A DNA stretch of 64,000 bases from Mesorhizobium loti (lineage in GTDB: Bacteria > Pseudomonadota > Alphaproteobacteria > Rhizobiales > Rhizobiaceae): assembly GCA_002356515.1 (NCBI GenBank), contig AP017607.1, positions 1 through 64,000 of the forward strand, given 5' to 3'. Made by a program: the position numbers and the translations under genes. Below the pieces are notes generated by a model. That model was given only the letters and a program-made list of their open reading frames with translations. It searched no databases and was not told the DNA's origin. Shown here one piece after another: positions 1-64,000 of this stretch; within the stretch, counting starts at the first letter, position 1; each line of letters starts with the position of its first letter.

Positions 1-5
1 GGTTT

Positions 6-572
6 GTGCGACTACACCGATTTATGAAACGAGACGACGGAGGCGTGGTCAACAACCCGTTGCGCGTCAACATTGCCCTGACGCTTGAGCGGGAGAGAGC
101 TAGGCGTGGCCTCTCCCATATGCACATGGCCGAGCTGTTTCGGACCGCCGAGGGCGAAAAGCTGGCCTATCGAACCTACATTCAGACGGTGCGTCAGAAA
201 AATAATGTCACATTGACGACACTGCAGATCATGGCAAACGGCTTGCAAGTGTCCTTTGCAGGACTACTCGCCGGCGGCAAGAAAGTTCCGGAATGGGCGC
301 ACCAGTTGGACGACAATGCGATCCGCAAGCGTCTGGCACACATAATCGATTTTGAGCGAAAACGACGCACCTTGCACCGCTACGAGATGGCCGAGCTCAT
401 CGGCGTAGCCGAGGCGACATTCGTGAAATTGGAGCGCGCGAGCGGCAATATCAGCGTGGACACGATTGCCGCGATTGCCAAGGCGTTGAAACTTGATCCA
501 GCGACCTTCCTCTTTTCCGATAAGCTCAAGGCAGATGGAAAGCCGTCCTTGAAGGAGGCCGAAAAAGGTTGA
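6..572 (+). CDS. XRE-type regulator with two HTH-like units
   Basis: Likely cytoplasmic DNA-binding regulator of 188 residues. The second half (about residues 105-170) is a clear XRE helix-turn-helix with the string RYEMAELIGVAEATFVKLER. The first half (about 18-90) looks like a second, more diverged HTH unit ending in a LLAGGKK linker. The GTG at position 6 opens the frame, but an ATG at 24 is equally possible; the window edge hides the upstream region. Its last ~125 codons recur as a truncated copy at 48281-48679 on the same strand, so the two copies are direct repeats flanking about 48 kb. It is separated by a short gap from the convergent ABC transporter gene. The target is unknown. Confidence 0.75.
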   Translation: MRLHRFMKRDDGGVVNNPLRVNIALTLERERARRGLSHMHMAELFRTAEGEKLAYRTYIQTVRQKNNVTLTTLQIMANGLQVSFAGLLAGGKKVPEWAHQLDDNAIRKRLAHIIDFERKRRTLHRYEMAELIGVAEATFVKLERASGNISVDTIAAIAKALKLDPATFLFSDKLKADGKPSLKEAEKG

Positions 573-635
573 ACAAGATCGCCGACACTTTCGGCCGCAA
601 TCTCCCAGTTCGCGACAGCCCGGCTGGCTCTATTT

Positions 636-2273
636 TCAGGGCCAGGCAGCGGCACGCTTCTTCACAAGGTTGCTGAGCCAATCGGGGTCCATTTCAGGCA
701 CCGAGGACAATAGCAGGTCTGTGTATGGATGATGTGGCGGCCGAAACATCTGTTCCTTAGGGCCCTGCTCGATGACTTGACCGTTCTGCATCACGACCAC
801 CTCATCGGCTATCGCACGCACTGTGGCAAGGTCATGGGTGATGAACATATAAGCCAGATCGAACTCACTCTGGAGCCGATCCAGCAGCTTGAGAATGTCC
901 TCAGCGACGATTTGGTCCAGCGCAGAGGTGACCTCGTCGCAGATAATGACTTTCGGCTCGGCCGCGAGCGCGCGCGCGATGCCGACGCGCTGCTTCTGGC
1001 CGCCTGAAAGTTCGGAAGGAAGGCGGTGAATGAAGACGTCTGGCTCTAGTCCAATAAGGCTAAGAAGATCACGAATTCTCGCCGTTAGCGCCTTGCCGCT
1101 TAATCCAAGATATATCTGCGCGGGTCGACCGATAAGCTCGTCGAGTCGCAGCTTTGGGTTAAGTGCGGTATCAGCCGACTGATAGATCATCTGGACCTGT
1201 CGGAGCTGGTTGCGGGTGCGTTTGCGATAATCAGCCGGCAACGGCTCTCCATCGACCAGCACCTCCCCCTTGCGCGGGGGAAGAAGCCCAGTGATCACCC
1301 GCGCCACCGTGGACTTGCCAGAGCCGCTTTCACCCACCACGGCGACAGTGCGACGCTTGTGGATGTCAATACTAACGTCCATGAGCACGTCGAGTGAGCT
1401 ATAGCCGGCTACTACATTCCTCATCGAGACTATCGGAACGGCAACCTTCTCTACCGGGGGCTGCGAAGGCCGCGCATAAGAGCGCACCGCCCAAAGCGAT
1501 TTGGTATAGTCCTGCTTGGGTTGTGCCAGCATCGCGCGGGTCTCGGCTTCTTCAACTTCGTAGCCCCCGCGCAAAACCTTTATCCTGTCGGCCATCTGCG
1601 AAACCACTGCGAGGTCGTGGGTTATGTAGATTGCCGCCGTATCGAATTGTGCCACGATGTCACGGATCGCCGACAAAACCTCAATCTGAGTTGTCACATC
1701 CAGAGCCGTCGTTGGTTCATCGAATATGATGAGATCAGGACGGCAGGACATAGCCATCGCTGTCATCGCTCGCTGTAGCTGCCCTCCCGACACCTGATGC
1801 GGATAGCGAAACCCGATCGTGTCCGGGTCTGGTAGTCGCATCCGGCGGTACAGCTCGACTGCGTCATGTTCCGCCTCCGCGCGTGTCATCACACCATGCT
1901 CTAGCGGCGCCTCGCAGTATTGGTTGATCAGCCGATGCGCGGGATTGAAACTCGCCGCAGCCGACTGGGCGACATAGGCGATGCGTTTGCCACATAGGCG
2001 ACGTCGTTCGTCCGCACTCGCGGCACGCAGGTCTATGCCGTCAAAATTTATTGCCCCGCGGGAGATCCGACAGCCATCTCGAGTAAATCCCATGGCTGCC
2101 AATCCAAGTGTCGACTTGCCGGCACCGCTCTCGCCGATCAATCCTAAAACCTCACCCCTGTGCAGCGTTAGGTCAACACCCCTGACGATCGGAGTCCAAG
2201 TGTCCTCGGAACGCCCCTCGATTTCGATGTCACGGATCGTCAAAAGAATAGGCTGGCGAGTCATGTCTCTCAT
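636..2273 (-). CDS. Oligopeptide-type ABC transporter, fused dual ATPase (DppD-DppF type)
   Basis: Cytoplasmic energising subunit of 545 residues that carries two complete nucleotide-binding domains in one chain. Domain 1 has Walker A GESGAGKST near residue 49, signature VSGGQLQR and Walker B LIIFDEPTTALD. Domain 2 has GESGSGKST near residue 317, LSGGQKQR and VIICDEVTSALD. In many systems the two ATPases are separate genes; the fused form is common in rhizobia. It is the last gene of a minus-strand operon and starts 4 nt after the permease stop. A second ATG lies three codons downstream. The substrate cannot be read from this gene; nickel, dipeptide, glutathione-type and other small peptides or amides are all carried by this family. 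Confidence 0.93.
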   Translation of the reverse strand: MRDMTRQPILLTIRDIEIEGRSEDTWTPIVRGVDLTLHRGEVLGLIGESGAGKSTLGLAAMGFTRDGCRISRGAINFDGIDLRAASADERRRLCGKRIAYVAQSAAASFNPAHRLINQYCEAPLEHGVMTRAEAEHDAVELYRRMRLPDPDTIGFRYPHQVSGGQLQRAMTAMAMSCRPDLIIFDEPTTALDVTTQIEVLSAIRDIVAQFDTAAIYITHDLAVVSQMADRIKVLRGGYEVEEAETRAMLAQPKQDYTKSLWAVRSYARPSQPPVEKVAVPIVSMRNVVAGYSSLDVLMDVSIDIHKRRTVAVVGESGSGKSTVARVITGLLPPRKGEVLVDGEPLPADYRKRTRNQLRQVQMIYQSADTALNPKLRLDELIGRPAQIYLGLSGKALTARIRDLLSLIGLEPDVFIHRLPSELSGGQKQRVGIARALAAEPKVIICDEVTSALDQIVAEDILKLLDRLQSEFDLAYMFITHDLATVRAIADEVVVMQNGQVIEQGPKEQMFRPPHHPYTDLLLSSVPEMDPDWLSNLVKKRAAAWP

Positions 2274-2277
2274 CGTC

Positions 2278-3099
2278 TCAATCCCGCAGAGCGCTCATGA
2301 CGCGCAATCTCCAATCAACCACGAAGTTCACTGCCACTGTAAGCAAAGCAATTGCCCCAGCTGGGACAAGTGGGGTGATATCTCCATAACCAATAAGGGC
2401 CGCGTTTTCCCGAACCATGGAGCCCCAATCCGCGTACGGCGGCTGGATACCAACCCCAAGAAAAGACAGTGCCGCAATTGATAGAAACACGTAACAAAAT
2501 CGAACACCGAATTCGACTATCATGGGGCCAGCCGCATTGGGTAACACCTCGCGGAAAACAAGGTAGAACACCCCCTCGCCTCGCAAACGTGCCGCTTCGA
2601 TGAAGTCAAGTTGCACAATATCTATTGAAACCGCTCGGACAAGTCGAAATACACGGGTCGAATCGACGAACGCAATAATCAAAACAATGTTTAGAAAGGA
2701 AACACCGAAAGCCGCCAGAAGAAGTAATTGAAATATCAATGAAGGGATCGCCATGAATACGTCAACCGCTCGGCTTATTACCTGATCGTAGAAAGGCCGC
2801 ACAACAGCAGCAAAAATGCCAAATGCCGATCCAATGATAAACGCAAAGACAGTGGTTATAACTGCTATTCCGACAGAGTTTCTCGCACCGAAGATGATCC
2901 GCGATAGCATGTCTCGCCCGATCGAATCCGTCCCGAAAATATTGCTGGCGCTCCATGGCAAGAACTCATCGCCAACCACTTCAGCTTGGCCATATGGTGC
3001 GATCAATGGCGCAAAAAGTGCGGTGAAGAAACACAAAACGATCACCACCAGACCGAACTTTGCGGTAATCGGTGCTTTTCTAAACGCAAAGGCACTCAT
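2278..3099 (-). CDS. ABC transporter permease, DppC-like
   Basis: Inner-membrane permease of 273 residues, the usual length for the DppC/OppC family. It has an N-terminal transmembrane helix (about 15-35), the family signature FGTDSIGRDMLSR after it, then five more hydrophobic segments. The EAARLRGEG stretch near residue 165 is the EAA loop that docks the ATPase. A strong GGAGGA ribosome site precedes the ATG. It follows the DppB-like gene by 2 nt, so the two are translationally coupled. It should form the heteromeric channel with that neighbour. Confidence 0.93.
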   Translation of the reverse strand: MSAFAFRKAPITAKFGLVVIVLCFFTALFAPLIAPYGQAEVVGDEFLPWSASNIFGTDSIGRDMLSRIIFGARNSVGIAVITTVFAFIIGSAFGIFAAVVRPFYDQVISRAVDVFMAIPSLIFQLLLLAAFGVSFLNIVLIIAFVDSTRVFRLVRAVSIDIVQLDFIEAARLRGEGVFYLVFREVLPNAAGPMIVEFGVRFCYVFLSIAALSFLGVGIQPPYADWGSMVRENAALIGYGDITPLVPAGAIALLTVAVNFVVDWRLRVMSALRD

Positions 3100-3101
3100 G
3101 G

Positions 3102-4097
3102 CTAAGCGTTCCTCCTGGCGTGGAAAATACGTGGATTGGAGACAGTCGAAATAATATCGGCCGCCAAATTTAGCAGCACGTAGGCACTTGCGAATATAAT
3201 GGTGACGGATTGCACCACAGTTACGTCACGTCTGGTAACCGCGTCGACCATAAGTTGTCCAAGGCCTGGGTAACCAAACACCACCTCGACCACAACCACT
3301 CCCGTCAAAAGGTAGGCAAGGTTGAGCGCCACCACATTCACGATCGGTGAAATGGCATTTGGCACCGCATGCGCAACAATGATACGCCAAGGGCGAACAC
3401 CCTTTAGCCGTGCCATCTCAATGTAAGGGTAAGATAGGATATTGACGATCGCCGCACGAGTCATGCGCAACATGTGTGCAGTCACGGCGAACGTTAATGC
3501 GAGCGCAGGCAAAAATGCTACATATAGCCGCTCAGAAAAATTCATGTCCGGACGGATGCTTGCAAGAGCCGGAAACCATCCGAGGCCAGAAAAAATGACC
3601 ACTAAGATATACGAGACGAAGAACTCCGGAAGTGAAATTGCGGTCAAAGCGGTCGCGTTTATTACCTTGTCACTCGCACTGTCTCGATATAGGGCCGCAA
3701 ATATACCAAATATCAATGACAGAGGGACGGCAATTGAAGCCGCATACATGCCAAGGAATAGCGTATTTTTCAACCGTACCTGAATCAGACCTGATATTTG
3801 TTTTCCGTTAGCTAAGGAGCGCCCAAGGTCACCGTGCAACATCCCATTTACCCACGACACATAGCGGGTAAACGCCGGCTGGTCTAAGCCAACCTCCTTA
3901 CGAAACTCGGCTAGCGCTTCCGGCGTTGCAGATTGGCCAAGCGTGGCCTGGGCAAGGTCTCCCGGCAGGATCTCGACCGAAACGAACGTCAGAATTGAAA
4001 CAAAGAAAAGGGTTGCAACCCCCATTCCTACCCGGCGTACTATCATGCGAAGGATTTGGGTCATAAGCGCCTTCATAGCCGGCGACACCGGCGCCAT
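3102..4097 (-). CDS. ABC transporter permease, DppB-like
   Basis: Inner-membrane permease of about 331 residues, DppB/OppB family. It shows the N-terminal helix with ILTFVSVEILPGD, the GLDQP motif, six hydrophobic segments, and the EMARLKGVRPW EAA loop near residue 230. An ATG at 4064 preceded by AAGG is a plausible shorter start that fits the usual family N-terminus (MTQILRMIVRR). It is the second gene of the operon after the binding protein, with a 127-nt spacer holding a hairpin. It pairs with the DppC-like permease. Confidence 0.92.
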   Translation of the reverse strand: MAPVSPAMKALMTQILRMIVRRVGMGVATLFFVSILTFVSVEILPGDLAQATLGQSATPEALAEFRKEVGLDQPAFTRYVSWVNGMLHGDLGRSLANGKQISGLIQVRLKNTLFLGMYAASIAVPLSLIFGIFAALYRDSASDKVINATALTAISLPEFFVSYILVVIFSGLGWFPALASIRPDMNFSERLYVAFLPALALTFAVTAHMLRMTRAAIVNILSYPYIEMARLKGVRPWRIIVAHAVPNAISPIVNVVALNLAYLLTGVVVVEVVFGYPGLGQLMVDAVTRRDVTVVQSVTIIFASAYVLLNLAADIISTVSNPRIFHARRNA

Positions 4098-4120
4098 TCT
4101 CGCTAAAAGTCACAGTCATT

Positions 4121-4148
4121 CTTGGAGGCAGCGGCTGCCACCTCCAAG
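4121..4148. promoter_or_regulatory. Intercistronic hairpin between binding protein and permease genes
   Basis: CTTGGAGG and CCTCCAAG form an 8-bp stem, with an inner CAGC/GCTG pairing, in the 127-nt spacer after the binding-protein stop. There is no T-run after the stem on the minus strand. Such structures commonly protect the upstream message or partly terminate, giving more binding protein than permease. That role is inferred from position. Confidence 0.55.
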
Positions 4149-4224
4149 CACGAGTGAAATGCCCTTTGGCCTATAACGACCGTACCGGGTAAAAGTCAGT
4201 GGCGGCGATCGAGGAGTCCCGCCT

Positions 4225-5823
4225 CTATGCAAATGACCAGCGTTTTAGAAAATACCCGCCATCCATCTCCCAGCTTGCAGAGATTTTCCATTTTCCGGAC
4301 TCGTCGCGCGGCACTAACACCTTCTTGTTTACGGCCTGCACCAGGTTTGCATTGGCAGGGATCACGTGCCCGCCCTCATTGCTGATTATCAGCTGGGCCT
4401 CTCGATACATTTCTCGCCGCTTGGCTTCGTCGAGTTCCGCGCGCGCGCCGTTGATCAACTCGTCAAGTCGCGGGCTTTTGAACTTCGCGTCGTTCCACGG
4501 CGCCGTGCTAAGGAAAGTGAGTGACAGCATCAGATCTTCTGTGATCCGCGGCCCCCACCAACCCCACTGAAACGGCTCTTTCAACCACACATCCGTGAAC
4601 CAGCCATCTGTCGGGCGGGTTTCGATCTTGATGTTGACGCCCGCCTTTTCTGCCTGCTGCTGATAGAGTTCGACTGCGTTGTTCATCCCTGGAAAAAGCT
4701 CACAGGTCAGCAGCTTTAGCTCTTCTTGTTTGTAGCCGGCTTTATTGAGATGGAATTTCGCCTTGTCGAGGTCATATTCCCTGGGAGCGATGTCCGCAGC
4801 ATGCAAGAGGTAGGCCGGCCCAATTGGATTATCATTCCCAATAGTGCCGTAACCCTTCAGTACCTTTTGTAGGTACTCTTTTCTGTCAATCGAGTACTTA
4901 AGGGCAAGCCGCAGATCATTGTTGTCAAAGGGCGCGATGTCAGTTCGCATGATGCCACAGTGCCAAATCCGCCCAGGGACGTCCACGATCTGGATATCTT
5001 TGTTCCGCTCGAGGAAACTAATTAGCTTGAGATCGGGCTTGCTGATCGCATCGACCTCCCCGTAGATCAGTGCATTTTGCCGGGTAGCCGCGTCGTTGAT
5101 CGCAACCAATTCGATGGAATCGAAGAAGCCAACCGCACTGTTCCAGTGCTCGGCGCTTCGCGACAATTTCGCGCTGACGCCCGGCTCGAGGCTCTCCAGC
5201 TTGTAGGGTCCGGTGCCCGCACCCGACTTCCAATCTACGGAACCATCCGCACTGGGAAGGATGTTCAGGTGATAGTCCGTGAGGACGAACGGAAAATCGA
5301 CATCGGCGAACTTAAGCGTAAATTTGACGGCATCATCACCGACCGCGGAAATATCCTTCACGCGTTCGAGGAGGCTGGAGGCACCAGACTTCGACTTATC
5401 GCCGCGATGATAGTTGATCGAGGCGATTACGTCATCCGTGGTGAGCGACTTGCCATTCGAAAAGTGAACGCCGCGCCTGATCTTGAACGTCCATTCAGTC
5501 GCATTTTTGTTGGCCTCCCAACTCTCCGCAAGTCCTGCCTCCAGATTGTTGTCCGCGCCAACAGCTACCAGGTTGTCGCGAATGGCAAAGGAGAGGGAGA
5601 TCATGAAAGTGTCGGTGAAGGTACTGGGATCGAGGGAATCGCCCGTATTTGCACCACCAACTCCGGCACGGAAGTGCCCTCCACGAGTAGGCGCGGCCGA
5701 CGCTCCTGCCGCCCAACCGGCGCGCTCGAGAGCAAGCAACCCGCCGACTGCCAGACCAGTCTTGATAAGCGTTCTCCGGCTTACGCCAGATACTGCCTTA
5801 CTGCCAGAGTTCTCATTCTTCAT
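4225..5823 (-). CDS. ABC transporter periplasmic binding protein, family 5, Tat-exported
   Basis: Extracytoplasmic substrate-capture protein of 532 residues from the chosen ATG. The N-terminus carries a twin-arginine signal (SRRTLIKTGL followed by a hydrophobic stretch and Ala-rich cleavage region). The mature part has typical SBP_bac_5 strings such as AESWEANKNATEWTFKIRRG and VHFSNGKSLTTDDV. I chose the ATG at 5823 because TAGGGGA sits 8 nt upstream; ATGs at 5829 and 5892 are weaker. It heads the minus-strand operon and is divergent from the GntR gene. Family 5 proteins bind peptides, glutathione, opines, nickel and other ligands; the ligand here is unknown. Confidence 0.93.
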   Translation of the reverse strand: MKNENSGSKAVSGVSRRTLIKTGLAVGGLLALERAGWAAGASAAPTRGGHFRAGVGGANTGDSLDPSTFTDTFMISLSFAIRDNLVAVGADNNLEAGLAESWEANKNATEWTFKIRRGVHFSNGKSLTTDDVIASINYHRGDKSKSGASSLLERVKDISAVGDDAVKFTLKFADVDFPFVLTDYHLNILPSADGSVDWKSGAGTGPYKLESLEPGVSAKLSRSAEHWNSAVGFFDSIELVAINDAATRQNALIYGEVDAISKPDLKLISFLERNKDIQIVDVPGRIWHCGIMRTDIAPFDNNDLRLALKYSIDRKEYLQKVLKGYGTIGNDNPIGPAYLLHAADIAPREYDLDKAKFHLNKAGYKQEELKLLTCELFPGMNNAVELYQQQAEKAGVNIKIETRPTDGWFTDVWLKEPFQWGWWGPRITEDLMLSLTFLSTAPWNDAKFKSPRLDELINGARAELDEAKRREMYREAQLIISNEGGHVIPANANLVQAVNKKVLVPRDESGKWKISASWEMDGGYFLKRWSFA

Positions 5824-5883
5824 AACCATTCCCCTAGATTCTTCTAGATTTTTGATCAGGCAGGCATAAGCCAACCGGCAGTG

Positions 5884-5894
5884 TGTGTACACTC
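5884..5894. promoter_or_regulatory. Candidate GntR operator, site A
   Basis: TGTGTACACTC, containing the palindrome GTGTACAC, lies about 60 bp upstream of the binding-protein start. It matches site B at 6059-6069 at 10 of 11 positions (consensus TGTGTAYACTC). GntR/FCD regulators usually bind short palindromes in their own divergent promoter. Binding is inferred, not shown. Confidence 0.5.
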
Positions 5895-6058
5895 AGTCAA
5901 CGATTATGTCAACGGGCGGCACCGCGATGGCGGTGGAAGCTACCCCGTGAAAGGCACTCTTCGCACCTTTAACAGCCCGATTTTGCAGACATTTTAGCCA
6001 TTTTGCGTATTCAGCATACTCTCTCCGCAACGCTAAGCGTGTTGACGTCGCCTCGCAC

Positions 6059-6069
6059 TGTGTATACTC
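6059..6069. promoter_or_regulatory. Candidate GntR operator, site B
   Basis: TGTGTATACTC, containing the palindrome GTATAC, lies about 46 bp upstream of the gntR start. With site A it brackets the divergent intergenic region, the expected arrangement for autoregulation plus control of the transporter operon. Confidence 0.5.
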
Positions 6070-6115
6070 TATTGATACGAACTCCGAGCGCGCGGCGATT
6101 TGAGGGGGATTGAAA

Positions 6116-6796
6116 ATGGCAAGGCAGGTCAAGGCGAGGGTCAGAGCTGCTGACACGCAGGCGCAGAAGCGCCTCCATTTGATCCATGGCACGCTTCGCA
6201 ATCGGATAATCATGCTCACCTATCCTCCCGGGATGCTGCTTAAGGAGACCGAAATGGCAGCCGAGTTCGGCGTAAGCCGAACGCCGATACGACAAGCTCT
6301 CCAAAAACTTCAGTTCGAAGGCCTCGTCGAGACGATCAACGCCGTCGGAACCATCGTAACAAACTACCAGTCAGAAGAGATGAATGGGCTCGTGGCCCTG
6401 CGTGTCAGAATAGACGAGATCGTGGGCGACTTGGCGCTTCGTGATTATAGCAGTGCTGACATAGCGGACATGGAATCTCTGGTACAGAGGACCAAGGCAC
6501 TGGAATTTGATCATGATCTTGAGGAATACCTGAAGATAATTAACGCGCATCACGAAATACTGCGCAGAATAATCGATACCGACGCTTTGCGCGATATATA
6601 CGACAACCTTCATTTTCGGACAGCGCGCCAGTGGTGGGTGGCGGTCCCGAAACTGTGGCAACCCTGGATGTCGCTAACGATTTCGGAGCTCTGTGAAATG
6701 ATCCGATCTATGAAATCAAAAGACGCCAAAGGTGTCATGGCGGTGAGAAGGAATTACGTCAGACATTTCGCGGCTCTAATTGAAGGTCTCGTGTAG
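6116..6796 (+). CDS. GntR family regulator, FCD subfamily
   Basis: Cytoplasmic transcription factor of 226 residues. The winged HTH is in the first ~75 residues, with ETEMAAEFGVSRTPIRQALQKLQFEGLVE, the classic GntR recognition region (shown here only to identify it). The C-terminal FCD all-helical ligand domain includes a HHEILRRI stretch near residue 145, where the family places metal or ligand-binding His residues. I chose the ATG at 6116, which has AGGGGGA 7 nt upstream, over the TTG at 6110. It is divergent from the peptide-type ABC operon and precedes the M24 gene by 76 nt, so it most likely controls both in response to the imported compound. Confidence 0.92.
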   Translation: MARQVKARVRAADTQAQKRLHLIHGTLRNRIIMLTYPPGMLLKETEMAAEFGVSRTPIRQALQKLQFEGLVETINAVGTIVTNYQSEEMNGLVALRVRIDEIVGDLALRDYSSADIADMESLVQRTKALEFDHDLEEYLKIINAHHEILRRIIDTDALRDIYDNLHFRTARQWWVAVPKLWQPWMSLTISELCEMIRSMKSKDAKGVMAVRRNYVRHFAALIEGLV

Positions 6797-6872
6797 TTGC
6801 CAGGCGTACCGCTTTGAGCGCGCTGTGCATCAAATACGGTGAAATCGAAACATATCTTGACAGGATAGAAAC

Positions 6873-8072
6873 ATGGACGCGCGCCAATATCAGGACATAC
6901 TCGAAAGACACGACGCCGGAACCGGTATTACCTTCGACAAGGCCGAATACGATAGGCGCGCCGAACTCGTAAAATTCCAAATGGCCGCAAGGGGTATCGA
7001 AACATTGATACTCACGGACCCAAACAGTGTCTATTATATGACGGGATACTATACATTTGGCAGCGGGAACTATGTCTCGCTAATAATCCCAGTTGATGGC
7101 AGTCCGTTCATGCATGTGGCGGACCTTGAGATACCGTCTGCCATCGTTAATTCAAACGTAACGGAAGTCTACACGTCCGTCTGGCAGCAACAGTTCCGGT
7201 CTGGGCCAGGGGACGATTTGGTGAAAGTGCTCCATTCTAAGGTTCAGGATAAGAAGCGAATTGGCCTAGAACTCGGCCGAAAAGGCCTGTTGGCGAGTGT
7301 TTTTCAAGCATTGGCTTCAAAGCTGCCGAATGCGACGTTTATCGACGCCTCGATGATTGTGGAAGAGGTGTCCTACGTCAAATCAGACGTGGAGATCGAA
7401 TGCTTGAAGAAGTCCGGGTTCTACACTGCGGCAGGGGTCGAAGCATCCTATGCCATCACGAGGCCTGGCATCTACGACAATGATATAGCGAAAGCCGGAT
7501 ACGAGGCCATGATTGGCGCCGGTAGCGAATTCATGTCCGTTCAACCCATCGTAACGTCGGGTGTCCGCACAAGTTATCCGCATCAAACTTTTAGAAGAGT
7601 TTTGATTGAGGATAACGACGTGATCTTTCTGGAGTATGGGGGGAACCACAACCGGTATACTGCCCCCTTGATGCGGACGATGGTTACTGGAAAACCGTCT
7701 GATGGCATGATGCGGTTTGCGGATGCAGCGGAAGCGACGCTGTCCGCTATGCTCGAGATGATGAAGCCTGGCGTCGAATTTAGGGATGTCGTCACCCATG
7801 CCAAGAAGGCACATAAGTCGCTAGACGACGAGCTCTACTTTTTTGGGTCCTATGCCTACGGGCTTGGCGCTACGTTTCCCCCGACATGGGGAAACGGCCT
7901 CCATATATCGGAAGGAATTGACCTGGTCCTAAAGCCCGGGATGGCATTCCACGTCCCGATGAATTTCACCGCCCCCAGCAAGTTCGGGATCGCTTTCAGT
8001 GAGTCGGTTGTTATCACTGAAAAGGGCTATGACCTTTTGGTCGATCATCCAAGAGAGCTCCATCGAATTTGA
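6873..8072 (+). CDS. M24-fold hydrolase, creatinase/ectoine-hydrolase-like (copy 1)
   Basis: Cytoplasmic pita-bread-fold protein of 399 residues: N-terminal creatinase domain (about 25-165) and C-terminal M24 domain (about 175-395). The aminopeptidase metal ligands are not kept. The first Asp is Glu254 in FLEYGG, the second is Ala in YTAPLMRT, and the metal His region reads AYGLGATFPPTWG. This pattern fits the non-metal creatinase and DoeA/EutD ectoine-hydrolase branch better than a Xaa-Pro peptidase. It sits downstream of gntR and near an importer and a formylglutamate-type amidohydrolase. The substrate is unknown; an N-substituted or cyclic amino-acid derivative is likely. Two paralogues lie at 27644 and 32064. 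Confidence 0.88.
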   Translation: MDARQYQDILERHDAGTGITFDKAEYDRRAELVKFQMAARGIETLILTDPNSVYYMTGYYTFGSGNYVSLIIPVDGSPFMHVADLEIPSAIVNSNVTEVYTSVWQQQFRSGPGDDLVKVLHSKVQDKKRIGLELGRKGLLASVFQALASKLPNATFIDASMIVEEVSYVKSDVEIECLKKSGFYTAAGVEASYAITRPGIYDNDIAKAGYEAMIGAGSEFMSVQPIVTSGVRTSYPHQTFRRVLIEDNDVIFLEYGGNHNRYTAPLMRTMVTGKPSDGMMRFADAAEATLSAMLEMMKPGVEFRDVVTHAKKAHKSLDDELYFFGSYAYGLGATFPPTWGNGLHISEGIDLVLKPGMAFHVPMNFTAPSKFGIAFSESVVITEKGYDLLVDHPRELHRI

Positions 8073-8080
8073 CCTGAAGT

Positions 8081-8134
8081 ATTCCGAATTGTCTCGGAAT
8101 GCATCGACAAGATAGCTGGGTCATCTTGTCGATG
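8081..8134. terminator. Tandem hairpins after the M24 gene
   Basis: Two perfect inverted repeats follow the stop codon. The first is ATTCCGA/TCGGAAT (8081-8100). The second is a 12-bp stem, CATCGACAAGAT/ATCTTGTCGATG, with a 9-nt loop (8102-8134). No T-run follows, so a Rho-independent terminator is not certain; an mRNA-protecting or protein-binding element is possible. Confidence 0.55.
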
Positions 8135-8484
8135 TGGGACTCGTTTCATCCGTGCAGCGGCGGGACCCAAGGAAATGCGGTTTTCCTCATGTATCCAATC
8201 GCAAAGGGCTCGGCTTTCAGTGAGTGCACCGCGGTCTGCTTTGACGGCGAAGTCCGGCTCACTCGCCCGCAGTGGAAGCTTCTTGAAGTTCCGGCGCGGG
8301 GCTCACCTCCAACGCAACAAGATGGCTCTTTCCCGCGACTGCCGTTTGGCTCGCGCTGCCGATCAATGCCGAAGCTGCAAACCAGCCAAACTGGCCGCAG
8401 GTGGCGCCGAACACCCGTCGCCTGCCACGAGCAAACGTCCACCTGGAAACGTCGGGCCGATGGCGCCGAGTTTGGAGCGCCGAA
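8135..8484. other. Intergenic region, no confident gene
   Basis: This stretch lies between the hairpins and the amidohydrolase. Open frames exist on both strands, including one in frame with the amidohydrolase that reads LFPATAVWLALPI upstream of it. None has a good start context or a family I recognise. It may hold the decayed end of a membrane-protein gene and the promoter of the next operon. Confidence 0.4.
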
Positions 8485-9282
8485 ATGTTGAGCGGCGATG
8501 ACGATCTCCCCTTTGCTGTGTTCAATCCACATGGCAAAGGCGACGTCCTGTTGGTGTGTGAACATGCCAGCGCGGCAATTCCCGGCGTCTTTGCAGACCT
8601 TGGTCTGCAGCGGCACGCTCTGTCCAGTCACATAGCCTGGGATCCCGGTGCCCTCGAGCTTTCTATGCAATTGGCGAAAATGGTCGACGCGAGCTTGTGT
8701 TACCAGCGCTATTCGAGGCTGCTTTACGATTGCAACCGTCCGCCCGAAAGCCCCTCAGCCATCCCCGAGAAGAGCGAAGTTTACGACATTCCGGGCAACA
8801 GACACCTCTCCGCTCGCGAGCGAGACCAGCGCATCGAGACCTTCTATCGCCCCTTCGAACAGGGTCTTTCCGGATTGCTTGAAGCCCGCGGCAAGTCAGG
8901 TAGGCAGACCGTCCTGGTAACGGTTCATAGTTTCACACCCGTCTTTTTCGGCAGAGCACGCGAGGTCGAAGTCGGCATCCTTCACGATGTCGACAGACGG
9001 CTTGCCGATGCGATGCTCGCTCAGGTCGAGAGCCTGGAAGGCCGATTTGTGACCCGCAGGAACGAGCCTTACGGCCCAAAGGACGGTGTCACGCACACGC
9101 TTGTGGAGCATGGCGTCAAAAATGGGCTCCTCAACGTCATGATCGAGGTTCGTAATGATCTTCTACGGTCGCAGGAGGAGATCAATGCGATGGCCGCGTA
9201 TCTCGGCGGGCTGATTTGCAATGGTCCTACTCAGGATTGGGCGTGGCCACGAAAAACAAACCAAACAGGACGTCGACCATGA
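8485..9282 (+). CDS. N-formylglutamate amidohydrolase family protein
   Basis: Cytoplasmic hydrolase of 265 residues in the N-formylglutamate deformylase (FGase, PF05013) family, which releases formate from N-formylglutamate in one histidine-degradation route. Family strings visible are VCEHASAAIP near residue 24, HIAWDPGA, YSRLLYDCNRPPES and TVHSFTPVFFG. I chose the ATG at 8485 with GGAG 7 nt upstream. It overlaps the next gene by 4 nt (ATGA), so it belongs with the aldehyde and alcohol dehydrogenases rather than with histidine-utilisation genes, none of which are nearby. The true acyl-amino acid may differ from formylglutamate. Confidence 0.88.
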   Translation: MLSGDDDLPFAVFNPHGKGDVLLVCEHASAAIPGVFADLGLQRHALSSHIAWDPGALELSMQLAKMVDASLCYQRYSRLLYDCNRPPESPSAIPEKSEVYDIPGNRHLSARERDQRIETFYRPFEQGLSGLLEARGKSGRQTVLVTVHSFTPVFFGRAREVEVGILHDVDRRLADAMLAQVESLEGRFVTRRNEPYGPKDGVTHTLVEHGVKNGLLNVMIEVRNDLLRSQEEINAMAAYLGGLICNGPTQDWAWPRKTNQTGRRP

Positions 9283-10661
9283 CCGTAATAAGATGCATAT
9301 CGCCCGTTGACAGCAGTGTCTACGCCGAGCGCGAAGCCCTGGGCTTCGACGCCGCAAAGGCATTGATTGGCTGTGCTCGAAAGGCGCAAAAGGCTTGGGC
9401 GAGACGCCCGCTGGAAGAGCGCGTGGATTTGGTGATGAAGGGTGTTGCCCGCCTAAACGAGATGGCCGCGGAGGTCATTCCGGAAATCACCTGGCAAATG
9501 GGACGTCCGGTGCGCTACGGGGGCGAGTTCCGTGGCTTCAACGAGCGATCCAACTATGCGGCCTCCATCGCCGCCGACAGCCTCACGCCCTATGTCGTTG
9601 AGGAAAGTGCAGCCTTCGAACGCCGCATCGAGCGGGAGCCGCACGGCGTCGTCTTCGTAATCGCACCATGGAACTACCCCTACATGACGGCGATCAACAC
9701 GGTTGCGCCGGCCTTGATGGCAGGCAACACAGTGGTGATCAAGCATGCCAGCCAGACCCTACTGGTCGGCGAGCGTATGGTGCGCGCCTTTGTCGAAGCG
9801 GGCATTCCCGGTGACGTGTTTATCAATGTCTTCCTCGATCACGACACCACCTCGGCGCTGATTGCAGACAACAATTTCAACTTCATCAACTTCACTGGCT
9901 CGGTTGCCGGTGGCCGCGCCATCGAGCGGGCGGCAGCCGGCACGTTCAATGGCCTCGGCCTTGAACTGGGCGGCAAGGACCCGGGCTATGTTATGGAAGA
10001 CGCCAATCTTGATGCCGCCGTCGACACTCTGATGGATGGCGCCTTCTTCAATTCCGGACAATGCTGCTGCGGCATCGAGCGCATCTATGTGCATGAAAGT
10101 CTGTTCAACAAGTTCGTAGAACAATCGGTGGCCTTCGCCTCCGCCTACAAGCTCGGAAATCCGTTGGAACAGGAAACGACGCTAGGCCCAATGGCCAACA
10201 GGCGTTTTGCCGCTACGGTGCGTGCGCAGGTTTCCGATGCGATCGCCAAGGGCGCGAAGGGCCTGGTCGATCAGAGCCTGTTCCCCGCTGACGATGGCGG
10301 GGCCTATCTGGCCCCGCAGATCCTTATCAATGTTGATCACTCCATGACTGTGATGCGCGAGGAGAGCTTCGGCCCTGTCGTTGGCATCATGAAGGTAGCG
10401 AACGACGCCGAAGCTCTCGAACTGATGAACGACAGCCCCTATGGCCTGACCGCCTCGCTTTGGACGCAGGATACAGAGCGCGCCGCGCGCATCGGCCGCG
10501 ACATCGAGACCGGCACGATCTTCATGAACCGCGCCGATTATCTCGATCCCGCCTTGTGCTGGACCGGCTGCAAGGAAACCGGCAAGGGCGGCTCGCTCTC
10601 GGTCCTAGGGTTCCAGAACCTGACCCGTCCCAAATCCTACCATCTCAAGAAGGCACTCTGA
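9279..10661 (+). CDS. NAD(P)-dependent aldehyde dehydrogenase
   Basis: Cytoplasmic aldehyde dehydrogenase of 460 residues that oxidises an aldehyde to an acid. Visible motifs are APWNYPYMTAINTVAPALMAG (cofactor domain, cut short here), the NFTGSVAGGRAI loop, general-base Glu in LELGGKDPGYV and the nucleophile Cys in NSGQCCCGIER. I chose the ATG at 9279 (AGGA 8 nt upstream), which overlaps the amidohydrolase stop by 4 nt and drops a 21-residue extension. It ends 1 nt before the iron alcohol dehydrogenase start. The pair suggests alcohol to aldehyde to acid oxidation of one carbon skeleton. The exact substrate is unknown. Confidence 0.92.
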   Translation: MTVIRCISPVDSSVYAEREALGFDAAKALIGCARKAQKAWARRPLEERVDLVMKGVARLNEMAAEVIPEITWQMGRPVRYGGEFRGFNERSNYAASIAADSLTPYVVEESAAFERRIEREPHGVVFVIAPWNYPYMTAINTVAPALMAGNTVVIKHASQTLLVGERMVRAFVEAGIPGDVFINVFLDHDTTSALIADNNFNFINFTGSVAGGRAIERAAAGTFNGLGLELGGKDPGYVMEDANLDAAVDTLMDGAFFNSGQCCCGIERIYVHESLFNKFVEQSVAFASAYKLGNPLEQETTLGPMANRRFAATVRAQVSDAIAKGAKGLVDQSLFPADDGGAYLAPQILINVDHSMTVMREESFGPVVGIMKVANDAEALELMNDSPYGLTASLWTQDTERAARIGRDIETGTIFMNRADYLDPALCWTGCKETGKGGSLSVLGFQNLTRPKSYHLKKAL

Positions 10662-10662
10662 T

Positions 10663-11808
10663 ATGACGATTACCGCGAACTGGAGCTATCCGACCACTGT
10701 GAAAATGGGCGCCGGACGGATCAAGGAGCTGGCCGATGCCTGCAAGTCTTTGGGCATGAAGAAGCCGCTCCTGATCACCGATCGCGGCCTTGCCGCGATG
10801 CCGATCACGCGCGGTGCGCTGGACGTGCTGGAACAGGCCGGCCTTGGTCGCGCGATCTTCGCCGATGTCGATCCGAACCCAAACGAAATCAACCTCGAAG
10901 CCGGGATCAAGGCCTTCCGTGACGGCGGCCATGACGGCGTCGTCGCTTTCGGCGGCGGCTCAGGCCTCGACCTCGGCAAATGCGTGGCCTTTATGGCAGG
11001 CCAATCGCGGCCCGTCTGGGACTTCGAGGACATTGGCGACTGGTGGACCCGCGCCTCGGTCGAAGGCATTGCGCCAATCGTCGCTGTGCCGACAACCGCC
11101 GGCACGGGCTCTGAAGTCGGGCGCGCCTCGGTGATTACCAATTCGAAGACGCATGTGAAGAAGATCATCTTCCATCCGAAATTCCTGCCCGGCGTCGTAA
11201 TCTGCGATCCGGAACTGACGGTCGGGATGCCGAAGATCATCACTGCCGGCACCGGGATGGATGCCTTTGCGCACTGCCTCGAAGCCTATTCCTCGCCCTT
11301 CTACCATCCGATGAGCCAGGGCATTGCGCTCGAAGGCATGCGGTTAGTGAAGGAATATCTGCCGCGCGCCTATAAGGATGGCACCGATATCGAGGCCCGC
11401 ACCAATATGATGTCTGCCGCTGCAATGGGCGCCGTCGCCTTCCAGAAGGGCCTCGGCGCTATCCACGCGTTGTCGCACCCGATAGGCGCTGTCTACAACA
11501 CGCATCACGGCATGACCAACGCGGTCGTGATGCCCATGGTTTTGAAGTTCAACCGGTCCGCCATCGAAGACAAGATCGTCCGCGCAGCCGCCTATCTCGA
11601 CATTTCTGGCGGCTTTGATGGCTTCTATGACTATGTGCTGTCACTGCGCCACCAACTCGGCGTCCCCGAAAATCTGACCGCTTTCGGCGTTGGCGGCGAC
11701 CGCATCGACGAACTCGCGGCCATGGCCATCGAGGACCCTAGCGCAGGCGGAAACCCGGTGAACCTGACCTTATCCTCGGCAAGAAGGCTATTTGCAGAGT
11801 GCATGTAG
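10663..11808 (+). CDS. Iron-containing alcohol dehydrogenase
   Basis: Cytoplasmic group III (Fe-ADH) alcohol dehydrogenase of 381 residues, the usual length. It has the nucleotide-binding GGGSGLDLGK near residue 98, PTTAGTGSEVGRASV, and metal-binding residues in GTGMDAFAHCLEAYSS and HALSHPIGAVYNTHHG. It is the last gene of the amidohydrolase/ALDH operon, with a junction of 1 nt. It should interconvert an alcohol and an aldehyde with NAD(P)H, feeding the ALDH. A small gene fragment follows in the same frame after the stop. Confidence 0.92.
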   Translation: MTITANWSYPTTVKMGAGRIKELADACKSLGMKKPLLITDRGLAAMPITRGALDVLEQAGLGRAIFADVDPNPNEINLEAGIKAFRDGGHDGVVAFGGGSGLDLGKCVAFMAGQSRPVWDFEDIGDWWTRASVEGIAPIVAVPTTAGTGSEVGRASVITNSKTHVKKIIFHPKFLPGVVICDPELTVGMPKIITAGTGMDAFAHCLEAYSSPFYHPMSQGIALEGMRLVKEYLPRAYKDGTDIEARTNMMSAAAMGAVAFQKGLGAIHALSHPIGAVYNTHHGMTNAVVMPMVLKFNRSAIEDKIVRAAAYLDISGGFDGFYDYVLSLRHQLGVPENLTAFGVGGDRIDELAAMAIEDPSAGGNPVNLTLSSARRLFAECM

Positions 11809-11820
11809 CCTAAGCTGAGC

Positions 11821-11976
11821 AAAGGTTTCAGTCACGTTCGCTTCGTCTACAATTTCACTGAGACGTTCCGGCTCGACACGTATATCGCCCGACATGGATG
11901 CCGGGCGATCGGCGGTAACTTCTGCGCCATGGACAGTGGCGCTGCCATCAAGGCCTCAGCGGAGATCATCGCTTAA
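11821..11976 (+). pseudogene. Short C-terminal gene remnant, family not recognised
   Basis: About 52 codons in one frame without a start, ending at a TAA. It includes the strings HVRFVYNFTETFRLDTYIARHG and GGNFCAMDSGAAIKASAEIIA (second cut to its recognisable part). The composition is protein-like, and the frame begins right after the Fe-ADH stop. It looks like the tail of a larger enzyme brought here by rearrangement. I do not recognise the family. It overlaps the convergent orphan soxG by 21 nt. Confidence 0.4.
11884..11909. promoter_or_regulatory. Stem-loop downstream of the Fe-ADH gene
   Basis: ATCGCCCG and CGGGCGAT form a perfect 8-bp GC-rich stem with a 10-nt loop, 76 nt after the Fe-ADH stop. 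It could end the operon transcript, but there is no T-run and it lies inside the gene remnant, so it may be chance. Confidence 0.3.
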
Positions 11977-12483
11977 ATGAGCAATCTCGTCCCATAGGCT
12001 CTGACCAAAGCCGCGCAGTACGACTAGCTCGAATCGATCCACTGCGCAGCGGGTCATGTGCATTGGGATATGTCCCATCATCGTCATCGCGCACTGGCCC
12101 ACAGCCATGCCCTCGAAATCGACGGCTGTACCCTTTGCCAGCACCCACGTGACCGCGCGGCCCAAGACTTCGATGCGGATGCGTCCATGGGTTTGATCCA
12201 CCGCAAATGCGTGTGAAGCGAGCTTTTCAAACTCTGCCTGGAGGTCGACGTGAGACACCGGCTCATCCCTGACGACGAGCCATTGGCCGGGGCCGAAGGT
12301 GCGGATCCTGTTGGCCTCGCCGCCGAACAGACCTTGTAGCATTGCCGTGAGATCCTCGCTCCCGGGCTCGCCGAGGATGTGGATCAAGTTGCCCTCGGGC
12401 ATCGCCTTCATGGCGAAGGCGTCGGAGCCCTGCACTGGTTCGGTGCTGATCGCAGGACGGTGGACGAGATCGAAATCAGACAT
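11956..12483 (-). CDS. soxG: Orphan sarcosine oxidase gamma subunit (SoxG), partial operon duplicate
   Basis: 175-residue SoxG-family protein, nearly identical over most of its length to SoxG of the complete operon at 42077-42589 (shared FGPGQWLVVRDEP, TMMGHI, VLRGFGQSLWDE). The C-terminus differs (HLSDDLR in place of LF), so the copy was resected there too. Just upstream at 12476-12506 the last codons of soxA survive (DPANEKLHV then stop) with the same 8-nt soxA/soxG overlap. The rest of soxA, soxD and soxB are missing. Gamma has no known activity without alpha and beta, so this is probably a non-functional relic, unless it is expressed from elsewhere. Confidence 0.85.
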   Translation of the reverse strand: MSDFDLVHRPAISTEPVQGSDAFAMKAMPEGNLIHILGEPGSEDLTAMLQGLFGGEANRIRTFGPGQWLVVRDEPVSHVDLQAEFEKLASHAFAVDQTHGRIRIEVLGRAVTWVLAKGTAVDFEGMAVGQCAMTMMGHIPMHMTRCAVDRFELVVLRGFGQSLWDEIAHLSDDLR

Positions 12484-12503
12484 GGAGCTTCTCGTTTGCT
12501 GGA

Positions 12504-13256
12504 TCGACCGAGGTTGGACGGCTGCTCATGCGCCAGTGCTCGGACCAGATCAAGAAGGTCAGCCTCGAGCTCGGCGGCAATGCACCTTTCATCGTCTTCG
12601 ACGATGCAGACGTCGATGCTGCAGTCGACGGGGCGATCCAGGCCAAGTTCCGCAACGCCGGCCAGACATGCGTATCCGCGAACCGCCTCTACGTCCAATC
12701 TAACGTTCACGATGAATTTGTCGACAAATTCGTCGAGCGGGTTCGCCAGCTACAGGTTGGCGACGGTTTCGATCCTGATGTCGCCGTCGGCCCGCTGATC
12801 GACAAGTATGCGCTCACCAAGATCGAATCGCATATCGCCGATGCTGTCGCTAAAGGCGGCACAATTCGGTGCGGGGGCAAACGCATTGGCAAGGACGGCA
12901 CGTTCTTCCAACCGACGGTCCTCACTGAAGTCTCCAGCGAGATGACGATTGCGCAGGAGGAGACATTCGGGCCGCTCGCCCCAACCATTCGCTTCGACGA
13001 TGCGGATCAGGTCGTGCACGAGGCAAATGATACGATCTACGGCCTTGCCGCCTACTTCTATGCCTCGAACCTGCACCGCGTCTGGCGTGTGGCCGAGGCC
13101 CTGGAATACGGCATGGTGGGCATCAACACGGGACGCATGTCATCGGAAGCCGCGCCCTTCGGTGGGGTAAAGCGATCCGGCATCGGGCGGGAGGGTTCGC
13201 GCCATGGGCTCGAGGACTACCTTGAAATGAAATACCTCTGCATGGGTGGCATCTGA
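12504..13256 (+). pseudogene. Truncated succinate-semialdehyde dehydrogenase-like gene (C-terminal half)
   Basis: About 250 codons of a GabD-type aldehyde dehydrogenase. It begins abruptly at GSTEVGRLLMRQCSDQIKK and keeps the Glu in LELGGNAPF, the Cys in NAGQTCVSANR and the C-terminal APFGGVKRSGIGREG. The N-terminal half, including most of the cofactor-binding fold, is absent. The 5' edge falls exactly where the antisense soxA tail ends, at a shared GGATCGA. It is a deletion or recombination remnant, very unlikely to be active. Confidence 0.88.
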
Positions 13257-13573
13257 AGCACCTGATCGCGACCAAATAGAAGCGTCGGCTCGTGAAGCGC
13301 CACGGTCGATCTGGGGCGGCATCGACGGATGGCTAGGAAGCGGCGCCTGGCATCGGTGTAGGGCACCAAGCGAGGACGCGACATCGGCCCCAGCAATCAT
13401 GAAAGCGGGTGGTGGCAATTCCAGATGAAGTAATCGCTTGCGCCAGAGTGCCAGCAGTAAAGAAATATCTTGCGCTGCGCCGACAAAATGCGCTCATGGG
13501 GCCTTCCTCCATGGGACGTGCGCCGGGAGGGCACCTCTACCACAACCGATAGACCGAGGGAGGGCTCAACCCA
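13257..13573. other. Intergenic region upstream of the MFS gene
   Basis: No recognisable coding sequence or RNA. It carries the promoter region for the MFS/DUF982 pair. A strong GAGGGAGGG ribosome site lies just before the ATG at 13574. Confidence 0.4.
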
Positions 13574-15223
13574 ATGAGCAGGGTGGCGCGCGAAGATGCG
13601 AGTCCGGCTTCGTCGGCGACATTTGCGCCGCTCGAGAATGCGACCTTTCGTTCGATCTGGCTTGCCACACAGGTCGCAAGCCTTGGCTGGCTGATTCAAA
13701 CCGTCGCCATCAGTTGGCTGATGGCGACCATCTCGACCTCGGACGTCATGGTCGCCCTGGTGCAGGCTTCGACCACACTGCCCGTATTCGTCCTGTCGAT
13801 CTTCGCCGGGGCCCTGGCCGACAACTACAGCCGCCGCAATCTCATGTTCGCCGGCTGGTGCGCGATAGCGTTGTCCTCGGCGATGCTGACTGTTCTTGCG
13901 GCGCTGGGGATTTTCAATCCTTGGATGGTTCTAGCCTTCAGCTGTCTGGCCGGAGCGGGTGCCGCTTTTACCGATCCTGCCTGGCACGCGTCGGTGGGCG
14001 ATATCTTGCGAAAACGCGAAGTCCCAGCCGCGGTCACGCTCATCTCGGTTGGATACAACGCCATTCGAAGTGTCGGCCCGGCGCTCGGGGGCATCGTCGT
14101 TGCCTCCTTTGGACCGCTGACGGCTTTTGCTGTGGCGACACTGACCTATGCAGCGCTGCTGTGGGCCATAGGGCGCCGCAAATGGGATGTTCGCGCTTCC
14201 CCTCTACCGCGCGAGCCTCTGACCACTGCCATCCATGACGGAGCGCGCTTCACGGCGCTGTCGGCGGAGATCATGGCGGCCATCGCGCGTGGAGCGCTTT
14301 TTGGCCTGACCAGCATCTCCATACTGGCGCTCCTCCCTCTCGTTGCCCGCGATCAACTCGGGGGAGGACCAATCGTTTATGGCGCCCTGATGGCCGGCTT
14401 CGGGTCGGGCGCCTTGTGCGTCGGCATTTGCAACAATGTCTTGAGGCGGTCTCTGTCCCAGGAGCGGCTGACAACACTGGCATGCATTGCCTGTGCGGCC
14501 TGTTGTCTATCTCTTGCTTTCACTTCCTCAGTGGCGGTGGCGGCTATTGCGCTGGCGCTCGGCGGCGCGGGCTGGGTCGTCACCTGGACGGGGCTCGACG
14601 TGAGTATCCAATTGGCAAGCCCAAGGTGGGTCGTCGGTCGCACGCTCTCGATCCACTACGCCCTGTTGTCGGGTGGTATCGCGGCCGGCAGTTGGCTGTG
14701 GGGCACAGTGGCTGAGAACTATTCGCTTACCACAGCCCTGGAGTCTTCCGCTGGTGCACTCGTAATGGTCGCGGCCATCGGCTTCCTGATGCCTATTCGT
14801 CAATGGGAAGATTCTGACCAGGATCCTTTTGGCTTCGAAACGCCGCAGCTCGCACTCGACCTGAAGCCGAGAAGCGGGCCGATCGTCGTCAAGATCGAGT
14901 ATTCAATACCTGAGGCGAATGTAGAAGCTTTCCTGGAGCGGATGCAGGAACGACGGCGCGTGCAAAGCCGCGTCGGAGCCCGGCACTGGAACCTCCAGCG
15001 CGATCTTCAGGATCCTTTGCTTTGGACAGAAACCTTCCGCACGCCGACCTGGATGGACTATCTGCGGCTGAATCATCGTCTGACGACCGCGGACAAGGAG
15101 TTGGATCAACATTTGCTCGAATTGAATATGGGAATTTTGCCTCGTACCAAGCTTTCAATTGAGCGACCGACCGGGGCAACCCGCAAGCGGGATCAATCGA
15201 CGCGATTTTTCTCCCGACTGTAG
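13574..15223 (+). CDS. MFS_3-type efflux transporter with C-terminal soluble domain
   Basis: Inner-membrane protein of 549 residues. Residues about 25-415 form a 12-helix major facilitator of the EntS-like MFS_3 family, with the loop motif GALADNYSRRNLM between helices 2 and 3. Residues about 435-540 are soluble, with VVKIEYSIPEANVEAFLERMQE and WTETFRTPTWMDYLRLNHRLT, resembling the antibiotic-biosynthesis-monooxygenase-like (ferredoxin fold) tail found in this subfamily. Proteins of this type usually export siderophores, drugs or metabolites; no substrate gene is nearby. It is followed after 12 nt by the DUF982 gene. Confidence 0.88.
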   Translation: MSRVAREDASPASSATFAPLENATFRSIWLATQVASLGWLIQTVAISWLMATISTSDVMVALVQASTTLPVFVLSIFAGALADNYSRRNLMFAGWCAIALSSAMLTVLAALGIFNPWMVLAFSCLAGAGAAFTDPAWHASVGDILRKREVPAAVTLISVGYNAIRSVGPALGGIVVASFGPLTAFAVATLTYAALLWAIGRRKWDVRASPLPREPLTTAIHDGARFTALSAEIMAAIARGALFGLTSISILALLPLVARDQLGGGPIVYGALMAGFGSGALCVGICNNVLRRSLSQERLTTLACIACAACCLSLAFTSSVAVAAIALALGGAGWVVTWTGLDVSIQLASPRWVVGRTLSIHYALLSGGIAAGSWLWGTVAENYSLTTALESSAGALVMVAAIGFLMPIRQWEDSDQDPFGFETPQLALDLKPRSGPIVVKIEYSIPEANVEAFLERMQERRRVQSRVGARHWNLQRDLQDPLLWTETFRTPTWMDYLRLNHRLTTADKELDQHLLELNMGILPRTKLSIERPTGATRKRDQSTRFFSRL

Positions 15224-15235
15224 GGGCAGAGGACG

Positions 15236-15508
15236 ATGGCAGGCATCATGGGGGAAGCTATGACCACCTTAACCAGATTTGAGAGGCCAGTCGTGATCCA
15301 GATTGGTCAGTATGACTCCGAGCGTGAGGTGGTCGAAGTCAATGATGCAGCTTCAATTTTACTGCGCGGCTTTGGTCGTCGGACGGAAAAGCATAGAGCG
15401 GCTATGGACGCCTGCCTAAGGGTACTTCGGGGTGAAGCTAATTCACTTGCCGCCCGAAAGGCCTTCGTCGCAGCGGCGCGTGAAGCCAACATTCTACGCG
15501 GCAATTGA
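15236..15508 (+). CDS. DUF982 family small protein
   Basis: 90-residue protein of the DUF982 family, common and often multi-copy in rhizobia. Typical strings are FERPVVIQIG near residue 16, NDAASILLRGFG and an Ala-rich C-terminus, ARKAFVAAAREANI. There are two possible starts: ATG 15236 (AGAGGA upstream) and ATG 15260 (GGGGGA upstream). It lies 12 nt after the MFS gene, so it is probably co-transcribed. Function unknown; it is probably cytoplasmic. Confidence 0.82.
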   Translation: MAGIMGEAMTTLTRFERPVVIQIGQYDSEREVVEVNDAASILLRGFGRRTEKHRAAMDACLRVLRGEANSLAARKAFVAAAREANILRGN

Positions 15509-15736
15509 TAGGATTGAGGCGGGTTCAAAATTAAGTGAGAGCCGCATGTCAGCTTCCAGGCAAGCAGCGCGAATCGACTGCTACAGAAACCTTGGCAGCA
15601 GATATTGAAACGGTCGGTGTCGGCTGGGGGTCGGCTGGCGTTTTCTGGGGTCCGCACGCTCTTCGAGCTTATTCCGAGTCTGTGGTACTCGCCCTTATGC
15701 CACGGCAAAAGGGGGCTCGCCTCGGCCGAACGGAAT

Positions 15737-15973
15737 CTAGTTTTTTCTCGGGTCCAGTTTTGAGCGGATAGTCCCGATTGCCTTCATAATGGTGTCGGCG
15801 GCTTGCCGGTCAAGCGCGATGTCCAGTAGGCCCTCAGTTGTTTGGATCGAGAGAATGCCAAACGTGCCGTTCTCGTCCATGACCGTGCCGACATGGATTT
15901 CGGTCGGCACGAAAGGCCGTGCTTTTTCCACACGTTTCATGGTTACTCGCGACGCTTGGGCGGCTTCCGACAA
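15737..15973 (-). CDS. Small hypothetical protein
   Basis: 78 residues with balanced composition and no signal or membrane segment. The middle (EIHVGTVMDENGTFGILSIQTTEG) reads like a small beta-rich domain, and the end is helical (ADTIMKAIGTIRSKLD). No family recognised. Upstream on the same strand is a possible very short frame (MTFPDKKRALFNRKLELARD) overlapping its start, which could be a translationally coupled leader peptide. It is convergent with the DUF982 gene. Confidence 0.5.
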   Translation of the reverse strand: MSEAAQASRVTMKRVEKARPFVPTEIHVGTVMDENGTFGILSIQTTEGLLDIALDRQAADTIMKAIGTIRSKLDPRKN

Positions 15974-16454
15974 TCACGCGCAAGCTCAAGCTTGCGGTTA
16001 AACAGGGCCCGTTTCTTGTCTGGGAACGTCATCTCATGGCGGTAAATTGCCGCCCGATCTGAACGACACAGCGCGGTAATGCTCTCGTCGAGGCAGACCG
16101 GAAGCTGGCCTATCCGCCGTAGGTCGCGTCCGCATAGCGGACTACAAGGTCCAAGCGCGAGGTTTCGCGTCGAGCACCTCGAGGGAGCCTGGAAACTGAA
16201 TGAGGAAGAGAACGACGCTGACTTGGAGGGCACACGCCGGGGGCTTGAGGCGGAGTGTCACGCAGGCGAGCTCTTGGCACAGGCCCTCGCTAAGCGGTGA
16301 AGGTCGTAGAGAAGTGCGCGGCAGATCTGGATGAAGCGCTCATGATCGCCATAGACGGTGCGCATCTGGCCCGGCCCTGAATCGGTGATGCGAGATTGCG
16401 GTCGGCGGCTCGGGCGGCTCCTTCCAGCACCTTGCTACTATGCCGGTTCATTCG
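15974..16454. other. Degenerate region, no intact gene
   Basis: Open frames are short and mutually exclusive. One forward stretch near 16298-16380 reads as a plausible peptide (ADLDEALMIAIDGAHLARP) and then hits a stop. This is probably decayed coding DNA upstream of the CoA-transferase remnant. Confidence 0.35.
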
Positions 16455-16850
16455 AGAAAGAGGCCTACGGCTTCTGAGAAGCACTGGGATCGCACTTATC
16501 TCTGCTCTGACGGCAAGTGGATCGTCCTACAAGCCGAAGAGCCAAAATTTTACGCCGAACTTCTCAGGCGCCTCGTCCTTGACCAGAATGAACGTTTCGT
16601 CAACGAGCAACTAAATCCAGACGCTTGGGGCCTACTTGGAAATGAGCTTTCGGCGCTGTTTGCGACAAAAAGCCGAGCGGAATGGAGCAAGCTGCTCGAG
16701 GGTACCAACCCTAGCTTCGCTCCCGTCTTGACCCTACCCCAAAGCAGCCACGCACCCACACATTGCCGCGCGCCACCCCTATGCAACCGTTGATGGGGTC
16801 TTGCAGCTGCGCCAGCCCACCTGTCGGCGAAGCGCCGACGCGTCGGCGAA
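16455..16850 (+). pseudogene. CaiB/BaiF CoA-transferase (AMACR-like) remnant
   Basis: C-terminal part of an alpha-methylacyl-CoA racemase/CoA-transferase family gene. The frame starting near 16440 reads KWIVLQAEEPKFYAELLRRL, LFATKSRAEWSKLLEGTN and APVLTLPQ. A frameshift follows, and the end of the family domain (ARHPYATVDGVLQL) is in another frame. The N-terminal two thirds are absent. It is a dead fragment with no partner genes nearby. Confidence 0.72.
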
Positions 16851-17027
16851 TAGCTTGGCTTGAATGCGAACTTATCAATGCGGCCCCGGCGAAGGCAAAT
16901 CCAAGATGCAACACGTTGGTCACGAGCTTCGTTCGCAGAAGGCTTGGCTGCGCTGATGGGGCTCTAGGCCTTCGCCCTAAGCTAAGTTTGGCGACGAGGC
17001 GGTTAGTGACCACTATGTCCTTTACGG

Positions 17028-18212
17028 TCAGATTATCGAAAGTTCCCTAGCTGCCGCCGCAAACGCCGCCACCGCACGATCGATATCGGCGCTGGAATGC
17101 GCCGCCGACATTTGCGTGCGGATGCGCGCCTGGCCCTTCGGCACCACCGGGAAGGAAAAGCCAATGACATAGATGCCGCGCTTCAGCATGCGCGCCGCCA
17201 TCTCCTGCGCCAGTGTCGCCTCGCCCAGCATCACCGGAATGATCGGATGGTCGGCACCGGCCAGCGTAAAGCCAAGCTTGCCCATTTCAGACCTGAACCG
17301 CGCCGCATTGGCATAGAGGCGCTCGCGCAGGACGTCGCCATTGCGGATCAGATCGAACACCTTGATCGAGGCGCCGGCGATCGCCGGCATCAGCGTGTTG
17401 GAGAAGAGATAGGGCCGCGAGCGCTGGCGCAGCCAGTCGACCACCTGGCTCTTGCCTGAGGTGTAGCCGCCGGAAGCGCCGCCAAGCGCCTTGCCGAGCG
17501 TGCCGGTGATGATGTCGACCCTGCCCTCGACGCCGCAATGCTCGGCCGAACCTCGGCCATTTTTGCCGACGAAGCCGACCGCATGGCTGTCGTCGACCAT
17601 GACCATCGCATCGTATTTGTCGGCAAGGTCGCAGACGCCTTTCAGGTTGGCGATGATGCCGTCCATGGAGAACACGCCGTCGGTGGCGATCAGCCGGAAG
17701 CGGCAATCCTTGGCCTCCTTCAGCCGGGCTTCGAGATCGGCCATGTCGTTGTTGGCGTAGCGGAAGCGCTTTGCCTTCGACAGCCTGACGCCGTCGATGA
17801 TCGAGGCATGGTTCAGCGCGTCCGAGATGATGGCGTCCTCCTCGCCGAGCAGCGTCTCGAACAGACCGCCATTGGCGTCGAAACAGGAGCCGTAAAGGAT
17901 GGTGTCGTCCATACCGAGGAAGGACGAAATCGTGGCCTCGAGCTCCTTGTGCTCTTCCTGCGTGCCGCAGATGAAGCGCACCGAAGCCATGCCGTAGCCA
18001 TAGCGGTCGAGCGCGCCTTTGGCTGCGGTGCGCAATTCGGGGCTGTCGGCAAGGCCGAGATAGTTGTTGGCGCAGAAGTTCAGAACCTTGTCGCCGCCGA
18101 CCTCGATCTCGGCCGACTGCGTCGAGGTGATGACCCGTTCGGATTTGTAGAGCCCGGCGGATTTCAGGCCCGTGAGTTCGCTCGAGAGATGAGAAATGAA
18201 GGCGTCAGTCAT
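17028..18212 (-). CDS. kbl: Glycine C-acetyltransferase (2-amino-3-ketobutyrate CoA ligase)
   Basis: PLP enzyme of 394 residues (E. coli Kbl has 398) that interconverts glycine plus acetyl-CoA with 2-amino-3-ketobutyrate, the second step of threonine breakdown. It has the alpha-oxoamine synthase fold, with [15 protein letters not shown] near residue 45, [16 protein letters not shown] and the PLP lysine in [18 protein letters not shown]. The ATG at 18212 gives the family N-terminus; the 39-residue upstream extension looks non-coding. Codon use is strongly GC-ending, unlike the neighbours. The usual partner tdh is missing, so here it may act on glycine, for example from sarcosine oxidation. That link is inferred. 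Confidence 0.93.
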
Positions 18213-18277
18213 CAGCAAACTCAGGGCAGCACAGCCCTCCCCGCGCTGGGAGGAAGGCTCCAGAATATATCGCGGTA

Positions 18278-19237
18278 CTATGCGTAATTTATCGGGGTCG
18301 ACCATGCCGGATCGGCATGCTTCTCCCAATACAGGTCTGTCAGCCGGCGAGTCAGAGCGCCAACCTTGCCATCGCCCACTACGGTTTCGTCAATCTTGGA
18401 CACCGGCATGATCCCGCCCGCAGTGGACGTGATGAAAACCTCATCGGCACCCTTCAGCTCATTGCGATCAATGTCGCCGGCGCTGACCGAGAGGCCTAAT
18501 TCGCAGCATAGATCAAATACGGTCTGCCGGGTAATGCCGGCAAGGACGCCATAAGCCGGGGTCTTCAAGCGGCCATCTTTGACGGTGAAAACGTTGAAGC
18601 CAGGCCCTTCGGCAATGTTGTCGTTGATGTCGACGATCAATGCAGTTTCGGCACCGTAGTCGTACGCATCGAACAGTCCCTTCACGAGATCGAGCCAGTG
18701 ATAATTCTTGATGGTCGGATCGATCGATTTGGGCGGGATCCGGACGGTGTTGCTGATAGCGACATGCAGGCCGCGCTCCAGTTGCTCCTTGTTGGCGACC
18801 GACCCAAAAGGCACCGCGAATGCGATGAACCTGTTCTCCGACTGGCGCGGATCACGACTAAAGGTGGGCGAGCCGCCTCGCGTGCAGATCATCTCGACGT
18901 ACGCCGACTTGTGCCCAGATAGAGCCACACAGGTCGACAGGATTTTTTCGATCTGACTGCGGTCGTAGGGAAGCTTCATGCGCAGCTTTTCCATCCCCCG
19001 GAAGAACCGGTCCAGATGCAGGTCCAGCCTGAAGAACCTCCCGTCCCATACATGAACGGTATCATAGGTGGCATCGGAATGCAGAAAGCCCCAGTCCAGA
19101 ACGGACACCTTGGCTTCGGACATCGGCAGGTACTGACCATCCATGAAGGCCACGCCGTGAGGATATTGCCGTTGATCCTGGTGCCGCTGCTCTATGGCTG
19201 GGAGAGCCGTTGCAGATTCCGCTGCAGCAAGTGTCAT
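18278..19237 (-). CDS. Class IV aminotransferase (D-amino acid / branched-chain type)
   Basis: PLP enzyme of 319 residues, fold type IV. It has [28 protein letters not shown] near the start (cited to identify the family, longer than the key [10 protein letters not shown] core), PLP lysine in [13 protein letters not shown] near residue 185 and the phosphate loop [13 protein letters not shown]. This subgroup includes D-alanine and (R)-amine transaminases as well as BCAT, and the sequence alone does not decide. GGAGGA precedes the ATG at 19237. It lies 65 nt upstream of kbl, probably one transcript, with an Lrp/AsnC regulator immediately upstream on the same strand. Confidence 0.88.
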
Positions 19238-19566
19238 TCCTGAGTCCTCCAATCTTGCAATCCAAGCGCTCCGCACACCCGGTCACGATTTGCCGCCGCG
19301 AAACCGCCCAGCGGGTCCACGTCTCAGCAATCAAATATTGGCGCACCTCAGACCCCCAGCACGCCGCGTTGGCCAGATGTCATCAGCGCGATCGATTTAC
19401 CGCTTGAGCGGGGTCATAAGCCCTTTCGTGGCCGGCCGCCGGTCACCCGGTATGCAATTAAATCGCAGACTTCGATGCTGTGATTGCGATCAAAGTGGCG
19501 CCCCGGCCGCAATGCACGCTTCAAAAACGGGATGGGAGTGGCGGAAATGCACAGCCTTGAAAGAGG
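19238..19566. other. Intergenic region between Lrp-type regulator and aminotransferase genes
   Basis: 329 bp without a credible gene. It should hold the aminotransferase promoter and possible Lrp-type sites. I see no distinct palindrome or riboswitch-like structure. Confidence 0.4.
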
Positions 19567-20022
19567 CTACACGAGCACCCGGGGCTCAAACTTCACACGG
19601 TCCAGCGTAATCATGCTCTTGAACTTGCGGACATTGGGATTTGTGTAGAGTTTGGTCTTTACAAAAACGTCAAAGGCCTCGACGTCCTCAACTGCTACAA
19701 TAAGAACGAAGTCAGCATCACCCGTCACCATATAGCACTGAGTGACTTCTTTTGCCGCCCTCATCGCTCGTTTGAAGTCGTCAACCAGGTCTAAACGCTC
19801 GCGATCGAGTTCCACCGTTACGACCACCGTCAGCGACTTCCCGAGCGCCTTGGGATCGATCAGGGAGATATCAGCGGTGATAACGCCATCGGCGCGTAAC
19901 CTATTGACGCGGCGCATGCATGAGGCAGCAGAGGATCCGACGAGGTCCGCGAGCTCGGCGAACGACAGCCTGTTGTTTTTTTGGAGGGCGCCGAGTATCC
20001 GCCGGTCAAGGTCATCCATCAT
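19567..20022 (-). CDS. Lrp/AsnC family regulator
   Basis: Cytoplasmic regulator of 151 residues, standard Lrp length. The N-terminal HTH is DDLDRRILGALQKNNRLSF... with SFAELADLVGSSAASCMRRV, and the C-terminal RAM ligand domain includes CYMVTGDADFVLIV. I chose the ATG at 20022 behind TAGGG; the 63-residue upstream extension is not family-like. It is encoded upstream of the class IV aminotransferase and kbl in the same orientation, so it is the obvious candidate to control them in response to an amino acid. Confidence 0.92.
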   Translation of the reverse strand: MMDDLDRRILGALQKNNRLSFAELADLVGSSAASCMRRVNRLRADGVITADISLIDPKALGKSLTVVVTVELDRERLDLVDDFKRAMRAAKEVTQCYMVTGDADFVLIVAVEDVEAFDVFVKTKLYTNPNVRKFKSMITLDRVKFEPRVLV

Positions 20023-20410
20023 CTTTACCCTAGAGGCGAAAGCACGATTACGCAAAGCGATTCGAAACGCCCGTTGCAAGATCGGACGCGCAATGAAACG
20101 GTAACCCATTCGAATGGTGCCACTGTTGCAATTGTCGGCGGAAATGCGACCGTTTCGTTTCACGCAAAGTTCAAAATCGCCGAAACTATTCCAAATTAGG
20201 GCATTCTGCACATGGTATTCACCGCGGCCCTAAGTCGGCCGCCAGACGTCGCTGAAGCGAGTCAGCATGCACTCAGTCGACTAGCTTTATCACCTGGCCG
20301 ACGAGGTCGCGGCTTGGCGGGCATCTGAGACCGGTAATTTCTCTGGGGTCGCATACAGTTTTGTTAGGCCCGCGTAGTCCGTGAGCGTCGCCTTGTTCGG
20401 AGGGAAAGTG
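20023..20410. other. Intergenic region before the IS remnant
   Basis: 388 bp containing the lrp-type gene promoter side and the left edge of the decayed insertion sequence. No inverted-repeat terminus was found with confidence. Confidence 0.35.
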
Positions 20411-21780
20411 ATGGCGGTGGAATGGACGATCACGATCGAGGGCAAGAACGAGTTCGGTGACGTTTGCCGGAAGGCGGTCCGTATCGACAAGAGCCGCGAA
20501 CGTCTGTTTGACGGCGACCTCGGCCTGTCGATCGAGGATGGAAATAGACCATCATGACGGCGCTGCAGAGCGCGGTCGTGAACCACGAGCCGGCGACGTA
20601 TTCCCTCTTTTGTCGGGTCTGCCCGGATTGCCACAGTTTCGGCCGGTCAAGGACTACACGACGCGACGGATCCGGACTGTCTTTGGCATCGTGGCGGTGC
20701 GCGATCCTCGCTGGATGCTGTGTCGGGATTGTTCCCCAGGCGTGGTCGTTGCCTTTGCGCCGCTGCGGGAAACTGCCGGGATCGAGCGACATCAGAGCCG
20801 ATGGAACTGACGGCGCGGCTGGGGAGTATGATGCCGTACCGGCAGGCGGCGAGAGTGCTTGCCGAATTCCTGCCCGTTGAGCCGACCGAGACGTATGCCA
20901 CCGTGCGCAAGCGAACCATCAGGATTGGCGAACGGCTCGACGATCAGGTTGCTGAGGAAGAATTGTACGCAAGGGCGCAAACGCACGAACGACGCCAGCT
21001 TGAAATGCGGCTTCCCGGCGATCGCCGCAAAGAGTTCGTCATCAGCATCGATACTGCGCATGCTCGCAGCGCCGATTCCAATTCAGCGCGCAACTTCGAG
21101 CTCGTTGTGCCCGATGCGGCGCGGCGGGCCGGGCGAAGGTGGCGGTCGCTATTTCGTACTAGCAGCACCGACCGACGGGCAATCGGGATCACGCTCTTCA
21201 TGCTCTTCGGGAAGTAGGTTACCGCGGCTTTGGCGATGTGACCGTGATTTCGGACGGCGCCGAAATCCTGAAGCGGCTACCCCGCGCAATACCGAAGCCG
21301 ACGGCCCACATCATCGACTGGTTCCACACCGCCATGAAGGTCCAGCCGATGTAGCAGATCGCCGATCATTTGGCTCGATCCCGATCGGGTCTCTCTGAAG
21401 CGCTTCCTGCAACGACCGTGACATCAGAGCGGTGAAGTGGCGCCTGTGGCATGGGCGGGTCGATCGCACGATCACCGATTTGGAGCAACTCTTGGAGCGG
21501 GTGAGGGCTTCGCGAGGAGACAGCGAGTTCTCAATCGCCCGACTTCAAAGCCTCGGCTTGCAGCTCCTGACCTATATCCGTCCGAACCGCGGCGCGATCG
21601 TCAACTAAGGCAAGCGCTTCAAGCCGGCCTTCGCGTCGCAACGATTCTGGCTGAATCGGCGGTGAATTCACTTGTCGGCAAGCGGATGGTCAAGAAACAG
21701 CAGATGCGTTGGTCGCTCCACGGAGTTCACATGCTCATGCAGGTCAGGACGGCAAATCTCAACGGCGAGCTCACAATCGA
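20411..21780 (+). mobile_element. Decayed ISKra4-like transposase
   Basis: Forward-strand remnants of one transposase spread over several frames. In order they read AVEWTITIEGKNEFGDV, YSLFCRVCPDCHSF, RWMLCRDCSPGVVVAFAPL, ELTARLGSMMPYRQAARVL, KEFVISIDTAHARS, ISDGAEILKRLPRAIPKP, HIIDWFHTAMKVQPM and KRMVKKQQMRWSLHGVHML. The order and motifs fit ISKra4-family transposases. At least three frameshifts and several in-frame stops make it inactive. It ends about 330 bp upstream of the first soxB. Confidence 0.8.
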
Positions 21781-22106
21781 TTGCGAGCACTATTCCGACA
21801 GCCAGAGCCCAACGTGCCACCACTATTCAAGCCTAATCCGGCTCTCCTTCGCGCCGCCTGACCCCGAGAAGTTACCGGTCTCGACGAGATCGCCGAACCC
21901 GCATCCGATTCCAAATGCAGTTCGCGTGATGCAACCCCGTCATTCCACGCCCTTTTTGAAACGGCTCGGGCAGATTCTCAGATTTTTTGTGTTCGAAGCG
22001 CCATTTGCGCGATGTTACCCTAATATGCCAACATTCGGACATCTCGAAACTGCGTGTCTTGAGTGACGGAGTTGTAGTTCTGACGCTGTTATCGAGGAAT
22101 TCCGCT

Positions 22107-23357
22107 GTGAGATTTTCAGGCTTTCGCGTTCTTTCTGAAGCGCTCAAAGGTCATTCTGGATGGAAACCTTTATGGCGCAATCCTGATCCACAGCCGTTTT
22201 ACGATTACGTCATCGTTGGCGGCGGCGGGCACGGCCTCGCGACGGCTTACTACCTGGCCAAGACCTTCCGGCAATCCCGTATCGCCGTTTTGGAAAAGGG
22301 TTGGTTGGGATCCGGGAATGTTGGCCGAAACACGACAGTCATCCGTTCGAACTACCTCCTGCCCGGTAACGGGCCGTTCTACGAGTTTTCGCTGAAGCTC
22401 TGGGAGGGGCTGGAGCAGGAACTGAACTTCAATTCGATGGTCTCCCAGCGCGGCGTCATTTACCTCTTTCACTCGGATTGGCAGCGGGATGCGTATCGAC
22501 GCCGCGCCAATTCGATGGCGCTCGCCGGTGCGGACGCGCGCCTGTTGAGCCGCGAGGATCTCAAGGCTATGCTTCCTTTCCTGAACTACGACAATGCGCG
22601 CTTTCCGATCCATGGCGGCTTTATGCAGCCACGCGCGGGGACGGCACGGCATGACGCTGTCGCATGGGGCTACGCTCGTGGCGCCGATATGTACGGCGTG
22701 GACCTTATCCAGAATTGCGAGGTGACAGGTTTCCGCATCGTTGATGGCAAAATCCGTGGTGTGGAGACCTCGCGTGGCTTCATCGGTGCCAGCAAAGTCG
22801 GCGTGGCAGTGGCGGGCTCCTCAAGCCGCGTCATGGCGATGGCGGGGATGCGCCTTCCGATCGAGAGCCATGTCCTGCAGGCATTCGTCACGGAAGGTCT
22901 GAAGCCCATTATTCCCGGTGTAATCATGTTCGGCGCAGGGCACTTCTATATAAGCCAATCCGATAAGGGCGGCCTCGTCTTCTGTGGCGAAGTCGACGGC
23001 TACAACTCCTATGCGCAGCGTGGGAACTTGCCGATGGTGGAGGATGTCTGCGAAGGCGCCATGGCCGTGATGCCGATGATCGGTCGGGTGCGGCTCCTGC
23101 GGCAATGGGGCGGCGTTATGGACATGTCGATGGACGGCTCGCCAATCATCGACCGCACGGGCATCGAAGGCCTTTATTTTAACGGGGGCTGGTGCGTTGG
23201 GGGTTTCAAGGCGACGCCCGCCAGCGGCCACGCCTTCGCCCATCTTCTTGCGACCGATACCCCTCACGAGACTGCGCGCGCTTACCGACTCGATCGATTC
23301 GCAAGAGGATACTTAATCGATGAAAGCGGCGCTGGTGCGCAGCCGAATCTACAGTGA
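22107..23357 (+). CDS. soxB: Sarcosine oxidase beta subunit, operon 1
   Basis: FAD-dependent catalytic subunit of the heterotetrameric sarcosine oxidase, which oxidises sarcosine to glycine and a one-carbon unit. It is 416 residues from a GTG with GAGGA 8 nt upstream; this start matches the operon 2 SoxB residue for residue in length. It has the Rossmann motif YVIVGGGGHGLATAYYLA (about 34-51), GSGNVGRNTTVIRSNY and the RHDAVAWGYARGAD segment at about 181, which carries the His expected to bind FMN covalently. The C-terminus is GAGAQPNLQ. Close paralogue of 45842-47092. First gene of soxBDAG. Confidence 0.92.
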   Translation: MRFSGFRVLSEALKGHSGWKPLWRNPDPQPFYDYVIVGGGGHGLATAYYLAKTFRQSRIAVLEKGWLGSGNVGRNTTVIRSNYLLPGNGPFYEFSLKLWEGLEQELNFNSMVSQRGVIYLFHSDWQRDAYRRRANSMALAGADARLLSREDLKAMLPFLNYDNARFPIHGGFMQPRAGTARHDAVAWGYARGADMYGVDLIQNCEVTGFRIVDGKIRGVETSRGFIGASKVGVAVAGSSSRVMAMAGMRLPIESHVLQAFVTEGLKPIIPGVIMFGAGHFYISQSDKGGLVFCGEVDGYNSYAQRGNLPMVEDVCEGAMAVMPMIGRVRLLRQWGGVMDMSMDGSPIIDRTGIEGLYFNGGWCVGGFKATPASGHAFAHLLATDTPHETARAYRLDRFARGYLIDESGAGAQPNLQ

Positions 23358-23364
23358 GGTCAAA

Positions 23365-23655
23365 ATGCTCATTCCCCATCCAGTTCTGGGTTTGCGCGAT
23401 GCAACAGAATTTATCTATCTCGGCGCCGCCCGGCTTATCGACCGTCCAGACCCATCTGCACCCGACGCCGAGGCTGCCTTTTGCGACTATGTATATTTGC
23501 GCGACAATCCGGCGGGCGCACACCGGGAATTGTGGTTCCACGAGCACGGCGACCACTCTTGGCTGGTCGTTACGCGCGATACGATCACCCACGAAATTCT
23601 CGGCGCCGAGCTGGCCCAGGACGTGGCCCTTGCGCGTAAGAGGAGCGTAAAATGA
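23365..23655 (+). CDS. soxD: Sarcosine oxidase delta subunit, operon 1, zinc site degraded
   Basis: 96-residue SoxD from the ATG at 23365 (GAGGT upstream). The fold strings are kept (DATEFIYLG, FCDYVYLRDNPAGAHRE, WLVVTRDTITHEI). The family zinc site is CPxC near the N-terminus plus H-x3-C. Here CPHC of the paralogue is HPVL (His5, Leu8) and HTSGC is HEHGD (Cys to Asp), so three of four ligands are changed. Whether the subunit still binds metal is doubtful. It overlaps soxA by 4 nt, so the operon order and coupling are intact. Confidence 0.88.
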   Translation: MLIPHPVLGLRDATEFIYLGAARLIDRPDPSAPDAEAAFCDYVYLRDNPAGAHRELWFHEHGDHSWLVVTRDTITHEILGAELAQDVALARKRSVK

Positions 23656-26585
23656 CGCGGCTCTCAGGCGGATTAATCGACCGTACACAAACACTGAACT
23701 TCAAGTTTGACGGAAAACGTTACCAGGGGCATCCCGGCGACACGCTTGCCTCGGCGCTATTTGCCAACGGCGTTCGCCTGATTGGGCGCAGCTTCAAATA
23801 TCATCGTCCCCGCGGGGTGCTGTCCGCCGGTTCGGAGGAGCCAAATGCCTTGGTCGAGCTGCGCACCGGCCCGCGACAGGAGCCGAACACACGCGCGACA
23901 ACGGTCGAGCTGTTCGAGGGACTGGAGGCGCGAAGCCAGAATCGCTGGCCCTCGCTTGGTTTCGACGCAATGGCTATCAATGACCTGTTCTCACCGCTGT
24001 TCACAGCCGGGTTCTACTACAAGACCTTTATGTGGCCGAAAAATTTCTGGGAAAAAGTCTACGAGCCAGCCATCCGTAGGGCTGCGGGACTCGGCAGCAT
24101 CTCAATGCAGGCCGACCCCGATGCCTATGACAGGGGCTTCCTGCATTGCGACTTGCTGGTGATCGGCGGGGGTCCAGCCGGACTTGCTGCGGCGCTGACG
24201 GCCGCTCGCTCAGGCGCCCGTGTGATCCTAGCGGAGGAGGATTTCCGCCTGGGCGGGCGGCTGTTGTGCGAGACAGAAACACTGGGCGAGGCCCCGGTCG
24301 CCGATTGGATTTCGGCGGTGGAGTCAGAATTCGAGAGCCTGCCGCGTCTTCGGGTGATGAGCCGCACCACGGTTTTCGGCGTCTATGACCACGGCATCTA
24401 TGGCGCGGTGGAAAGGGTTACGGATCATCTCGCGGAGCCGGGTGACCGCGTCCGCCAGACACTTTGGCGCATCACGGCGAAACGTGCTGTCTTGGCTGCA
24501 GGCGCGATAGAGCGACCCATCGCCTTTGCGGACAATGATCGTCCTGGCATCATGTTGGCCGGCGCGATGCGGGCTTACGCGAACCGCTGGGCGGCCTGCC
24601 CATCCGAAAAGGTCGCCGTCTTTACCAACAACGAGAACGGTCACCGTACCGCGCGCGATCTCGCCGCCAAGGGTGTCCAGATCGCCGCGGTCATCGACGT
24701 GCGCCCGGAGGCCAAGGCTCGTGGTGACTACCGATTGATCGCGGGGGGCCTGGTGACTGGCTCGCGCGGCCGACTTGGCTTGACGTCGATTGAGGTTCAG
24801 ACAAACGGCAGGTCCGAATGGATCGATTGCGGCGCCCTTGGGGTCGCGGGCGGCTGGAACCCGAACGTACATCTGGCTTCGCACCATGGGGGTAAACCGA
24901 CCTGGAATGAGCTGCTGCTGGCGTTCCAGCCGGGCGAGAACGGGCCTTCCGGCTTGCTTGTGGCGGGCGCTGCTGCGGGTCGCTTTTCGACCGCAGCAGC
25001 GCTACGTTCTGGTGCTGAAACGGCGAAATGTGCGTTGGAGGACATCGGGATAGCAACAATATTGCCTAGTTTGCCGTGCCCGGAGGAGGACGCATATACC
25101 ATTGCGCCGGTGTTTCACGTGCCGGGCAGGAAACGCTCATGGGTCGATTTCCAGAACGACGTGACGGTAAAGGACATCAAGCTAGCGCATGTTGAGAACA
25201 TGCGGTCGGTAGAGCATCTGAAACGCTACACTACCTTAGGCATGGCGACGGATCAGGGCAAGACCGCCAATGTGACCGGGCTCGCGGTAATGGCGGAGCT
25301 CACTGGAAAAACAATCCGGGAAACCGGAACTACAATCTTCCGCCCCCCCTATACTCCCGTGGCACTGGCGGTCCTGGGGGGCGGAGATATAGGGCCGCAT
25401 TTCCACCCTCCCCGCTTGACGCCGACCCATCGCTGGGCCGAAGCCCAAGGCGCGGTATTTGACGAGTCCAGCCCCTGGCGGCGAGCCGATTATTTTCGCC
25501 GTAAGGGGGAAACGCACTGGCGCCAGAGTGTAGATCGCGAGGCCCAGGCCGTGCGTAGCGCGGTCGGCTTGTGTGACGTCTCCACGCTCGGAAAGATCGA
25601 CGTGCAGGGCACCGATGCGGGGCATTTTCTCGATCGTCTATACAGCAACATGATGTCGACGCTGAAGGTCGGCCGCGTTCGCTATGGGCTGATGCTGCGC
25701 GAGGACGGCTTTGCCTATGACGATGGTACCTGCGCGCGACTCGCCGATGACCATTATGTGGTCACCACAACGACGGGCAATGCGGGCCTGGTTTACCGAA
25801 ATATGAATTTCGCCCGGCAATGCCTCTGGCCCGACTTCGACGTACAGCTCATCTCCACGACCGAGGCATGGGCGCAGATTGCAGTTGCGGGGCCGAGTTC
25901 GCGCGCGCTACTCGCCCGAATCGTCGACGGGTTCGATCTGTCGAACGAGCCGTTTGCCTTTATGGCTTGCGCGGAACTAACCGTTTGCGGCGGTCTGCGG
26001 GCGCGGCTCTTCCGCGTCTCCTTCGCGGGAGAACTGGGCTACGAGATCGCGGTTCCCACTCGCTACGGGCATCCGCTGATGAAACGGCTGATGGAGATTG
26101 GTGTTGATCTAGGAGTGACGCCTTTCGGAGTAGAAGCGCTATCTGTCCTAGGAATGGAAAAGGGTCACGTCGGTGGAGCCCAGCTTAACGGCCAAACCAC
26201 CGCCGAAATGCTCGGGCTCGGCAAAATGGTGTCGCAGAAGAAAGACGCAATCGGCGCGATCATGTCTCGTCGCGAGGGGCTGGCGGGAGATAAGCGCCGG
26301 CTGGTAGGTCTTCAGCCGGTCGAGCCTGGGAGCAAGATCGTTGTCGGCTCACATCTCTTCGCCGAGGGGGCAGCATTGAACCATGATACCGATCAGGGCT
26401 GGATCACGTCTGCCTGCTATTCGCCCCATGTCGGGTCAATGATCGGGCTGGCTTTCCTTGAGAATGGCTATGAACGGTTGGACGAAGTGATCGTGGCTGC
26501 GAACCCGGTCGAAGGAGAAAGTGCACGCCTGCGCGTCGTATCGGCGCAGTTCGTTGATGCTGAAGGAGTACGCCTGCGTGGCTAA
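23652..26585 (+). CDS. soxA: Sarcosine oxidase alpha subunit, operon 1
   Basis: Large subunit of 977 residues that binds NAD and the folate-binding GCV_T-like domain. The N-terminal ferredoxin-like region has GHPGDTLASALFANG and GRSFKYHRPRGVLSAG. The dinucleotide-binding motif DLLVIGGGPAGLAAALTAA is near residue 170. The linker RYTTLGMATDQGKTAN is near 525. The C-terminal GcvT-like domain runs from about 600, with SVDREAQAVRSAVGLCDVS and GVEALSVLGMEKGHVGG. Overlaps: 4 nt with soxD and 8 nt with soxG. It is diverged from the operon 2 SoxA (988 residues) but collinear. Confidence 0.93.
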   Translation: MTRLSGGLIDRTQTLNFKFDGKRYQGHPGDTLASALFANGVRLIGRSFKYHRPRGVLSAGSEEPNALVELRTGPRQEPNTRATTVELFEGLEARSQNRWPSLGFDAMAINDLFSPLFTAGFYYKTFMWPKNFWEKVYEPAIRRAAGLGSISMQADPDAYDRGFLHCDLLVIGGGPAGLAAALTAARSGARVILAEEDFRLGGRLLCETETLGEAPVADWISAVESEFESLPRLRVMSRTTVFGVYDHGIYGAVERVTDHLAEPGDRVRQTLWRITAKRAVLAAGAIERPIAFADNDRPGIMLAGAMRAYANRWAACPSEKVAVFTNNENGHRTARDLAAKGVQIAAVIDVRPEAKARGDYRLIAGGLVTGSRGRLGLTSIEVQTNGRSEWIDCGALGVAGGWNPNVHLASHHGGKPTWNELLLAFQPGENGPSGLLVAGAAAGRFSTAAALRSGAETAKCALEDIGIATILPSLPCPEEDAYTIAPVFHVPGRKRSWVDFQNDVTVKDIKLAHVENMRSVEHLKRYTTLGMATDQGKTANVTGLAVMAELTGKTIRETGTTIFRPPYTPVALAVLGGGDIGPHFHPPRLTPTHRWAEAQGAVFDESSPWRRADYFRRKGETHWRQSVDREAQAVRSAVGLCDVSTLGKIDVQGTDAGHFLDRLYSNMMSTLKVGRVRYGLMLREDGFAYDDGTCARLADDHYVVTTTTGNAGLVYRNMNFARQCLWPDFDVQLISTTEAWAQIAVAGPSSRALLARIVDGFDLSNEPFAFMACAELTVCGGLRARLFRVSFAGELGYEIAVPTRYGHPLMKRLMEIGVDLGVTPFGVEALSVLGMEKGHVGGAQLNGQTTAEMLGLGKMVSQKKDAIGAIMSRREGLAGDKRRLVGLQPVEPGSKIVVGSHLFAEGAALNHDTDQGWITSACYSPHVGSMIGLAFLENGYERLDEVIVAANPVEGESARLRVVSAQFVDAEGVRLRG

Positions 26586-27132
26586 CCTGAAACCGCTCAT
26601 GGCGCTAGGTGCCGAAAAGCCTCGTTCCGCATCGTTTGCAACGTTGGAGATTCGTGAGAACGAGAATCTGGCGCTTGCCTCTCTTGCGCTACGCAGGGTA
26701 GCCGTTGAGCCTCAGCCGTTCGGTTTGAATTTGCCGGGGCCGGGCTGCTGGGTAGCAGATCAGGAAGTGGCAGCCTTCTGGACTGGACCGGGTCAGTGGA
26801 TGGTTGAGGCCGAAGGCCGCGCCGAAGACGACTTTGCCGCAGATCTGAAAGAGGCCGCCCGCGGCTGCTCGGTGACCGAGCAAACTGGTGGGTGGGTTGC
26901 TGTCGAAATTTTATCTCGGGCCGGCACAGGTCCCCTCGACGCATTGCTGGCGAAGCTAATCAACATCGATCTTGCGGATTTCGGTCCTGGCCGCGCGACG
27001 CGTACAGTCCTTGACCACATGACCTGTTTCGTAATCCGCCGCAGCGAAACCCATGTCGCCGTGCTTGGCGCGCGCTCGTTTGGCGCTTCGCTCTGGCACA
27101 CGCTAGAAATTGCCTCAAGGAGGATAGAGTAA
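26578..27132 (+). CDS. soxG: Sarcosine oxidase gamma subunit, operon 1
   Basis: 184-residue SoxG family protein. I chose the GTG at 26578 with AAGGAG 9 nt upstream; it overlaps the soxA stop by 8 nt, exactly as in operon 2. Family strings are WTGPGQWMVEAEG, EQTGGWVAVEI and a C-terminal GARSFGASLWHTLE. It is much more diverged from the two other SoxG copies in the window than those are from each other, so operon 1 was not the source of the orphan at 11956. Last gene of soxBDAG. Confidence 0.88.
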   Translation: MANLKPLMALGAEKPRSASFATLEIRENENLALASLALRRVAVEPQPFGLNLPGPGCWVADQEVAAFWTGPGQWMVEAEGRAEDDFAADLKEAARGCSVTEQTGGWVAVEILSRAGTGPLDALLAKLINIDLADFGPGRATRTVLDHMTCFVIRRSETHVAVLGARSFGASLWHTLEIASRRIE

Positions 27133-27643
27133 GAGGTAGCTTGGTGTAGGCTTTCCAATTCGCCGAATGCTTGCCAAGCCAGAAAGGTCTGGGACGTTTC
27201 ATGCACTTTATAGCAACCGCATTTTTGCGGATGACAGCGCCAGGCCTCCCTCGCGAGTGCCACGGCGTCTCATGTCGCCTTGCGATCTCCAGGATCCGCG
27301 GCTCCTTGTTTGAGGGGCCAACAGCAACGTGTCCGCTTGACGTTTGGCTGGCGCTGAAGCGTTCGAAGCCGTGTCCGGATCGCCAGGATACTCGGCTGCA
27401 GCCGTGACAAGTTCGCTGTCGGGCGTCAAAGTTCCGTAGCCGGGCATGTGCGTGTGAGCAATCGTCACCAGCGAAACTTCGTACTTTGAGCGCCGATTTC
27501 AAATCGGGCCTACTTCTGCAACCGAATTTCAACAGGCGCCAAGTTTTGACGGAAACGCGTCTTGTTTCGATATTAGCGTATGAGGGTCGACTGAATCATC
27601 GATCATAACAAACTGGCACTAACTTTGGACGGAGCTCAGAACA
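27133..27643. other. Intergenic region between soxG and the second M24 gene
   Basis: 511 bp with several overlapping weak frames on both strands but no recognisable protein. Codon-like texture on the minus strand (27208-27530) hints at decayed coding DNA. The promoter for the M24/C26 pair should lie in the last 100 bp. Confidence 0.35.
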
Positions 27644-28804
27644 GTGACTGAGGCAGCGAATAACAGGATGGATTTCCCATTCGAGGAGTATCGTGCACGG
27701 TTGAACCGTACGCAGGAGGAAATGGCGAAGTACGATCTTCCTGTCCTATTGCTGCACCAACCAGAAAACATCAACTATCTTACCGGTTTGGATGACGTTA
27801 TGTACGTCTCCTATCTTGCCTTAGTTGTTCCTAGCCGCGGAAACCCGGTGCTTGTCATTCGCGACATGGAAGTTCCGGCAGCACAAAACACCTCGTGGAT
27901 CAAAGACTGCGTGGTATATCCAGATGCTGCTATCGATCCGCTCCGTGTTTCTCTCGACGCAGCACACAAGGCCCTACATGGCCTAGGTTTGGCGGGCGGA
28001 CGGATTGGTCTGGATGACCACTCGTGGTTCTTGACCGCAGAACGTTGGAAAATGCTTCAAACGGTGCTGCCTCATGCAAATTTAGTCGCAGAACCGCTGA
28101 TTGTCGACCACCTCCGCCTCATCAAGTCACAGCGGGAAATAGATTATCTACGTGGCGCTGCTCGCAGCGTTGACGCGGGGATGCGAGTGGGTCTTGATGC
28201 GATCAAGGGCGGCGTGTCGGAGCGAGAGCTGGCTGTCGCAGTCTATAGCGAATTGACACGCGCTTGCACACAGGTGCCAGACGGCTGTCAAATCACCTCT
28301 GGTGATCGAACAAATCTCATACACGGGTGGTCCACTGACCGACGCTTGGAACGCGGCGATCCTGTTTATTTTGAGCTCAACGGAATTCACAAAGGATACT
28401 GGGCGCGCTTGATGCGTACTGCGGTCGTGGGTCCCGCGACTGCGCATCAGCGCCATATAGCGGAGAAAATCATCGGCATTCAAGACGAGGCCATCGCGCT
28501 GATGCGCCCGGGCGTACCGGCCAGCGTAGTCGATCAAGCTTGTCGCGAACCGATCTTAGCGGCGGGTCTTCGCCAGACCTACACCAACCGTACTGGCTAT
28601 TCGCTGGGGCTCAATCAACGGCCCTCCACCGCCGAATTGATCCGAGACTTCCTGCCGGATGTGAAATGGGTGCTGCAGCCCGGAATGGTGTTCCATATGG
28701 TGGCGATCGCCGGCGGCATGGGTTTCAGCGAGACTGTGCTGGTAACGGAGGATGGGCCTGAACGCCTGACGGGCTTGGACCGTAGACTTTTTGAGAGCGC
28801 CTGA
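27644..28804 (+). CDS. M24-fold hydrolase, creatinase/ectoine-hydrolase-like (copy 2)
   Basis: 386 residues from a GTG with GGAG 9 nt upstream. N-terminal creatinase domain (ENINYLTGLDDVMYVSYLAL near 41) and C-terminal M24 fold. The metal ligands of aminopeptidase P are replaced: Glu244 in YFELNG in place of Asp, Arg in YWARLMRT in place of the second Asp, TGYSLGLNQRP in place of the His loop, and HMVAIAGG in place of the first Glu motif. Like copies 1 and 3, it fits the metal-free creatinase/DoeA branch. Only 21 nt separate it from the C26 hydrolase, a two-gene unit just downstream of sarcosine oxidase operon 1. It may release sarcosine or another amino acid; unproven. Confidence 0.87.
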   Translation: MTEAANNRMDFPFEEYRARLNRTQEEMAKYDLPVLLLHQPENINYLTGLDDVMYVSYLALVVPSRGNPVLVIRDMEVPAAQNTSWIKDCVVYPDAAIDPLRVSLDAAHKALHGLGLAGGRIGLDDHSWFLTAERWKMLQTVLPHANLVAEPLIVDHLRLIKSQREIDYLRGAARSVDAGMRVGLDAIKGGVSERELAVAVYSELTRACTQVPDGCQITSGDRTNLIHGWSTDRRLERGDPVYFELNGIHKGYWARLMRTAVVGPATAHQRHIAEKIIGIQDEAIALMRPGVPASVVDQACREPILAAGLRQTYTNRTGYSLGLNQRPSTAELIRDFLPDVKWVLQPGMVFHMVAIAGGMGFSETVLVTEDGPERLTGLDRRLFESA

Positions 28805-28825
28805 CGGCTTACCCTGGGGAAAAAA

Positions 28826-29545
28826 ATGCGACCACTCGTTGGAATTGTCAGCAACTTTGAAGTCGAGAAGAAGGGTTACTTTTGCTTAGAAAATTATGTT
28901 CGTGCGATCGAGCAATCCGGAGCGCTTCCAATCATCCTTCCTTATGTTAGTGAAGGCGATGTTGGGCAGTTGCTCGACACGTTGTCGGGAATTGTTCTGT
29001 CGGGCGGTGGGGACTTTCCAACCGAGTTGTACGGTGCGGATCCACACCCAACTGTACAGCGAATGATCCCCGAGCGTGATCGATTCGAATTCGCTCTCGC
29101 CCGGGCAGCGTTTGAACGACCGGTGCCGGTACTAGGTATTTGCCGTGGCATGCAGATACTGAATGTTGTCGCGGGAGGAACTATCTATCCCCATACTCAG
29201 GCAGCTCTCCCTGAAGTCGGCGACCATCGTGATGGGACCCCGCTTGAACAGACAGTCCATGGGATCAACATTGAACCAAATACATACCTGTCGAGACTTG
29301 TCGAAAGCCAAAATTTGTCATTCCGGGTCAACAGCTCGCATCACCAGGCTATTGACATGCTGGCACCTGGTTTCGTCGTTTCGGCACGAGCTGACGATGG
29401 GATCGTCGAGGCAATCGAGGCGCCGGATCGGCCCTTTGTCGTCGGTGTGCAGTGGCATCCAGAGGCGATGTTCGACAGTGAGCCTGCGTGCCGATCACTG
29501 ATTCAGAACTTCGCCAAAGCTTGCGGGGTCAAGTCACACCCATAG
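28826..29545 (+). CDS. Gamma-glutamyl hydrolase family protein (peptidase C26, PuuD-like)
   Basis: Cytoplasmic class I glutamine-amidotransferase-fold hydrolase of 239 residues. The nucleophile Cys is in LGICRGMQILNV near residue 110 and the catalytic His-x-Glu in VGVQWHPEAM near 212. The oxyanion loop is GIVLSGGGDFPTELYG. PuuD cleaves gamma-glutamyl-GABA and relatives; the C26 set also acts on other gamma-glutamyl amides. It is paired with the M24 gene. The combination suggests that the M24 product, or a gamma-glutamylated amine linked to sarcosine or methylamine metabolism, is its substrate; this is inference. Confidence 0.9.
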   Translation: MRPLVGIVSNFEVEKKGYFCLENYVRAIEQSGALPIILPYVSEGDVGQLLDTLSGIVLSGGGDFPTELYGADPHPTVQRMIPERDRFEFALARAAFERPVPVLGICRGMQILNVVAGGTIYPHTQAALPEVGDHRDGTPLEQTVHGINIEPNTYLSRLVESQNLSFRVNSSHHQAIDMLAPGFVVSARADDGIVEAIEAPDRPFVVGVQWHPEAMFDSEPACRSLIQNFAKACGVKSHP

Positions 29546-29822
29546 GCCAAAGACCAGTATTATCGCCGTTTCACTATAACGATGGGTAGTCCAATTTGTA
29601 AAACGTCCAGCTTCCTTTAGGCGGGCAGCCCGCTTACTGACATCAATAGCCGTGCGATTAATGACTATGGGTTGCGCGCAAGAACTTTTGCCGCGATAGA
29701 CCGCGACACGGTCAGGGTAATTCCTGGCAGTACGCAAAGCATTGTCGCGAGATTCAACGCCTTCTCCTAAATCCTGGCGTATCGATTCCTAGGCCGATAA
29801 AGCCACCAGTCCGGACTAGTCA

Positions 29823-30306
29823 AAGACGGTGGGATGAACGGCCCGATACTCCTCCCATAGGATCAACAGCGTCACGCCCGGCTTCTTCATTTCGACGGCC
29901 AGCGCGCCCCAGTCAGGCTCGGTGCGTCGGCGCATCCCTTGGCGACGCCCTGACGGGATAAGAGCCGATGTTCGAGAACATCGTCAGTCAGCTCCGCCGG
30001 CAACGGCCAGGAAAGACCGGCGGCACTCGCTCGTTCTATGTTCTCCTGCACCGTACTGCGGGCAATCCCAAGCATGGTGGAAATCGCGAACGCTTTTACC
30101 GTCCGCGCTTAGGCGAAGCAGTTGTCTCAATTGTCTCATGGTCAGCCTTCTTCTCTTCGGCATGCATCTCTCCTCTGCCGTTGCATGCCCAGGTTGCTGA
30201 CCCAAAGGCACTATCCAGGCTTCAAAACTGTCCGGTATTTAATCGGAATCGCGTCCGGGTAATTCTCGGAATGCCGTCCGGTAAATCGTCGGAATTCGCC
30301 CTGACA
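29823..30306 (-). mobile_element. IS21-family remnant: end plus broken istA
   Basis: On the minus strand the istA N-terminus begins near 30163 (PKRRRLTMRQLRQLLRLSAD). It shifts frame and continues as MLGIARSTVQENIERASAAG and SWPLPAELTDD, then shifts again to VEMKKPGVTLLILWEEYRA before a stop at about 29823. These strings are typical of IS21 IstA. The rest of istA, istB and the right end are gone. Upstream of istA the left end is preserved, with tandem repeats and a terminal TGTCAG reading inward from 30306. Confidence 0.8.
30230..30298. repeat. Three tandem 23-bp units at the IS21 end
   Basis: Units begin at 30230, 30253 and 30276, each GTCCGG(G)TAA/TTT...TCGGAAT then GC-rich. The spacing is exactly 23 bp with no gaps. 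IS21 elements carry multiple transposase-binding repeats near their ends, so these are probably IstA sites. Confidence 0.75.
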
Positions 30307-30714
30307 AAGGGCGTGGGTAATTACCTTTCAGTTTTGGTGAAAAGCTGGACGTGGTGGAGAGAGATCTCGGTCGGCAATACAAGGGCGTGTGGGGACTCTG
30401 ACGCATCGGTCGCGGCTCCAAGTGTGCGCGCACATCCTGGACTCGACCAGCTTATGAAGCTTGGTCATCATACACCTGGGGCTGCTAGCTTGGGTAACGC
30501 CTGTCCGTTCGCCAGATGAATGAGGCCGCCGATGCCGGGGTCCCGCAGTGACAGCGGCGCTCCATGCGGTTGAGCATCGAAAAGGCCGATATGAACCGCA
30601 CGGTGGTTCCCGCCGCTCGCGGAAGCACAAGGTCGCCGATCCTCAGCACGTGGCCGTGATCGGCAAACAACGCGCCCCTCTTGAGGACTTCCCACTGTTC
30701 AACGGGGAGGCCGG
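30307..30714. other. Intergenic region, possible decayed coding sequence
   Basis: A minus-strand frame (30733 to 30485) reads PVEQWEVLKRGALFADHGHV, then IGDLVLPRAAGTTVRFIS and RRCHCGT, which looks protein-like. It overlaps the end of the regulator gene and lacks a good start. I do not recognise it. Nothing else is visible. Confidence 0.35.
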
Positions 30715-31887
30715 CTATTGATCTTGACGGCACAAGGCCATGCCGTTGCTTTGGAGCTCGGCCTTAGGGGAAGTGTTGCCAACGACGGGCCGTTGCGTTG
30801 ACGCGTTAAAGACCCTGGCCGGCAGATTTCGCGCTTCGTGCGGCGCGATCTGATGCGCTCCGCGGAAACACCTCGAGAAATGGGACGCGGACACGAAGCC
30901 GCATAAAACTGCAATTTCCAGGATCGGCAGTGCAGACTGAGTGAGGAGGAGCTTTGCATGCTCCAATCGCAATTCGAGGAAATAACGGCACGGCGAGCGT
31001 CCCAGGTTAGTGCGGAACAGGCGCTCCACCTGCCGTCTCGACAGCCCTGCCGCCGCCGCCAGATCCGCCATGGTAAGCGGGGCAGCCAGGTTGCTCTGCA
31101 TCAACTCTATGAGTTTCACGACCGTAGGGCTGAGCCAACCATGCTGACGCAGTAGCGGCAGCCGCTGGCGCTCGTCGCCCCTGCGGATACGACCTGCGGT
31201 GGCCAGTTCCCCCACACTCACCGCAACAGGCTCGCCGCAATGATGTTTCACGAGCTCGATCATCATATCGAAGGTTGCCGTGCCGCCGGCGCAGCTCCAG
31301 ATGTTGTTGTCGACCTCGTACACGGTGGCCGCCGCCTCGACCCGCATGAACCGCTCATTGAACCCCGGCAGCAATTCCCAATGGACGGCGCACCTGCGGT
31401 CGTTGAGCAAGCCGGCTTTGGCCAGGGCGGCGACACCGTTTCCAAACGCAGCCGTCTCAATCCTGCGCAACCGGCATTCGCGCAACCACGCGCTCAGCGC
31501 TTTAGTCTCCCGCCCCTCATCAGGCTCATCACCGCAGACGAAAGCCAACTCGGGGCGTTCAGGCTGCATCAGGTATCTGCGCTCCCGAGCCAGGTCCGCA
31601 TCAGCCGCCACCGCAATGCCACAGCTTGCCCGAACGGCTTCGCCCAAGTGAGACACGATACGCCAGCGAAAGGCTTCCCGCCTGGCCGCCGTGTTGGCGA
31701 GCCGCAAAACGTCTAGGACCGATGACAAGGCGAGAAGTTCGAAGCCGGGCGCTAGATAAAGCGCAACCATGATCGGCTCGGTGGAAGGAACGGACTCCCA
31801 GGCGTCCCTGTGCCAGTGTTGACCCATTTCAGACACTTCGCCTTGTTCCCCTAGCGACGCGGCATAACCAGCCCACACGGGACACAT
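30715..31887 (-). CDS. GlxA-type regulator (DJ-1/PfpI domain plus AraC HTH)
   Basis: Transcription factor of 390 residues. Residues about 40-215 form a DJ-1/PfpI-like sensor domain (VALYLAPGFELLALSSVLDVLRLAN at its start, cited by its core ELLALSSVLDVL). Residues about 265-360 hold the double AraC helix-turn-helix, with LTMADLAAAAGLSRRQVERLF and CGFVSASHFSRCFRG. ATG 31887 has GAGGG upstream; ATG 31827 is an alternative. Relatives such as GbdR control glycine-betaine and sarcosine catabolism, which fits a region with two sarcosine oxidases. It follows the third M24 gene in the same direction. Confidence 0.9.
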   Translation of the reverse strand: MCPVWAGYAASLGEQGEVSEMGQHWHRDAWESVPSTEPIMVALYLAPGFELLALSSVLDVLRLANTAARREAFRWRIVSHLGEAVRASCGIAVAADADLARERRYLMQPERPELAFVCGDEPDEGRETKALSAWLRECRLRRIETAAFGNGVAALAKAGLLNDRRCAVHWELLPGFNERFMRVEAAATVYEVDNNIWSCAGGTATFDMMIELVKHHCGEPVAVSVGELATAGRIRRGDERQRLPLLRQHGWLSPTVVKLIELMQSNLAAPLTMADLAAAAGLSRRQVERLFRTNLGRSPCRYFLELRLEHAKLLLTQSALPILEIAVLCGFVSASHFSRCFRGAHQIAPHEARNLPARVFNASTQRPVVGNTSPKAELQSNGMALCRQDQ

Positions 31888-32063
31888 CCGCGCCCTCGTC
31901 TTGTGCCGCAGCGCCGTGACAAACGGTGCAAGCCAGCGAGCGAGATCGGCCCTCTATAAGCCCCACCTCCCATGAATCGCGCAAACCTTCGCCTGGGAAG
32001 CACAAGAAATCTCCCGCCGCTGAAATCTGCCAAAGTAGTATTTAAGGTTCGACGAACCGCATT

Positions 32064-33218
32064 TCAGTAATTTACCAGGAGGTCGCGTGACATGTTGCTC
32101 AGCGACCTCGCACCGTTCTCGGTGACGCGGACAGTCTCACTGAAGATGTATCCGTCATGCTTCTCCCAAATGCCGACAAGGACATGAAAGGTCATGTTAG
32201 GTTCGATAACGGTGTGATCGTCGGGATTGAAGCTGAGATCAGAACCCCAGTCGATACCAGTGGAGTAACCGCTCCTGGACTCTTTACGTACGCCATAGGG
32301 TTCGAACGCCCGCTGAAACGCAGCCGAAACATCGGAGCACTTCACTCCTGGCCGAATTGCGTCGAACTCCGCGAGGAAGCCGTCCAGCGCCGCTCGATGT
32401 AAGTGCTGCGCGCGCGCGCTCGGCTCACCCAAAAAGATCGTCCTTGACAAGGCACAGACGTAACGGTGTCGGAATGCACCAATCTCAAAATTGGTCTGAC
32501 AACCCATCTTGTAGCTGGCATCAGACCACTTGAGATGGGGTGCATTGGCTGGGGAGCCCACCGGCATCGTAAGAGCACCATAGCAAGGCCCGCCAGGAAA
32601 TTCTGGGGTCCCTTTAATGAGAGCACTTTGTACGGCGGCAGCTACGTCACACTCACGCGCGCCCACAGCAATCTCAAGCCGGCCAGCTTGCAAGGCCCTA
32701 TCTGCAATCTTCCCAGCCTGTTCCATGAAGGCGAGTTCAGCTGGCGACTTTACTCGTTGCAACGTGGCAATCATGCCGTCGGCATCGATGGCGTTCGACA
32801 TGTCCAAATTGTTGGCAAGCGCGGCATAAGCTTTCGTCCCAAGTATTTTGGCCCCCATTTCAACGCCGATTCGATTGGACTTAGAACGCTCCTTGATTAG
32901 ATCGGCTATCGGTTCCCATGGCGTGCGCTTGCTCGAACCAATGTATCTTTCCGGGTAACTCAGGATGCGCGATTCCGGCAGATACGATGTCTGATATGCG
33001 CAAAGCGTATCGATCTCTCGCAGGATCAGCCACGGATCTTCTTCATCTTGACATACAAGAGCAAGTTGCGGAACATAGTCGGAATACCCTTCATACCCTG
33101 TATGATAGTTAATATTTGACTCATTGAGTATAAGCATTGCGTCGACGCCACGATCCGTCATCTGCTGACGAAGTCGTTTGGCTCGTTCACGATATTCCTG
33201 CTGACTGAATGCGGGCAT
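32064..33218 (-). CDS. M24-fold hydrolase, creatinase/ectoine-hydrolase-like (copy 3)
   Basis: 384 residues from ATG 33218 with AGGAGA 6 nt upstream. It has an N-terminal creatinase domain (LNESNINYHTGYEGYSDYVP near 31) and a C-terminal M24 fold. The metal ligands are lost: Glu245 in NFEIGAF, Cys in YVCALSRTIFLG where the second Asp should be, and SGYSTGIDWGSDLSF in place of the metal His loop. The motif set FEIG/RT-FLG/GYS-G/FH-L-GIW is the most DoeA-like of the three copies. It lies 308 nt downstream of the amino acid ABC genes on the same strand, with the M20 amidohydrolase at the operon's other end. The substrate is unknown. Confidence 0.88.
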   Translation of the reverse strand: MPAFSQQEYRERAKRLRQQMTDRGVDAMLILNESNINYHTGYEGYSDYVPQLALVCQDEEDPWLILREIDTLCAYQTSYLPESRILSYPERYIGSSKRTPWEPIADLIKERSKSNRIGVEMGAKILGTKAYAALANNLDMSNAIDADGMIATLQRVKSPAELAFMEQAGKIADRALQAGRLEIAVGARECDVAAAVQSALIKGTPEFPGGPCYGALTMPVGSPANAPHLKWSDASYKMGCQTNFEIGAFRHRYVCALSRTIFLGEPSARAQHLHRAALDGFLAEFDAIRPGVKCSDVSAAFQRAFEPYGVRKESRSGYSTGIDWGSDLSFNPDDHTVIEPNMTFHVLVGIWEKHDGYIFSETVRVTENGARSLSNMSRDLLVNY

Positions 33219-33526
33219 ATGGGATCTCCTATTTTGGCAATTAGGTTTGGACAGCAAGCTCATTTGTTTATGATCAATCGAGTGGCTTTATAAATTCGAT
33301 TTGCTTCTTTGTTGCCAAATAATTGGTCTAATTGCATTTTGATACTGGCCTATCTCGATACCGTAACCTGTACTAAAACCTCAAGCTTTTGAATTTTGTA
33401 CAGGCCAACTTTTGGATTAGGCATCGGCAGACAATCAGTGTGAGCTTCTGTTGCAACGCCATTGGAGAATGAGGCACTGCAGTTAGCCGTGCTCTTCGTG
33501 TGCCCGTTTTCAAACCACCGATAGAT
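33219..33526. other. Intergenic region upstream of M24 copy 3
   Basis: 308 bp, AT-rich compared with its surroundings and without a gene. It probably holds a promoter for the M24 gene, so that gene may not depend only on read-through from the ABC operon. No clear palindrome was found. Confidence 0.4.
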
Positions 33527-34393
33527 CTAGTGCGACAAGATTTGGCTCAGGAATAGCTTGGTCCGTTCGTGCTGGGGGTTGGTGAAGAAGTCGTTCGGTT
33601 TGCCCTCCTCCACGATGTGGCCCAAATCCATAAAAATAACTCTGTCGGCGACTGCGCGAGCGAAGCCCATCTCATGGGTGACGCAGACCATGGTCATGCC
33701 ATCGCGCGCTAAACTCGTCATGGTTTCCAGCACTTCCGAAACCATCTCCGGATCGAGTGCCGAGGTCGGTTCGTCAAACAGCATAACCGCGGGCTCCATG
33801 CACAGCGAACGGGCAATGGCAACACGCTGCTGCTGTCCGCCGGACAGCTGAACGGGGTATTTGTTCGCCTGTTCTGGGATACGCACGCGCTCTAGGAACT
33901 TTAACGCGGTCCTCTTGGCCTCGGCTTCGCGCACTCCCTTGATCCACATTGGACCCGCCATGCAGTTCATCAGCACGGTCATATGGGGAAAGAGATTGAA
34001 GTGCTGGAACACCATCCCAACATTCTTGCGAACTTCAGTCACGTCGCGCATTTTGTTGTGCAATCTGATCCCGTTGACGGTGATCTCGCCCTCTTGGTGC
34101 GCTTCGAGTCGGTTGAAGCAGCGGATTAGCGTCGACTTCCCGGACCCCGAGGGGCCACAGATAACGATGCGTTCGCCTTTGCGGACGGTTAGATTGACAT
34201 CAGTCAATGCTTTGAAGGTGCCGTACCATTTGGAGACGTTCGTCGCTTCGATAATTTTCTCCGCACTCATTTGCACCGGCTTCTGACTGGAAGACTCCTG
34301 GGATGAAAGTGCCGCGCGCCGCATACTGCCAATCGCTTGCGAGGAATCGCTTACATCATGGCCTTTCAAGTGACTTATCTTGCTAGCAGTCAT
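33527..34393 (-). CDS. Polar amino acid ABC transporter ATPase (GlnQ-like)
   Basis: 288-residue cytoplasmic ATPase of the polar amino acid uptake (PAAT) family. Walker [10 protein letters not shown] near residue 80, Q-loop [14 protein letters not shown], signature LSGGQQQR, Walker [15 protein letters not shown], switch His in VTHEMGFAR. The first ~42 residues are an extra, low-conservation extension; an internal ATG ([17 protein letters not shown]) could be the true start. It overlaps the permease gene by 4 nt (ATGA). It energises the adjoining permease and binding protein. Confidence 0.93.
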
Positions 34394-35364
34394 CGCACTT
34401 TACTCCTTGCGAGGTGGCGCTCTAGCCGTGATTGAGCCACTTCGAGGCAGGCAGACATGATCCAATAGATCATTGCCGCCGTGATCAGCATCTCCATATG
34501 ATGGAAGGTCGGCTGCCCGATTGTACGCGCCAGAAATGTCAGCTCCCACACGCCGAGGACCGAAACGAGTGAGCTGTCTTTCAGCATTGCGATGAACGTG
34601 TTTCCCATGGGTGGAATGATGACGGGCAGCGCCTGCGGCAGGATGATCCTGCGCATGGTAAGACCGAAGCCGAAGCCGATGGAACGCGACGCTTCCCATT
34701 GGCCACGGTCGATGCTCTGGATACCGGCGCGGAAAATTTCCGTCATATAGGCGCCGACGCAAAGCGACAATGCCAATATGCCGGAAGGAACGGCATTGAT
34801 CACGATACCCAGCTGCGGCAGCCCTAAATATATCAGGTAAATCTGTATGAGAAGCGGCAGACCTCGGAAAAACGAGGTGTAAAAACTGGCAATGGCATAC
34901 GCGAAGCCATTGCTCGAAAGCTTTGCTATCGCTGCGATGATCGCTATAAATGATGCGAAAATAAGTGAAACTGCCGAAACATAGATCGTGGTGACTACAC
35001 CCTGCGTAATCAGGTAGGGGAGATTCTCCCAGATGAACGGCATGCTTAGGTTAAATGCTTTGAAGAAGGCAAGAAACAGCAGCAGCAGTTCGACCCATAC
35101 AATTGCAATCTGCGCCTTCAAGGGGGCAAACCCGATCAGCACTATATTGAGGCAGAACATCACTGCGATCACAAAGGCGATTGCGGCACGTCCATAGAGG
35201 CCGCTCTGGAGCGGATCGCCGATCACCGGTCGCATAAGCTCACCGAAGGTGGTGCCCGCTAGGTTGAACATGAAAAAAACCGCGAGCACGACGCCGAAGA
35301 TCGAGGCAACAAACCAAGGCCTGTGGACAAGTACCTCGGATTCGACTGTATCCTGGTAAAGCAT
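34390..35364 (-). CDS. Polar amino acid ABC transporter permease
   Basis: 324-residue inner-membrane permease. Two extra N-terminal helices (about 17-35 and 58-80) and one near 90 precede a standard HisM/GlnP domain, with [20 protein letters not shown], the [14 protein letters not shown] loop and the EAA-loop string [23 protein letters not shown] 35364 is supported by AGGAGG just upstream. Only one permease is present, so it probably works as a homodimer. Neighbours are the binding protein upstream and the ATPase downstream. Confidence 0.92.
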
Positions 35365-35381
35365 GAGATATCCTCCTACAA

Positions 35382-35407
35382 GGCGGCTCGGTCTGAACCG
35401 AGCCGCC
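35382..35407. promoter_or_regulatory. Perfect hairpin between binding-protein and permease genes
   Basis: GGCGGCTCGGT and ACCGAGCCGCC form an 11-bp perfect stem with a CTGA tetraloop. It lies in the 59-nt spacer between the binding-protein stop and the permease start, just ahead of the AGGAGG site. There is no T-run. As in many amino acid ABC operons, it likely stabilises the binding-protein message or limits read-through. Confidence 0.75.
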
Positions 35408-35423
35408 AAACTTGACGAAGCTA

Positions 35424-36257
35424 CTACTTGTCGACGGTGAAATCCGATCCGTACCATTTCATAGAAATCTTCGACAGCGTGCCGTCATCCTTCATGCCTT
35501 TGATGGCGGCGGCTACCTTATCACTAAACTCCTTGTCGCCCTTCATCATAGGAATAGCGGCGGGGGAGGACATGAGCGCACCGAGCACCTTAAACGGATA
35601 TCCCGATTTGATCGCGGTTTCCACAAAGGGTCCGCTCGTAATCACAGCGTTCAGACGGGCGCCATCGCCTAAACGCAGATCGTCAAAGGCAACATTGGCG
35701 TTCGCGTACGATTTGACCTGACCGGCTTTGAATTTGTATTCGATCGGCTTCGCGCCAACCCAGTTTGGCGTTAGTTTTTGATTGGCGTACTGCTCTTCGG
35801 TCGTATTGGTAGTAACGCCAATAATTGCCCCATTCAGGTCTGAAAGATCTTTCGCTTTACTATCCTTATGCACCACCGCAACCGTCGTATCGTAGTAGTA
35901 ATTCGGTGAAAAATCGAACTTCTCACCACGTTCTTTTGTTGGGGTCATTTGGCCCATGCCAATGTCCCAACGGCCTTGCCAATTGCCTGCCACTATAAGG
36001 TCCCAGCCTGGCGTTACAAATTCAACGTTCACACCGAGGTATTTCGCAATCCCCTTGGCCACATCAATGTCATATCCCTCCAACTCGTGGTTCGCATTCA
36101 GGGAAGATATTGGACCCCAATCGGTGCCTACAGCAACTTTGATCGTCTTAGCATCGAGGACGCGCTGAAGTACCTCTCCGGCATACGCCGAGGGGCTGGA
36201 CGCAATCGCCGCAGTAGCTATTGACACAGCTGTGATGATTGTCTTGATCTTATTCAT
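35424..36257 (-). CDS. Amino acid ABC transporter periplasmic binding protein
   Basis: 277-residue SBP_bac_3 family protein. A Sec signal peptide (about 1-26, ending PSAYAG) is followed by the typical start IKVAVGTDWGPISSLN, YDIDVAKGIAKYLGVNVEFV and GRWDIGMGQMTPTKERGEKFDFS. It binds a polar or cyclic amino-acid-like ligand in the periplasm for the downstream permease. The family also includes EhuB for ectoine, interesting beside a DoeA-like M24 protein, but the sequence alone does not establish that ligand. Confidence 0.92.
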   Translation of the reverse strand: MNKIKTIITAVSIATAAIASSPSAYAGEVLQRVLDAKTIKVAVGTDWGPISSLNANHELEGYDIDVAKGIAKYLGVNVEFVTPGWDLIVAGNWQGRWDIGMGQMTPTKERGEKFDFSPNYYYDTTVAVVHKDSKAKDLSDLNGAIIGVTTNTTEEQYANQKLTPNWVGAKPIEYKFKAGQVKSYANANVAFDDLRLGDGARLNAVITSGPFVETAIKSGYPFKVLGALMSSPAAIPMMKGDKEFSDKVAAAIKGMKDDGTLSKISMKWYGSDFTVDK

Positions 36258-36316
36258 AGTACATTCCCCTATTCAGGTTGGTTAGACTTCCTTTGTACGA
36301 CACTCTATCGTACCTC

Positions 36317-37507
36317 TCATTCAGAGCCGCTGGCTTTTGCCAGCTGCGGACTCAGAATTGTTTCGACCAGGTTGACCCAGTAGCCGATGCCGTACGGCAA
36401 CGCTTCGTCATTGAAATCATAGGCGGGATCGTGCACGTATGCTGTCGGGCCGTTTCCAAGCCGTATGTAAGCTCCCGGACACGCTTCAAGCATGTAGGCA
36501 AAGTCTTCTGATCCCATCGAAGGTCTCGCGTTCGAATCTACTGCTTCGTGCCCGACTAGACCTCGAGCGGCAGACACGGCAAAATTAGTCCCTTCCGCGT
36601 GGTTGAACATGAGTGGCTCAAGGCGACGGTGGGTAAACTCGATTTCAGCATCGAAACCCGAAGCGATACCTTCAGCGCATGACCTGATGTGCTTCTCCGC
36701 AAAGTCGCGCAGAGTGGATTTGAGGGTGCGAACGGTTCCCGATATTTGTACAAAGTCGGGGATGACGTTATATGCCGTCCCAGCATTCAGCTTTGTGACC
36801 GATATCACGAGTGCTTCTTGGGAGTCGGTTTTGCGAGACACTAATGTTTGGAGTCCGATGATGATTTGAGCCGCGATGACGATGGGATCGTTGGTCAGAT
36901 GCGGTTTAGCCGCATGACCGCCCTTGCCTTTTACGATGATGTCAAACTCATCGAGCGCCGATGAGATCGCCCCATCGCAGATTGCGAATTCTCCGACTGC
37001 CATGCCTGGCCAATTGTGCATGCTAAAGATTTGGGAGATTCCAAACCGGTCCATGATCCCTTCTTGGACCATTGTGAGAGCGCCACGGCCATCTTCTTCT
37101 GCAGGCTGAAATATAAGGGCTACCACCCCTTTAAAATTCCGCGTGGCGGCCAGGTACTTCGCGGCGCCCAGCAGCATCGCCGTATGACCGTCATGGCCGC
37201 ATCCATGCATAAGGCCCGGAATTTCCGAAGCCCAAGGTTTGTTTGATGCCTCAGGTATCGGGAGAGCATCCATGTCTGCTCGCAGTCCAATGGTAGGACC
37301 TTCTCCCAGCTCGCCTTGGATCAAGGCGACGATTCCAGTCTCTGCTATACCCGTTTCGATATTATTGATGCCAAATGACGCCAGCTTTTTAGTAACGAAA
37401 TTGGCTGTGTTGTATAGCTTGTAATTCAGCTCCGGACGCCTGTGGAGATAGTGGCGCCACTCTGTTGCCTCGTTCTTTAGATCCTGGAATTCTTCGATGC
37501 GATGCAT
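36317..37507 (-). CDS. M20 family amidohydrolase (aminoacylase/hippurate-hydrolase type)
   Basis: 396-residue metal-dependent amidohydrolase that removes an acyl group from an N-acyl amino acid or related amide. Metal ligands are visible in GLMHGCGHDGHTAM near residue 100, QPAEEDGRGA near 135 and MHNWPG near 163; the dimerisation domain begins at IIVKGKGGHAAKPH. The catalytic His region near the C-terminus is GSEDFAYML. It lies 59 nt upstream of the ABC binding protein on the same strand, so import and deacylation are likely co-expressed. The acyl and amino parts are unknown. Confidence 0.91.
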   Translation of the reverse strand: MHRIEEFQDLKNEATEWRHYLHRRPELNYKLYNTANFVTKKLASFGINNIETGIAETGIVALIQGELGEGPTIGLRADMDALPIPEASNKPWASEIPGLMHGCGHDGHTAMLLGAAKYLAATRNFKGVVALIFQPAEEDGRGALTMVQEGIMDRFGISQIFSMHNWPGMAVGEFAICDGAISSALDEFDIIVKGKGGHAAKPHLTNDPIVIAAQIIIGLQTLVSRKTDSQEALVISVTKLNAGTAYNVIPDFVQISGTVRTLKSTLRDFAEKHIRSCAEGIASGFDAEIEFTHRRLEPLMFNHAEGTNFAVSAARGLVGHEAVDSNARPSMGSEDFAYMLEACPGAYIRLGNGPTAYVHDPAYDFNDEALPYGIGYWVNLVETILSPQLAKASGSE

Positions 37508-37570
37508 GATGTCGCCCTTCCGGTCAAATTCTTAATCTGGTCGAAGTTCGATTCACCATTTCCTGCGGGA

Positions 37571-38947
37571 TTAGCATTCGTCAGCAAGTGCCCAATTTGA
37601 AATACGCCCTCCCGGCTCGGAGTATCTTGTCTCAGGCGGCGTCAGCGATGCGAATAGGGAAGAGGATTCGGCGTTATGAAGATGAGTAACGGCTGTCACA
37701 ATCTCATCCTGCCATTGGGCAGTAACGGAGCCTCGGGCAATATTCTTGAATTTTTCCAAGATCTGGTCGCTTGACAGCGGATTGGCTACGTCACCGAGCG
37801 GATGCCGGACAACCATCTCTTCGGGGCCATCACCTTGATCCAATATTACACGTGCCGGGGTTAGAGCTGGGAAGGCGTTGGTAAATTCGGGAGATGGCAC
37901 TAGCTCAATGCGAGCTGCTAATTTGAGGATCTCCGGATCCCGAAAATGCTGTGACTGGACCGGCTGCAAAGCAGCGCGTCCATACAGCGCGGCAATCGCG
38001 CAATTAAAATAGAAACTGTACTGGCCGCCCTCAAATGTGCTAGGCGCACGCTCGTTCGCTAGCCGCATCGCATGTGGAAATGTTTCAATGCGTAGCTTAA
38101 GGATTGGTTGACCCGCTTTCCGCATAGAAAGGATCGCGTCAATTGCACCATGCATGTAGCGGCAGCAAGCGTACGGCTTGAGATAGCACTTCTGTACTTC
38201 CCAAGAAGAACCCAGACTCCCCGTTAGCGAGTTCCGAGTAAACCTGTCAGCATCATCTAGAAGCTCAACCGGCCCTTTTGCACCAGCCTGTGCTCGGTAA
38301 GCGGCTGTTATCCCCGCTACCACGGCGGGCGGAATGCCTTCCTTGATACTGCTGCCGTCAAACTTAGAAGCGGCGTTGAGAAAGACAATCGGCCCTTCAC
38401 AGCCAGCGATTGCAAGAGCGTGGGCTGTTTGCTCGGCGTTTAAACCGAGTAGTCGCGAAGCCGCAGCAGCAGCCCCAAAATTTACCCATCGCCCGCTTGA
38501 GTGCATTTCGACCGTTTCCACGGGACGGCAACTCGCGACCCGAAGACCAACTTCGTAACCCAATGCGATTGCGGCCATTACCTCAGATCCGGAAGCGCCT
38601 GCCGCCTGCGCGACAGCCAAGGCTGCGGGGATGATCCCGGCTCCAGGATGGCCCCCCGCTCCTCGGTGGCCGTCGTCTATGTCCAGAGCGCTAGCCGCCG
38701 CGCTATTTGACATCGCGGCACCGACCACGCTGGTTCGCATTCCCGTTAACCAGACGTCTATCTCGCCTTCACCATACGATTCTAGCACAGCCGTTCTGGC
38801 GGCTTTAGCCAACGGTGTATTGAGACCTGCTGCCGCAGCCCCGAGAAGATCCAAGATTAGTACAGAGATCTTCTCTTGCCCGGCCGCGAGAATCGTTTCG
38901 GCTGGGAAAGTGCTTACGAACGCAGCGAGTTCGTCGATTGCATGCAT
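37571..38947 (-). CDS. MmgE/PrpD family protein
   Basis: 458-residue member of the 2-methylcitrate dehydratase fold family. Family strings: ILDLLGAAAAGLNTP, SALDIDDGHRGAGGHPGAGIIPAAL (core DDGHRGAGGHPG near residue 93), EVGLRVASC, KPYACCRYMHGAIDA near 260. I chose ATG 38947 with GAGGGA upstream; the 54-residue longer form lacks family support. Many MmgE/PrpD proteins in catabolic islands are not methylcitrate dehydratases, and no prpB/prpC is present, so the role here is open. First gene of the minus-strand set leading into the M20 and ABC genes. Confidence 0.87.
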   Translation of the reverse strand: MHAIDELAAFVSTFPAETILAAGQEKISVLILDLLGAAAAGLNTPLAKAARTAVLESYGEGEIDVWLTGMRTSVVGAAMSNSAAASALDIDDGHRGAGGHPGAGIIPAALAVAQAAGASGSEVMAAIALGYEVGLRVASCRPVETVEMHSSGRWVNFGAAAAASRLLGLNAEQTAHALAIAGCEGPIVFLNAASKFDGSSIKEGIPPAVVAGITAAYRAQAGAKGPVELLDDADRFTRNSLTGSLGSSWEVQKCYLKPYACCRYMHGAIDAILSMRKAGQPILKLRIETFPHAMRLANERAPSTFEGGQYSFYFNCAIAALYGRAALQPVQSQHFRDPEILKLAARIELVPSPEFTNAFPALTPARVILDQGDGPEEMVVRHPLGDVANPLSSDQILEKFKNIARGSVTAQWQDEIVTAVTHLHNAESSSLFASLTPPETRYSEPGGRISNWALADEC

Positions 38948-39144
38948 CCTAATCTTCCCTCGCATCAAGAAGTTGGGCTGATGAATGGCACGTGACCGAG
39001 TTGCAGGATGCACGTGGGACCGCCCTAGGCACTGAGCCAGCCGACTTGGGTCCTTTGGCTGCACCGCTTGGCACCCTCTTACTAAGGGCCAAAGCTGGTT
39101 GCGCGTCAAATCCGTTCTGGTTATTGGAACAAAAATCCTTGCAA

Positions 39145-39161
39145 ATTCTAATTATCAGAAA
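39145..39161. promoter_or_regulatory. Candidate IclR operator, site 1
   Basis: ATTCTAATTATCAGAAA, 15 of 17 identical to site 2 at 41031-41047. The dyad TTCTAA-3 nt-TCAGAA is one base short of perfect. It lies about 200 bp upstream of the MmgE/PrpD start, just ahead of the decayed iclR copy, so it may have arrived with that duplication. Confidence 0.5.
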
Positions 39162-39188
39162 TCTGACTGCGCCAGGCGGGGTTTTAGA

Positions 39189-39549
39189 TTCGTCATCAAA
39201 CGCAGCCCGCGCTCTTGAAATTCTTTTGGCTTTGGGGGAAGCGGACGCCGATGGGCTGCCGCTAGGCGAGATTGCAATCAGGGTGGGTGAGGCAAAACCT
39301 GCAGTTCATCGCAGTCTCGCGTCACTGCCGCTAAAGGGCTTTGCTGAGCCAACAGGGCGCCACGGACATCTTGGCTCGGGCTAGGTGGTCGTGTCCCCAT
39401 GGGGGTTGCGGCGGGCAGCGTAGCGCTTCTGTCGATGCTTCCTTCCGCCGACTATAAGCAGCTTTGAAGCGAACGCTGAGCGTTACAGCATCCCTCGGGT
39501 CAACACGTCGACGCCGCCGTCGTACTCGCTCAAGGTCGAGATGCCCAAA
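39189..39549 (+). pseudogene. Decayed partial copy of the iclR gene
   Basis: Near-identical in DNA to 41068-41626 of the intact IclR gene but lacking about 190 bp inside: it jumps from the codons for GRHGH straight to LGLGGRVPMG out of frame. Further small indels lie near 39460-39510. The first ~65 codons (HTH part) are still open in frame from upstream. The high identity implies a recent duplication. It is probably not functional as a regulator. Confidence 0.88.
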
Positions 39550-39725
39550 TCGTCATCGTTGCAGGCGGAGAGATTGGGCGCCTCAACCGCGCAGGCAGCT
39601 AATGATCGGTTCAAACGCACGCTGACTATGGACGGGTGATCAGTTGGCTCCGGCTTAGAATTCTAGCGACCGGCCGATTCAATTGAAATCCGAGATCCTG
39701 GACAGGACGCTGATAGCCTACGCCA

Positions 39726-40838
39726 TCAGCTCCTGTCGCCGTACACAGCCACTGGTTCGCCGAGTCTACCCGGCAAGGGTTCTTGACCAAGCCCCGGCCG
39801 ATCCGAGACCTCCACTACTGCTCCGCCCCCCTTAACTCGGATGGGCTCATCTGTTAATGGATCGCTCCAAGTCAATGGGTCGTAGACAGAATGGCGGAAC
39901 TCCTTCGGGGTGGATTGCCCGAGATGGAAAATCGCCGCCTGTACTAGCCCGCTTCCCCCTATGTCTTGGATGGTCATCGGCAGCCCTGCCGTCACGCACA
40001 TATCGCGGGCGCGGCGCGCCTTTGTCAGGCCACCTACTCTTGAGATCTTGATATTGATCAAATCCGCTGCGCTGTCAGCGATGATCCGCAATACCATTTC
40101 AGGCGAGTCGATTATTTCGTCAAGGATCATCGGATGATCGGTCCGACGTCTCACCGCAAGGCAATCTTCGTACGAAGCACACGGCTGCTCTATGTAGACA
40201 TCCAGATCGCGAATTTGTCGCATCACTCGCAGAGCCTAATCCCGCGTCCAACCCCGATTGCAGTCGAAGTAATAGTCCTCATTGGGTTGGGCATGCTCCA
40301 TAATTGCCCGTATCCTCGACACATCTCCCGCGACATCACCGCCCAACTTCACTGACAAACGCCGGTAGCCTTTCTCGCGGAAGTTGGCGGTTGCTGCTAA
40401 CATCTCCTCGATCAACCCTGCGCCAGGATCTGCCATAAGGTCTAATCCACCTTCGAATCTTCCGCCAAGAAGATCGCAAAGAGGCATTCCCGTTGCTTTG
40501 CCGAGGATGTCCCAACAAGCGACATCTATCGCCGACTTCGCATATGGATGGCCGTATAATATATGGTCCATTAAATAGTTGATTCGATCGATTTGGAGCG
40601 GATTCTCCCCAATGAGGTGAGGAGCTAACTCATCAATGCCTGCCCTCACCCCCTTTTCGAAAGCCGGCAGATAATTCGCTCCCAACGTACCAACTTCGCC
40701 CCATCCGACGATAGATGCGTCAGTCTCGATTGATACGATGATGTTTTCGGCAGATGTCCAAGTCCGACCACGCGATAGGCTGTAGCTCTGCGGAAAAGTC
40801 CTTACAATCTTAAAAACTGATATGCGTTTTATCTTCAT
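39726..40838 (-). pseudogene. Mandelate racemase/muconate lactonizing enzyme-like gene split by one amber codon
   Basis: A full-length (about 370 codons) enolase-superfamily frame broken only by an in-frame TAG at 40236-40238. Before it: N-terminal lid domain (VGWGEVGTLGANYLPAF near 45), KSAIDVACWDILGKATG, catalytic Lys in RRLSVKLGG, metal Asp in FDCNRGWTRD. After it, same frame: VYIEQPC, LDEIID, INIKISRVGG. All metal and base residues survive. CAG to TAG is the simplest change. The family resembles hydroxyproline-betaine epimerase/cis-3-hydroxyproline dehydratase types, but the activity is uncertain. Divergent from iclR. Confidence 0.87.
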
Positions 40839-41030
40839 AGGCTTCTCCTATGTCCCTCCGGCGGCAAGAATTTAGCCTAGAGATCGCTTGCAAACTGCGC
40901 GACATCGTTGATTGAATACATGTACGACCGCCCCTCACGCCAAGGCAGAGGATCGCGTGCCCATAGCAAGCGACGAAGTTTGGCACCACGTCGATTCTTT
41001 TCTTGTTGTTGAAACAATTATATCCTATCC

Positions 41031-41047
41031 ATTCTAAATATTAGAAA
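41031..41047. promoter_or_regulatory. Candidate IclR operator, site 2
   Basis: ATTCTAAATATTAGAAA contains a perfect 6-bp dyad TTCTAA/TTAGAA with a 3-nt spacer, 16 bp upstream of the iclR start and in the divergent region shared with the racemase-like gene. This is the expected size and place for an IclR autoregulatory operator. Confidence 0.55.
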
Positions 41048-41062
41048 ACGGGGGGTATCGAA

Positions 41063-41815
41063 TTGGCCTTGAATTCGTCATCAAACGCAGCCCGCGCTCT
41101 TGAAATTCTTTTGGCTTTGGGGGAAGCGGACGCCGATGGGCTGCCGCTAGGCGAGATTGCAATCAGGGTGGGTGAGGCAAAACCTGCAGTTCATCGCAGT
41201 CTCGCGTCACTGCTTCTAAAGGGCTTTGCTGAGCCAACAGGGCGCCACGGACATTATCGACTCGGCCCAGCGATAACCATGCTGGCTCGTCGGCAAGCCC
41301 GATTGGAACCCGTGATCGCACGACATCGTCCTGGAATGACAGAGTTCGCAAGACGCAGGGGCTATACAGTCTATATGATGGTCCAGGCTGGCGTTGATGC
41401 AGTCTGCGCCGAGATGGTGAGCCCTTCCCCGCAGCAGCAACTTTGGCTCGGGCTAGGTGGTCGTGTCCCCATGGGGGTTGCGGCGGGCAGCGTAGCGCTT
41501 CTGTCGATGCTTCCTTCCGCCGACTATAAGCAGCTTATTGAAGCGAACGCTGAGCGCTACATCACGCATCCCTCGGTTCAACACGTCGACGCCGCCGTCG
41601 TACTCGCTCAAGTTCGAGATGCCCAACGCCGAGGCTATGCAATCAACATGGGCTATTACCATCCTGGAGAGGGCGGTATAGGTTTGCCTCTTCTTAGTAC
41701 GAGCCCCTACGAGATGAACGTCGCCATTTCGTTCACCCTTGCCTTAGAGATGATGACAGACACCTTCATGACAAGCATCGTTTCGGAACTCAAAGACTGT
41801 CTCGTCGCAAACTAG
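41063..41815 (+). CDS. IclR family regulator
   Basis: 250-residue transcription factor, standard IclR length. The N-terminal winged HTH (about 5-65) has ARALEILLALGEAD, LGEIAIRVGEAKPAVHRSLASL; the C-terminal GAF-like effector domain (about 75-245) has GRVPMGVAAGSVALLSML and AINMGYYHPGEGGIGLPL. It opens with TTG at 41063 behind GGGGGT; a second TTG is two codons later. Divergent from the amber-split racemase-like gene and source of the decayed copy at 39189. It likely controls that gene and, if site 1 is real, the MmgE/M20/ABC set. Confidence 0.91.
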   Translation: MALNSSSNAARALEILLALGEADADGLPLGEIAIRVGEAKPAVHRSLASLLLKGFAEPTGRHGHYRLGPAITMLARRQARLEPVIARHRPGMTEFARRRGYTVYMMVQAGVDAVCAEMVSPSPQQQLWLGLGGRVPMGVAAGSVALLSMLPSADYKQLIEANAERYITHPSVQHVDAAVVLAQVRDAQRRGYAINMGYYHPGEGGIGLPLLSTSPYEMNVAISFTLALEMMTDTFMTSIVSELKDCLVAN

Positions 41816-42076
41816 CGATGGCAAGCCCGAACCTATAAACAACAGCGATTAGTCAACAACGGAGGGAGGGCCGAGACATCGATTGTATGAACCTCTGATT
41901 TACCCGTCGCAAAAGTCATTGCTAGTCGGCTCCGCGATTGGCCTGCATTCGATCAAAAGCCCGCCTACACAGAGTGTCATTACCGCTTTTTATTGCGGCG
42001 CGTTTCTTGGAAAGGATCGACGCCACGCGCACTTCCGTGCCGCCGCGGCCATCGAGGTCTCAGCAGAGGGCGGCGC

Positions 42077-42589
42077 TCAGAAAAGCAACTCGTCCCACAG
42101 GCTCTGCCCAAAGCCGCGCAGCACGACCAGCTCGAATCGATCCGCTGCGCAGCGCGTCATGTGCACGGAGATATGTCCCATCATCGTCATCGCGGACTGA
42201 CCGATGGCCATACCTTCGAAATCGACGGCCGTGCCCCTTGCCAGCACGGACGTGACCTCTTGGCCCGAGATTTCGATGCGGATACGTCCATGGGTTTGAT
42301 CGACCGCAAAGGCGTGTGAAGTAGCGAGCTTTTCAAACGCTGCCTGCAGGTCGACGGGAGACGTCGGCTCATCCCTGACGACCAGCCATTGGCCGGGGCC
42401 GAAGTGGCGGATCCTGTTGGCCTCGTTACCGAACAGGCCTTGCAGCGTGGCCGTGAGATCCTCTGCGCCGGGCTTGCCGAGTATGTGGATCAGAGTGCCC
42501 TCGGGCATCGCCTTCATGGCGAAGGCGTCGGAGCTCCGCACTGGTTTGGTGCTGATCGCCGGACGGTGGATGAGTTCGAAATCAGACAT
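42077..42589 (-). CDS. soxG: Sarcosine oxidase gamma subunit, operon 2
   Basis: 170-residue SoxG with FGPGQWLVVRDEP, HGRIRIEISGQEV and C-terminal GFGQSLWDELLF. It starts 8 nt inside the soxA end, as in operon 1. The near-identical orphan at 11956 appears to be a copy of this operon's 3' end or of a shared ancestor. It contributes a structural subunit to the heterotetramer. Last gene of soxBDAG on the minus strand. Confidence 0.92.
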   Translation of the reverse strand: MSDFELIHRPAISTKPVRSSDAFAMKAMPEGTLIHILGKPGAEDLTATLQGLFGNEANRIRHFGPGQWLVVRDEPTSPVDLQAAFEKLATSHAFAVDQTHGRIRIEISGQEVTSVLARGTAVDFEGMAIGQSAMTMMGHISVHMTRCAADRFELVVLRGFGQSLWDELLF

Positions 42590-45548
42590 GGAGCTTCTCG
42601 TTTGCTGGATCGAAGAAGACCGGATTGCAGAGACGTGCGGCGGTGAATTCTTTGCTCAGGCCGTTCCACGCCACCACCTCTTCGCCATGCCTGGCATGGC
42701 CTCGCTTCACCAGCGCCAACCCAATGGTCGAACCGACATGCGGTGAAAAGGCACTCGACGAGACATAGCCCTGGTCGTTCTCGAGTGTCGGCGCGGCGTC
42801 CTTGGCGAGGATATGCGAGCCGGTTCGGAACGTGTTCGCGGGATCGAGCGGCATGACGCCGACAAGGCTCGGGCGATCCTCCGCCACCAGTCCCTCGCGG
42901 CCGAGCATCGCCTTGCCGATGAAATCCGGCTTGGCTGTAGACACCATCTTTGCGAAGCCCAGATCGGACGGGATCACCGTGCCGTTGATCTCGTTATGCG
43001 TCACATGCCCCTTCTCGATGCGCAGTACGCTGAGCGCCTCGACGCCATAGGGCTGGATGCCATGTTCCTTGCCTGACTGGAGAACGGCGTCGGCGACGCT
43101 CTCGCCATAACCGGCCGGCACGGCAAGCTCATAGGCCAGTTCGCCTGAGAAAGAGATACGGAACAGGCGGCCATGCAGCCGGCCGCCGAACAGCGAGACT
43201 TCCTTTGCCGCAAGAAAGGGGAAGGCAGCGTCGGAAATATCACCATCGACGATCGCCTGCAGGGTCGCGCGCGCCTTCGGCCCGACCACCGACATTTGTG
43301 CCCATTGGTCCGTGACCGAGGCGAGCCGCACGTCGAGCTCCGGCCACAGCACCTGGGCGCAGAATTCGAGATGCGTCATGACGCCGGCGGCGTAGGCCGT
43401 GGTCGTCGTCATGAAGAAGCGGTCGTCAGCCAGGCGGCTCGTCGTGCCGTCATCATAGATGAAGCCGTCCTCGCGCAGCATCAGGCCATAGCGCGCCTTG
43501 CCGACCGGCAGTTTTAGGAAGGCGTTCGAATAGACCCGATTGAGGAACTCCGCCGCATCCTTGCCGCAGACCTCGATCTTGCCGAGCATGGAGACGTCGC
43601 AGATGCCGACATTCTTTCGAACGTTCACGACCTCGCGGTCGACGCTCTGTCGCCAGTTGGTTTCACCCGCGCGCGGGAACCAGGACGAGCGGTACCAGAG
43701 GCCGGTCTCGACGAAGACCGCGCCGTGCTTCTTGGCCCAGTCATGTAGAGGCGACTTGCGCACCGGCTGGAAATGATGGCCGTGATGCGGACCGGTCAAC
43801 GCGCCGAAGCTGATCGGGGTGTAGAAGGGCCGGAAGGTCGTCGTACCGACTTCGGCCGGAGAGACGCCACGCGCTTCGGCCAGCAGGCCAATTGCGTTGA
43901 CATTGGAGAGCTTGCCCTGGTCGGTGGCCATACCCGACGTGGTGTAGCGCTTGGCAAGTTCGACATCGCCATAGCCTTCCTGCACTGCAAGGCCGAGATC
44001 CTTGCGGCCGACATCGTTCTGGAAGTCGACGAAGGCCTTGCCCTTCACGCCCCGGATATTCCAGAGTGGGCGGGCCGGTGGAGCAACGACGTCGCCATCG
44101 ACAGGACCGGCCTCGAATGGTTGAGCAGCAAATCCGAGCTCTTGGGCGATGGCAGCGGCTCGCGCCGCACCCTCTGCGAAGCTTGCCGACAATCCGGTCG
44201 TGCCCGTGGCAGCGCCTGCGAGCGCGAGGCCCCTGGTCTCCGGTGGCGCCACGAAGGCGCCATGCGCATCCGACCAGTGCGGCTTGCCGCCGCGATGGCA
44301 GGCAAGGTGGATGACCGGGCTGAAGCCGCCGGACATGGCGAGCGCATCCACTGCTATGGTTTCGGTGGCACCGTTTGCGGCAGTGACCTTGACACTGGAG
44401 AGCGCCTTGCGGCCCTTGGCGTCTGACACGACAGCGCCCTTGATAAGGCGAGCCTTGCCGGTATAGGCGAACTGGGCGTCGGCGCGGCTATCGATGATTG
44501 CGGTAAGCTGGACACCCACGGCCTCAAGATCGTTTGCGAGTGCATAGCCGCTGTCATTGGTGGTGAAGATGGCGGTGCGCTGACCGGGGGCCACGGCAAA
44601 ACGGTTGAGATAGCTGCGCATTGCACCGGCCATCATCACGCCGGGAATATCGTTGCCGCCAAACACGAGCGGCCGCTCCTCGGCGCCGCTGGCCAGAAGC
44701 GCCTTCTTGGCGACTATGCGCCACATGCGCTCGACCGGCTTGTTCGGATCGGGGTCGCGCACATGCTTCTGGGTGCGCTCCACAGCGCCAAAGACATTGC
44801 CGTCATACCAGCCGAAAGCGGTGGTGCGGGTCAGGACGCGCACATTCGGCAGCGTTTCCAGCTCGTCGGCCAGCCGCTTGGCAAAAGCCGGCGCGCTTTC
44901 CCCGCCGATAGTCGCGGTCTCCGACAGCAACGATCCGCCCGCAAGGCTGTGTTCGTCGAGGATGATGACACGTGCCCCGGCACGGCCGGCAGTCAACGCG
45001 GCGGCCAGCCCGGCGGGCCCGGCGCCGATCACCAGGAAATCGCAATGCGCCCAGCTCTTCTCGTACCGGTCCGGATCGGCCTCGTAGGTCGCCTTGCCGA
45101 GACCGGCGGCGCGGCGGATAAAGGGCTCATAGAGACCCTCCCAGAGCTTTGCCGGCCACATGAAGGTCTTGTAGTAGAAGCCCGCGGCCAGGAAGGGCGA
45201 GAAAAGGCCGTTCAACGAACCGATATCGAAGTTGAGCGAAGGCCAGCGGTTCTGGCTGCGGGCTTCGAGCCCATCGTAAAGATCCTGCATCGTAGCGCGG
45301 GTATTGGCCTCGGTACGTCCTCCGCTGCCGATGGTCATCAATGCGTTCGGTTCGGCGGCGCCCGCGGTTAGAATGCCGCGCGGCCGATGGTATTTGAAGC
45401 TGCGGCCCACCAGCTGGCGGCCATTGGCGAGAAGGGCGGAAGCCAGCGTATCGCCGGCATGGCCCGTGAGGGACTGGCCGTCGAAGCTGAAGCCGAGGCG
45501 TGACTGGCGATCGATCAAGCCACCCTTGGGCAGTCGATAGGAGGTCAT
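42582..45548 (-). CDS. soxA: Sarcosine oxidase alpha subunit, operon 2
   Basis: 988-residue alpha subunit from ATG 45548, whose A is shared with the soxD stop (TGATG). The 38-residue upstream extension belongs to soxD sequence. It has GHAGDTLASALLANG and GRSFKYHRPRGILTAG at the N-terminus, FLVIGAGPAGLAAALTAGRAG near 175, RYTTSGMATDQGKLSN near 530, and the GcvT-like C-terminal domain with GVEALSVLRIEKGHVTHNE. The composition is GC-rich with regular codon use, and every family motif is intact. Works with SoxB, SoxD and SoxG to oxidise sarcosine and pass the methyl carbon to folate. Confidence 0.95.
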   Translation of the reverse strand: MTSYRLPKGGLIDRQSRLGFSFDGQSLTGHAGDTLASALLANGRQLVGRSFKYHRPRGILTAGAAEPNALMTIGSGGRTEANTRATMQDLYDGLEARSQNRWPSLNFDIGSLNGLFSPFLAAGFYYKTFMWPAKLWEGLYEPFIRRAAGLGKATYEADPDRYEKSWAHCDFLVIGAGPAGLAAALTAGRAGARVIILDEHSLAGGSLLSETATIGGESAPAFAKRLADELETLPNVRVLTRTTAFGWYDGNVFGAVERTQKHVRDPDPNKPVERMWRIVAKKALLASGAEERPLVFGGNDIPGVMMAGAMRSYLNRFAVAPGQRTAIFTTNDSGYALANDLEAVGVQLTAIIDSRADAQFAYTGKARLIKGAVVSDAKGRKALSSVKVTAANGATETIAVDALAMSGGFSPVIHLACHRGGKPHWSDAHGAFVAPPETRGLALAGAATGTTGLSASFAEGAARAAAIAQELGFAAQPFEAGPVDGDVVAPPARPLWNIRGVKGKAFVDFQNDVGRKDLGLAVQEGYGDVELAKRYTTSGMATDQGKLSNVNAIGLLAEARGVSPAEVGTTTFRPFYTPISFGALTGPHHGHHFQPVRKSPLHDWAKKHGAVFVETGLWYRSSWFPRAGETNWRQSVDREVVNVRKNVGICDVSMLGKIEVCGKDAAEFLNRVYSNAFLKLPVGKARYGLMLREDGFIYDDGTTSRLADDRFFMTTTTAYAAGVMTHLEFCAQVLWPELDVRLASVTDQWAQMSVVGPKARATLQAIVDGDISDAAFPFLAAKEVSLFGGRLHGRLFRISFSGELAYELAVPAGYGESVADAVLQSGKEHGIQPYGVEALSVLRIEKGHVTHNEINGTVIPSDLGFAKMVSTAKPDFIGKAMLGREGLVAEDRPSLVGVMPLDPANTFRTGSHILAKDAAPTLENDQGYVSSSAFSPHVGSTIGLALVKRGHARHGEEVVAWNGLSKEFTAARLCNPVFFDPANEKLHV

Positions 45549-45823
45549 CAGAGCGCCTCCGCCGATTGGTCGAGCACCGCGTCGCGGGAGCCCGAGATGT
45601 CGTGCGTCGCCGTATCGCGGCTCACCACCAGCCAGCGTCGGCAGCCGGACGTATGATGCCAATATTCCTTATAGGCTCCGCGCGGATTGTCGCGCAGATA
45701 GACATAGTCGATCCACGCATCCGTGCCGGAATCGGGTGCGGGCCGGGCGAGGGCTGCCCCTTTCACAGTGAATTCTTCTTTCGGTCGAGAGCCGCAATGA
45801 GGGCATGGGATAAGGCTTGCCAT
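45548..45823 (-). CDS. soxD: Sarcosine oxidase delta subunit, operon 2
   Basis: 91-residue SoxD with an intact zinc site: CPHC at residues 7-10 and H-x3-C in HHTSGCRRWL near residue 60. Other family strings are WIDYVYLRDNPRGAYKEYW and VVSRDTATHDI. It starts 18 nt after soxB, with AGGA upstream, and shares one base with the soxA start. It serves as the reference showing which ligands are missing in the operon 1 SoxD. Confidence 0.94.
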   Translation of the reverse strand: MASLIPCPHCGSRPKEEFTVKGAALARPAPDSGTDAWIDYVYLRDNPRGAYKEYWHHTSGCRRWLVVSRDTATHDISGSRDAVLDQSAEAL

Positions 45824-45841
45824 GTTCAGATATCCTGGAAA

Positions 45842-47092
45842 TCAGTGAAGGTTGGGCTGGGCGCCCTGGCCCTTTTCGTCGAGGATATGACCGCGCGCGA
45901 AACGGTCGAGCCGGAAGGCGCGAGCGGTTTCGTGCGGCGTGCCGCGTGCGATGAGATGCGCAAAGCAGAGGCCCGATGCGGGCGTCGCCTTGAAGCCACC
46001 ATAGCACCAGCCGGCGTTGAGGTAGAGATTGTCGATGTGTGTGCGGTCGATGATCGGTGAGCCGTCCATCGACATGTCCATGACGCCGCCCCAGGAACGC
46101 AGCACGCGGACACGGGAGATGCCTGGGATCATCGCCTTGCCCGCCTCGGCGACATGCTCGACGGTGGCGAGATTGCCGCGTTGGGCATAGGAATTGTAGC
46201 CATCGATATCGCCGCCGAAGACGAGCCCGCCCTTGTCGGACTGCGAGACATAGAAATGGCCCGCGCCGAAGGTCACGACGCAATCGATGAAAGGCTTAAG
46301 TCCCTCGGAGACGAAGGCCTGCAGCACATGGCTTTCCAGCGGCAGCTTTATATCCGCCATCTCGGCAACGCGCGAGGAATTGCCGGCGGCCGCAAGCGCC
46401 AACTTGCCACAGCCAATGAAGCCGCGGGTGGTGTCGACGCCGACCACCTTGCCGTTTTCGCGGCGGATGCCGGTCACTTCGCAATGCTGGATGATGTCGA
46501 CGCCGCGCATGTCAGCGCCGCGCGCATAGCCCCAGGCTACTGCGTCATGACGCACCGTGCCACCGCGCCTCTGCAGCAGGCCACCCTGGATCGGGAAGCG
46601 TGCATTGTCGAAATCAAGGAAGGGCAGTTTGGCACGCACCGCCTCGCGGTCGAGCAGTTCCGCGTCGACGCCATGCAGCAGCATCGCATTACCGCGCCGC
46701 GTATAGGCATCGCGCTGCGCGTCGGAATGATAAAGATTGAGCACGCCGCGCTGGGAGACCATGGCGTTGAAATTGAAGTCCTGCTCCAGGCCTTCCCAGA
46801 GCTTCATCGACAATTCGTAGAAGGGGTTGTTGCCCGGCAGCAAATAGTTGGAGCGGATGATCGTTGTGTTTCGGCCGACATTGCCGGAGCCGATATAGCC
46901 CTTCTCGAGGACTGCGACATTGATGATGCCGAATTCCTTGGCGAGATAATATGCCGTCGCTAGGCCATGCCCGCCTCCGCCGACGATGATCACGTCGTAT
47001 TGGGACTTCGGTTCCGGCGCGCGCCAGGCGGGGCCCCAGCCGGTGTTGCCGCGAAGGCCGTTGAGAAAGATCGACAGAGCGGAGTATCGCAT
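45842..47092 (-). CDS. soxB: Sarcosine oxidase beta subunit, operon 2
   Basis: 416-residue FAD subunit, same length as the operon 1 paralogue and collinear with it. Rossmann motif DVIIVGGGGHGLATAYYLA (about 33-51), GSGNVGRNTTIIRSNY near 68, RHDAVAWGYARGADMRG near 181 with the probable FMN-linked His, and MDMSMDGSPIIDRT near 335. First gene of the operon; the divergent GlxA-type regulator starts 95 bp away, so that regulator is the likely activator. Confidence 0.95.
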   Translation of the reverse strand: MRYSALSIFLNGLRGNTGWGPAWRAPEPKSQYDVIIVGGGGHGLATAYYLAKEFGIINVAVLEKGYIGSGNVGRNTTIIRSNYLLPGNNPFYELSMKLWEGLEQDFNFNAMVSQRGVLNLYHSDAQRDAYTRRGNAMLLHGVDAELLDREAVRAKLPFLDFDNARFPIQGGLLQRRGGTVRHDAVAWGYARGADMRGVDIIQHCEVTGIRRENGKVVGVDTTRGFIGCGKLALAAAGNSSRVAEMADIKLPLESHVLQAFVSEGLKPFIDCVVTFGAGHFYVSQSDKGGLVFGGDIDGYNSYAQRGNLATVEHVAEAGKAMIPGISRVRVLRSWGGVMDMSMDGSPIIDRTHIDNLYLNAGWCYGGFKATPASGLCFAHLIARGTPHETARAFRLDRFARGHILDEKGQGAQPNLH

Positions 47093-47187
47093 AGCTGGCC
47101 ATGCCCAAGCTGGAGAGTCAGGTAAGCTTATGCCCGGCCATCACATTTCGGTTCCACGTATGAGACGGTTTATTATATAGATCGGAC
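47093..47187. promoter_or_regulatory. Divergent promoter region soxB2 / GlxA-type regulator
   Basis: 95 bp serve both directions. On the plus side TTTATTATATAG lies only about 12 nt before the regulator ATG, so the regulator may have a very short leader or be leaderless, and no clear ribosome site is present. No AraC half-site can be named by eye. Confidence 0.4.
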
Positions 47188-48174
47188 ATGACGATCGAAT
47201 TGGATAGACAAACTCAGCAGTTCGGTTTTCTGCTGCTGCCGAATTTCGCGCTCATGTCCTACGCATCGGCGACCGAACCCTTACGCGCTGCCAACCTTCT
47301 CGCGGGCCGCAGCCTCTACGTCATCAGGCAGCTTTCACAGGGCGGCCGTCCGGTGCAGAGCTCCGGCGGCATCGACATTGCCTGCGATGATATTTCGTCC
47401 GTTGGAGCGGAATTCCATACAGTGTTCGTCTGCGCGGGCGGCGATCCCGGCAACTGGGCGGAAGCGGACAGGCTGTTCAGCACGTTGCGACGGCTGTCGC
47501 GCCTCGGCGTCCGTCTTGGCGCAATTTCGAGCGGCGCCTATCTTTTGGCTGCCGCCGGCCTGCTCGACAACAGAGACTTCACTATTCATTGGGAGCATGC
47601 CCCGATACTGCGCGAGGCCTATCCGGCTTTAGCGCTCCGGCACGCCCGCTACGTGATCGACGGCGATCGCATCAGCTGCGGCGGAGGCGTGGCTCCGCTC
47701 GACATGATGCATGCGCTGATCGCCGAACGCATGGGCGCGCATTTCGCGAACCGCGTCAGCGACTGGTACCTTCATACCGCGATTGCTGACCCTTCCGACC
47801 CTCAACGCGGTTCTGCGGCCGAGCGATTTGGCACCCACAATCCGATCCTGCTGGCCGCGCTTGAGAAGATGGAAGCGACGATTGAAAATCCGCTCGATCG
47901 CGAAGCAATGGCGCATTTTCTCTCGATCAGCTCCCGTCATTTGGATCGCCTATTTACGCAGCATCTGAACGCCGGCTTCCTGCAAACCTACCGGCGGATC
48001 CGGCTGGATCACGCGCGGCGGCTGATCGAACAGAGCCCGCTTGCGATCGCAGAAATTGCCTTCGCCACCGGGTTCTCCAGCACCGGACACTTTTCCCAGG
48101 CATTCAAGTCCCAATACGGCAGACCCCCTAGCTCGTTGCGATCTACTCATCCCAACGCAACCTTTGCGCTTTAG
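47188..48174 (+). CDS. GlxA-type AraC regulator of the sarcosine oxidase operon
   Basis: 328-residue regulator: DJ-1/PfpI-like domain (about 8-190) with GFLLLPNFALMSYASATEPLRAAN (core LPNFALMSYASATEPLR), then AraC-type double HTH (about 225-320) with LSISSRHLDRLFTQHLNAG and IAFATGFSSTGHFSQAFKSQYG. The architecture is that of GbdR and SouR, activators of glycine-betaine and sarcosine catabolism. Its divergent position to soxBDAG makes sarcosine or a related amine the likely effector. Only distantly similar to the 30715 regulator. Confidence 0.93.
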   Translation: MTIELDRQTQQFGFLLLPNFALMSYASATEPLRAANLLAGRSLYVIRQLSQGGRPVQSSGGIDIACDDISSVGAEFHTVFVCAGGDPGNWAEADRLFSTLRRLSRLGVRLGAISSGAYLLAAAGLLDNRDFTIHWEHAPILREAYPALALRHARYVIDGDRISCGGGVAPLDMMHALIAERMGAHFANRVSDWYLHTAIADPSDPQRGSAAERFGTHNPILLAALEKMEATIENPLDREAMAHFLSISSRHLDRLFTQHLNAGFLQTYRRIRLDHARRLIEQSPLAIAEIAFATGFSSTGHFSQAFKSQYGRPPSSLRSTHPNATFAL

Positions 48175-48280
48175 AACGCTCACGCCATGTCAAGCCATAA
48201 GCCTTCTTCAATCGAGGAATTATTGAGGCCAAGCGCGAGGCGACTCGAGGACCAACAGCGCCCCATCGCCGTGGAGCCGG

Positions 48281-48679
48281 TTGCCGAAACTGGCCTATCG
48301 AACCGATATTCAGACTGTGCGTCAGAAAAATAATGTCACATTGACGACGCTGCAAAGCATGACAAACGGCTTGCACCTGTCTTTCGCAACACTGCTTGCC
48401 GGCGGCAAGAAAGTTCCGGAATGGGCGCATCGGTTGGACGACAATGCGATCCGCAAGCGGCTGGCGCACATTATCGATTTTGAGCGACAACGACGTACTT
48501 TGCACCGCTATGAGATGGCCGAACTCATCGGCGTGGCGGAGGCGACATTCACGAAACTGGAACGCGCGAGCGGCAACATCAGCGTCGACACGATTGCCGC
48601 GATCGCTAAGGCGTTGAAACTTGATCCAGCGACCTTCCTCTTTTCCGAAAAAATCCCGCCTGGCGGAGCCGACACCTAG
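48281..48679 (+). pseudogene. 5'-truncated copy of the XRE regulator
   Basis: 132 codons aligning with the last ~125 residues of the regulator at 6-572, starting at KLAYRT and keeping the complete C-terminal HTH (MAELIGVAEATFTKLER). The N-terminal ~50 residues are absent and a TTG with GGAG nearby would be the only start. The tail also differs (SEKIPPGGADT). It could still make a one-domain DNA-binding protein, but truncation makes pseudogene the safer call. With the first copy it forms a direct repeat across 48 kb. Confidence 0.75.
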
Positions 48680-48825
48680 CTGCCTGACGAGTGTTCCTAA
48701 AGGATAGTACGCCTCAGCCGGCGACCGCTTCCATGCGCCTGCCCGTCAGGCCCGGCGGCCGACTTTAGACTAGCACCTCCGCCGCGGCTGTCGGGCCACT
48801 GCTGTCATCGTCGGCCGCTAGCCTG

Positions 48826-49026
48826 TTACAGCGGCGGGGATGATAAGGGACAAACATGGACGACTGTGCCGGCGTCGGGAATTCTGCTGATGAGGAGCTT
48901 CCTCTTGAGGGTCGAAACCATATGAGAACAAGCCGTCAAACCTAGCCCGATGTGATTGCCGGCGCGTGTAAAGTAGAAGGGTGTCGTGACTTTTGCCGGT
49001 GTCACACCTGCGCCGTTGTCAGCCAA
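48826..49026 (-). pseudogene. Histidine kinase C-terminal fragment
   Basis: About 66 codons of a HATPase_c domain end: ADNGAGVTPAKV (D/F-box region), PFYFTRAGNHIGLGL (G2 box) and DAGTVVHV near the end. A few residues appear lost between KV and TPF. No start, no N-box, no sensor or dimerisation domain remains. It is a remnant with no response regulator nearby. The surrounding 48680-48825 and 49027-49128 hold nothing else recognisable. Confidence 0.7.
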
Positions 49027-49128
49027 TTCCAGGGGTCCGTTCCGGTAGGGGGCGACACAGATTCATCACGTTCGTGTCGTGATGCCCACCAGAGTATTTC
49101 TTGGTAAACTGACCGGCCAACGCCAAAC

Positions 49129-50154
49129 TCATGCTTGCCGGGCAGACTTGTCAACACGCGACAGAAACCGCTTCAAGCTCAACCCGGCCAACAGAATGTA
49201 TGGCGGCATGGCGAGCGAATAATGACCACAGTTTAATTCCAAAATATTTGGCCTAGCTCCGGCGTCCTTCAGCCTCTGCATGAACCTCTCCGATAGCTCT
49301 GGCAACACCACTTTGTCTCTCTTAGCCAACACAACGTGAAGGCCGAGATCAGGTCGTGCCAAACTATGTGCGTAATTCTCCAAGTTAAGTGGACCCCAAG
49401 CCCTTCTGAACTCGGTCAGCTTAATCTCAGGCTCGAGACTAGCACGTATCAATCGTGTCGCGCGACCCGTCCAAACCATATCCGCTAGACCCCCCGCCGT
49501 GAGAAACAACGAGGCTTTTGACACAGCCGAGTCGTGCGCCGCGAGAAGGCCCGCAACCCAGGAGCCTAAGCTCATACCGAGAACTGAAATCTCTCGATAG
49601 CCTTCGCTCTTCAACCAACGTATGAGCTTTCGCCCATCTAACACTGCCTGCCTTACAGATTGAATCGTTCGACCGAGATTAGGGCTAAGCATATAGTCAG
49701 CGTGCGCGGAGCCGGGACGGCTGCGCTCGAAGTGATAAGGCATAGCGATCTCGACAACCGTGATGCCACGTTGCGAGAAAAAGTTGGCGATCTGACGATT
49801 CCGAGAAGTTGCATTCCAATGGTGAAAAATCACCATCGCCTGATCGAACGACCCGCTTTCTGTGATTTTCGCCGAGACGACATTGTTCTGTTCGATATCA
49901 GTAGAAATGTCCGATGGAAATTTGAGCCACCCGTCTAGCCTTTCAAACCCCTGATCACTCACATTCGGGTCATCGAAAAAGGCTGGATCAGCCACGGCTT
50001 GGTCCGCTAGGGAACAGAATTCCTCGATACTTTTTATCTTCTTCGCACCTGGAAAGGCGAGTTCCGCGTCAAGGGCGAAATCCGATGGTTTCTTCCCTTC
50101 CTCACCGCGTCGCGCCCGCCGCTCATCCCAATGATCAAGCCAACTATGATACAC
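49129..50154 (-). CDS. Alpha/beta hydrolase, RcgR-like (putative lactone hydrolase)
   Basis: 341 residues from a GTG at 50154 that has GAGGAAAC upstream and sits 13 nt after the membrane-protein stop; the longer frame from 50235 would overlap that gene by 68 nt. The hydrolase core has the nucleophile elbow GMSLGSW near residue 195, a candidate acid Asp in LAKRDKVV and His in NCGHYS. FHHWNA near 110 forms the oxyanion region. From memory, this gene paired with the upstream membrane protein resembles the RcgR/RcgA pair found near rhizobial conjugation loci; that match needs checking. It sits next to a conjugation locus here. Confidence 0.75.
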   Translation of the reverse strand: MYHSWLDHWDERRARRGEEGKKPSDFALDAELAFPGAKKIKSIEEFCSLADQAVADPAFFDDPNVSDQGFERLDGWLKFPSDISTDIEQNNVVSAKITESGSFDQAMVIFHHWNATSRNRQIANFFSQRGITVVEIAMPYHFERSRPGSAHADYMLSPNLGRTIQSVRQAVLDGRKLIRWLKSEGYREISVLGMSLGSWVAGLLAAHDSAVSKASLFLTAGGLADMVWTGRATRLIRASLEPEIKLTEFRRAWGPLNLENYAHSLARPDLGLHVVLAKRDKVVLPELSERFMQRLKDAGARPNILELNCGHYSLAMPPYILLAGLSLKRFLSRVDKSARQA

Positions 50155-50167
50155 TCTGATTGTTTCC

Positions 50168-51757
50168 TCACTTAATCGCTTGCCGTCGCCCCAACCCTGG
50201 ATCAAACAGGCCATATATTGCGAACAGCACTCCAACGCCCAGAAGGATCGAAAAGCCAGAAAATGCGTCGATCAGCAAGTAACTAGCCACGAGTAACGCT
50301 ACAATCGCTGACATCTTCCACAAAGAGATACGAAACCGAAGTTCGAAACCTAAACGGATGGAGCCGTACAGAAATACAGCACAGGTCGAAATAGCGATAA
50401 GGAGGCTACTATAGTGGGTCGGTCTACGGTAGCTGATCACGGCGCTCACATCATCTCGCCCGTAGAAGGCGGAATACATATCGCCGAGTAGCCACGCCAC
50501 AATATTCTCCCCACGCGATGTCAGGTAAGCACTCTGGAGCTTCATAACTATGGCGATCAGAAGCCCCAAAACAGTACACCGAAAAATCGCACGCATAATC
50601 CTGAGGCTGGCTTGATGGAGCTCGTATTGATAATCCACCTCGGGCGAATTACTCGCTGCTTTTCCAATTCTCCAAAGATCATATACCACTGTATAAAGCA
50701 AAATTAGGCCTACGAAGAACAGATAAAAACATAGGCACATGTATAGGTAAGCGAGCCCGGTGAATACGATCGCTTCGGGCACGGATATGACTTCAGGGCG
50801 CACAATCGCCAACGAGCCCCAGTCCGTCGCATAGCTGCCACCACCTTTCAGCAACGGGATTAAGGACACGCCGATCCACTGAAAAAGACCGGCGAACACC
50901 ACACAAATCAAAAGAACCGCCCAATATGAATACGAAGAAGCTTGTACGGTGCGCGCCCAGCCATCGTCGCTTTTCATCTTGTCGCCCCGCGCCACAAGCT
51001 TAGGGCGGCCTTCATCTTTCCAAAAGGTCACCAGCTCGGTCACGAAGGCAAAAAACAGTGGCAAAAATACCATGAAGACAAATGTCCAATTCGCTGTCCA
51101 AAGGAACCCAACCTGCTTGACGACACCATCCGCTCGGCCATACGTCACGCTGTGAATCCCCGTAAGATACGACAAAAACCCAAGAGCGGTGACACCCGCA
51201 AACACCGACGTCGGTAAATTCAGGGGAGATCCGCGACTAAAAAACGCCTCCGATTTCCTCGCCAAACTAAAGCGCCGGCTCGGCCCCTTGGGATCAGTCT
51301 CCAGTGTCAGCTCTACCGGGGGGTCTGTCTCGTCAATGGTCGCAGTCACTGACGTATCTGGAATCTCCTGTGCAACGCTGCCTCCGGCTCTCTTCCATTC
51401 TCGTCTCTTGGCCGATAACCGCGATTGCGCCTCACTAAGCTCCATCTGCCATTCGCTAGTTGCGACCGGATCATCGCATCCAAAAATCCTCGCCAGCCAA
51501 CGAATGTTGGCAGTGCTAATTCCCTTCTCGTTCTCTTGAAACCAAAGCTGCACCGTTCGCAGATCGACCCCAACCCGGTTGGAATCAATCAGTGAAATCG
51601 CCTCTGCAAGGAGTTCGGGCGTCCATGGGCCAGCAGGAAACCCGTCTTCGTCCAACAGTCGACCCGCGCCCGCCGCTGCCAGTCGCTTGAATAATTCTTT
51701 GAAATCACTGCCGTCTCTCGGCGGAGAAAGAAATAACTTTCCGTTCTTAAGCAACAA
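50168..51757 (-). CDS. Multi-pass membrane protein with N-terminal HTH-like region, RcgA-like
   Basis: 529 residues. Residues about 60-135 look like a DNA-binding or HTH-derived unit (GVDLRTVQLWFQENEKGIS, then IRWLARIFGCDDP and a coiled SEWQMELSEAQSRLSAKRR). From about 180 on there are about eight to nine hydrophobic helices, including VFAGVTALGFLSYLTGI, FVFMVFLPLFFAFVTELV and IVALLVASYLLIDAF. A cytoplasmic HTH joined to a large membrane domain is unusual. It resembles proteins named RcgA, putative transporter, in rhizobia (recollection, unverified). Co-transcribed with the hydrolase downstream. Confidence 0.7.
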   Translation of the reverse strand: MLLKNGKLFLSPPRDGSDFKELFKRLAAAGAGRLLDEDGFPAGPWTPELLAEAISLIDSNRVGVDLRTVQLWFQENEKGISTANIRWLARIFGCDDPVATSEWQMELSEAQSRLSAKRREWKRAGGSVAQEIPDTSVTATIDETDPPVELTLETDPKGPSRRFSLARKSEAFFSRGSPLNLPTSVFAGVTALGFLSYLTGIHSVTYGRADGVVKQVGFLWTANWTFVFMVFLPLFFAFVTELVTFWKDEGRPKLVARGDKMKSDDGWARTVQASSYSYWAVLLICVVFAGLFQWIGVSLIPLLKGGGSYATDWGSLAIVRPEVISVPEAIVFTGLAYLYMCLCFYLFFVGLILLYTVVYDLWRIGKAASNSPEVDYQYELHQASLRIMRAIFRCTVLGLLIAIVMKLQSAYLTSRGENIVAWLLGDMYSAFYGRDDVSAVISYRRPTHYSSLLIAISTCAVFLYGSIRLGFELRFRISLWKMSAIVALLVASYLLIDAFSGFSILLGVGVLFAIYGLFDPGLGRRQAIK

Positions 51758-52118
51758 CTTATGGGCTCTAGTTTCGTTCCGTTTCGCTAGGCTTCGTATC
51801 CTATCGTGACGTCCTCAATCAACGTTTTTATAAACTCGATTTTGGCCGGCACGTTCTGTCAACTCAATGGCCGGCACTGGAGAGATCGAATGACGGGTGA
51901 CCCGCTGGAGAGGCTGAACACGTTTGTTGCGGGGGAGATGTTTCGCAAGCGCCGGCCACTGAAACGTTTGTCTGGTGGCAGGGTAGCGTGACCTCATGAG
52001 CGAACGGTAGGGGAAGTTAGGGCTTCGGGGGCCTGAGAAGCAGAGGGGATGAACCCATTCCTATTTTCTCGCCTCCCCAGGTATCATTTACGAATTGTCA
52101 TGCGCATGGAGCCGGTCG
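51758..52118. other. Divergent intergenic region upstream of the RcgA-like gene
   Basis: 361 bp without a credible gene. GGCCGGCAC occurs twice about 25 bp apart (near 51846 and 51870), and a related GCCGGCCAC occurs near 51952, possible regulator sites. An AT-rich patch near 51825-51845 could be the promoter for the minus-strand pair. Confidence 0.35.
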
Positions 52119-52463
52119 ATGCCCATTCAAGTGGTCTGTAATAACGGAGTGATGGAAGAGGCCGATGGGGTCGCGAATCTGCTCACGGCCCATCGCCATG
52201 CAGTCGCTATGGTTGAACGTCTAGGCAGGCGATGGATGAGGGCCGAGGAGCCAGACGCGACGCTGATCGGCCGGCGATTGGATTCGGTGATGGCGGAAGA
52301 GGCTATCGCGCGTCGGCGCGCGGCCGCTGCGCCTGTGGCCGATGTCGTTGAGATCAAAATGAAGGCAGCTTATTTCCGGCGGTTGTTAGGAAACGAATGG
52401 TGCGAGGTTGATGTCGACGATTGGCGCGCGTTGCTCGGTTCCTTCACGAAGCCGCAGTCCTAA
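52119..52463 (+). CDS. Small hypothetical protein
   Basis: 114 residues from ATG 52119 with GGAG 8 nt upstream. Mostly helical and charged: AVAMVERLGRRWMRAEEPDATLIG, then RRLDSVMAEEAIARRRAA and KAAYFRRLLGNEWCEVDVDDW. No signal or membrane segment. Family not recognised. It is convergent with, and overlaps by 4 nt, the small membrane gene of the conjugation set. Coding character is good but the function is open. Confidence 0.55.
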   Translation: MPIQVVCNNGVMEEADGVANLLTAHRHAVAMVERLGRRWMRAEEPDATLIGRRLDSVMAEEAIARRRAAAAPVADVVEIKMKAAYFRRLLGNEWCEVDVDDWRALLGSFTKPQS

Positions 52464-52624
52464 GAGAATAGCGCCGAAATCCATGAGGCGAAGGTATTCC
52501 AGGCCACGTAGATGCCCGCCGGCACCAAGATGATCGCGATGAATGCGATAGCGTCGCCGATGGCGCCGTCGGTACGTCCTTCCACGGGATAGTAATATTT
52601 GTGCGCCTCATCGTCGTGCTTCAT
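52460..52624 (-). CDS. Small single-pass membrane protein of the conjugation cluster
   Basis: 54 residues: a soluble start MKHDDEAHKYYYPVEG and one long hydrophobic helix (about 22-42, AIAFIAIILVPAGIYVAW). The ATG at 52624 shares a base with the stop of the upstream gene (TAATG), which fixes this start over the longer frame. The third gene of a three-gene minus-strand set divergent from virB1. It may be an accessory envelope part of the transfer apparatus; no family recognised. Confidence 0.6.
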   Translation of the reverse strand: MKHDDEAHKYYYPVEGRTDGAIGDAIAFIAIILVPAGIYVAWNTFASWISALFS

Positions 52625-53169
52625 TATTGTATCTCCGACCGCTTGTTTAGCAGCAGCTGAATAGGGTGCTGAAACGTCGTGCCCCACAGACCTGTGCGTT
52701 TCATCTTAGCGTTGATTTCCGCGACGAGATAGTTCTCATTGACAGCTTTGCCCTTTGCTGTCGTTGCGGCAAACGCGTATCCAGTCGCTATGAGCGCGGT
52801 GCCAAGGTCAATTGTTTCGCCATTCAGCTGCGCACCGCAAACGACAAAAACCGCCTTGTCCAGGGCGTAGCCGATCGGCTGGCATGTCACCGCGGCGCTC
52901 TCGAACAGGGCAGCGAGGTGCGCCAGCGAGGCATTCCCGCAATCGATTTTGTTCCCATTTGGCTCTTCGGCTGATGTGCCTCGAAGACAGGACTGTACGC
53001 CATAGAGGCGGAACAGTTGATTTCCGTCACGCCAGGTATCTCCGGTCAGCAGCTGAGCTGACTTCGATACCACCAAGGGCGTTGGAGCGGCAGAATTGGG
53101 GGCATCCTGCGCCTGTGCCGATGCGCATACCGAGAACGCGGCCAGCGCTGCAAAGCTCGCCTGTTTCAT
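52624..53169 (-). CDS. Exported thermonuclease-fold protein
   Basis: 181 residues with a Sec signal peptide (about 1-20, ending SAQAQ). The body matches the SNase/thermonuclease fold by pattern: LLTGDTWRDGNQLFRLYGVQS, a Cys pair, GNASLAHLAALFE, then ALIATGYAFA and a C-terminal KRTGLWG. The usual SNase catalytic Arg and Glu are not clearly in place, so it may be a structural or DNA-binding derivative. It overlaps the upstream gene by 4 nt. Periplasmic, within a set divergent from virB1, so a role in DNA transfer is likely but unproven. Confidence 0.7.
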   Translation of the reverse strand: MKQASFAALAAFSVCASAQAQDAPNSAAPTPLVVSKSAQLLTGDTWRDGNQLFRLYGVQSCLRGTSAEEPNGNKIDCGNASLAHLAALFESAAVTCQPIGYALDKAVFVVCGAQLNGETIDLGTALIATGYAFAATTAKGKAVNENYLVAEINAKMKRTGLWGTTFQHPIQLLLNKRSEIQ

Positions 53170-53768
53170 TCCTGGAACTGTCCACCGAGGTCGGCGGAGT
53201 GCTCCAGATCGGGGCGCAGCGACTTGCCGTCCTTGTTACGTCCGATTGCCGCCATGTTGAAAAAGACCATTTCGTCATCGTCGTAGGCGACGTTGTACGG
53301 GTCGTTTGTATTGCCCGCACCCACGAGAGAGAAACACGACACGGCGTCGGGGTCACCCTTCCTGCTCTGCAGCACAAGTGTTTTGCAAAGCACGACAGAT
53401 GCACGATCGTTGTAGATTCCTTCCTCATAGTCCTGCGCGGCCTTCGTGCAGTCCCACTCCTGCGTCTTGTAGGTAATCTTTGGTTTTGGGCAGGCCGCAA
53501 GGCCGCGCAGTCGATACGTCACGCCGTTGATGACCCGCTCGGTCGCCGACGGCACCTTGACCGGCGAGATGAGGGTCGCCACATCCCGCTGAAAGAGCGC
53601 GCCTTTGGCATCGTAGCGCTCATAGACGAACACCTTCTCACCCGGCTTGGCAAACTGAAGCAGGTACCGCTCCGACGGCTGCGCGAAGGCATTTGGGGCG
53701 TCGGCGCCGGCGGCATAAGCCACGGCGCCCTGGAGCAGCAAAGCCGTGCAAAGGGCAATCTGTTTCAT
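53166..53768 (-). CDS. Exported hypothetical protein divergent from virB1
   Basis: 200 residues from ATG 53768 (AGGGACGG upstream); the longer frame runs through the operator and is rejected. A signal peptide (about 1-20, ending AYAAG) precedes a periplasmic body with LLQFAKPGEKVFVYERYDAKG and several Cys (AACPKPKI, EWDCTK, VVLCKT, AVSCFS) likely forming disulfides. No family recognised. First gene of the minus-strand set sharing the candidate operator with virB1, so it is probably co-regulated with conjugation. Confidence 0.62.
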   Translation of the reverse strand: MKQIALCTALLLQGAVAYAAGADAPNAFAQPSERYLLQFAKPGEKVFVYERYDAKGALFQRDVATLISPVKVPSATERVINGVTYRLRGLAACPKPKITYKTQEWDCTKAAQDYEEGIYNDRASVVLCKTLVLQSRKGDPDAVSCFSLVGAGNTNDPYNVAYDDDEMVFFNMAAIGRNKDGKSLRPDLEHSADLGGQFQE

Positions 53769-53798
53769 TCGAAATCCGTCCCTGCGATGCATATGGTG

Positions 53799-53842
53799 TT
53801 GACACTTTACTAGGGCTGTGTGTAACCATAGTAAAGTGTTAA
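53799..53842. promoter_or_regulatory. Inverted-repeat operator in the divergent virB1 promoter
   Basis: Arms TTGACACTTTACTA (53799-53812) and TAGTAAAGTGTTAA (53829-53842) pair at 13 of 14 positions with a 16-nt centre. The left arm itself contains a TTGACA -35-like box for the plus strand. A third copy of the arm is at 60707-60720. A regulator bound here could control both directions. Confidence 0.7.
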
Positions 53843-53856
53843 ATTTTGGCAACAGT

Positions 53857-54510
53857 ATGAACACTCGAACAGCTCTCCTGCTCACCCTGTGTGCCGCGAC
53901 AATGCCTTTCGTAGCGCACGCCCGAGACCTGGCATCAGACCGCGTCGCAGTCGCCTTTGCAACGCCGGCGTCAACCCTTGCATCAGTCGGGACGCAGAGG
54001 CCTGAGGCGTGCAAAACCGGAAATCGCGCTGAGGTCTCCCAACTTGTGCGTTCAATCGCGCAGGACCAAGGCTTCGACGCCGATCTGGCCGAGGCGATTG
54101 CATGGGCTGAAAGCGATCTCGGCGCCAGTCAGGGTCCGTCCAAGGCCGGAGCCCTGGGGATCATGCAGTTGATGCCGGCCACGGCGGCCGATCTCGGCGT
54201 TAGCGACCGTTGCGATACGCAGGCGAATGTTCGGGCGGGCCTTCGCTATCTCAAGTCACTCTATGACGAGTTCCAGGATCCGCTGCTGATGCTTGCGGCT
54301 TACAACGCCGGGCCCAACAGCGTCTACAAGGCGCAGGGCATTCCGGTGAATCCGGAGACGGCAGAATACATCGCGAAAATCTTGAACCGCTGGAAGTTCG
54401 GCGGTGTCGTGAAGAAGTCCGCCCTGACCAAATCCGAAATGCTCGCGGCCGCACCGCCAGCAGACGAGGACGACTGGCAGGATGGTCATGTCATGGATTT
54501 CGGCAACTGA
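53857..54510 (+). CDS. virB1: VirB1-type lytic transglycosylase
   Basis: 217 residues from ATG 53857. Signal peptide (about 1-23, ending AHA) and an SLT domain: DADLAEAIAWAESDLGASQ with the catalytic Glu, SKAGALGIMQLMPATAADLGV, LMLAAYNAGPNSVYK. It opens gaps in peptidoglycan so the transfer channel can be built. First gene of the plus-strand virB operon; 12 nt before virB2. The tail after the domain is short and acidic (ADEDDWQDGHVMDFGN). Confidence 0.9.
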   Translation: MNTRTALLLTLCAATMPFVAHARDLASDRVAVAFATPASTLASVGTQRPEACKTGNRAEVSQLVRSIAQDQGFDADLAEAIAWAESDLGASQGPSKAGALGIMQLMPATAADLGVSDRCDTQANVRAGLRYLKSLYDEFQDPLLMLAAYNAGPNSVYKAQGIPVNPETAEYIAKILNRWKFGGVVKKSALTKSEMLAAAPPADEDDWQDGHVMDFGN

Positions 54511-54522
54511 AAGGAGCCAAGG

Positions 54523-54837
54523 GTGGAATATAGGAAAGCGGGCAAATTTGCCCTGAAACTGGCCTTGGCCTCAGCGGTCGGAATAGCGCTCGCGCCAGCC
54601 ACTGCGTACGCCCAGTCGGCGGCACCAGTCGAAAACGTGCTGGAGTGGTTCGTCGGCGTTCTGCAGGGCAACATAGCGCGCTCATTCGCCATCATCGCGG
54701 TCTGTTTTCTCGGCTTCCTCGCCATGACGGGCCGGCTGGCGTGGATGATGGCTTTTTCCATCATCATCGGCATCGCCCTGATCTTCGGCGCTGCCCAGCT
54801 GGTGGACGCGGTTCGCGCGACGGCGGGAGGCGGCTGA
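54523..54837 (+). CDS. virB2: VirB2-type pilin
   Basis: 104 residues from a GTG with AAGGAG 6 nt upstream. Long N-terminal signal (about 1-34, ending AYA) and two hydrophobic helices (about 53-70 and 76-95) joined by a short loop TGRLAW, the usual TrbC/VirB2 pilin layout. Major subunit of the conjugative pilus. Followed after 3 nt by virB3. Confidence 0.9.
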   Translation: MEYRKAGKFALKLALASAVGIALAPATAYAQSAAPVENVLEWFVGVLQGNIARSFAIIAVCFLGFLAMTGRLAWMMAFSIIIGIALIFGAAQLVDAVRATAGGG

Positions 54838-54840
54838 GAC

Positions 54841-55134
54841 ATGGACGACGAGGAAGTCTATGTCGAGCCGATCAGCCTGCCCCTGACACGCCCCCCGATG
54901 AAATGGGGGGTGCGATATGAAGTTTTTGCACTGAACGGCATCCTGGCGGTGATCGGCTTTATCGCCACAAGCAGCTTCATGCTCGGTCTTGGCGTGTTCG
55001 GCGTGGTGCATCTGGTCAGCGCCTATCTGTGCCAGCGCGACCCCTACATTTTTCATATTTTCGAGCGGCGTGTCTCCAAACGCGGAGCAGTTGCGAACCT
55101 TACTTTTTGGGGGGCGAGGAGCTATTCGCCATGA
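54841..55134 (+). CDS. virB3: VirB3-type inner-membrane protein
   Basis: 97 residues. Typical VirB3 start (VEPISLPLTRPPMKWGVRYEVFALN) shown by its core LPLTRPPMKWGV, a hydrophobic pair (about 38-62), then HLVSAYLCQRDPYIFHIFERR, which is the family signature. It associates with VirB4 at the channel base. It overlaps virB4 by 4 nt (ATGA). Confidence 0.9.
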   Translation: MDDEEVYVEPISLPLTRPPMKWGVRYEVFALNGILAVIGFIATSSFMLGLGVFGVVHLVSAYLCQRDPYIFHIFERRVSKRGAVANLTFWGARSYSP

Positions 55135-57533
55135 GCCTCGATGCCGACCTTAAATTTGGCCGTGAGCGCCGCCGCGAAAAACCAGCTGCGATGCACATCC
55201 CCTACCTTCGCCATGTCGATGACAATCTGATCGTGACGAAGAGTGGCTTTCTGGTCGGCGCCATCCAGCTCAGCGGCCTGCCGTTCCAGACGATGGACCA
55301 GGCCGAGTTGAACAGCCGAATGTTCAACCGCAACACCACGTTCCGCAACCTGTCGACCTCTCGCTTTGCGGTCTACACAACGATCATCCGCCGCCACGTG
55401 AAGCCGGAGATCGAAGGCGACTTTGACAATCCTTTCGTGGCCGAGCTCGACGCCCGCTACATGGATGAGCTTGGATCGAAAAACCTTTTCGTCAACGAGG
55501 CGTATCTGACGGTCATACGCCGCCCGATGGTCGGCCGGGTCGGCTGGGTGGACAAGGCGCTCAATGCATTCCGCATCAGCACCGCCGGCGAAGAAACGCG
55601 CGAAGAGGCTATCGCCGAGCTGCATGACATCCTTGACGGCATGGTCAAAGATTTCTCCGCATATGGGGGACGTCTTCTCGGTGTCGTGAAGCGCCGCGAC
55701 AGCTTCTTTTCCGAGCCCGCGGAATTTCTGGCGAAGATCCTCGCCGGCGGCGTGGACGTGGAAATGCCTTTGCCGCGCATGTCACTTGGCGATGTGCTGG
55801 CGACGCGGCAGCTGTTTTTCGGCAAGTCGGCGCTGGAAATTCGCGGGCCGGACCAAGGCAAGCTCGGCGCCATGGTGTCGATCAAGGAATACCCACCATT
55901 CACCGCGCCGGGCTCATTGGACGGTCTGTTGCGCCTGCCGCATGAGTTTGTCCTGACGCAGAGTTTCGCCATCGAAGACCGTGTGACGGCGATGCGCAGG
56001 ATCAACACCATTGCCAACCAGGTTGAGGGTTCCGACGAGGCGGGCACGACGGTCGAGGAGTCCGTACACGACGGCGCCGATAAGCTGGCCAGCGGCGAAG
56101 TCGTTTTCGGACAACATCACATGAGCGTCATGGCATTGGCGCCGGACATGAATGGCCTCAACCGCGCGCTATCCGACATCACGGCCGAGCTTTCGCGCAT
56201 GTCGATCGTGCCGGTGCGCGAGACACTGAACACGGAACTGGCCTTCTGGGCGCAACTGCCGGGAAATTTCACCTACATCGCGCGACGTGCGTTGATCTCG
56301 TCCCTGAATTTCGCCGGTCTTTTTTCAGGACACAATTTCCCATCCGGCCAACGTGAGCGGCTGCATTGGAAACGCCCCATCGCCTTGCTCGAAACGACCA
56401 GCCAGACGGCCTACTATTTCAATTTCCACGTGCATGATGTCGGGCACTTCACGGTGTTCGGCCCGACCGGCTCGGGCAAGACCGTGGTGCTGTCGTTCCT
56501 GATGGCGCAGGCCATGCGCATCACGCCGCGGCCGCGATGTGTCTATTTCGACTACATGCGCGGTGCTGAAATTTTCGTTCGGGCGCTCGGCGGTCGCTAC
56601 GAGGTGATGGAGCCTTCTCAGCCGACCGGGTTCGCGCCATTGCAGCTTGATGACACGGCGGAAAACCGTTCTTTTCTTGAAGACTTGTTCCTCTACATTC
56701 TGACACCGGAAGGCGGTGCGCTTGATGTGGCGGAGATACGCGTCATCAACGCCGCCGTCGACATGATCTATAAGATCCCGCGCGAACGGCGGACCTTCGA
56801 CCTGCTGCCTGAAGTGCTGCGAGGCTCGCTCATGCCTGGCATGAACGATTTGGCCGCGCGGATACAGCCCTGGCTCGACCCTAAGGACAAGGGCTGGCTT
56901 TTCAACAATCCCGTCGATCTGGTTGATTTCTCAAAGCCCGTTGTCGGGTTCGACATGACGAAGATCCTGGGCGACAGAAAGCTGCGTTCAGCGGCGTTGC
57001 TCTACATCTTCCATCGTCTGGAGGACGTCATCGACGGCTCGCCGATCATGCTCTTCCTCGATGAAGGCTGGAAGCTGCTGGACGACGAGGTTTTCGCCGC
57101 CTTCATCAACGAGACGCTGAAGACCATTCGCCGCCGCAACGGTGTGGTCGGCTTTGGCACCCAGACGGCCGAAGATGTCGTCAGTTCCTCCATCTCGTCG
57201 TCATTGATCGAGCAAACGAAGACCAACATTTTCTTCCCCAACCCGAAGGCGAGCAAGGAGTCCTACATGGAGCGCTTCTCGCTGACAGCGAAGGAATTCG
57301 AGTTCGTGCGCCGCACCGCGAAGGAGACACGCACCTTCCTGGTCAAGCACGACAGCGATTCAATCGTCGCCAAGCTCGATTTGTCGGCCATGCCCGATCT
57401 CATCAAGGTCTTGTCCTCGAACGAAGCCAACAGCAAGGAATGCGCGCGCCTGCGGGAAACCTTCGGCGACGAGCCGGAGATGTGGTTGCCGTACTTCTGC
57501 GGATGGGAGGACGAGCATGACGAAGCGGCTTAG
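55131..57533 (+). CDS. virB4: VirB4-type ATPase
   Basis: 800 residues from ATG 55131 with GAGGAG upstream; the longer frame from 55029 overlaps virB3 and is rejected. The CagE/TrbE/VirB family N-terminal half begins HIPYLRHVDDNLIVTK; Walker A GPTGSGKTVVL lies near residue 445 and Walker B IMLFLDEGWKLLDD near 640, with GFGTQTAEDVVSS after it. It powers pilus assembly and substrate transfer at the inner membrane. Central gene of the operon. Confidence 0.94.
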   Translation: MSLDADLKFGRERRREKPAAMHIPYLRHVDDNLIVTKSGFLVGAIQLSGLPFQTMDQAELNSRMFNRNTTFRNLSTSRFAVYTTIIRRHVKPEIEGDFDNPFVAELDARYMDELGSKNLFVNEAYLTVIRRPMVGRVGWVDKALNAFRISTAGEETREEAIAELHDILDGMVKDFSAYGGRLLGVVKRRDSFFSEPAEFLAKILAGGVDVEMPLPRMSLGDVLATRQLFFGKSALEIRGPDQGKLGAMVSIKEYPPFTAPGSLDGLLRLPHEFVLTQSFAIEDRVTAMRRINTIANQVEGSDEAGTTVEESVHDGADKLASGEVVFGQHHMSVMALAPDMNGLNRALSDITAELSRMSIVPVRETLNTELAFWAQLPGNFTYIARRALISSLNFAGLFSGHNFPSGQRERLHWKRPIALLETTSQTAYYFNFHVHDVGHFTVFGPTGSGKTVVLSFLMAQAMRITPRPRCVYFDYMRGAEIFVRALGGRYEVMEPSQPTGFAPLQLDDTAENRSFLEDLFLYILTPEGGALDVAEIRVINAAVDMIYKIPRERRTFDLLPEVLRGSLMPGMNDLAARIQPWLDPKDKGWLFNNPVDLVDFSKPVVGFDMTKILGDRKLRSAALLYIFHRLEDVIDGSPIMLFLDEGWKLLDDEVFAAFINETLKTIRRRNGVVGFGTQTAEDVVSSSISSSLIEQTKTNIFFPNPKASKESYMERFSLTAKEFEFVRRTAKETRTFLVKHDSDSIVAKLDLSAMPDLIKVLSSNEANSKECARLRETFGDEPEMWLPYFCGWEDEHDEAA

Positions 57534-58674
57534 CAGCTTTTGTCTGGCCGTGGCTGTCGCGTCGGCGGAGAGCATGACCGTGGCTGCAGCCCAGATCGCG
57601 GTCATCGACGGGCCGAACCTCGACAAACGGCAAGAGGACGAGCAGCACAGCACGAAGTCGGATGAGGCCAAGAAGGACGAAACCGACAGGAAGAAGAGCG
57701 TCGTCTGCACCTATTCAAATAAATACCGCTCACAGATGTTTCGCCGGTCGCCTGCCGAAGCGTTGCAGCGCGACGCGGGCAACGTGAAGATGATCCGCTA
57801 CTATGCGCAAAAATACGGCGTGCCCGAAGGCCTGGCGCTTTCCGTTGCCTATCAGGAATCGCGCTTCGACACATGCGCCGGGAGCCACACCGGCGTCAAA
57901 GGCGTCATGCAGCTGACCAAGGGCACCGGCAAGTCCATGGGACTTGATCGCGACGTGAACGAGCAGAATGTCGAAGGCGGCGTCAAATATCTCGGAATGG
58001 GCGTGAAGCAATGCGGAGCGACGAATTACAGCTGTCTCGCCTCCTTCTACAACGGATCGAACGCTGCCGAGCAAAGAGGGTGGGCAGGCGGCGTCGGCCG
58101 CTGGAACGGCTACTTCAACGACTATGTATCGAGCGGCAAGGCTCCGACCGCCGCGCCACCACCGTTCTCGATCGTCACGGCCGACGGCGCAGGCGGCACG
58201 GCCCAGGACGCCGCCATGGGCACTGTGAGGAAGGCGGCTGGCGGCCTCGGTGCAAGCTCATCGCAGATGGGCGCCAACGACGCGGCAATCGACGCGCTGG
58301 CGGGCAATGTTGGCCAGGTGACCGAATACAAGGACGCTTGGGAGCTGAACTCGTCGGCTCGTGGGATCAACGCCGATGTCACCAACCAGTACCTCGCCCA
58401 GGCGGGGGATTTTACGGCGTTGCTGGCCCAACTTCTGTCTTTGCAGAATGTTCAGGCATCGCAGTCGTCCAAGCTAATTCAACAGCCGAAGAGCGGCTCT
58501 CCAAACCCGTTCTCTTGTGATCCCGCGGAACTGGAGCGGTTGAAGATCGATCGCGGCCGGTGGCTCCCATGCGCGGTTGCGAACGCAGGAGCAAGCTCGG
58601 CCGACAGCCGCTCGACGATCATCACCAGTGATCCTGCCGGCGCTGCCAGCGTGATCAATTCCCTACAGCAATAG
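57517..58674 (+). CDS. Second lytic transglycosylase with a VirB5-like N-terminus
   Basis: 385 residues, overlapping virB4 by 17 nt. The signal peptide (about 1-25) is followed by QIAVIDGPNLDK, the same mature N-terminus as the next gene's VirB5 (QIAVIDGANLD). An SLT domain spans about 85-185: GVPEGLALSVAYQESRFD with the catalytic Glu, GVKGVMQLTKGTGKSMGL and SCLASFYNGS. The C-terminal ~200 residues are Gly/Ala/Ser-rich with a helical, VirB5-like segment (TALLAQLLSLQNVQASQSS). It is a likely fusion of a transglycosylase with VirB5-type ends, perhaps anchoring wall cleavage to the pilus tip. Confidence 0.82.
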   Translation: MTKRLSSFCLAVAVASAESMTVAAAQIAVIDGPNLDKRQEDEQHSTKSDEAKKDETDRKKSVVCTYSNKYRSQMFRRSPAEALQRDAGNVKMIRYYAQKYGVPEGLALSVAYQESRFDTCAGSHTGVKGVMQLTKGTGKSMGLDRDVNEQNVEGGVKYLGMGVKQCGATNYSCLASFYNGSNAAEQRGWAGGVGRWNGYFNDYVSSGKAPTAAPPPFSIVTADGAGGTAQDAAMGTVRKAAGGLGASSSQMGANDAAIDALAGNVGQVTEYKDAWELNSSARGINADVTNQYLAQAGDFTALLAQLLSLQNVQASQSSKLIQQPKSGSPNPFSCDPAELERLKIDRGRWLPCAVANAGASSADSRSTIITSDPAGAASVINSLQQ

Positions 58675-58684
58675 GAGGCTGACG

Positions 58685-59419
58685 ATGAAGAAATTCGCGA
58701 TTGCTGCCGGCATGGCGCTTTGGACCAGCGCTGCCTTTGCACAGATTGCCGTCATCGATGGCGCCAATCTCGATGTCGCCCGCAAGAATGCGGAGAACAC
58801 CAACTCGATCATGGATTCGAACAAGGACATTCTGAAAAAGAGCGAGGAGATCCTGCAGGCTCTCAGCGGCAGCCGTGACGGTTCGCTCGGGATCGGACAA
58901 ATGGGCCTCGGCGGCAACATGTCGATTGCCCAGGCGCCGTCCTTCGGATCGATCCTGAACGGCGGCGCGCTTTCGTTCGGCGGCCTGTCGCCGGAAATTC
59001 AGAAAATCGCCGGCGCCGTCATCAATGGGCTGCAACTGGTAAAGCAGCTCCAGCAGATTGCCGGCAAGGAGACGAGCGCCGTCAACACAGCCTATGGCGG
59101 CAGCGTCAACGTGGCCTCGCTGCTAAGCGCGCTGACTTCGCAGGCCTCGCAGGGCGTCACCCAGCGCCAACAGTCCCTGCAATCCGCGAGCGGGCAGATT
59201 GGGCAGTCCCAGGACGTCAAGGGATCGGTGGACCAGAACACACGAATGCAGCTGGAAAACGCGCGCGCGGTCAACGAACTGATCGGCGTCCAGAATGGTG
59301 CGGTCGCGGCCCTGAATGAGAAACTGAAGGGAGATCTTCTTCGCCAGAGCCAAGTGCAGAAGATGATGACGCCGCGCAACGTCAATCCGTTCGCGGAATT
59401 TGGCAAGAGCGGAGGCTAG
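58685..59419 (+). CDS. virB5: VirB5-type minor pilin
   Basis: 244 residues with a signal peptide (about 1-19, ending AAFA) and a helical, Gln- and Ser-rich body: QIAVIDGANLDVARKNAENT, then QLVKQLQQIAG, LLSALTSQASQGVTQRQQ and AVNELIGVQNGAVAALNEK. Fits VirB5/TrbJ-like pilus-tip proteins. Located 10 nt after the transglycosylase and before the lipoprotein gene. Confidence 0.82.
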   Translation: MKKFAIAAGMALWTSAAFAQIAVIDGANLDVARKNAENTNSIMDSNKDILKKSEEILQALSGSRDGSLGIGQMGLGGNMSIAQAPSFGSILNGGALSFGGLSPEIQKIAGAVINGLQLVKQLQQIAGKETSAVNTAYGGSVNVASLLSALTSQASQGVTQRQQSLQSASGQIGQSQDVKGSVDQNTRMQLENARAVNELIGVQNGAVAALNEKLKGDLLRQSQVQKMMTPRNVNPFAEFGKSGG

Positions 59420-59422
59420 CGC

Positions 59423-59605
59423 TTGTCGAGGCGGGCGTTGCGCATATGCGCTGTGATTGGGCTCGGCGCAGTGCTTTTCGGATGCGCAAATCGCGAACTG
59501 AAAGCGCCGTGCGGGCCTTTGGCGTATGCCCAAACCGACGAATGCGGCGCGCTGAAACCGGTCAATTCAACGCCGTTCGCCAGCATCATTGACGAGGATC
59601 CATGA
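59423..59605 (+). CDS. virB7: Small lipoprotein, VirB7-like
   Basis: 60 residues from a TTG with GGAGG 7 nt upstream. Hydrophobic signal and lipobox VLFGCA (Cys about 21), then a short tail with Cys residues and a C-terminal PFASIIDEDP. Position before virB6 and size fit VirB7, the outer-membrane-anchored partner of VirB9, or an entry-exclusion lipoprotein. It overlaps virB6 by 4 nt (ATGA). Confidence 0.72.
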   Translation: MSRRALRICAVIGLGAVLFGCANRELKAPCGPLAYAQTDECGALKPVNSTPFASIIDEDP

Positions 59606-60645
59606 ACGGTCTTGCCGAAAGCATTCTCGGTGGCATTGACAACATCGGCGAGGACTTCGTCCGCACCGTCTATATGCAGTTGGGCAATGCGATGGGCAAC
59701 GTCTTCACCCTCATGCTCACCCTCTACATCGTGTGGTGGGGCTACTCGATACTGAGCGGGCGAGAGTCGATCTCGCCGCTCGAAGCAGCCTATCGCCTGG
59801 GCCGCGCCGTCATCATCTATCTGCTGCTGACCGGATGGGGCACATTTTCCGCAACGATCTACCAGCTTGTTCAAAGCATCCCGGATGAGGTCGGTAAGGT
59901 GATCGTCGGCGCCGTATCGCGAGCCACCGGCAATCAACTCAGCGACCAGGCGGCAATTCCAGCGCTGATCGACAATCTCTACCAAGGGGCGCAGGACGTC
60001 GCCAATCAGGTCTATGGCGGATCCTTCTATGACATTTTTGGCGCGCTCTTGTCGCTGCTCGTTCTGCTGTCGGCCATCATCTTCGCAGCGCTTGCCATTG
60101 CCGCGATCATCGCAGCCAAGGTGATGTTGTTCATCACGCTCGCCTTGGCGCCGATATGGATCATTCTCTGGCTTTACCGCTGGTCCTCGCGCATGAGCGA
60201 AGGCTTCCTTTCGCTCACGACCTTCCTGATGATTCAGCAAATCCTGATTTACGGTTTTCTCGGCTTCTACTTCTCGCTCGTCAATGCGGCGCTGAACACC
60301 GCCACATCAGGTGGGGCGACCATGGACAGCAAGATGTCGCTGGTGCTGCCCTTGGTGCTGGTGACAATCATCGGGATCTACGTTTTGATGCAGATACCAT
60401 CGATTGCTTCGATCCTGAATGGCGGCGGGTATCTGAGCACCGTGGGCGCTCGCTACTCATATGGGAGGTTCGGCAGAAACGCCGTGCGCTACTCCGGTGC
60501 ACGATGGGCTGCCGGCCGCGCCGCTCGGGGCGCCCGGCAGCTCGCGGCAAACAGCTTTCGGTCTCCGCGAGCAGCAAGGGCCGATGCCGCAACTCGGTCC
60601 GCCATCCAGCAAGGTGCGCGCGATAACGCCAGGCCTCTGGCCTAG
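59602..60645 (+). CDS. virB6: VirB6-type polytopic channel protein
   Basis: 347 residues with an N-terminal periplasmic-type stretch, then several membrane helices (about 33-52, 68-85, 145-190, 205-230, 245-265). The TrbL/VirB6 family core is IFAALAIAAIIAAKVMLFITLALAPIWIILWL (key part KVMLFITLALAPIWI). The C-terminal ~70 residues are Arg/Ala-rich and probably cytoplasmic. Forms part of the inner-membrane pore. Confidence 0.9.
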   Translation: MNGLAESILGGIDNIGEDFVRTVYMQLGNAMGNVFTLMLTLYIVWWGYSILSGRESISPLEAAYRLGRAVIIYLLLTGWGTFSATIYQLVQSIPDEVGKVIVGAVSRATGNQLSDQAAIPALIDNLYQGAQDVANQVYGGSFYDIFGALLSLLVLLSAIIFAALAIAAIIAAKVMLFITLALAPIWIILWLYRWSSRMSEGFLSLTTFLMIQQILIYGFLGFYFSLVNAALNTATSGGATMDSKMSLVLPLVLVTIIGIYVLMQIPSIASILNGGGYLSTVGARYSYGRFGRNAVRYSGARWAAGRAARGARQLAANSFRSPRAARADAATRSAIQQGARDNARPLA

Positions 60646-60706
60646 AATACAAAAACGATCGTCGATCGCGGCCCTGGATCAGGATTGCGTCGCGCAAACG
60701 AGGCAA

Positions 60707-60720
60707 TAGTAAAGTGTCAA
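60707..60720. promoter_or_regulatory. Third copy of the virB operator arm, at the virB8 start
   Basis: TAGTAAAGTGTCAA is the exact reverse complement of the left arm at 53799-53812, and the identity extends six bases further (CACCAT). It spans the virB8 start codon at 60714, in the only real gap (68 bp) of the operon. It may be a single half-site for an internal promoter or repression point. Confidence 0.65.
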
Positions 60721-61433
60721 CACCATCGGAAACGACTGCTAACAGCAGCAGCGAACTCGTCGACAAGCGCTATTACAGGGCGGGCGCGACCTGGGAAGAC
60801 GACACGCACAGGTCAATGCGTCGATCGCGCACATTGGCATGGGTCGTCAGCAGCGTTTCCGGACTGGTGGCGGTGCTGTCGCTGCTGGCGCTCGTGCTGA
60901 TCCTGCCGCTTCGGCAGTTCGAGCCCTACGTTGTTGAGGTCGACAAATCGACTGGCTACCTCGAGATCATGCGGGCGCTCAAGCCTGGCGATTTGTCCCA
61001 GAACGAAGCCGTCACGGCGGCCAATCTGGTGCGCTACATCAGGGCCCGCGAAACCTACGATTCCCGCGAACTGAAACAGAATTACGACCTGGCGCAGCTC
61101 TACTCCACCGACGCGGCGTCCAAGGATTTGACTTGGGCTTTCACGCCTGCAAATCCGCAATCGCTGGACAAGACCTATGGCCGCAATGTCACCGTCGCGG
61201 TCGAGATCAAGTCAGTTTCCCTGCTCAATCGCAACACAGCCTCGGTGCGCTTCGTCACGACGACGCGGCGGGACAATTCGTCCACGGCCGACAATTGGGT
61301 GGCCGTGATAAAATTCCGCTACACCACAACGCCGCTCAAGAACGAATGGCGTTTCGACAACCCGCTGGGATTTCAGGTTACGGATTACCGCCGCGACCAG
61401 GAATCGGCGCCGGTCGCGGGGAGCCTGCAATGA
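60714..61433 (+). CDS. virB8: VirB8-type assembly factor
   Basis: 239 residues from a GTG with GAGG about 10 nt upstream. Cytoplasmic start ([16 protein letters not shown]), one membrane helix (about 43-65) and a periplasmic NTF2-like domain with [31 protein letters not shown] and [20 protein letters not shown]. Nucleates the channel. The candidate operator covers its start. Ends with a 4-nt overlap into virB9. Confidence 0.93.
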
Positions 61434-62227
61434 GATGGCGCGTCCGCCTCGCCCTGTCAGCCGCCCTTATCTTCGGCACGATCCACGGCGCGGCCGCACG
61501 CGACGGCCGCATCCGATATGTCACCTTCAACAATGACGACGTGACGTCGGTGCGCGCCGCTCTTGGCATTTCGACGATGGTCGAGCTCAGCCCGACCGAA
61601 GTCATCGAAACCGTCTCCGCCGGCGACACGAAGGGCTGGTCAATCATCCCCAAACGCGGATCGCGATTTCTGTTCGTCAAGCCGCTGGAGCGCGATGCCT
61701 GGACCAACGTCAACGTCGTCACCAACCGCCGCGTCTATTCCCTGCTGCTGCAGGCAACTGACAATAGCCGCGACCGGGCATCCTTCCAGGTTCGGTTCAA
61801 ATACCCGGACGAGGATATCAACGCGCGGCTGCTCTCACAGGCCAAGGAGAGCGCCACCGATCCCGACTTGAAGGACCTGAACTATGCCGATCTCAACTAT
61901 GACTATGCCTACAAGGGCGACGACAGCCTGAAGCCGCGCACCGTGTTCGACGACGGCACCAAGGTGTTTCTGGAATTCAAGGGTGACATTCCGGCGATTT
62001 TCGTTGTCGACGACAAGCGCCATGAGTCGCTGGTCAACGTTCGCACGCAGGGCAAATACACCGTCATCGACAAAGTCGCACGGCAATTCACCTTGCGAGC
62101 CGATGGCAAGACGCTCTGCCTCTACAACCGGGCCCGACCCAACGCTATCGATCCGGTCGAGCAGGTCTACGGTCCTACGAAACTGACACGCGGCTCCACC
62201 CTGTTCGGATCGAGCGGAGGGCAGTGA
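61430..62227 (+). CDS. virB9: VirB9-type outer-membrane complex protein
   Basis: 265 residues from ATG 61430 in the ATGA overlap; the frame from 61133 runs antisense-like through virB8 and is rejected. Signal peptide (about 1-22), then family strings [39 protein letters not shown] and [20 protein letters not shown]. Builds the core complex with VirB7 and VirB10. Overlaps virB10 by 4 nt. Confidence 0.93.
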
Positions 62228-63684
62228 TGACCCAGATCGACTATGACCAACTGGACGGCAGCCCGACGGTCGCGCGCCGCGGTGCGGGCGTGGGTACCAG
62301 GATCGCCCTGGTCGGCCTCGGCGTGGTGCTGGTAGGCGCGCTGATATGGCTGAACTGGCCCCGGGAGCCGGTATCGCGCGATCTCCGCAGCGATGGCGAG
62401 GAAAACTTTAACCCGCCGGAGTTTCGCCCGCCGGCGTTGAACGAGCCGCCTCAACCTGCCGACGGCACGATCGACCAGATCGTGGTGCCGCCACCAGCCG
62501 CCGACCAGAGTGGCACGCAGCAGGCTGACAATGTCGATCAGACTGTGCAGGAGGGTGCCGATCTCGATGCGCAGCGGCGCGCGCTCGAGGCGCAAATGGC
62601 GGCCGAGGAGGCTCGCCGCAAGGCCGAGGCGGAAGAAGCCCGCCGCAAGGCCGCGGCTGAGGACGAGGCTCGCCGCAAGGCCGAGGCCGCCGAACATGAA
62701 AAGGCGGTGTGGGAGCGCCTGCGGTCGAACCAGATGGTGACGAATGATGAAACCGGATCGACGAATGCCGGCGCCCAGGCAGGACAGGTCGAAATCGCGC
62801 CCGACGGTCAGATCGTCCCGGTCCCCGGCGCCGACACTGACCCCAACAAGGCATTCCTGGCGCAGTCTGAGGCAAGTTCTTCCGGCATCGTCAAAGCCAG
62901 GGCTTTTCGACGCACCGATGCGTTGATCCCTGAGGGCACGATCCTTCGCGGCTATTTGGAAACCGCTGTTAACACCGACCTTCCCGGTGCCGTGCGCGCT
63001 GTCGTGCGTGAGGATGTGTTTTCGCTCGACGGCAGGCGGATCCTCATTCCGAAGGGCTCGCGCCTGACCGGGGAATACCGCTCGGGGCTTGCGCGCGGTC
63101 AGAAGCGTGTTTTCATCGTCTGGAACAGGGTCATTCGCTCGGACGGCATTTCCGTCGATATCAAGTCGCCCGGTGCAGACGCGCTCGGCCGCGGTGGCAT
63201 GGGCGGCCGTGTCGATACGCACTGGGTTGAACGGTACGGCAACGCCATCATGCTTTCCGTCGTTGGCGGCGTCTCTGAATATCTGTCCTCGCTTGGCGAC
63301 AGCAACCAGGATGGACAACAGCGCCAGGTGTCGACGGTTGATCCCGTAACCGGTGAGACCACGACCGCAACTTATGGTGGCAATGGCTCGCAGCGCGACG
63401 CGCGTAGCATCGCGTTCGACAAGTCATCGACCGCTTTGCAGCAACTCGCGCAAGAGGCGTTTCGCGACACGCAGAACATTGGACCGACAGTCTACGTCGA
63501 CCAGGGCACTTCCATTGTCGTGCTGGTGCGGCGAGATCTCGATTTCTCGGATTTGTATGCCGATCCCATTCAGGAAGAAGCAGCGCGCCTGAAGGCAGGT
63601 GGTCGGCCGAAGACGGCGATCGATCCGACGCCTCTTTACGCGACGCCGAATTTCTATCCCGGCTATGGGAGCCCGGTGAAATGA
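62224..63684 (+). CDS. virB10: VirB10-type core complex protein
   Basis: 486 residues. Short cytoplasmic start, membrane helix (about 24-42), a Pro-rich stretch (about 58-90), then a charged Ala/Arg/Lys/Glu repeat segment built on [20 protein letters not shown] (about 120-160), a likely coiled coil. The C-terminal TrbI/VirB10 barrel domain has [34 protein letters not shown] and [21 protein letters not shown]. Spans both membranes. Overlaps virB11 by 4 nt. Confidence 0.94.
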
Positions 63685-64000
63685 ACGCCGTGCATCCCTT
63701 GCCCGACCCTTGGGCAAGAGCCCCGGTCCTGCGCGCTCATCTGGAGCCAATATGGTCCTATTTGAACGAAGACTCAGTTTCCGAAATTGCGATCAACAGG
63801 CCAGGGGAATTGTTCATCGAACGCCTGGGCGCGAAGGAAATGGAGCACGTAGTCAAGCGCGAGATCACACCGGGCTGGATTAGGCATATCTCGACGGGCG
63901 TCGCCTCGGCGACAAATCAGGTCATCAACGAGGAAAAGCCGGTCCTGTCGGCCGCCCTACCCTCAGGTGAGCGCATCCAATGCATCTTGCCGCCGGCGGC
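63681..64000 (+). CDS. virB11: VirB11-type ATPase, 5' part only
   Basis: The first ~106 codons, running off the window. Starts at the ATG overlapping the virB10 stop. The N-terminal domain has LEPIWSYLNEDSVSEIAINRPGELF and ISTGVASATNQVINEEKPVLSAALPSGERIQCI (key parts EIAINRPGELF and LPSGERIQ), typical of VirB11 secretion ATPases. The Walker motifs lie beyond the edge. Probably the last channel gene; coupling protein and relaxase may follow outside. Confidence 0.9.
   Translation, partial: MNAVHPLPDPWARAPVLRAHLEPIWSYLNEDSVSEIAINRPGELFIERLGAKEMEHVVKREITPGWIRHISTGVASATNQVINEEKPVLSAALPSGERIQCILPPA

Follow-up and report, generated by a model that had tools for sequence, protein, structure and literature searches.

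Three genes for EutD-related M24 hydrolases lie on a plasmid of Mesorhizobium loti (GCA_002356515.1, contig AP017607.1), in a stretch of 64,000 nucleotides (positions 1–64,000 of the forward strand; 'the window'). The question raised by this locus is whether each of them works in two steps with a second amide hydrolase encoded nearby, as the initial annotation had proposed. The three genes, M24-1 (6873–8072, + strand), M24-2 (27644–28804, +) and M24-3 (32064–33263, −), are intact open reading frames (ORFs) that match PF00557 at 100.5, 116.5 and 94.2 bits, respectively (cut-off 23), and each carries a Creatinase_N domain.

When aligned with the prolidase of P. furiosus and with EutD, all five metal-ligand columns were changed in M24-1, M24-2 and M24-3: Asp to Glu in each, Asp to Pro, Arg and Ala, His to Tyr in each, Glu to Pro, a gap or Val, and Leu, and Glu to Ser in each. 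The canonical M24 metallopeptidase signature (two Asp, one His and two Glu) is thus absent from all three, as had been claimed. The catalytic His is retained (H237, H227 and H243), and so are the new Glu (E254, E244 and E260), the Tyr (Y329, Y319 and Y333) and the His of an 'FH' motif (H360, H351 and H360, with M24-3 numbered on its 399-residue ORF). Of the Glu positions given initially, 254 and 244 are right; the 245 named for M24-3 is E260 when counted on the listed ORF and would be correct if translation started 15 codons later. The residues named for the second Asp (Ala, Arg and Cys) were off by one in M24-1 (Pro266) and M24-3 (the Ala after the Cys), but R255 of M24-2 and the loss itself stand.

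The likeness to EutD was borne out as well. The best match in a sequence search of the PDB was the ectoine hydrolase EutD/DoeA for all three proteins, and for the two that were modelled EutD also ranked first by predicted fold (TM 0.90 for M24-2 and 0.89 for M24-1), followed by creatinase (TM 0.80–0.84); the likeness of M24-3 comes from sequence alone. The NCBIfam DoeA models align to the three proteins over nearly their full length, yet the curated ectoine-hydrolase cut-offs are missed by far (153.6, 151.0 and 277.6 bits against 613; 206.5, 199.1 and 129.9 against 575). Furthermore, M24-1 lacks two arginines that EutD keeps, with A83 where 109 of 116 relatives have Arg and S326 where 104 of 116 have it. 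The first ligand is Glu or Gln and the His is Tyr in each of 80 EutD-like M24 proteins from other alphaproteobacterial genomes, while Asp, Asp, His, Glu and Glu were retained in all 40 control loci obtained with a metal-type M24 query. Within the own genome, 24 M24 matches left 23 for alignment after exclusion of one fragment; 14 lack the ligands, eight keep all five and one fits neither pattern. As read from these alignments, the three are predicted metal-free C–N hydrolases of the EutD kind, with a loss of ligands beyond chance.

The window is a composite. The stretch 12508–42044, which carries M24-2 and M24-3, is an insert in the M24-1 locus at soxG, and two copies of the soxG region, 87% identical, mark its joints (11942–12507 and 42045–42610, both −). 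The window also has a second operon of the sarcosine-oxidase type (SoxG, SoxA and SoxB; 42077–47092, −). M24-1, M24-2 and M24-3 fell into three separate clades of a tree built from 116 EutD-like M24 proteins after dereplication. Because of these clades and the insertion, the view that the three form one module family in one neighbourhood is weakened. Labelling the tips by partner required 26 changes, versus a mean of 37.4 after shuffling, a value as low in none of 200 shuffles. The starred branches of the tree force at least six changes for M20, six for EutE and five for C26 (two of the seven 'C26' labels being other class-I GATases), so the second-hydrolase family beside EutD-like M24 proteins has changed repeatedly; the C26 label by itself was not clearly clustered (57 of 500 shuffles as low).

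The wider tendency towards pairing was surveyed in 80 EutD-like loci (group A), taken from at least 89 matches of 309.5 bits or more outside the own genome, with at most four candidates scored per genome and nine matches excluded (near contig ends, stop codons, same stretch, or by choice). Two control groups were used: 40 of 57 lower-scoring rows (group B) and, since group B turned out to consist largely of a different clade without the metal site rather than canonical M24 proteins (Arg in the catalytic His column in 35 of 40), 40 of 52 rows from the metal-type query (group C); a second metal-type query matched one of 142 genomes, the own one, leaving no set that could serve as a control. Contig ends left stretches shorter than 12 kb in 17 of 80, 7 of 40 and 12 of 40 loci of A, B and C, respectively. 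A second amide hydrolase adjoined on the same strand in 25 of the 80 EutD-like loci, versus one of 40 in B and none of 40 in C. The partners were EutE (16), M20 (8) and one GATase-like protein (locus L110), the last being the single adjacent C26 scored in group A, with one further case among the 40 of group B. EutD-like hydrolases in general thus tend toward coupling with a second hydrolase, which bears out part of the proposed family of two-step modules; 55 of the 80 loci had no such neighbour, however, and 24 of the 25 pairs were of the known EutE or M20 kinds. No dominant second hydrolase emerged from a Pfam scan of the immediate neighbours at those group A loci that had neither EutE nor M20 (78 proteins, after removal of nine of at most 180 residues from 87 listed): of 92 families matched, the 25 with most matches were headed by LysR domains (5), DctP (5) and Rieske (3), while FAA hydrolase, metallo-beta-lactamase and DUF2817 had two each.

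Among the three proposed pairs, M24-2 with the C26 gamma-glutamyl-hydrolase family protein is the best supported, and the other two are weaker. The C26 gene (28826–29545, +) starts 21 nt after the end of M24-2 (both this distance and the 412 nt given for M24-1 proved right) and encodes intact GICRG and QWHPE motifs; it matches Pfam at 203 bits and falls below the cut-off of the PuuD model (129 versus 266). The order M24, C26, MmgE/PrpD is conserved in five lineages of Mesorhizobium and Bradyrhizobium, whose M24 proteins are about 97, 73, 65, 58 and 51% identical to M24-2, and is kept down to the last of these while the flanks of the block differ between lineages. In the window, the MmgE/PrpD gene (37571–38947, −), whose nearest solved relative by sequence is iminodisuccinate epimerase, lies 8 kb from C26 on the opposite strand. 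The genes for SoxB, SoxD, SoxA and SoxG (22107–27132, +), a heterotetrameric enzyme of the sarcosine-oxidase type, end 0.5 kb upstream of M24-2 and are linked to the block in three of the five lineages (97, 73 and 58% M24 identity); it is for this C26 module that the claimed nearness to sarcosine oxidases holds. The pair is nevertheless not present at every locus of the M24-2 type: at 55–73% identity, genes without a C26 match in the stretch examined are about as common as those with one (L027 and L159, two each; L028, L051/L203, L158, L162, L165/L201, L166/L199, L177/L200 and L206, several being mutual copies). Within mobile islands, part of such conservation of order may be owed to joint transfer of the genes. 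MmgE/PrpD was rejected as a partner throughout the class (present in one and adjacent in none of the 80 loci); as a neighbour it occurs in the M24-2-type group of rhizobia and some relatives.

The distance between the C26 module and nifH is 53 kb for the own chromosomal copy, 44 kb in genome G009 and 300 kb in G404. The link fails in two lineages: in G420 the C26-bearing copy is far from nifH and the copy 43 kb from nifH lacks C26, and in G013 no nifH scored above the cut-off. None matched on the contig of the window's C26 copy.

The M20 amidohydrolase gene (36317–37507, −; usual motifs present) is on the same strand as M24-3, with three amino-acid ABC importer genes between them (ATPase, permease and binding protein; 33527–36257, −). 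Its nearest solved relatives are YxeP and an IAA-amino acid hydrolase, and it matches the DoeB2 model at 325.8 bits, below the cut-off. Together with genes for glycine C-acetyltransferase (KBL; 17028–18212, −; above the equivalog cut-off), a class IV aminotransferase (18278–19237, −) and an Lrp/AsnC regulator (19567–20211, −), these genes form a set that recurs in S. americanum and S. fredii. The same set at L051 and L230 has an M24 from another clade than M24-3, and no M20 occurs in any of the stretches examined around M24-3 orthologs of at least 64% identity (L025/L026, L160, L164, L168, L169 and L170, the last one broken). M24-3 and M20 are supported as members of one recurrent gene set, and a fixed partnership of the two was rejected.

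M24-1 is preceded by a gene for a GntR-family regulator (6110–6796, +) and, divergently, by ABC importer genes (ATPase, two permeases and binding protein; 636–5829, −). Its proposed partner, an amidohydrolase of the FGase family (PF05013; 8485–9282, +, the start set by analogy with the RefSeq annotation of a 98% identical homolog), is 412 nt downstream and is followed by an aldehyde dehydrogenase (ALDH; 9279–10661, +) and an iron-containing alcohol dehydrogenase (Fe-ADH; 10663–11808, +). M24-1 and FGase occur together only in three closely similar loci (94–100% M24 identity), and FGase was near none of the 80 EutD-like loci of the class sample. At both other ALDH/Fe-ADH loci examined (L226 and L227), the FGase homologs accompany homologs of ALDH (77–78% identical) and of Fe-ADH (82–85%) with no M24; within about 8 kb, M24 was absent at the three FGase homolog loci examined out of 139 matching plasmid records, one of which was the near-identical locus that carries M24. 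A general M24–FGase module was thus rejected, and the steadier companions of FGase are the two dehydrogenases, not M24.

These observations bear on how the three proteins might act. That all three are ordinary ectoine or hydroxyectoine hydrolases, or recent paralogs still opening ectoine, would agree with EutD as the closest solved structure, with the nearly full-length DoeA matches and with the DoeB2 match of M20, but is very unlikely given the distance of all three from the curated cut-offs, the arginines missing from M24-1 and the lack of any EutE match in the window, while another M24 of the same genome (chromosome, L035) has EutE adjoining and belongs to an EutE-rich clade. The known EutD/DoeA–EutE/DoeB pair likewise sets a metal-less M24 with the same ligand replacements beside a second amide hydrolase; the window differs in having C26, M20 or FGase instead. 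Known systems in which an M24 accompanies an M20-type acylase are DoeA alongside DoeB2, a deacetylase (NCBIfam NF038259/NF038260), the methylotroph doeBDAC cluster and abgB beside eutD in Bacillota; in the window, M24-3 and M20 are separated by the transporter genes and both score below the models. The methylotroph DoeB is probably of the M20 type, to judge from its 22% identity to DoeB of H. elongata and the model name. The literature drawn on in the analysis includes PMC3187862, PMC7192451, PMC13188858 and PMC5924519.

M24-2 could instead be a creatinase-type amidinohydrolase that feeds the adjacent sarcosine oxidase, with C26 incidental. The position and linkage of SoxBDAG would suit this, as would creatinase coming next after EutD by fold (TM 0.81–0.84); by sequence profile, however, M24-2 scores 208 bits with EutD and 125 with creatinase, prolidases ranking between, its fold is also nearer EutD, and C26 and MmgE, for which we know of no role in creatine breakdown, are conserved beside it, which makes this reading highly improbable. 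With PuuD and the C26 gamma-glutamyl hydrolases, C26 shares the family match and motifs; it differs in missing the PuuD cut-off and in having M24 and sarcosine-oxidase genes as neighbours. Finally, the neighbourhoods might be chance juxtapositions in mobile DNA, with second hydrolases belonging to other pathways. The duplicated soxG joints, the FGase homologs with dehydrogenases and no M24, and the close M24-3 orthologs without M20 point that way, and for FGase alone it is the likelier reading; for the three loci as a whole it is rather unlikely, as the M24–C26–MmgE order persists despite differing flanks and adjacency is in excess over the controls (25 of 80 versus 1 of 80).

It is instead fairly probable that the three M24 proteins are metal-free C–N hydrolases of the EutD kind that would make the first cut in accessory catabolic clusters of their own. 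M24-2 would open or clip an amide or amidine bond of an imported amino-acid derivative, C26 would make a second amide cut, probably of the gamma-glutamyl type, MmgE/PrpD would act as an epimerase or dehydratase at a carboxylate-bearing centre, and SoxBDAG would oxidize the resulting secondary or N-methyl amine. M24-3, the M20 acylase, the amino-acid importer, the class IV aminotransferase and KBL would act as one set. Because of its two lost arginines, M24-1 most likely takes a different kind of substrate, and it would feed ALDH and Fe-ADH.

A bolder version of this mechanism, which we consider unlikely, is that a mobile rhizobial pathway degrades an amino acid with a secondary amine, resembling an opine or rhizopine and masked in the form of a lactam or a gamma-glutamyl amide. 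M24-2, as the metal-free step, and C26 would unmask it, the iminodisuccinate-epimerase-like MmgE/PrpD would set the stereocentre and SoxBDAG would cleave the secondary amine, the pathway being partly on chromosomal regions that also bear nif genes; its odds are reduced since the nif link is not in every lineage. EutD-like proteins might then be general metal-free openers with exchangeable second hydrolases (EutE, M20 and C26, and in single cases a serine hydrolase, C45, DUF2817 or an amidohydrolase).

EutE and M20 partners are already tied to ectoine breakdown, and a search limited to the open-access literature found no prior paper on the pairing of M24 with C26, MmgE and Sox. If the proposed roles are true, a large rhizobial M24 group, to which the metal-less majority in this genome would belong, consists of openers of small-molecule rings or amides, and the M24–C26–MmgE block, accompanied by sarcosine-oxidase genes in three of the five lineages, points to a nutrient linked to roots or nodules. 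Genes of this kind are called 'Xaa-Pro peptidase family protein' in the annotated plasmid records examined, a name that implies metal dependence and peptides as substrates.

At the five columns that hold the metal ligands in P. furiosus prolidase, alignment of M24#1 (6873-8072, + strand), M24#2 (27644-28804, +) and M24#3 (32064-33263, -) revealed D to E, D to P, R or A, H to Y, E to another residue and E to S, thus confirming the initial annotation's reading that the three had lost their metal ligands. The replacements are of the same kind as those in EutD (DoeA), the metal-less M24 ectoine hydrolase. All three ORFs are intact; they lie on a contig of 220,869 bases in a genome of 8.45 Mb, and M24#1 is 99.2% identical to a plasmid-encoded protein of Mesorhizobium sp. 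131-2-5, which places the window in Mesorhizobium or a near relative. Among 116 dereplicated EutD-like M24 proteins, Tyr replaces the metal His in all 116 and Glu is present in 113, counts that hold by construction or nearly so, because the selection rule included the Tyr column and, nearly so, the Glu column (E, Q or C allowed); the ‘FH' His is kept in 113 of 116 and the catalytic His in 106. In a score-chosen set of 80 EutD-like loci (group A), all 80 had E or Q at the first ligand column and all 80 had the Tyr, while metal-type control loci retained D, D, H, E and E in 40 of 40. A second metal-less M24 clade (L138-L157, L178-L197 and L019) carries Arg in the catalytic His column (35 of 40).

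EutD was the best PDB match of M24#1, M24#2 and M24#3 (E values of 2.1e-37, 5.3e-33 and 3.6e-57, respectively). It also ranked first in fold against the predicted models of M24#2 and M24#1 (mean pLDDT 92.2 and 88.3; TM 0.90 and 0.89), followed by creatinase and prolidases. All three proteins scored far under the ectoine-hydrolase cut-offs and fell in three separate places on a quick tree built with a simple model, in which the joins around the M24#1 relatives were flagged for long branches. In H. elongata, DoeA was previously described as a creatinase-like M24 protein and its deacetylase partner DoeB (EutE) as kin to M14-type deacylases (PMC3187862). Two arginines present in EutD, R73 and R316 (M24#2 numbering), are kept in 109 and 104 of the 116 EutD-like proteins, respectively, and may be substrate contacts. 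M24#1 has Ala and Ser in these columns, and R73 is also missing from the three proteins that share its clade; on that reading, M24#1 would act on a different substrate.

The three proteins had further been proposed to form two-step modules with a second amide hydrolase (FGase, C26 and M20, respectively). Neighbourhoods were scored for EutE, M20, C26, FGase, C45, serine hydrolase, amidohydrolase and DUF2817 genes at most 450 nt away on the same strand, in group A (80 of the 89 EutD-like M24 loci listed from Alphaproteobacteria), group B (40 loci, mainly the second metal-less clade) and group C (40 loci from a metal-type M24 query). A second hydrolase adjoined M24 in 25/80, 1/40 and 0/40 loci, respectively (Fisher P=1e-7, A versus B plus C; only indicative, because loci are non-independent and some stretches end early, in C more often than in A). 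The adjoining partners in group A were EutE (16), M20 (8) and a single C26 (a GATase-like protein), with none from the other families; by family, A versus C gave P=0.0012 for EutE and P=0.051 for M20. EutE regions (n=23) and M20 regions (n=10) coincided only in L062. Thus, EutD-like M24s do tend to pair with a second hydrolase, a tendency for which EutE and M20 account. The module proposal stands as such a tendency but not as a rule, since 55 of the 80 group A loci show no adjoining second hydrolase.

Across the 116 EutD-like proteins, which include loci picked as near relatives of the window genes, partner labels were EutE (17), M20 (9), C26 (7, two of them GATases like the C-terminal part of CTP synthase), serine hydrolase (2), FGase, C45, amidohydrolase and DUF2817 (one apiece) and none (77). 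The tree requires 26 label changes, while shuffled labels averaged 37.4 and were never as low in 200 shuffles; for C26 alone, clustering was not clear (57 of 500 as low). One clade mixes M20 (L036, L111, L112 and L117) with EutE (L082, L083 and L089), an alternation expected of exchangeable second enzymes. A second-hydrolase role for M20 is not new, because the window and L036 M20 proteins match the NCBIfam model DoeB2, a methanotroph doeB mutant builds up N-alpha-acetyl-diaminobutyrate (although its DoeB shares only 22% identity with the H. elongata protein; PMC7192451) and Bacillota clusters without eutE carry abgB (PMC13188858).

The M24-C26-MmgE/PrpD order recurs at M24 identities of 97% (L025 on the own chromosome, L160 and L164/L198), 73% (L167/L204), 65% (L202, Bradyrhizobium sp. 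CCBAU 51627), 58% (L174/L205) and 51% (L163 in G404, taken as M. japonicum MAFF303099 on the positional match between its second contig and plasmid pMLa), with C26 identities of 95, 76, 70, 64 and 68%, respectively. SoxBDAG is linked, in varying order, in the 97, 73 and 58% lineages, and a remoter C26-M24 neighbour pair occurs on S. meliloti pHRC017. In the window, M24#2 and C26 adjoin and MmgE/PrpD, whose nearest solved structure is iminodisuccinate epimerase, lies 8 kb off. M24#2-type genes without C26 occupy roughly as many loci as those with it. The window C26 and M20 show the catalytic motifs typical of their families. The pairing idea is best, though partly, supported for C26, as a variant of the EutD-EutE kind.

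For M24#3, M20 was not found beside close orthologs. S. americanum (L051) and S. fredii (L230) also carry the set of AsnC, class IV aminotransferase, KBL, amino-acid ABC, M20 and M24 genes, but with M24s from another clade. M24 lay within 12 kb of M20 in six of seven loci compared (L051, L052 and L228-L232; M20 homologs 66-74% identical), which were top matches among 580 matching plasmid records or belonged to the neighbourhoods already sampled. At loci L228, L229 and L231, on rhizobial plasmids, M24 precedes a DUF2817 protein and lies downstream of M20, dipeptide ABC and prolyl oligopeptidase genes. L054, L055 and L110 (hosts include Shinella and Agrobacterium fabrum) carry consecutive genes for M20, a mandelate-racemase-family protein and M24, with a GATase-domain protein following or nearby. 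One M24#3 homolog (L170, G044:C24:76640-77870) is interrupted by stop codons.

M24#1 with FGase was found only in the window, in plasmid MesoLj131b3 (99%) and in G419 (M24 94%, FGase 74%), so the FGase is more variable than its neighbours. FGase-glutamine synthetase-ALDH-FeADH cassettes without M24 occur on Aminobacter and R. leguminosarum plasmids (identity to the window proteins 55-56% for FGase, 77-78% for ALDH and 82-85% for FeADH), that of R. leguminosarum with an amino acid permease gene also between; a third FGase homolog adjoins ethanolamine ammonia-lyase genes. As ALDH and FeADH stay with FGase where M24 is absent, the dehydrogenases are its steadier companions. On Aminobacter plasmid pMET3 (L226, 7992-16756), the cassette lies directly upstream of bhcRABC.

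Window segments 3079-12507 and 42045-48471 are contiguous in MesoLj131b3. A soxG region of ~570 bases, common to both segments, occurs twice in the window (11942-12507 and 42045-42610; copies 87% identical), and the 29.5 kb between the copies, holding M24#2, M24#3, C26, M20 and MmgE, is an insert relative to that plasmid, which we infer arose by crossover at soxG. Just inside its left end, a short aldehyde-dehydrogenase-like ORF (12528-13256; 242 aa) is probably a truncated gene.

No nifH match was found on the window contig, nor one above the cut-off in G013. In the own genome (G000), nifH lies at C1:5374373 and the chromosomal M24 group at 5.428-5.527 Mb, a separation of 53-152 kb. Between nifH and the C26 module there are 44 kb in G009 and 300 kb in G404; G420 has an M24#2 copy lacking C26 at 43 kb from its nifH, but its C26 copy is megabases distant. 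Given these distances, the C26 module has a real link with symbiosis regions in only part of the lineages. G000 has 24 PF00557 places, with seven M24 genes inside 100 kb near nifH (C1 5.43-5.53 Mb); two of these seven proteins are identical over 378 aa (L027 915-2051 and L028 9549-10685).
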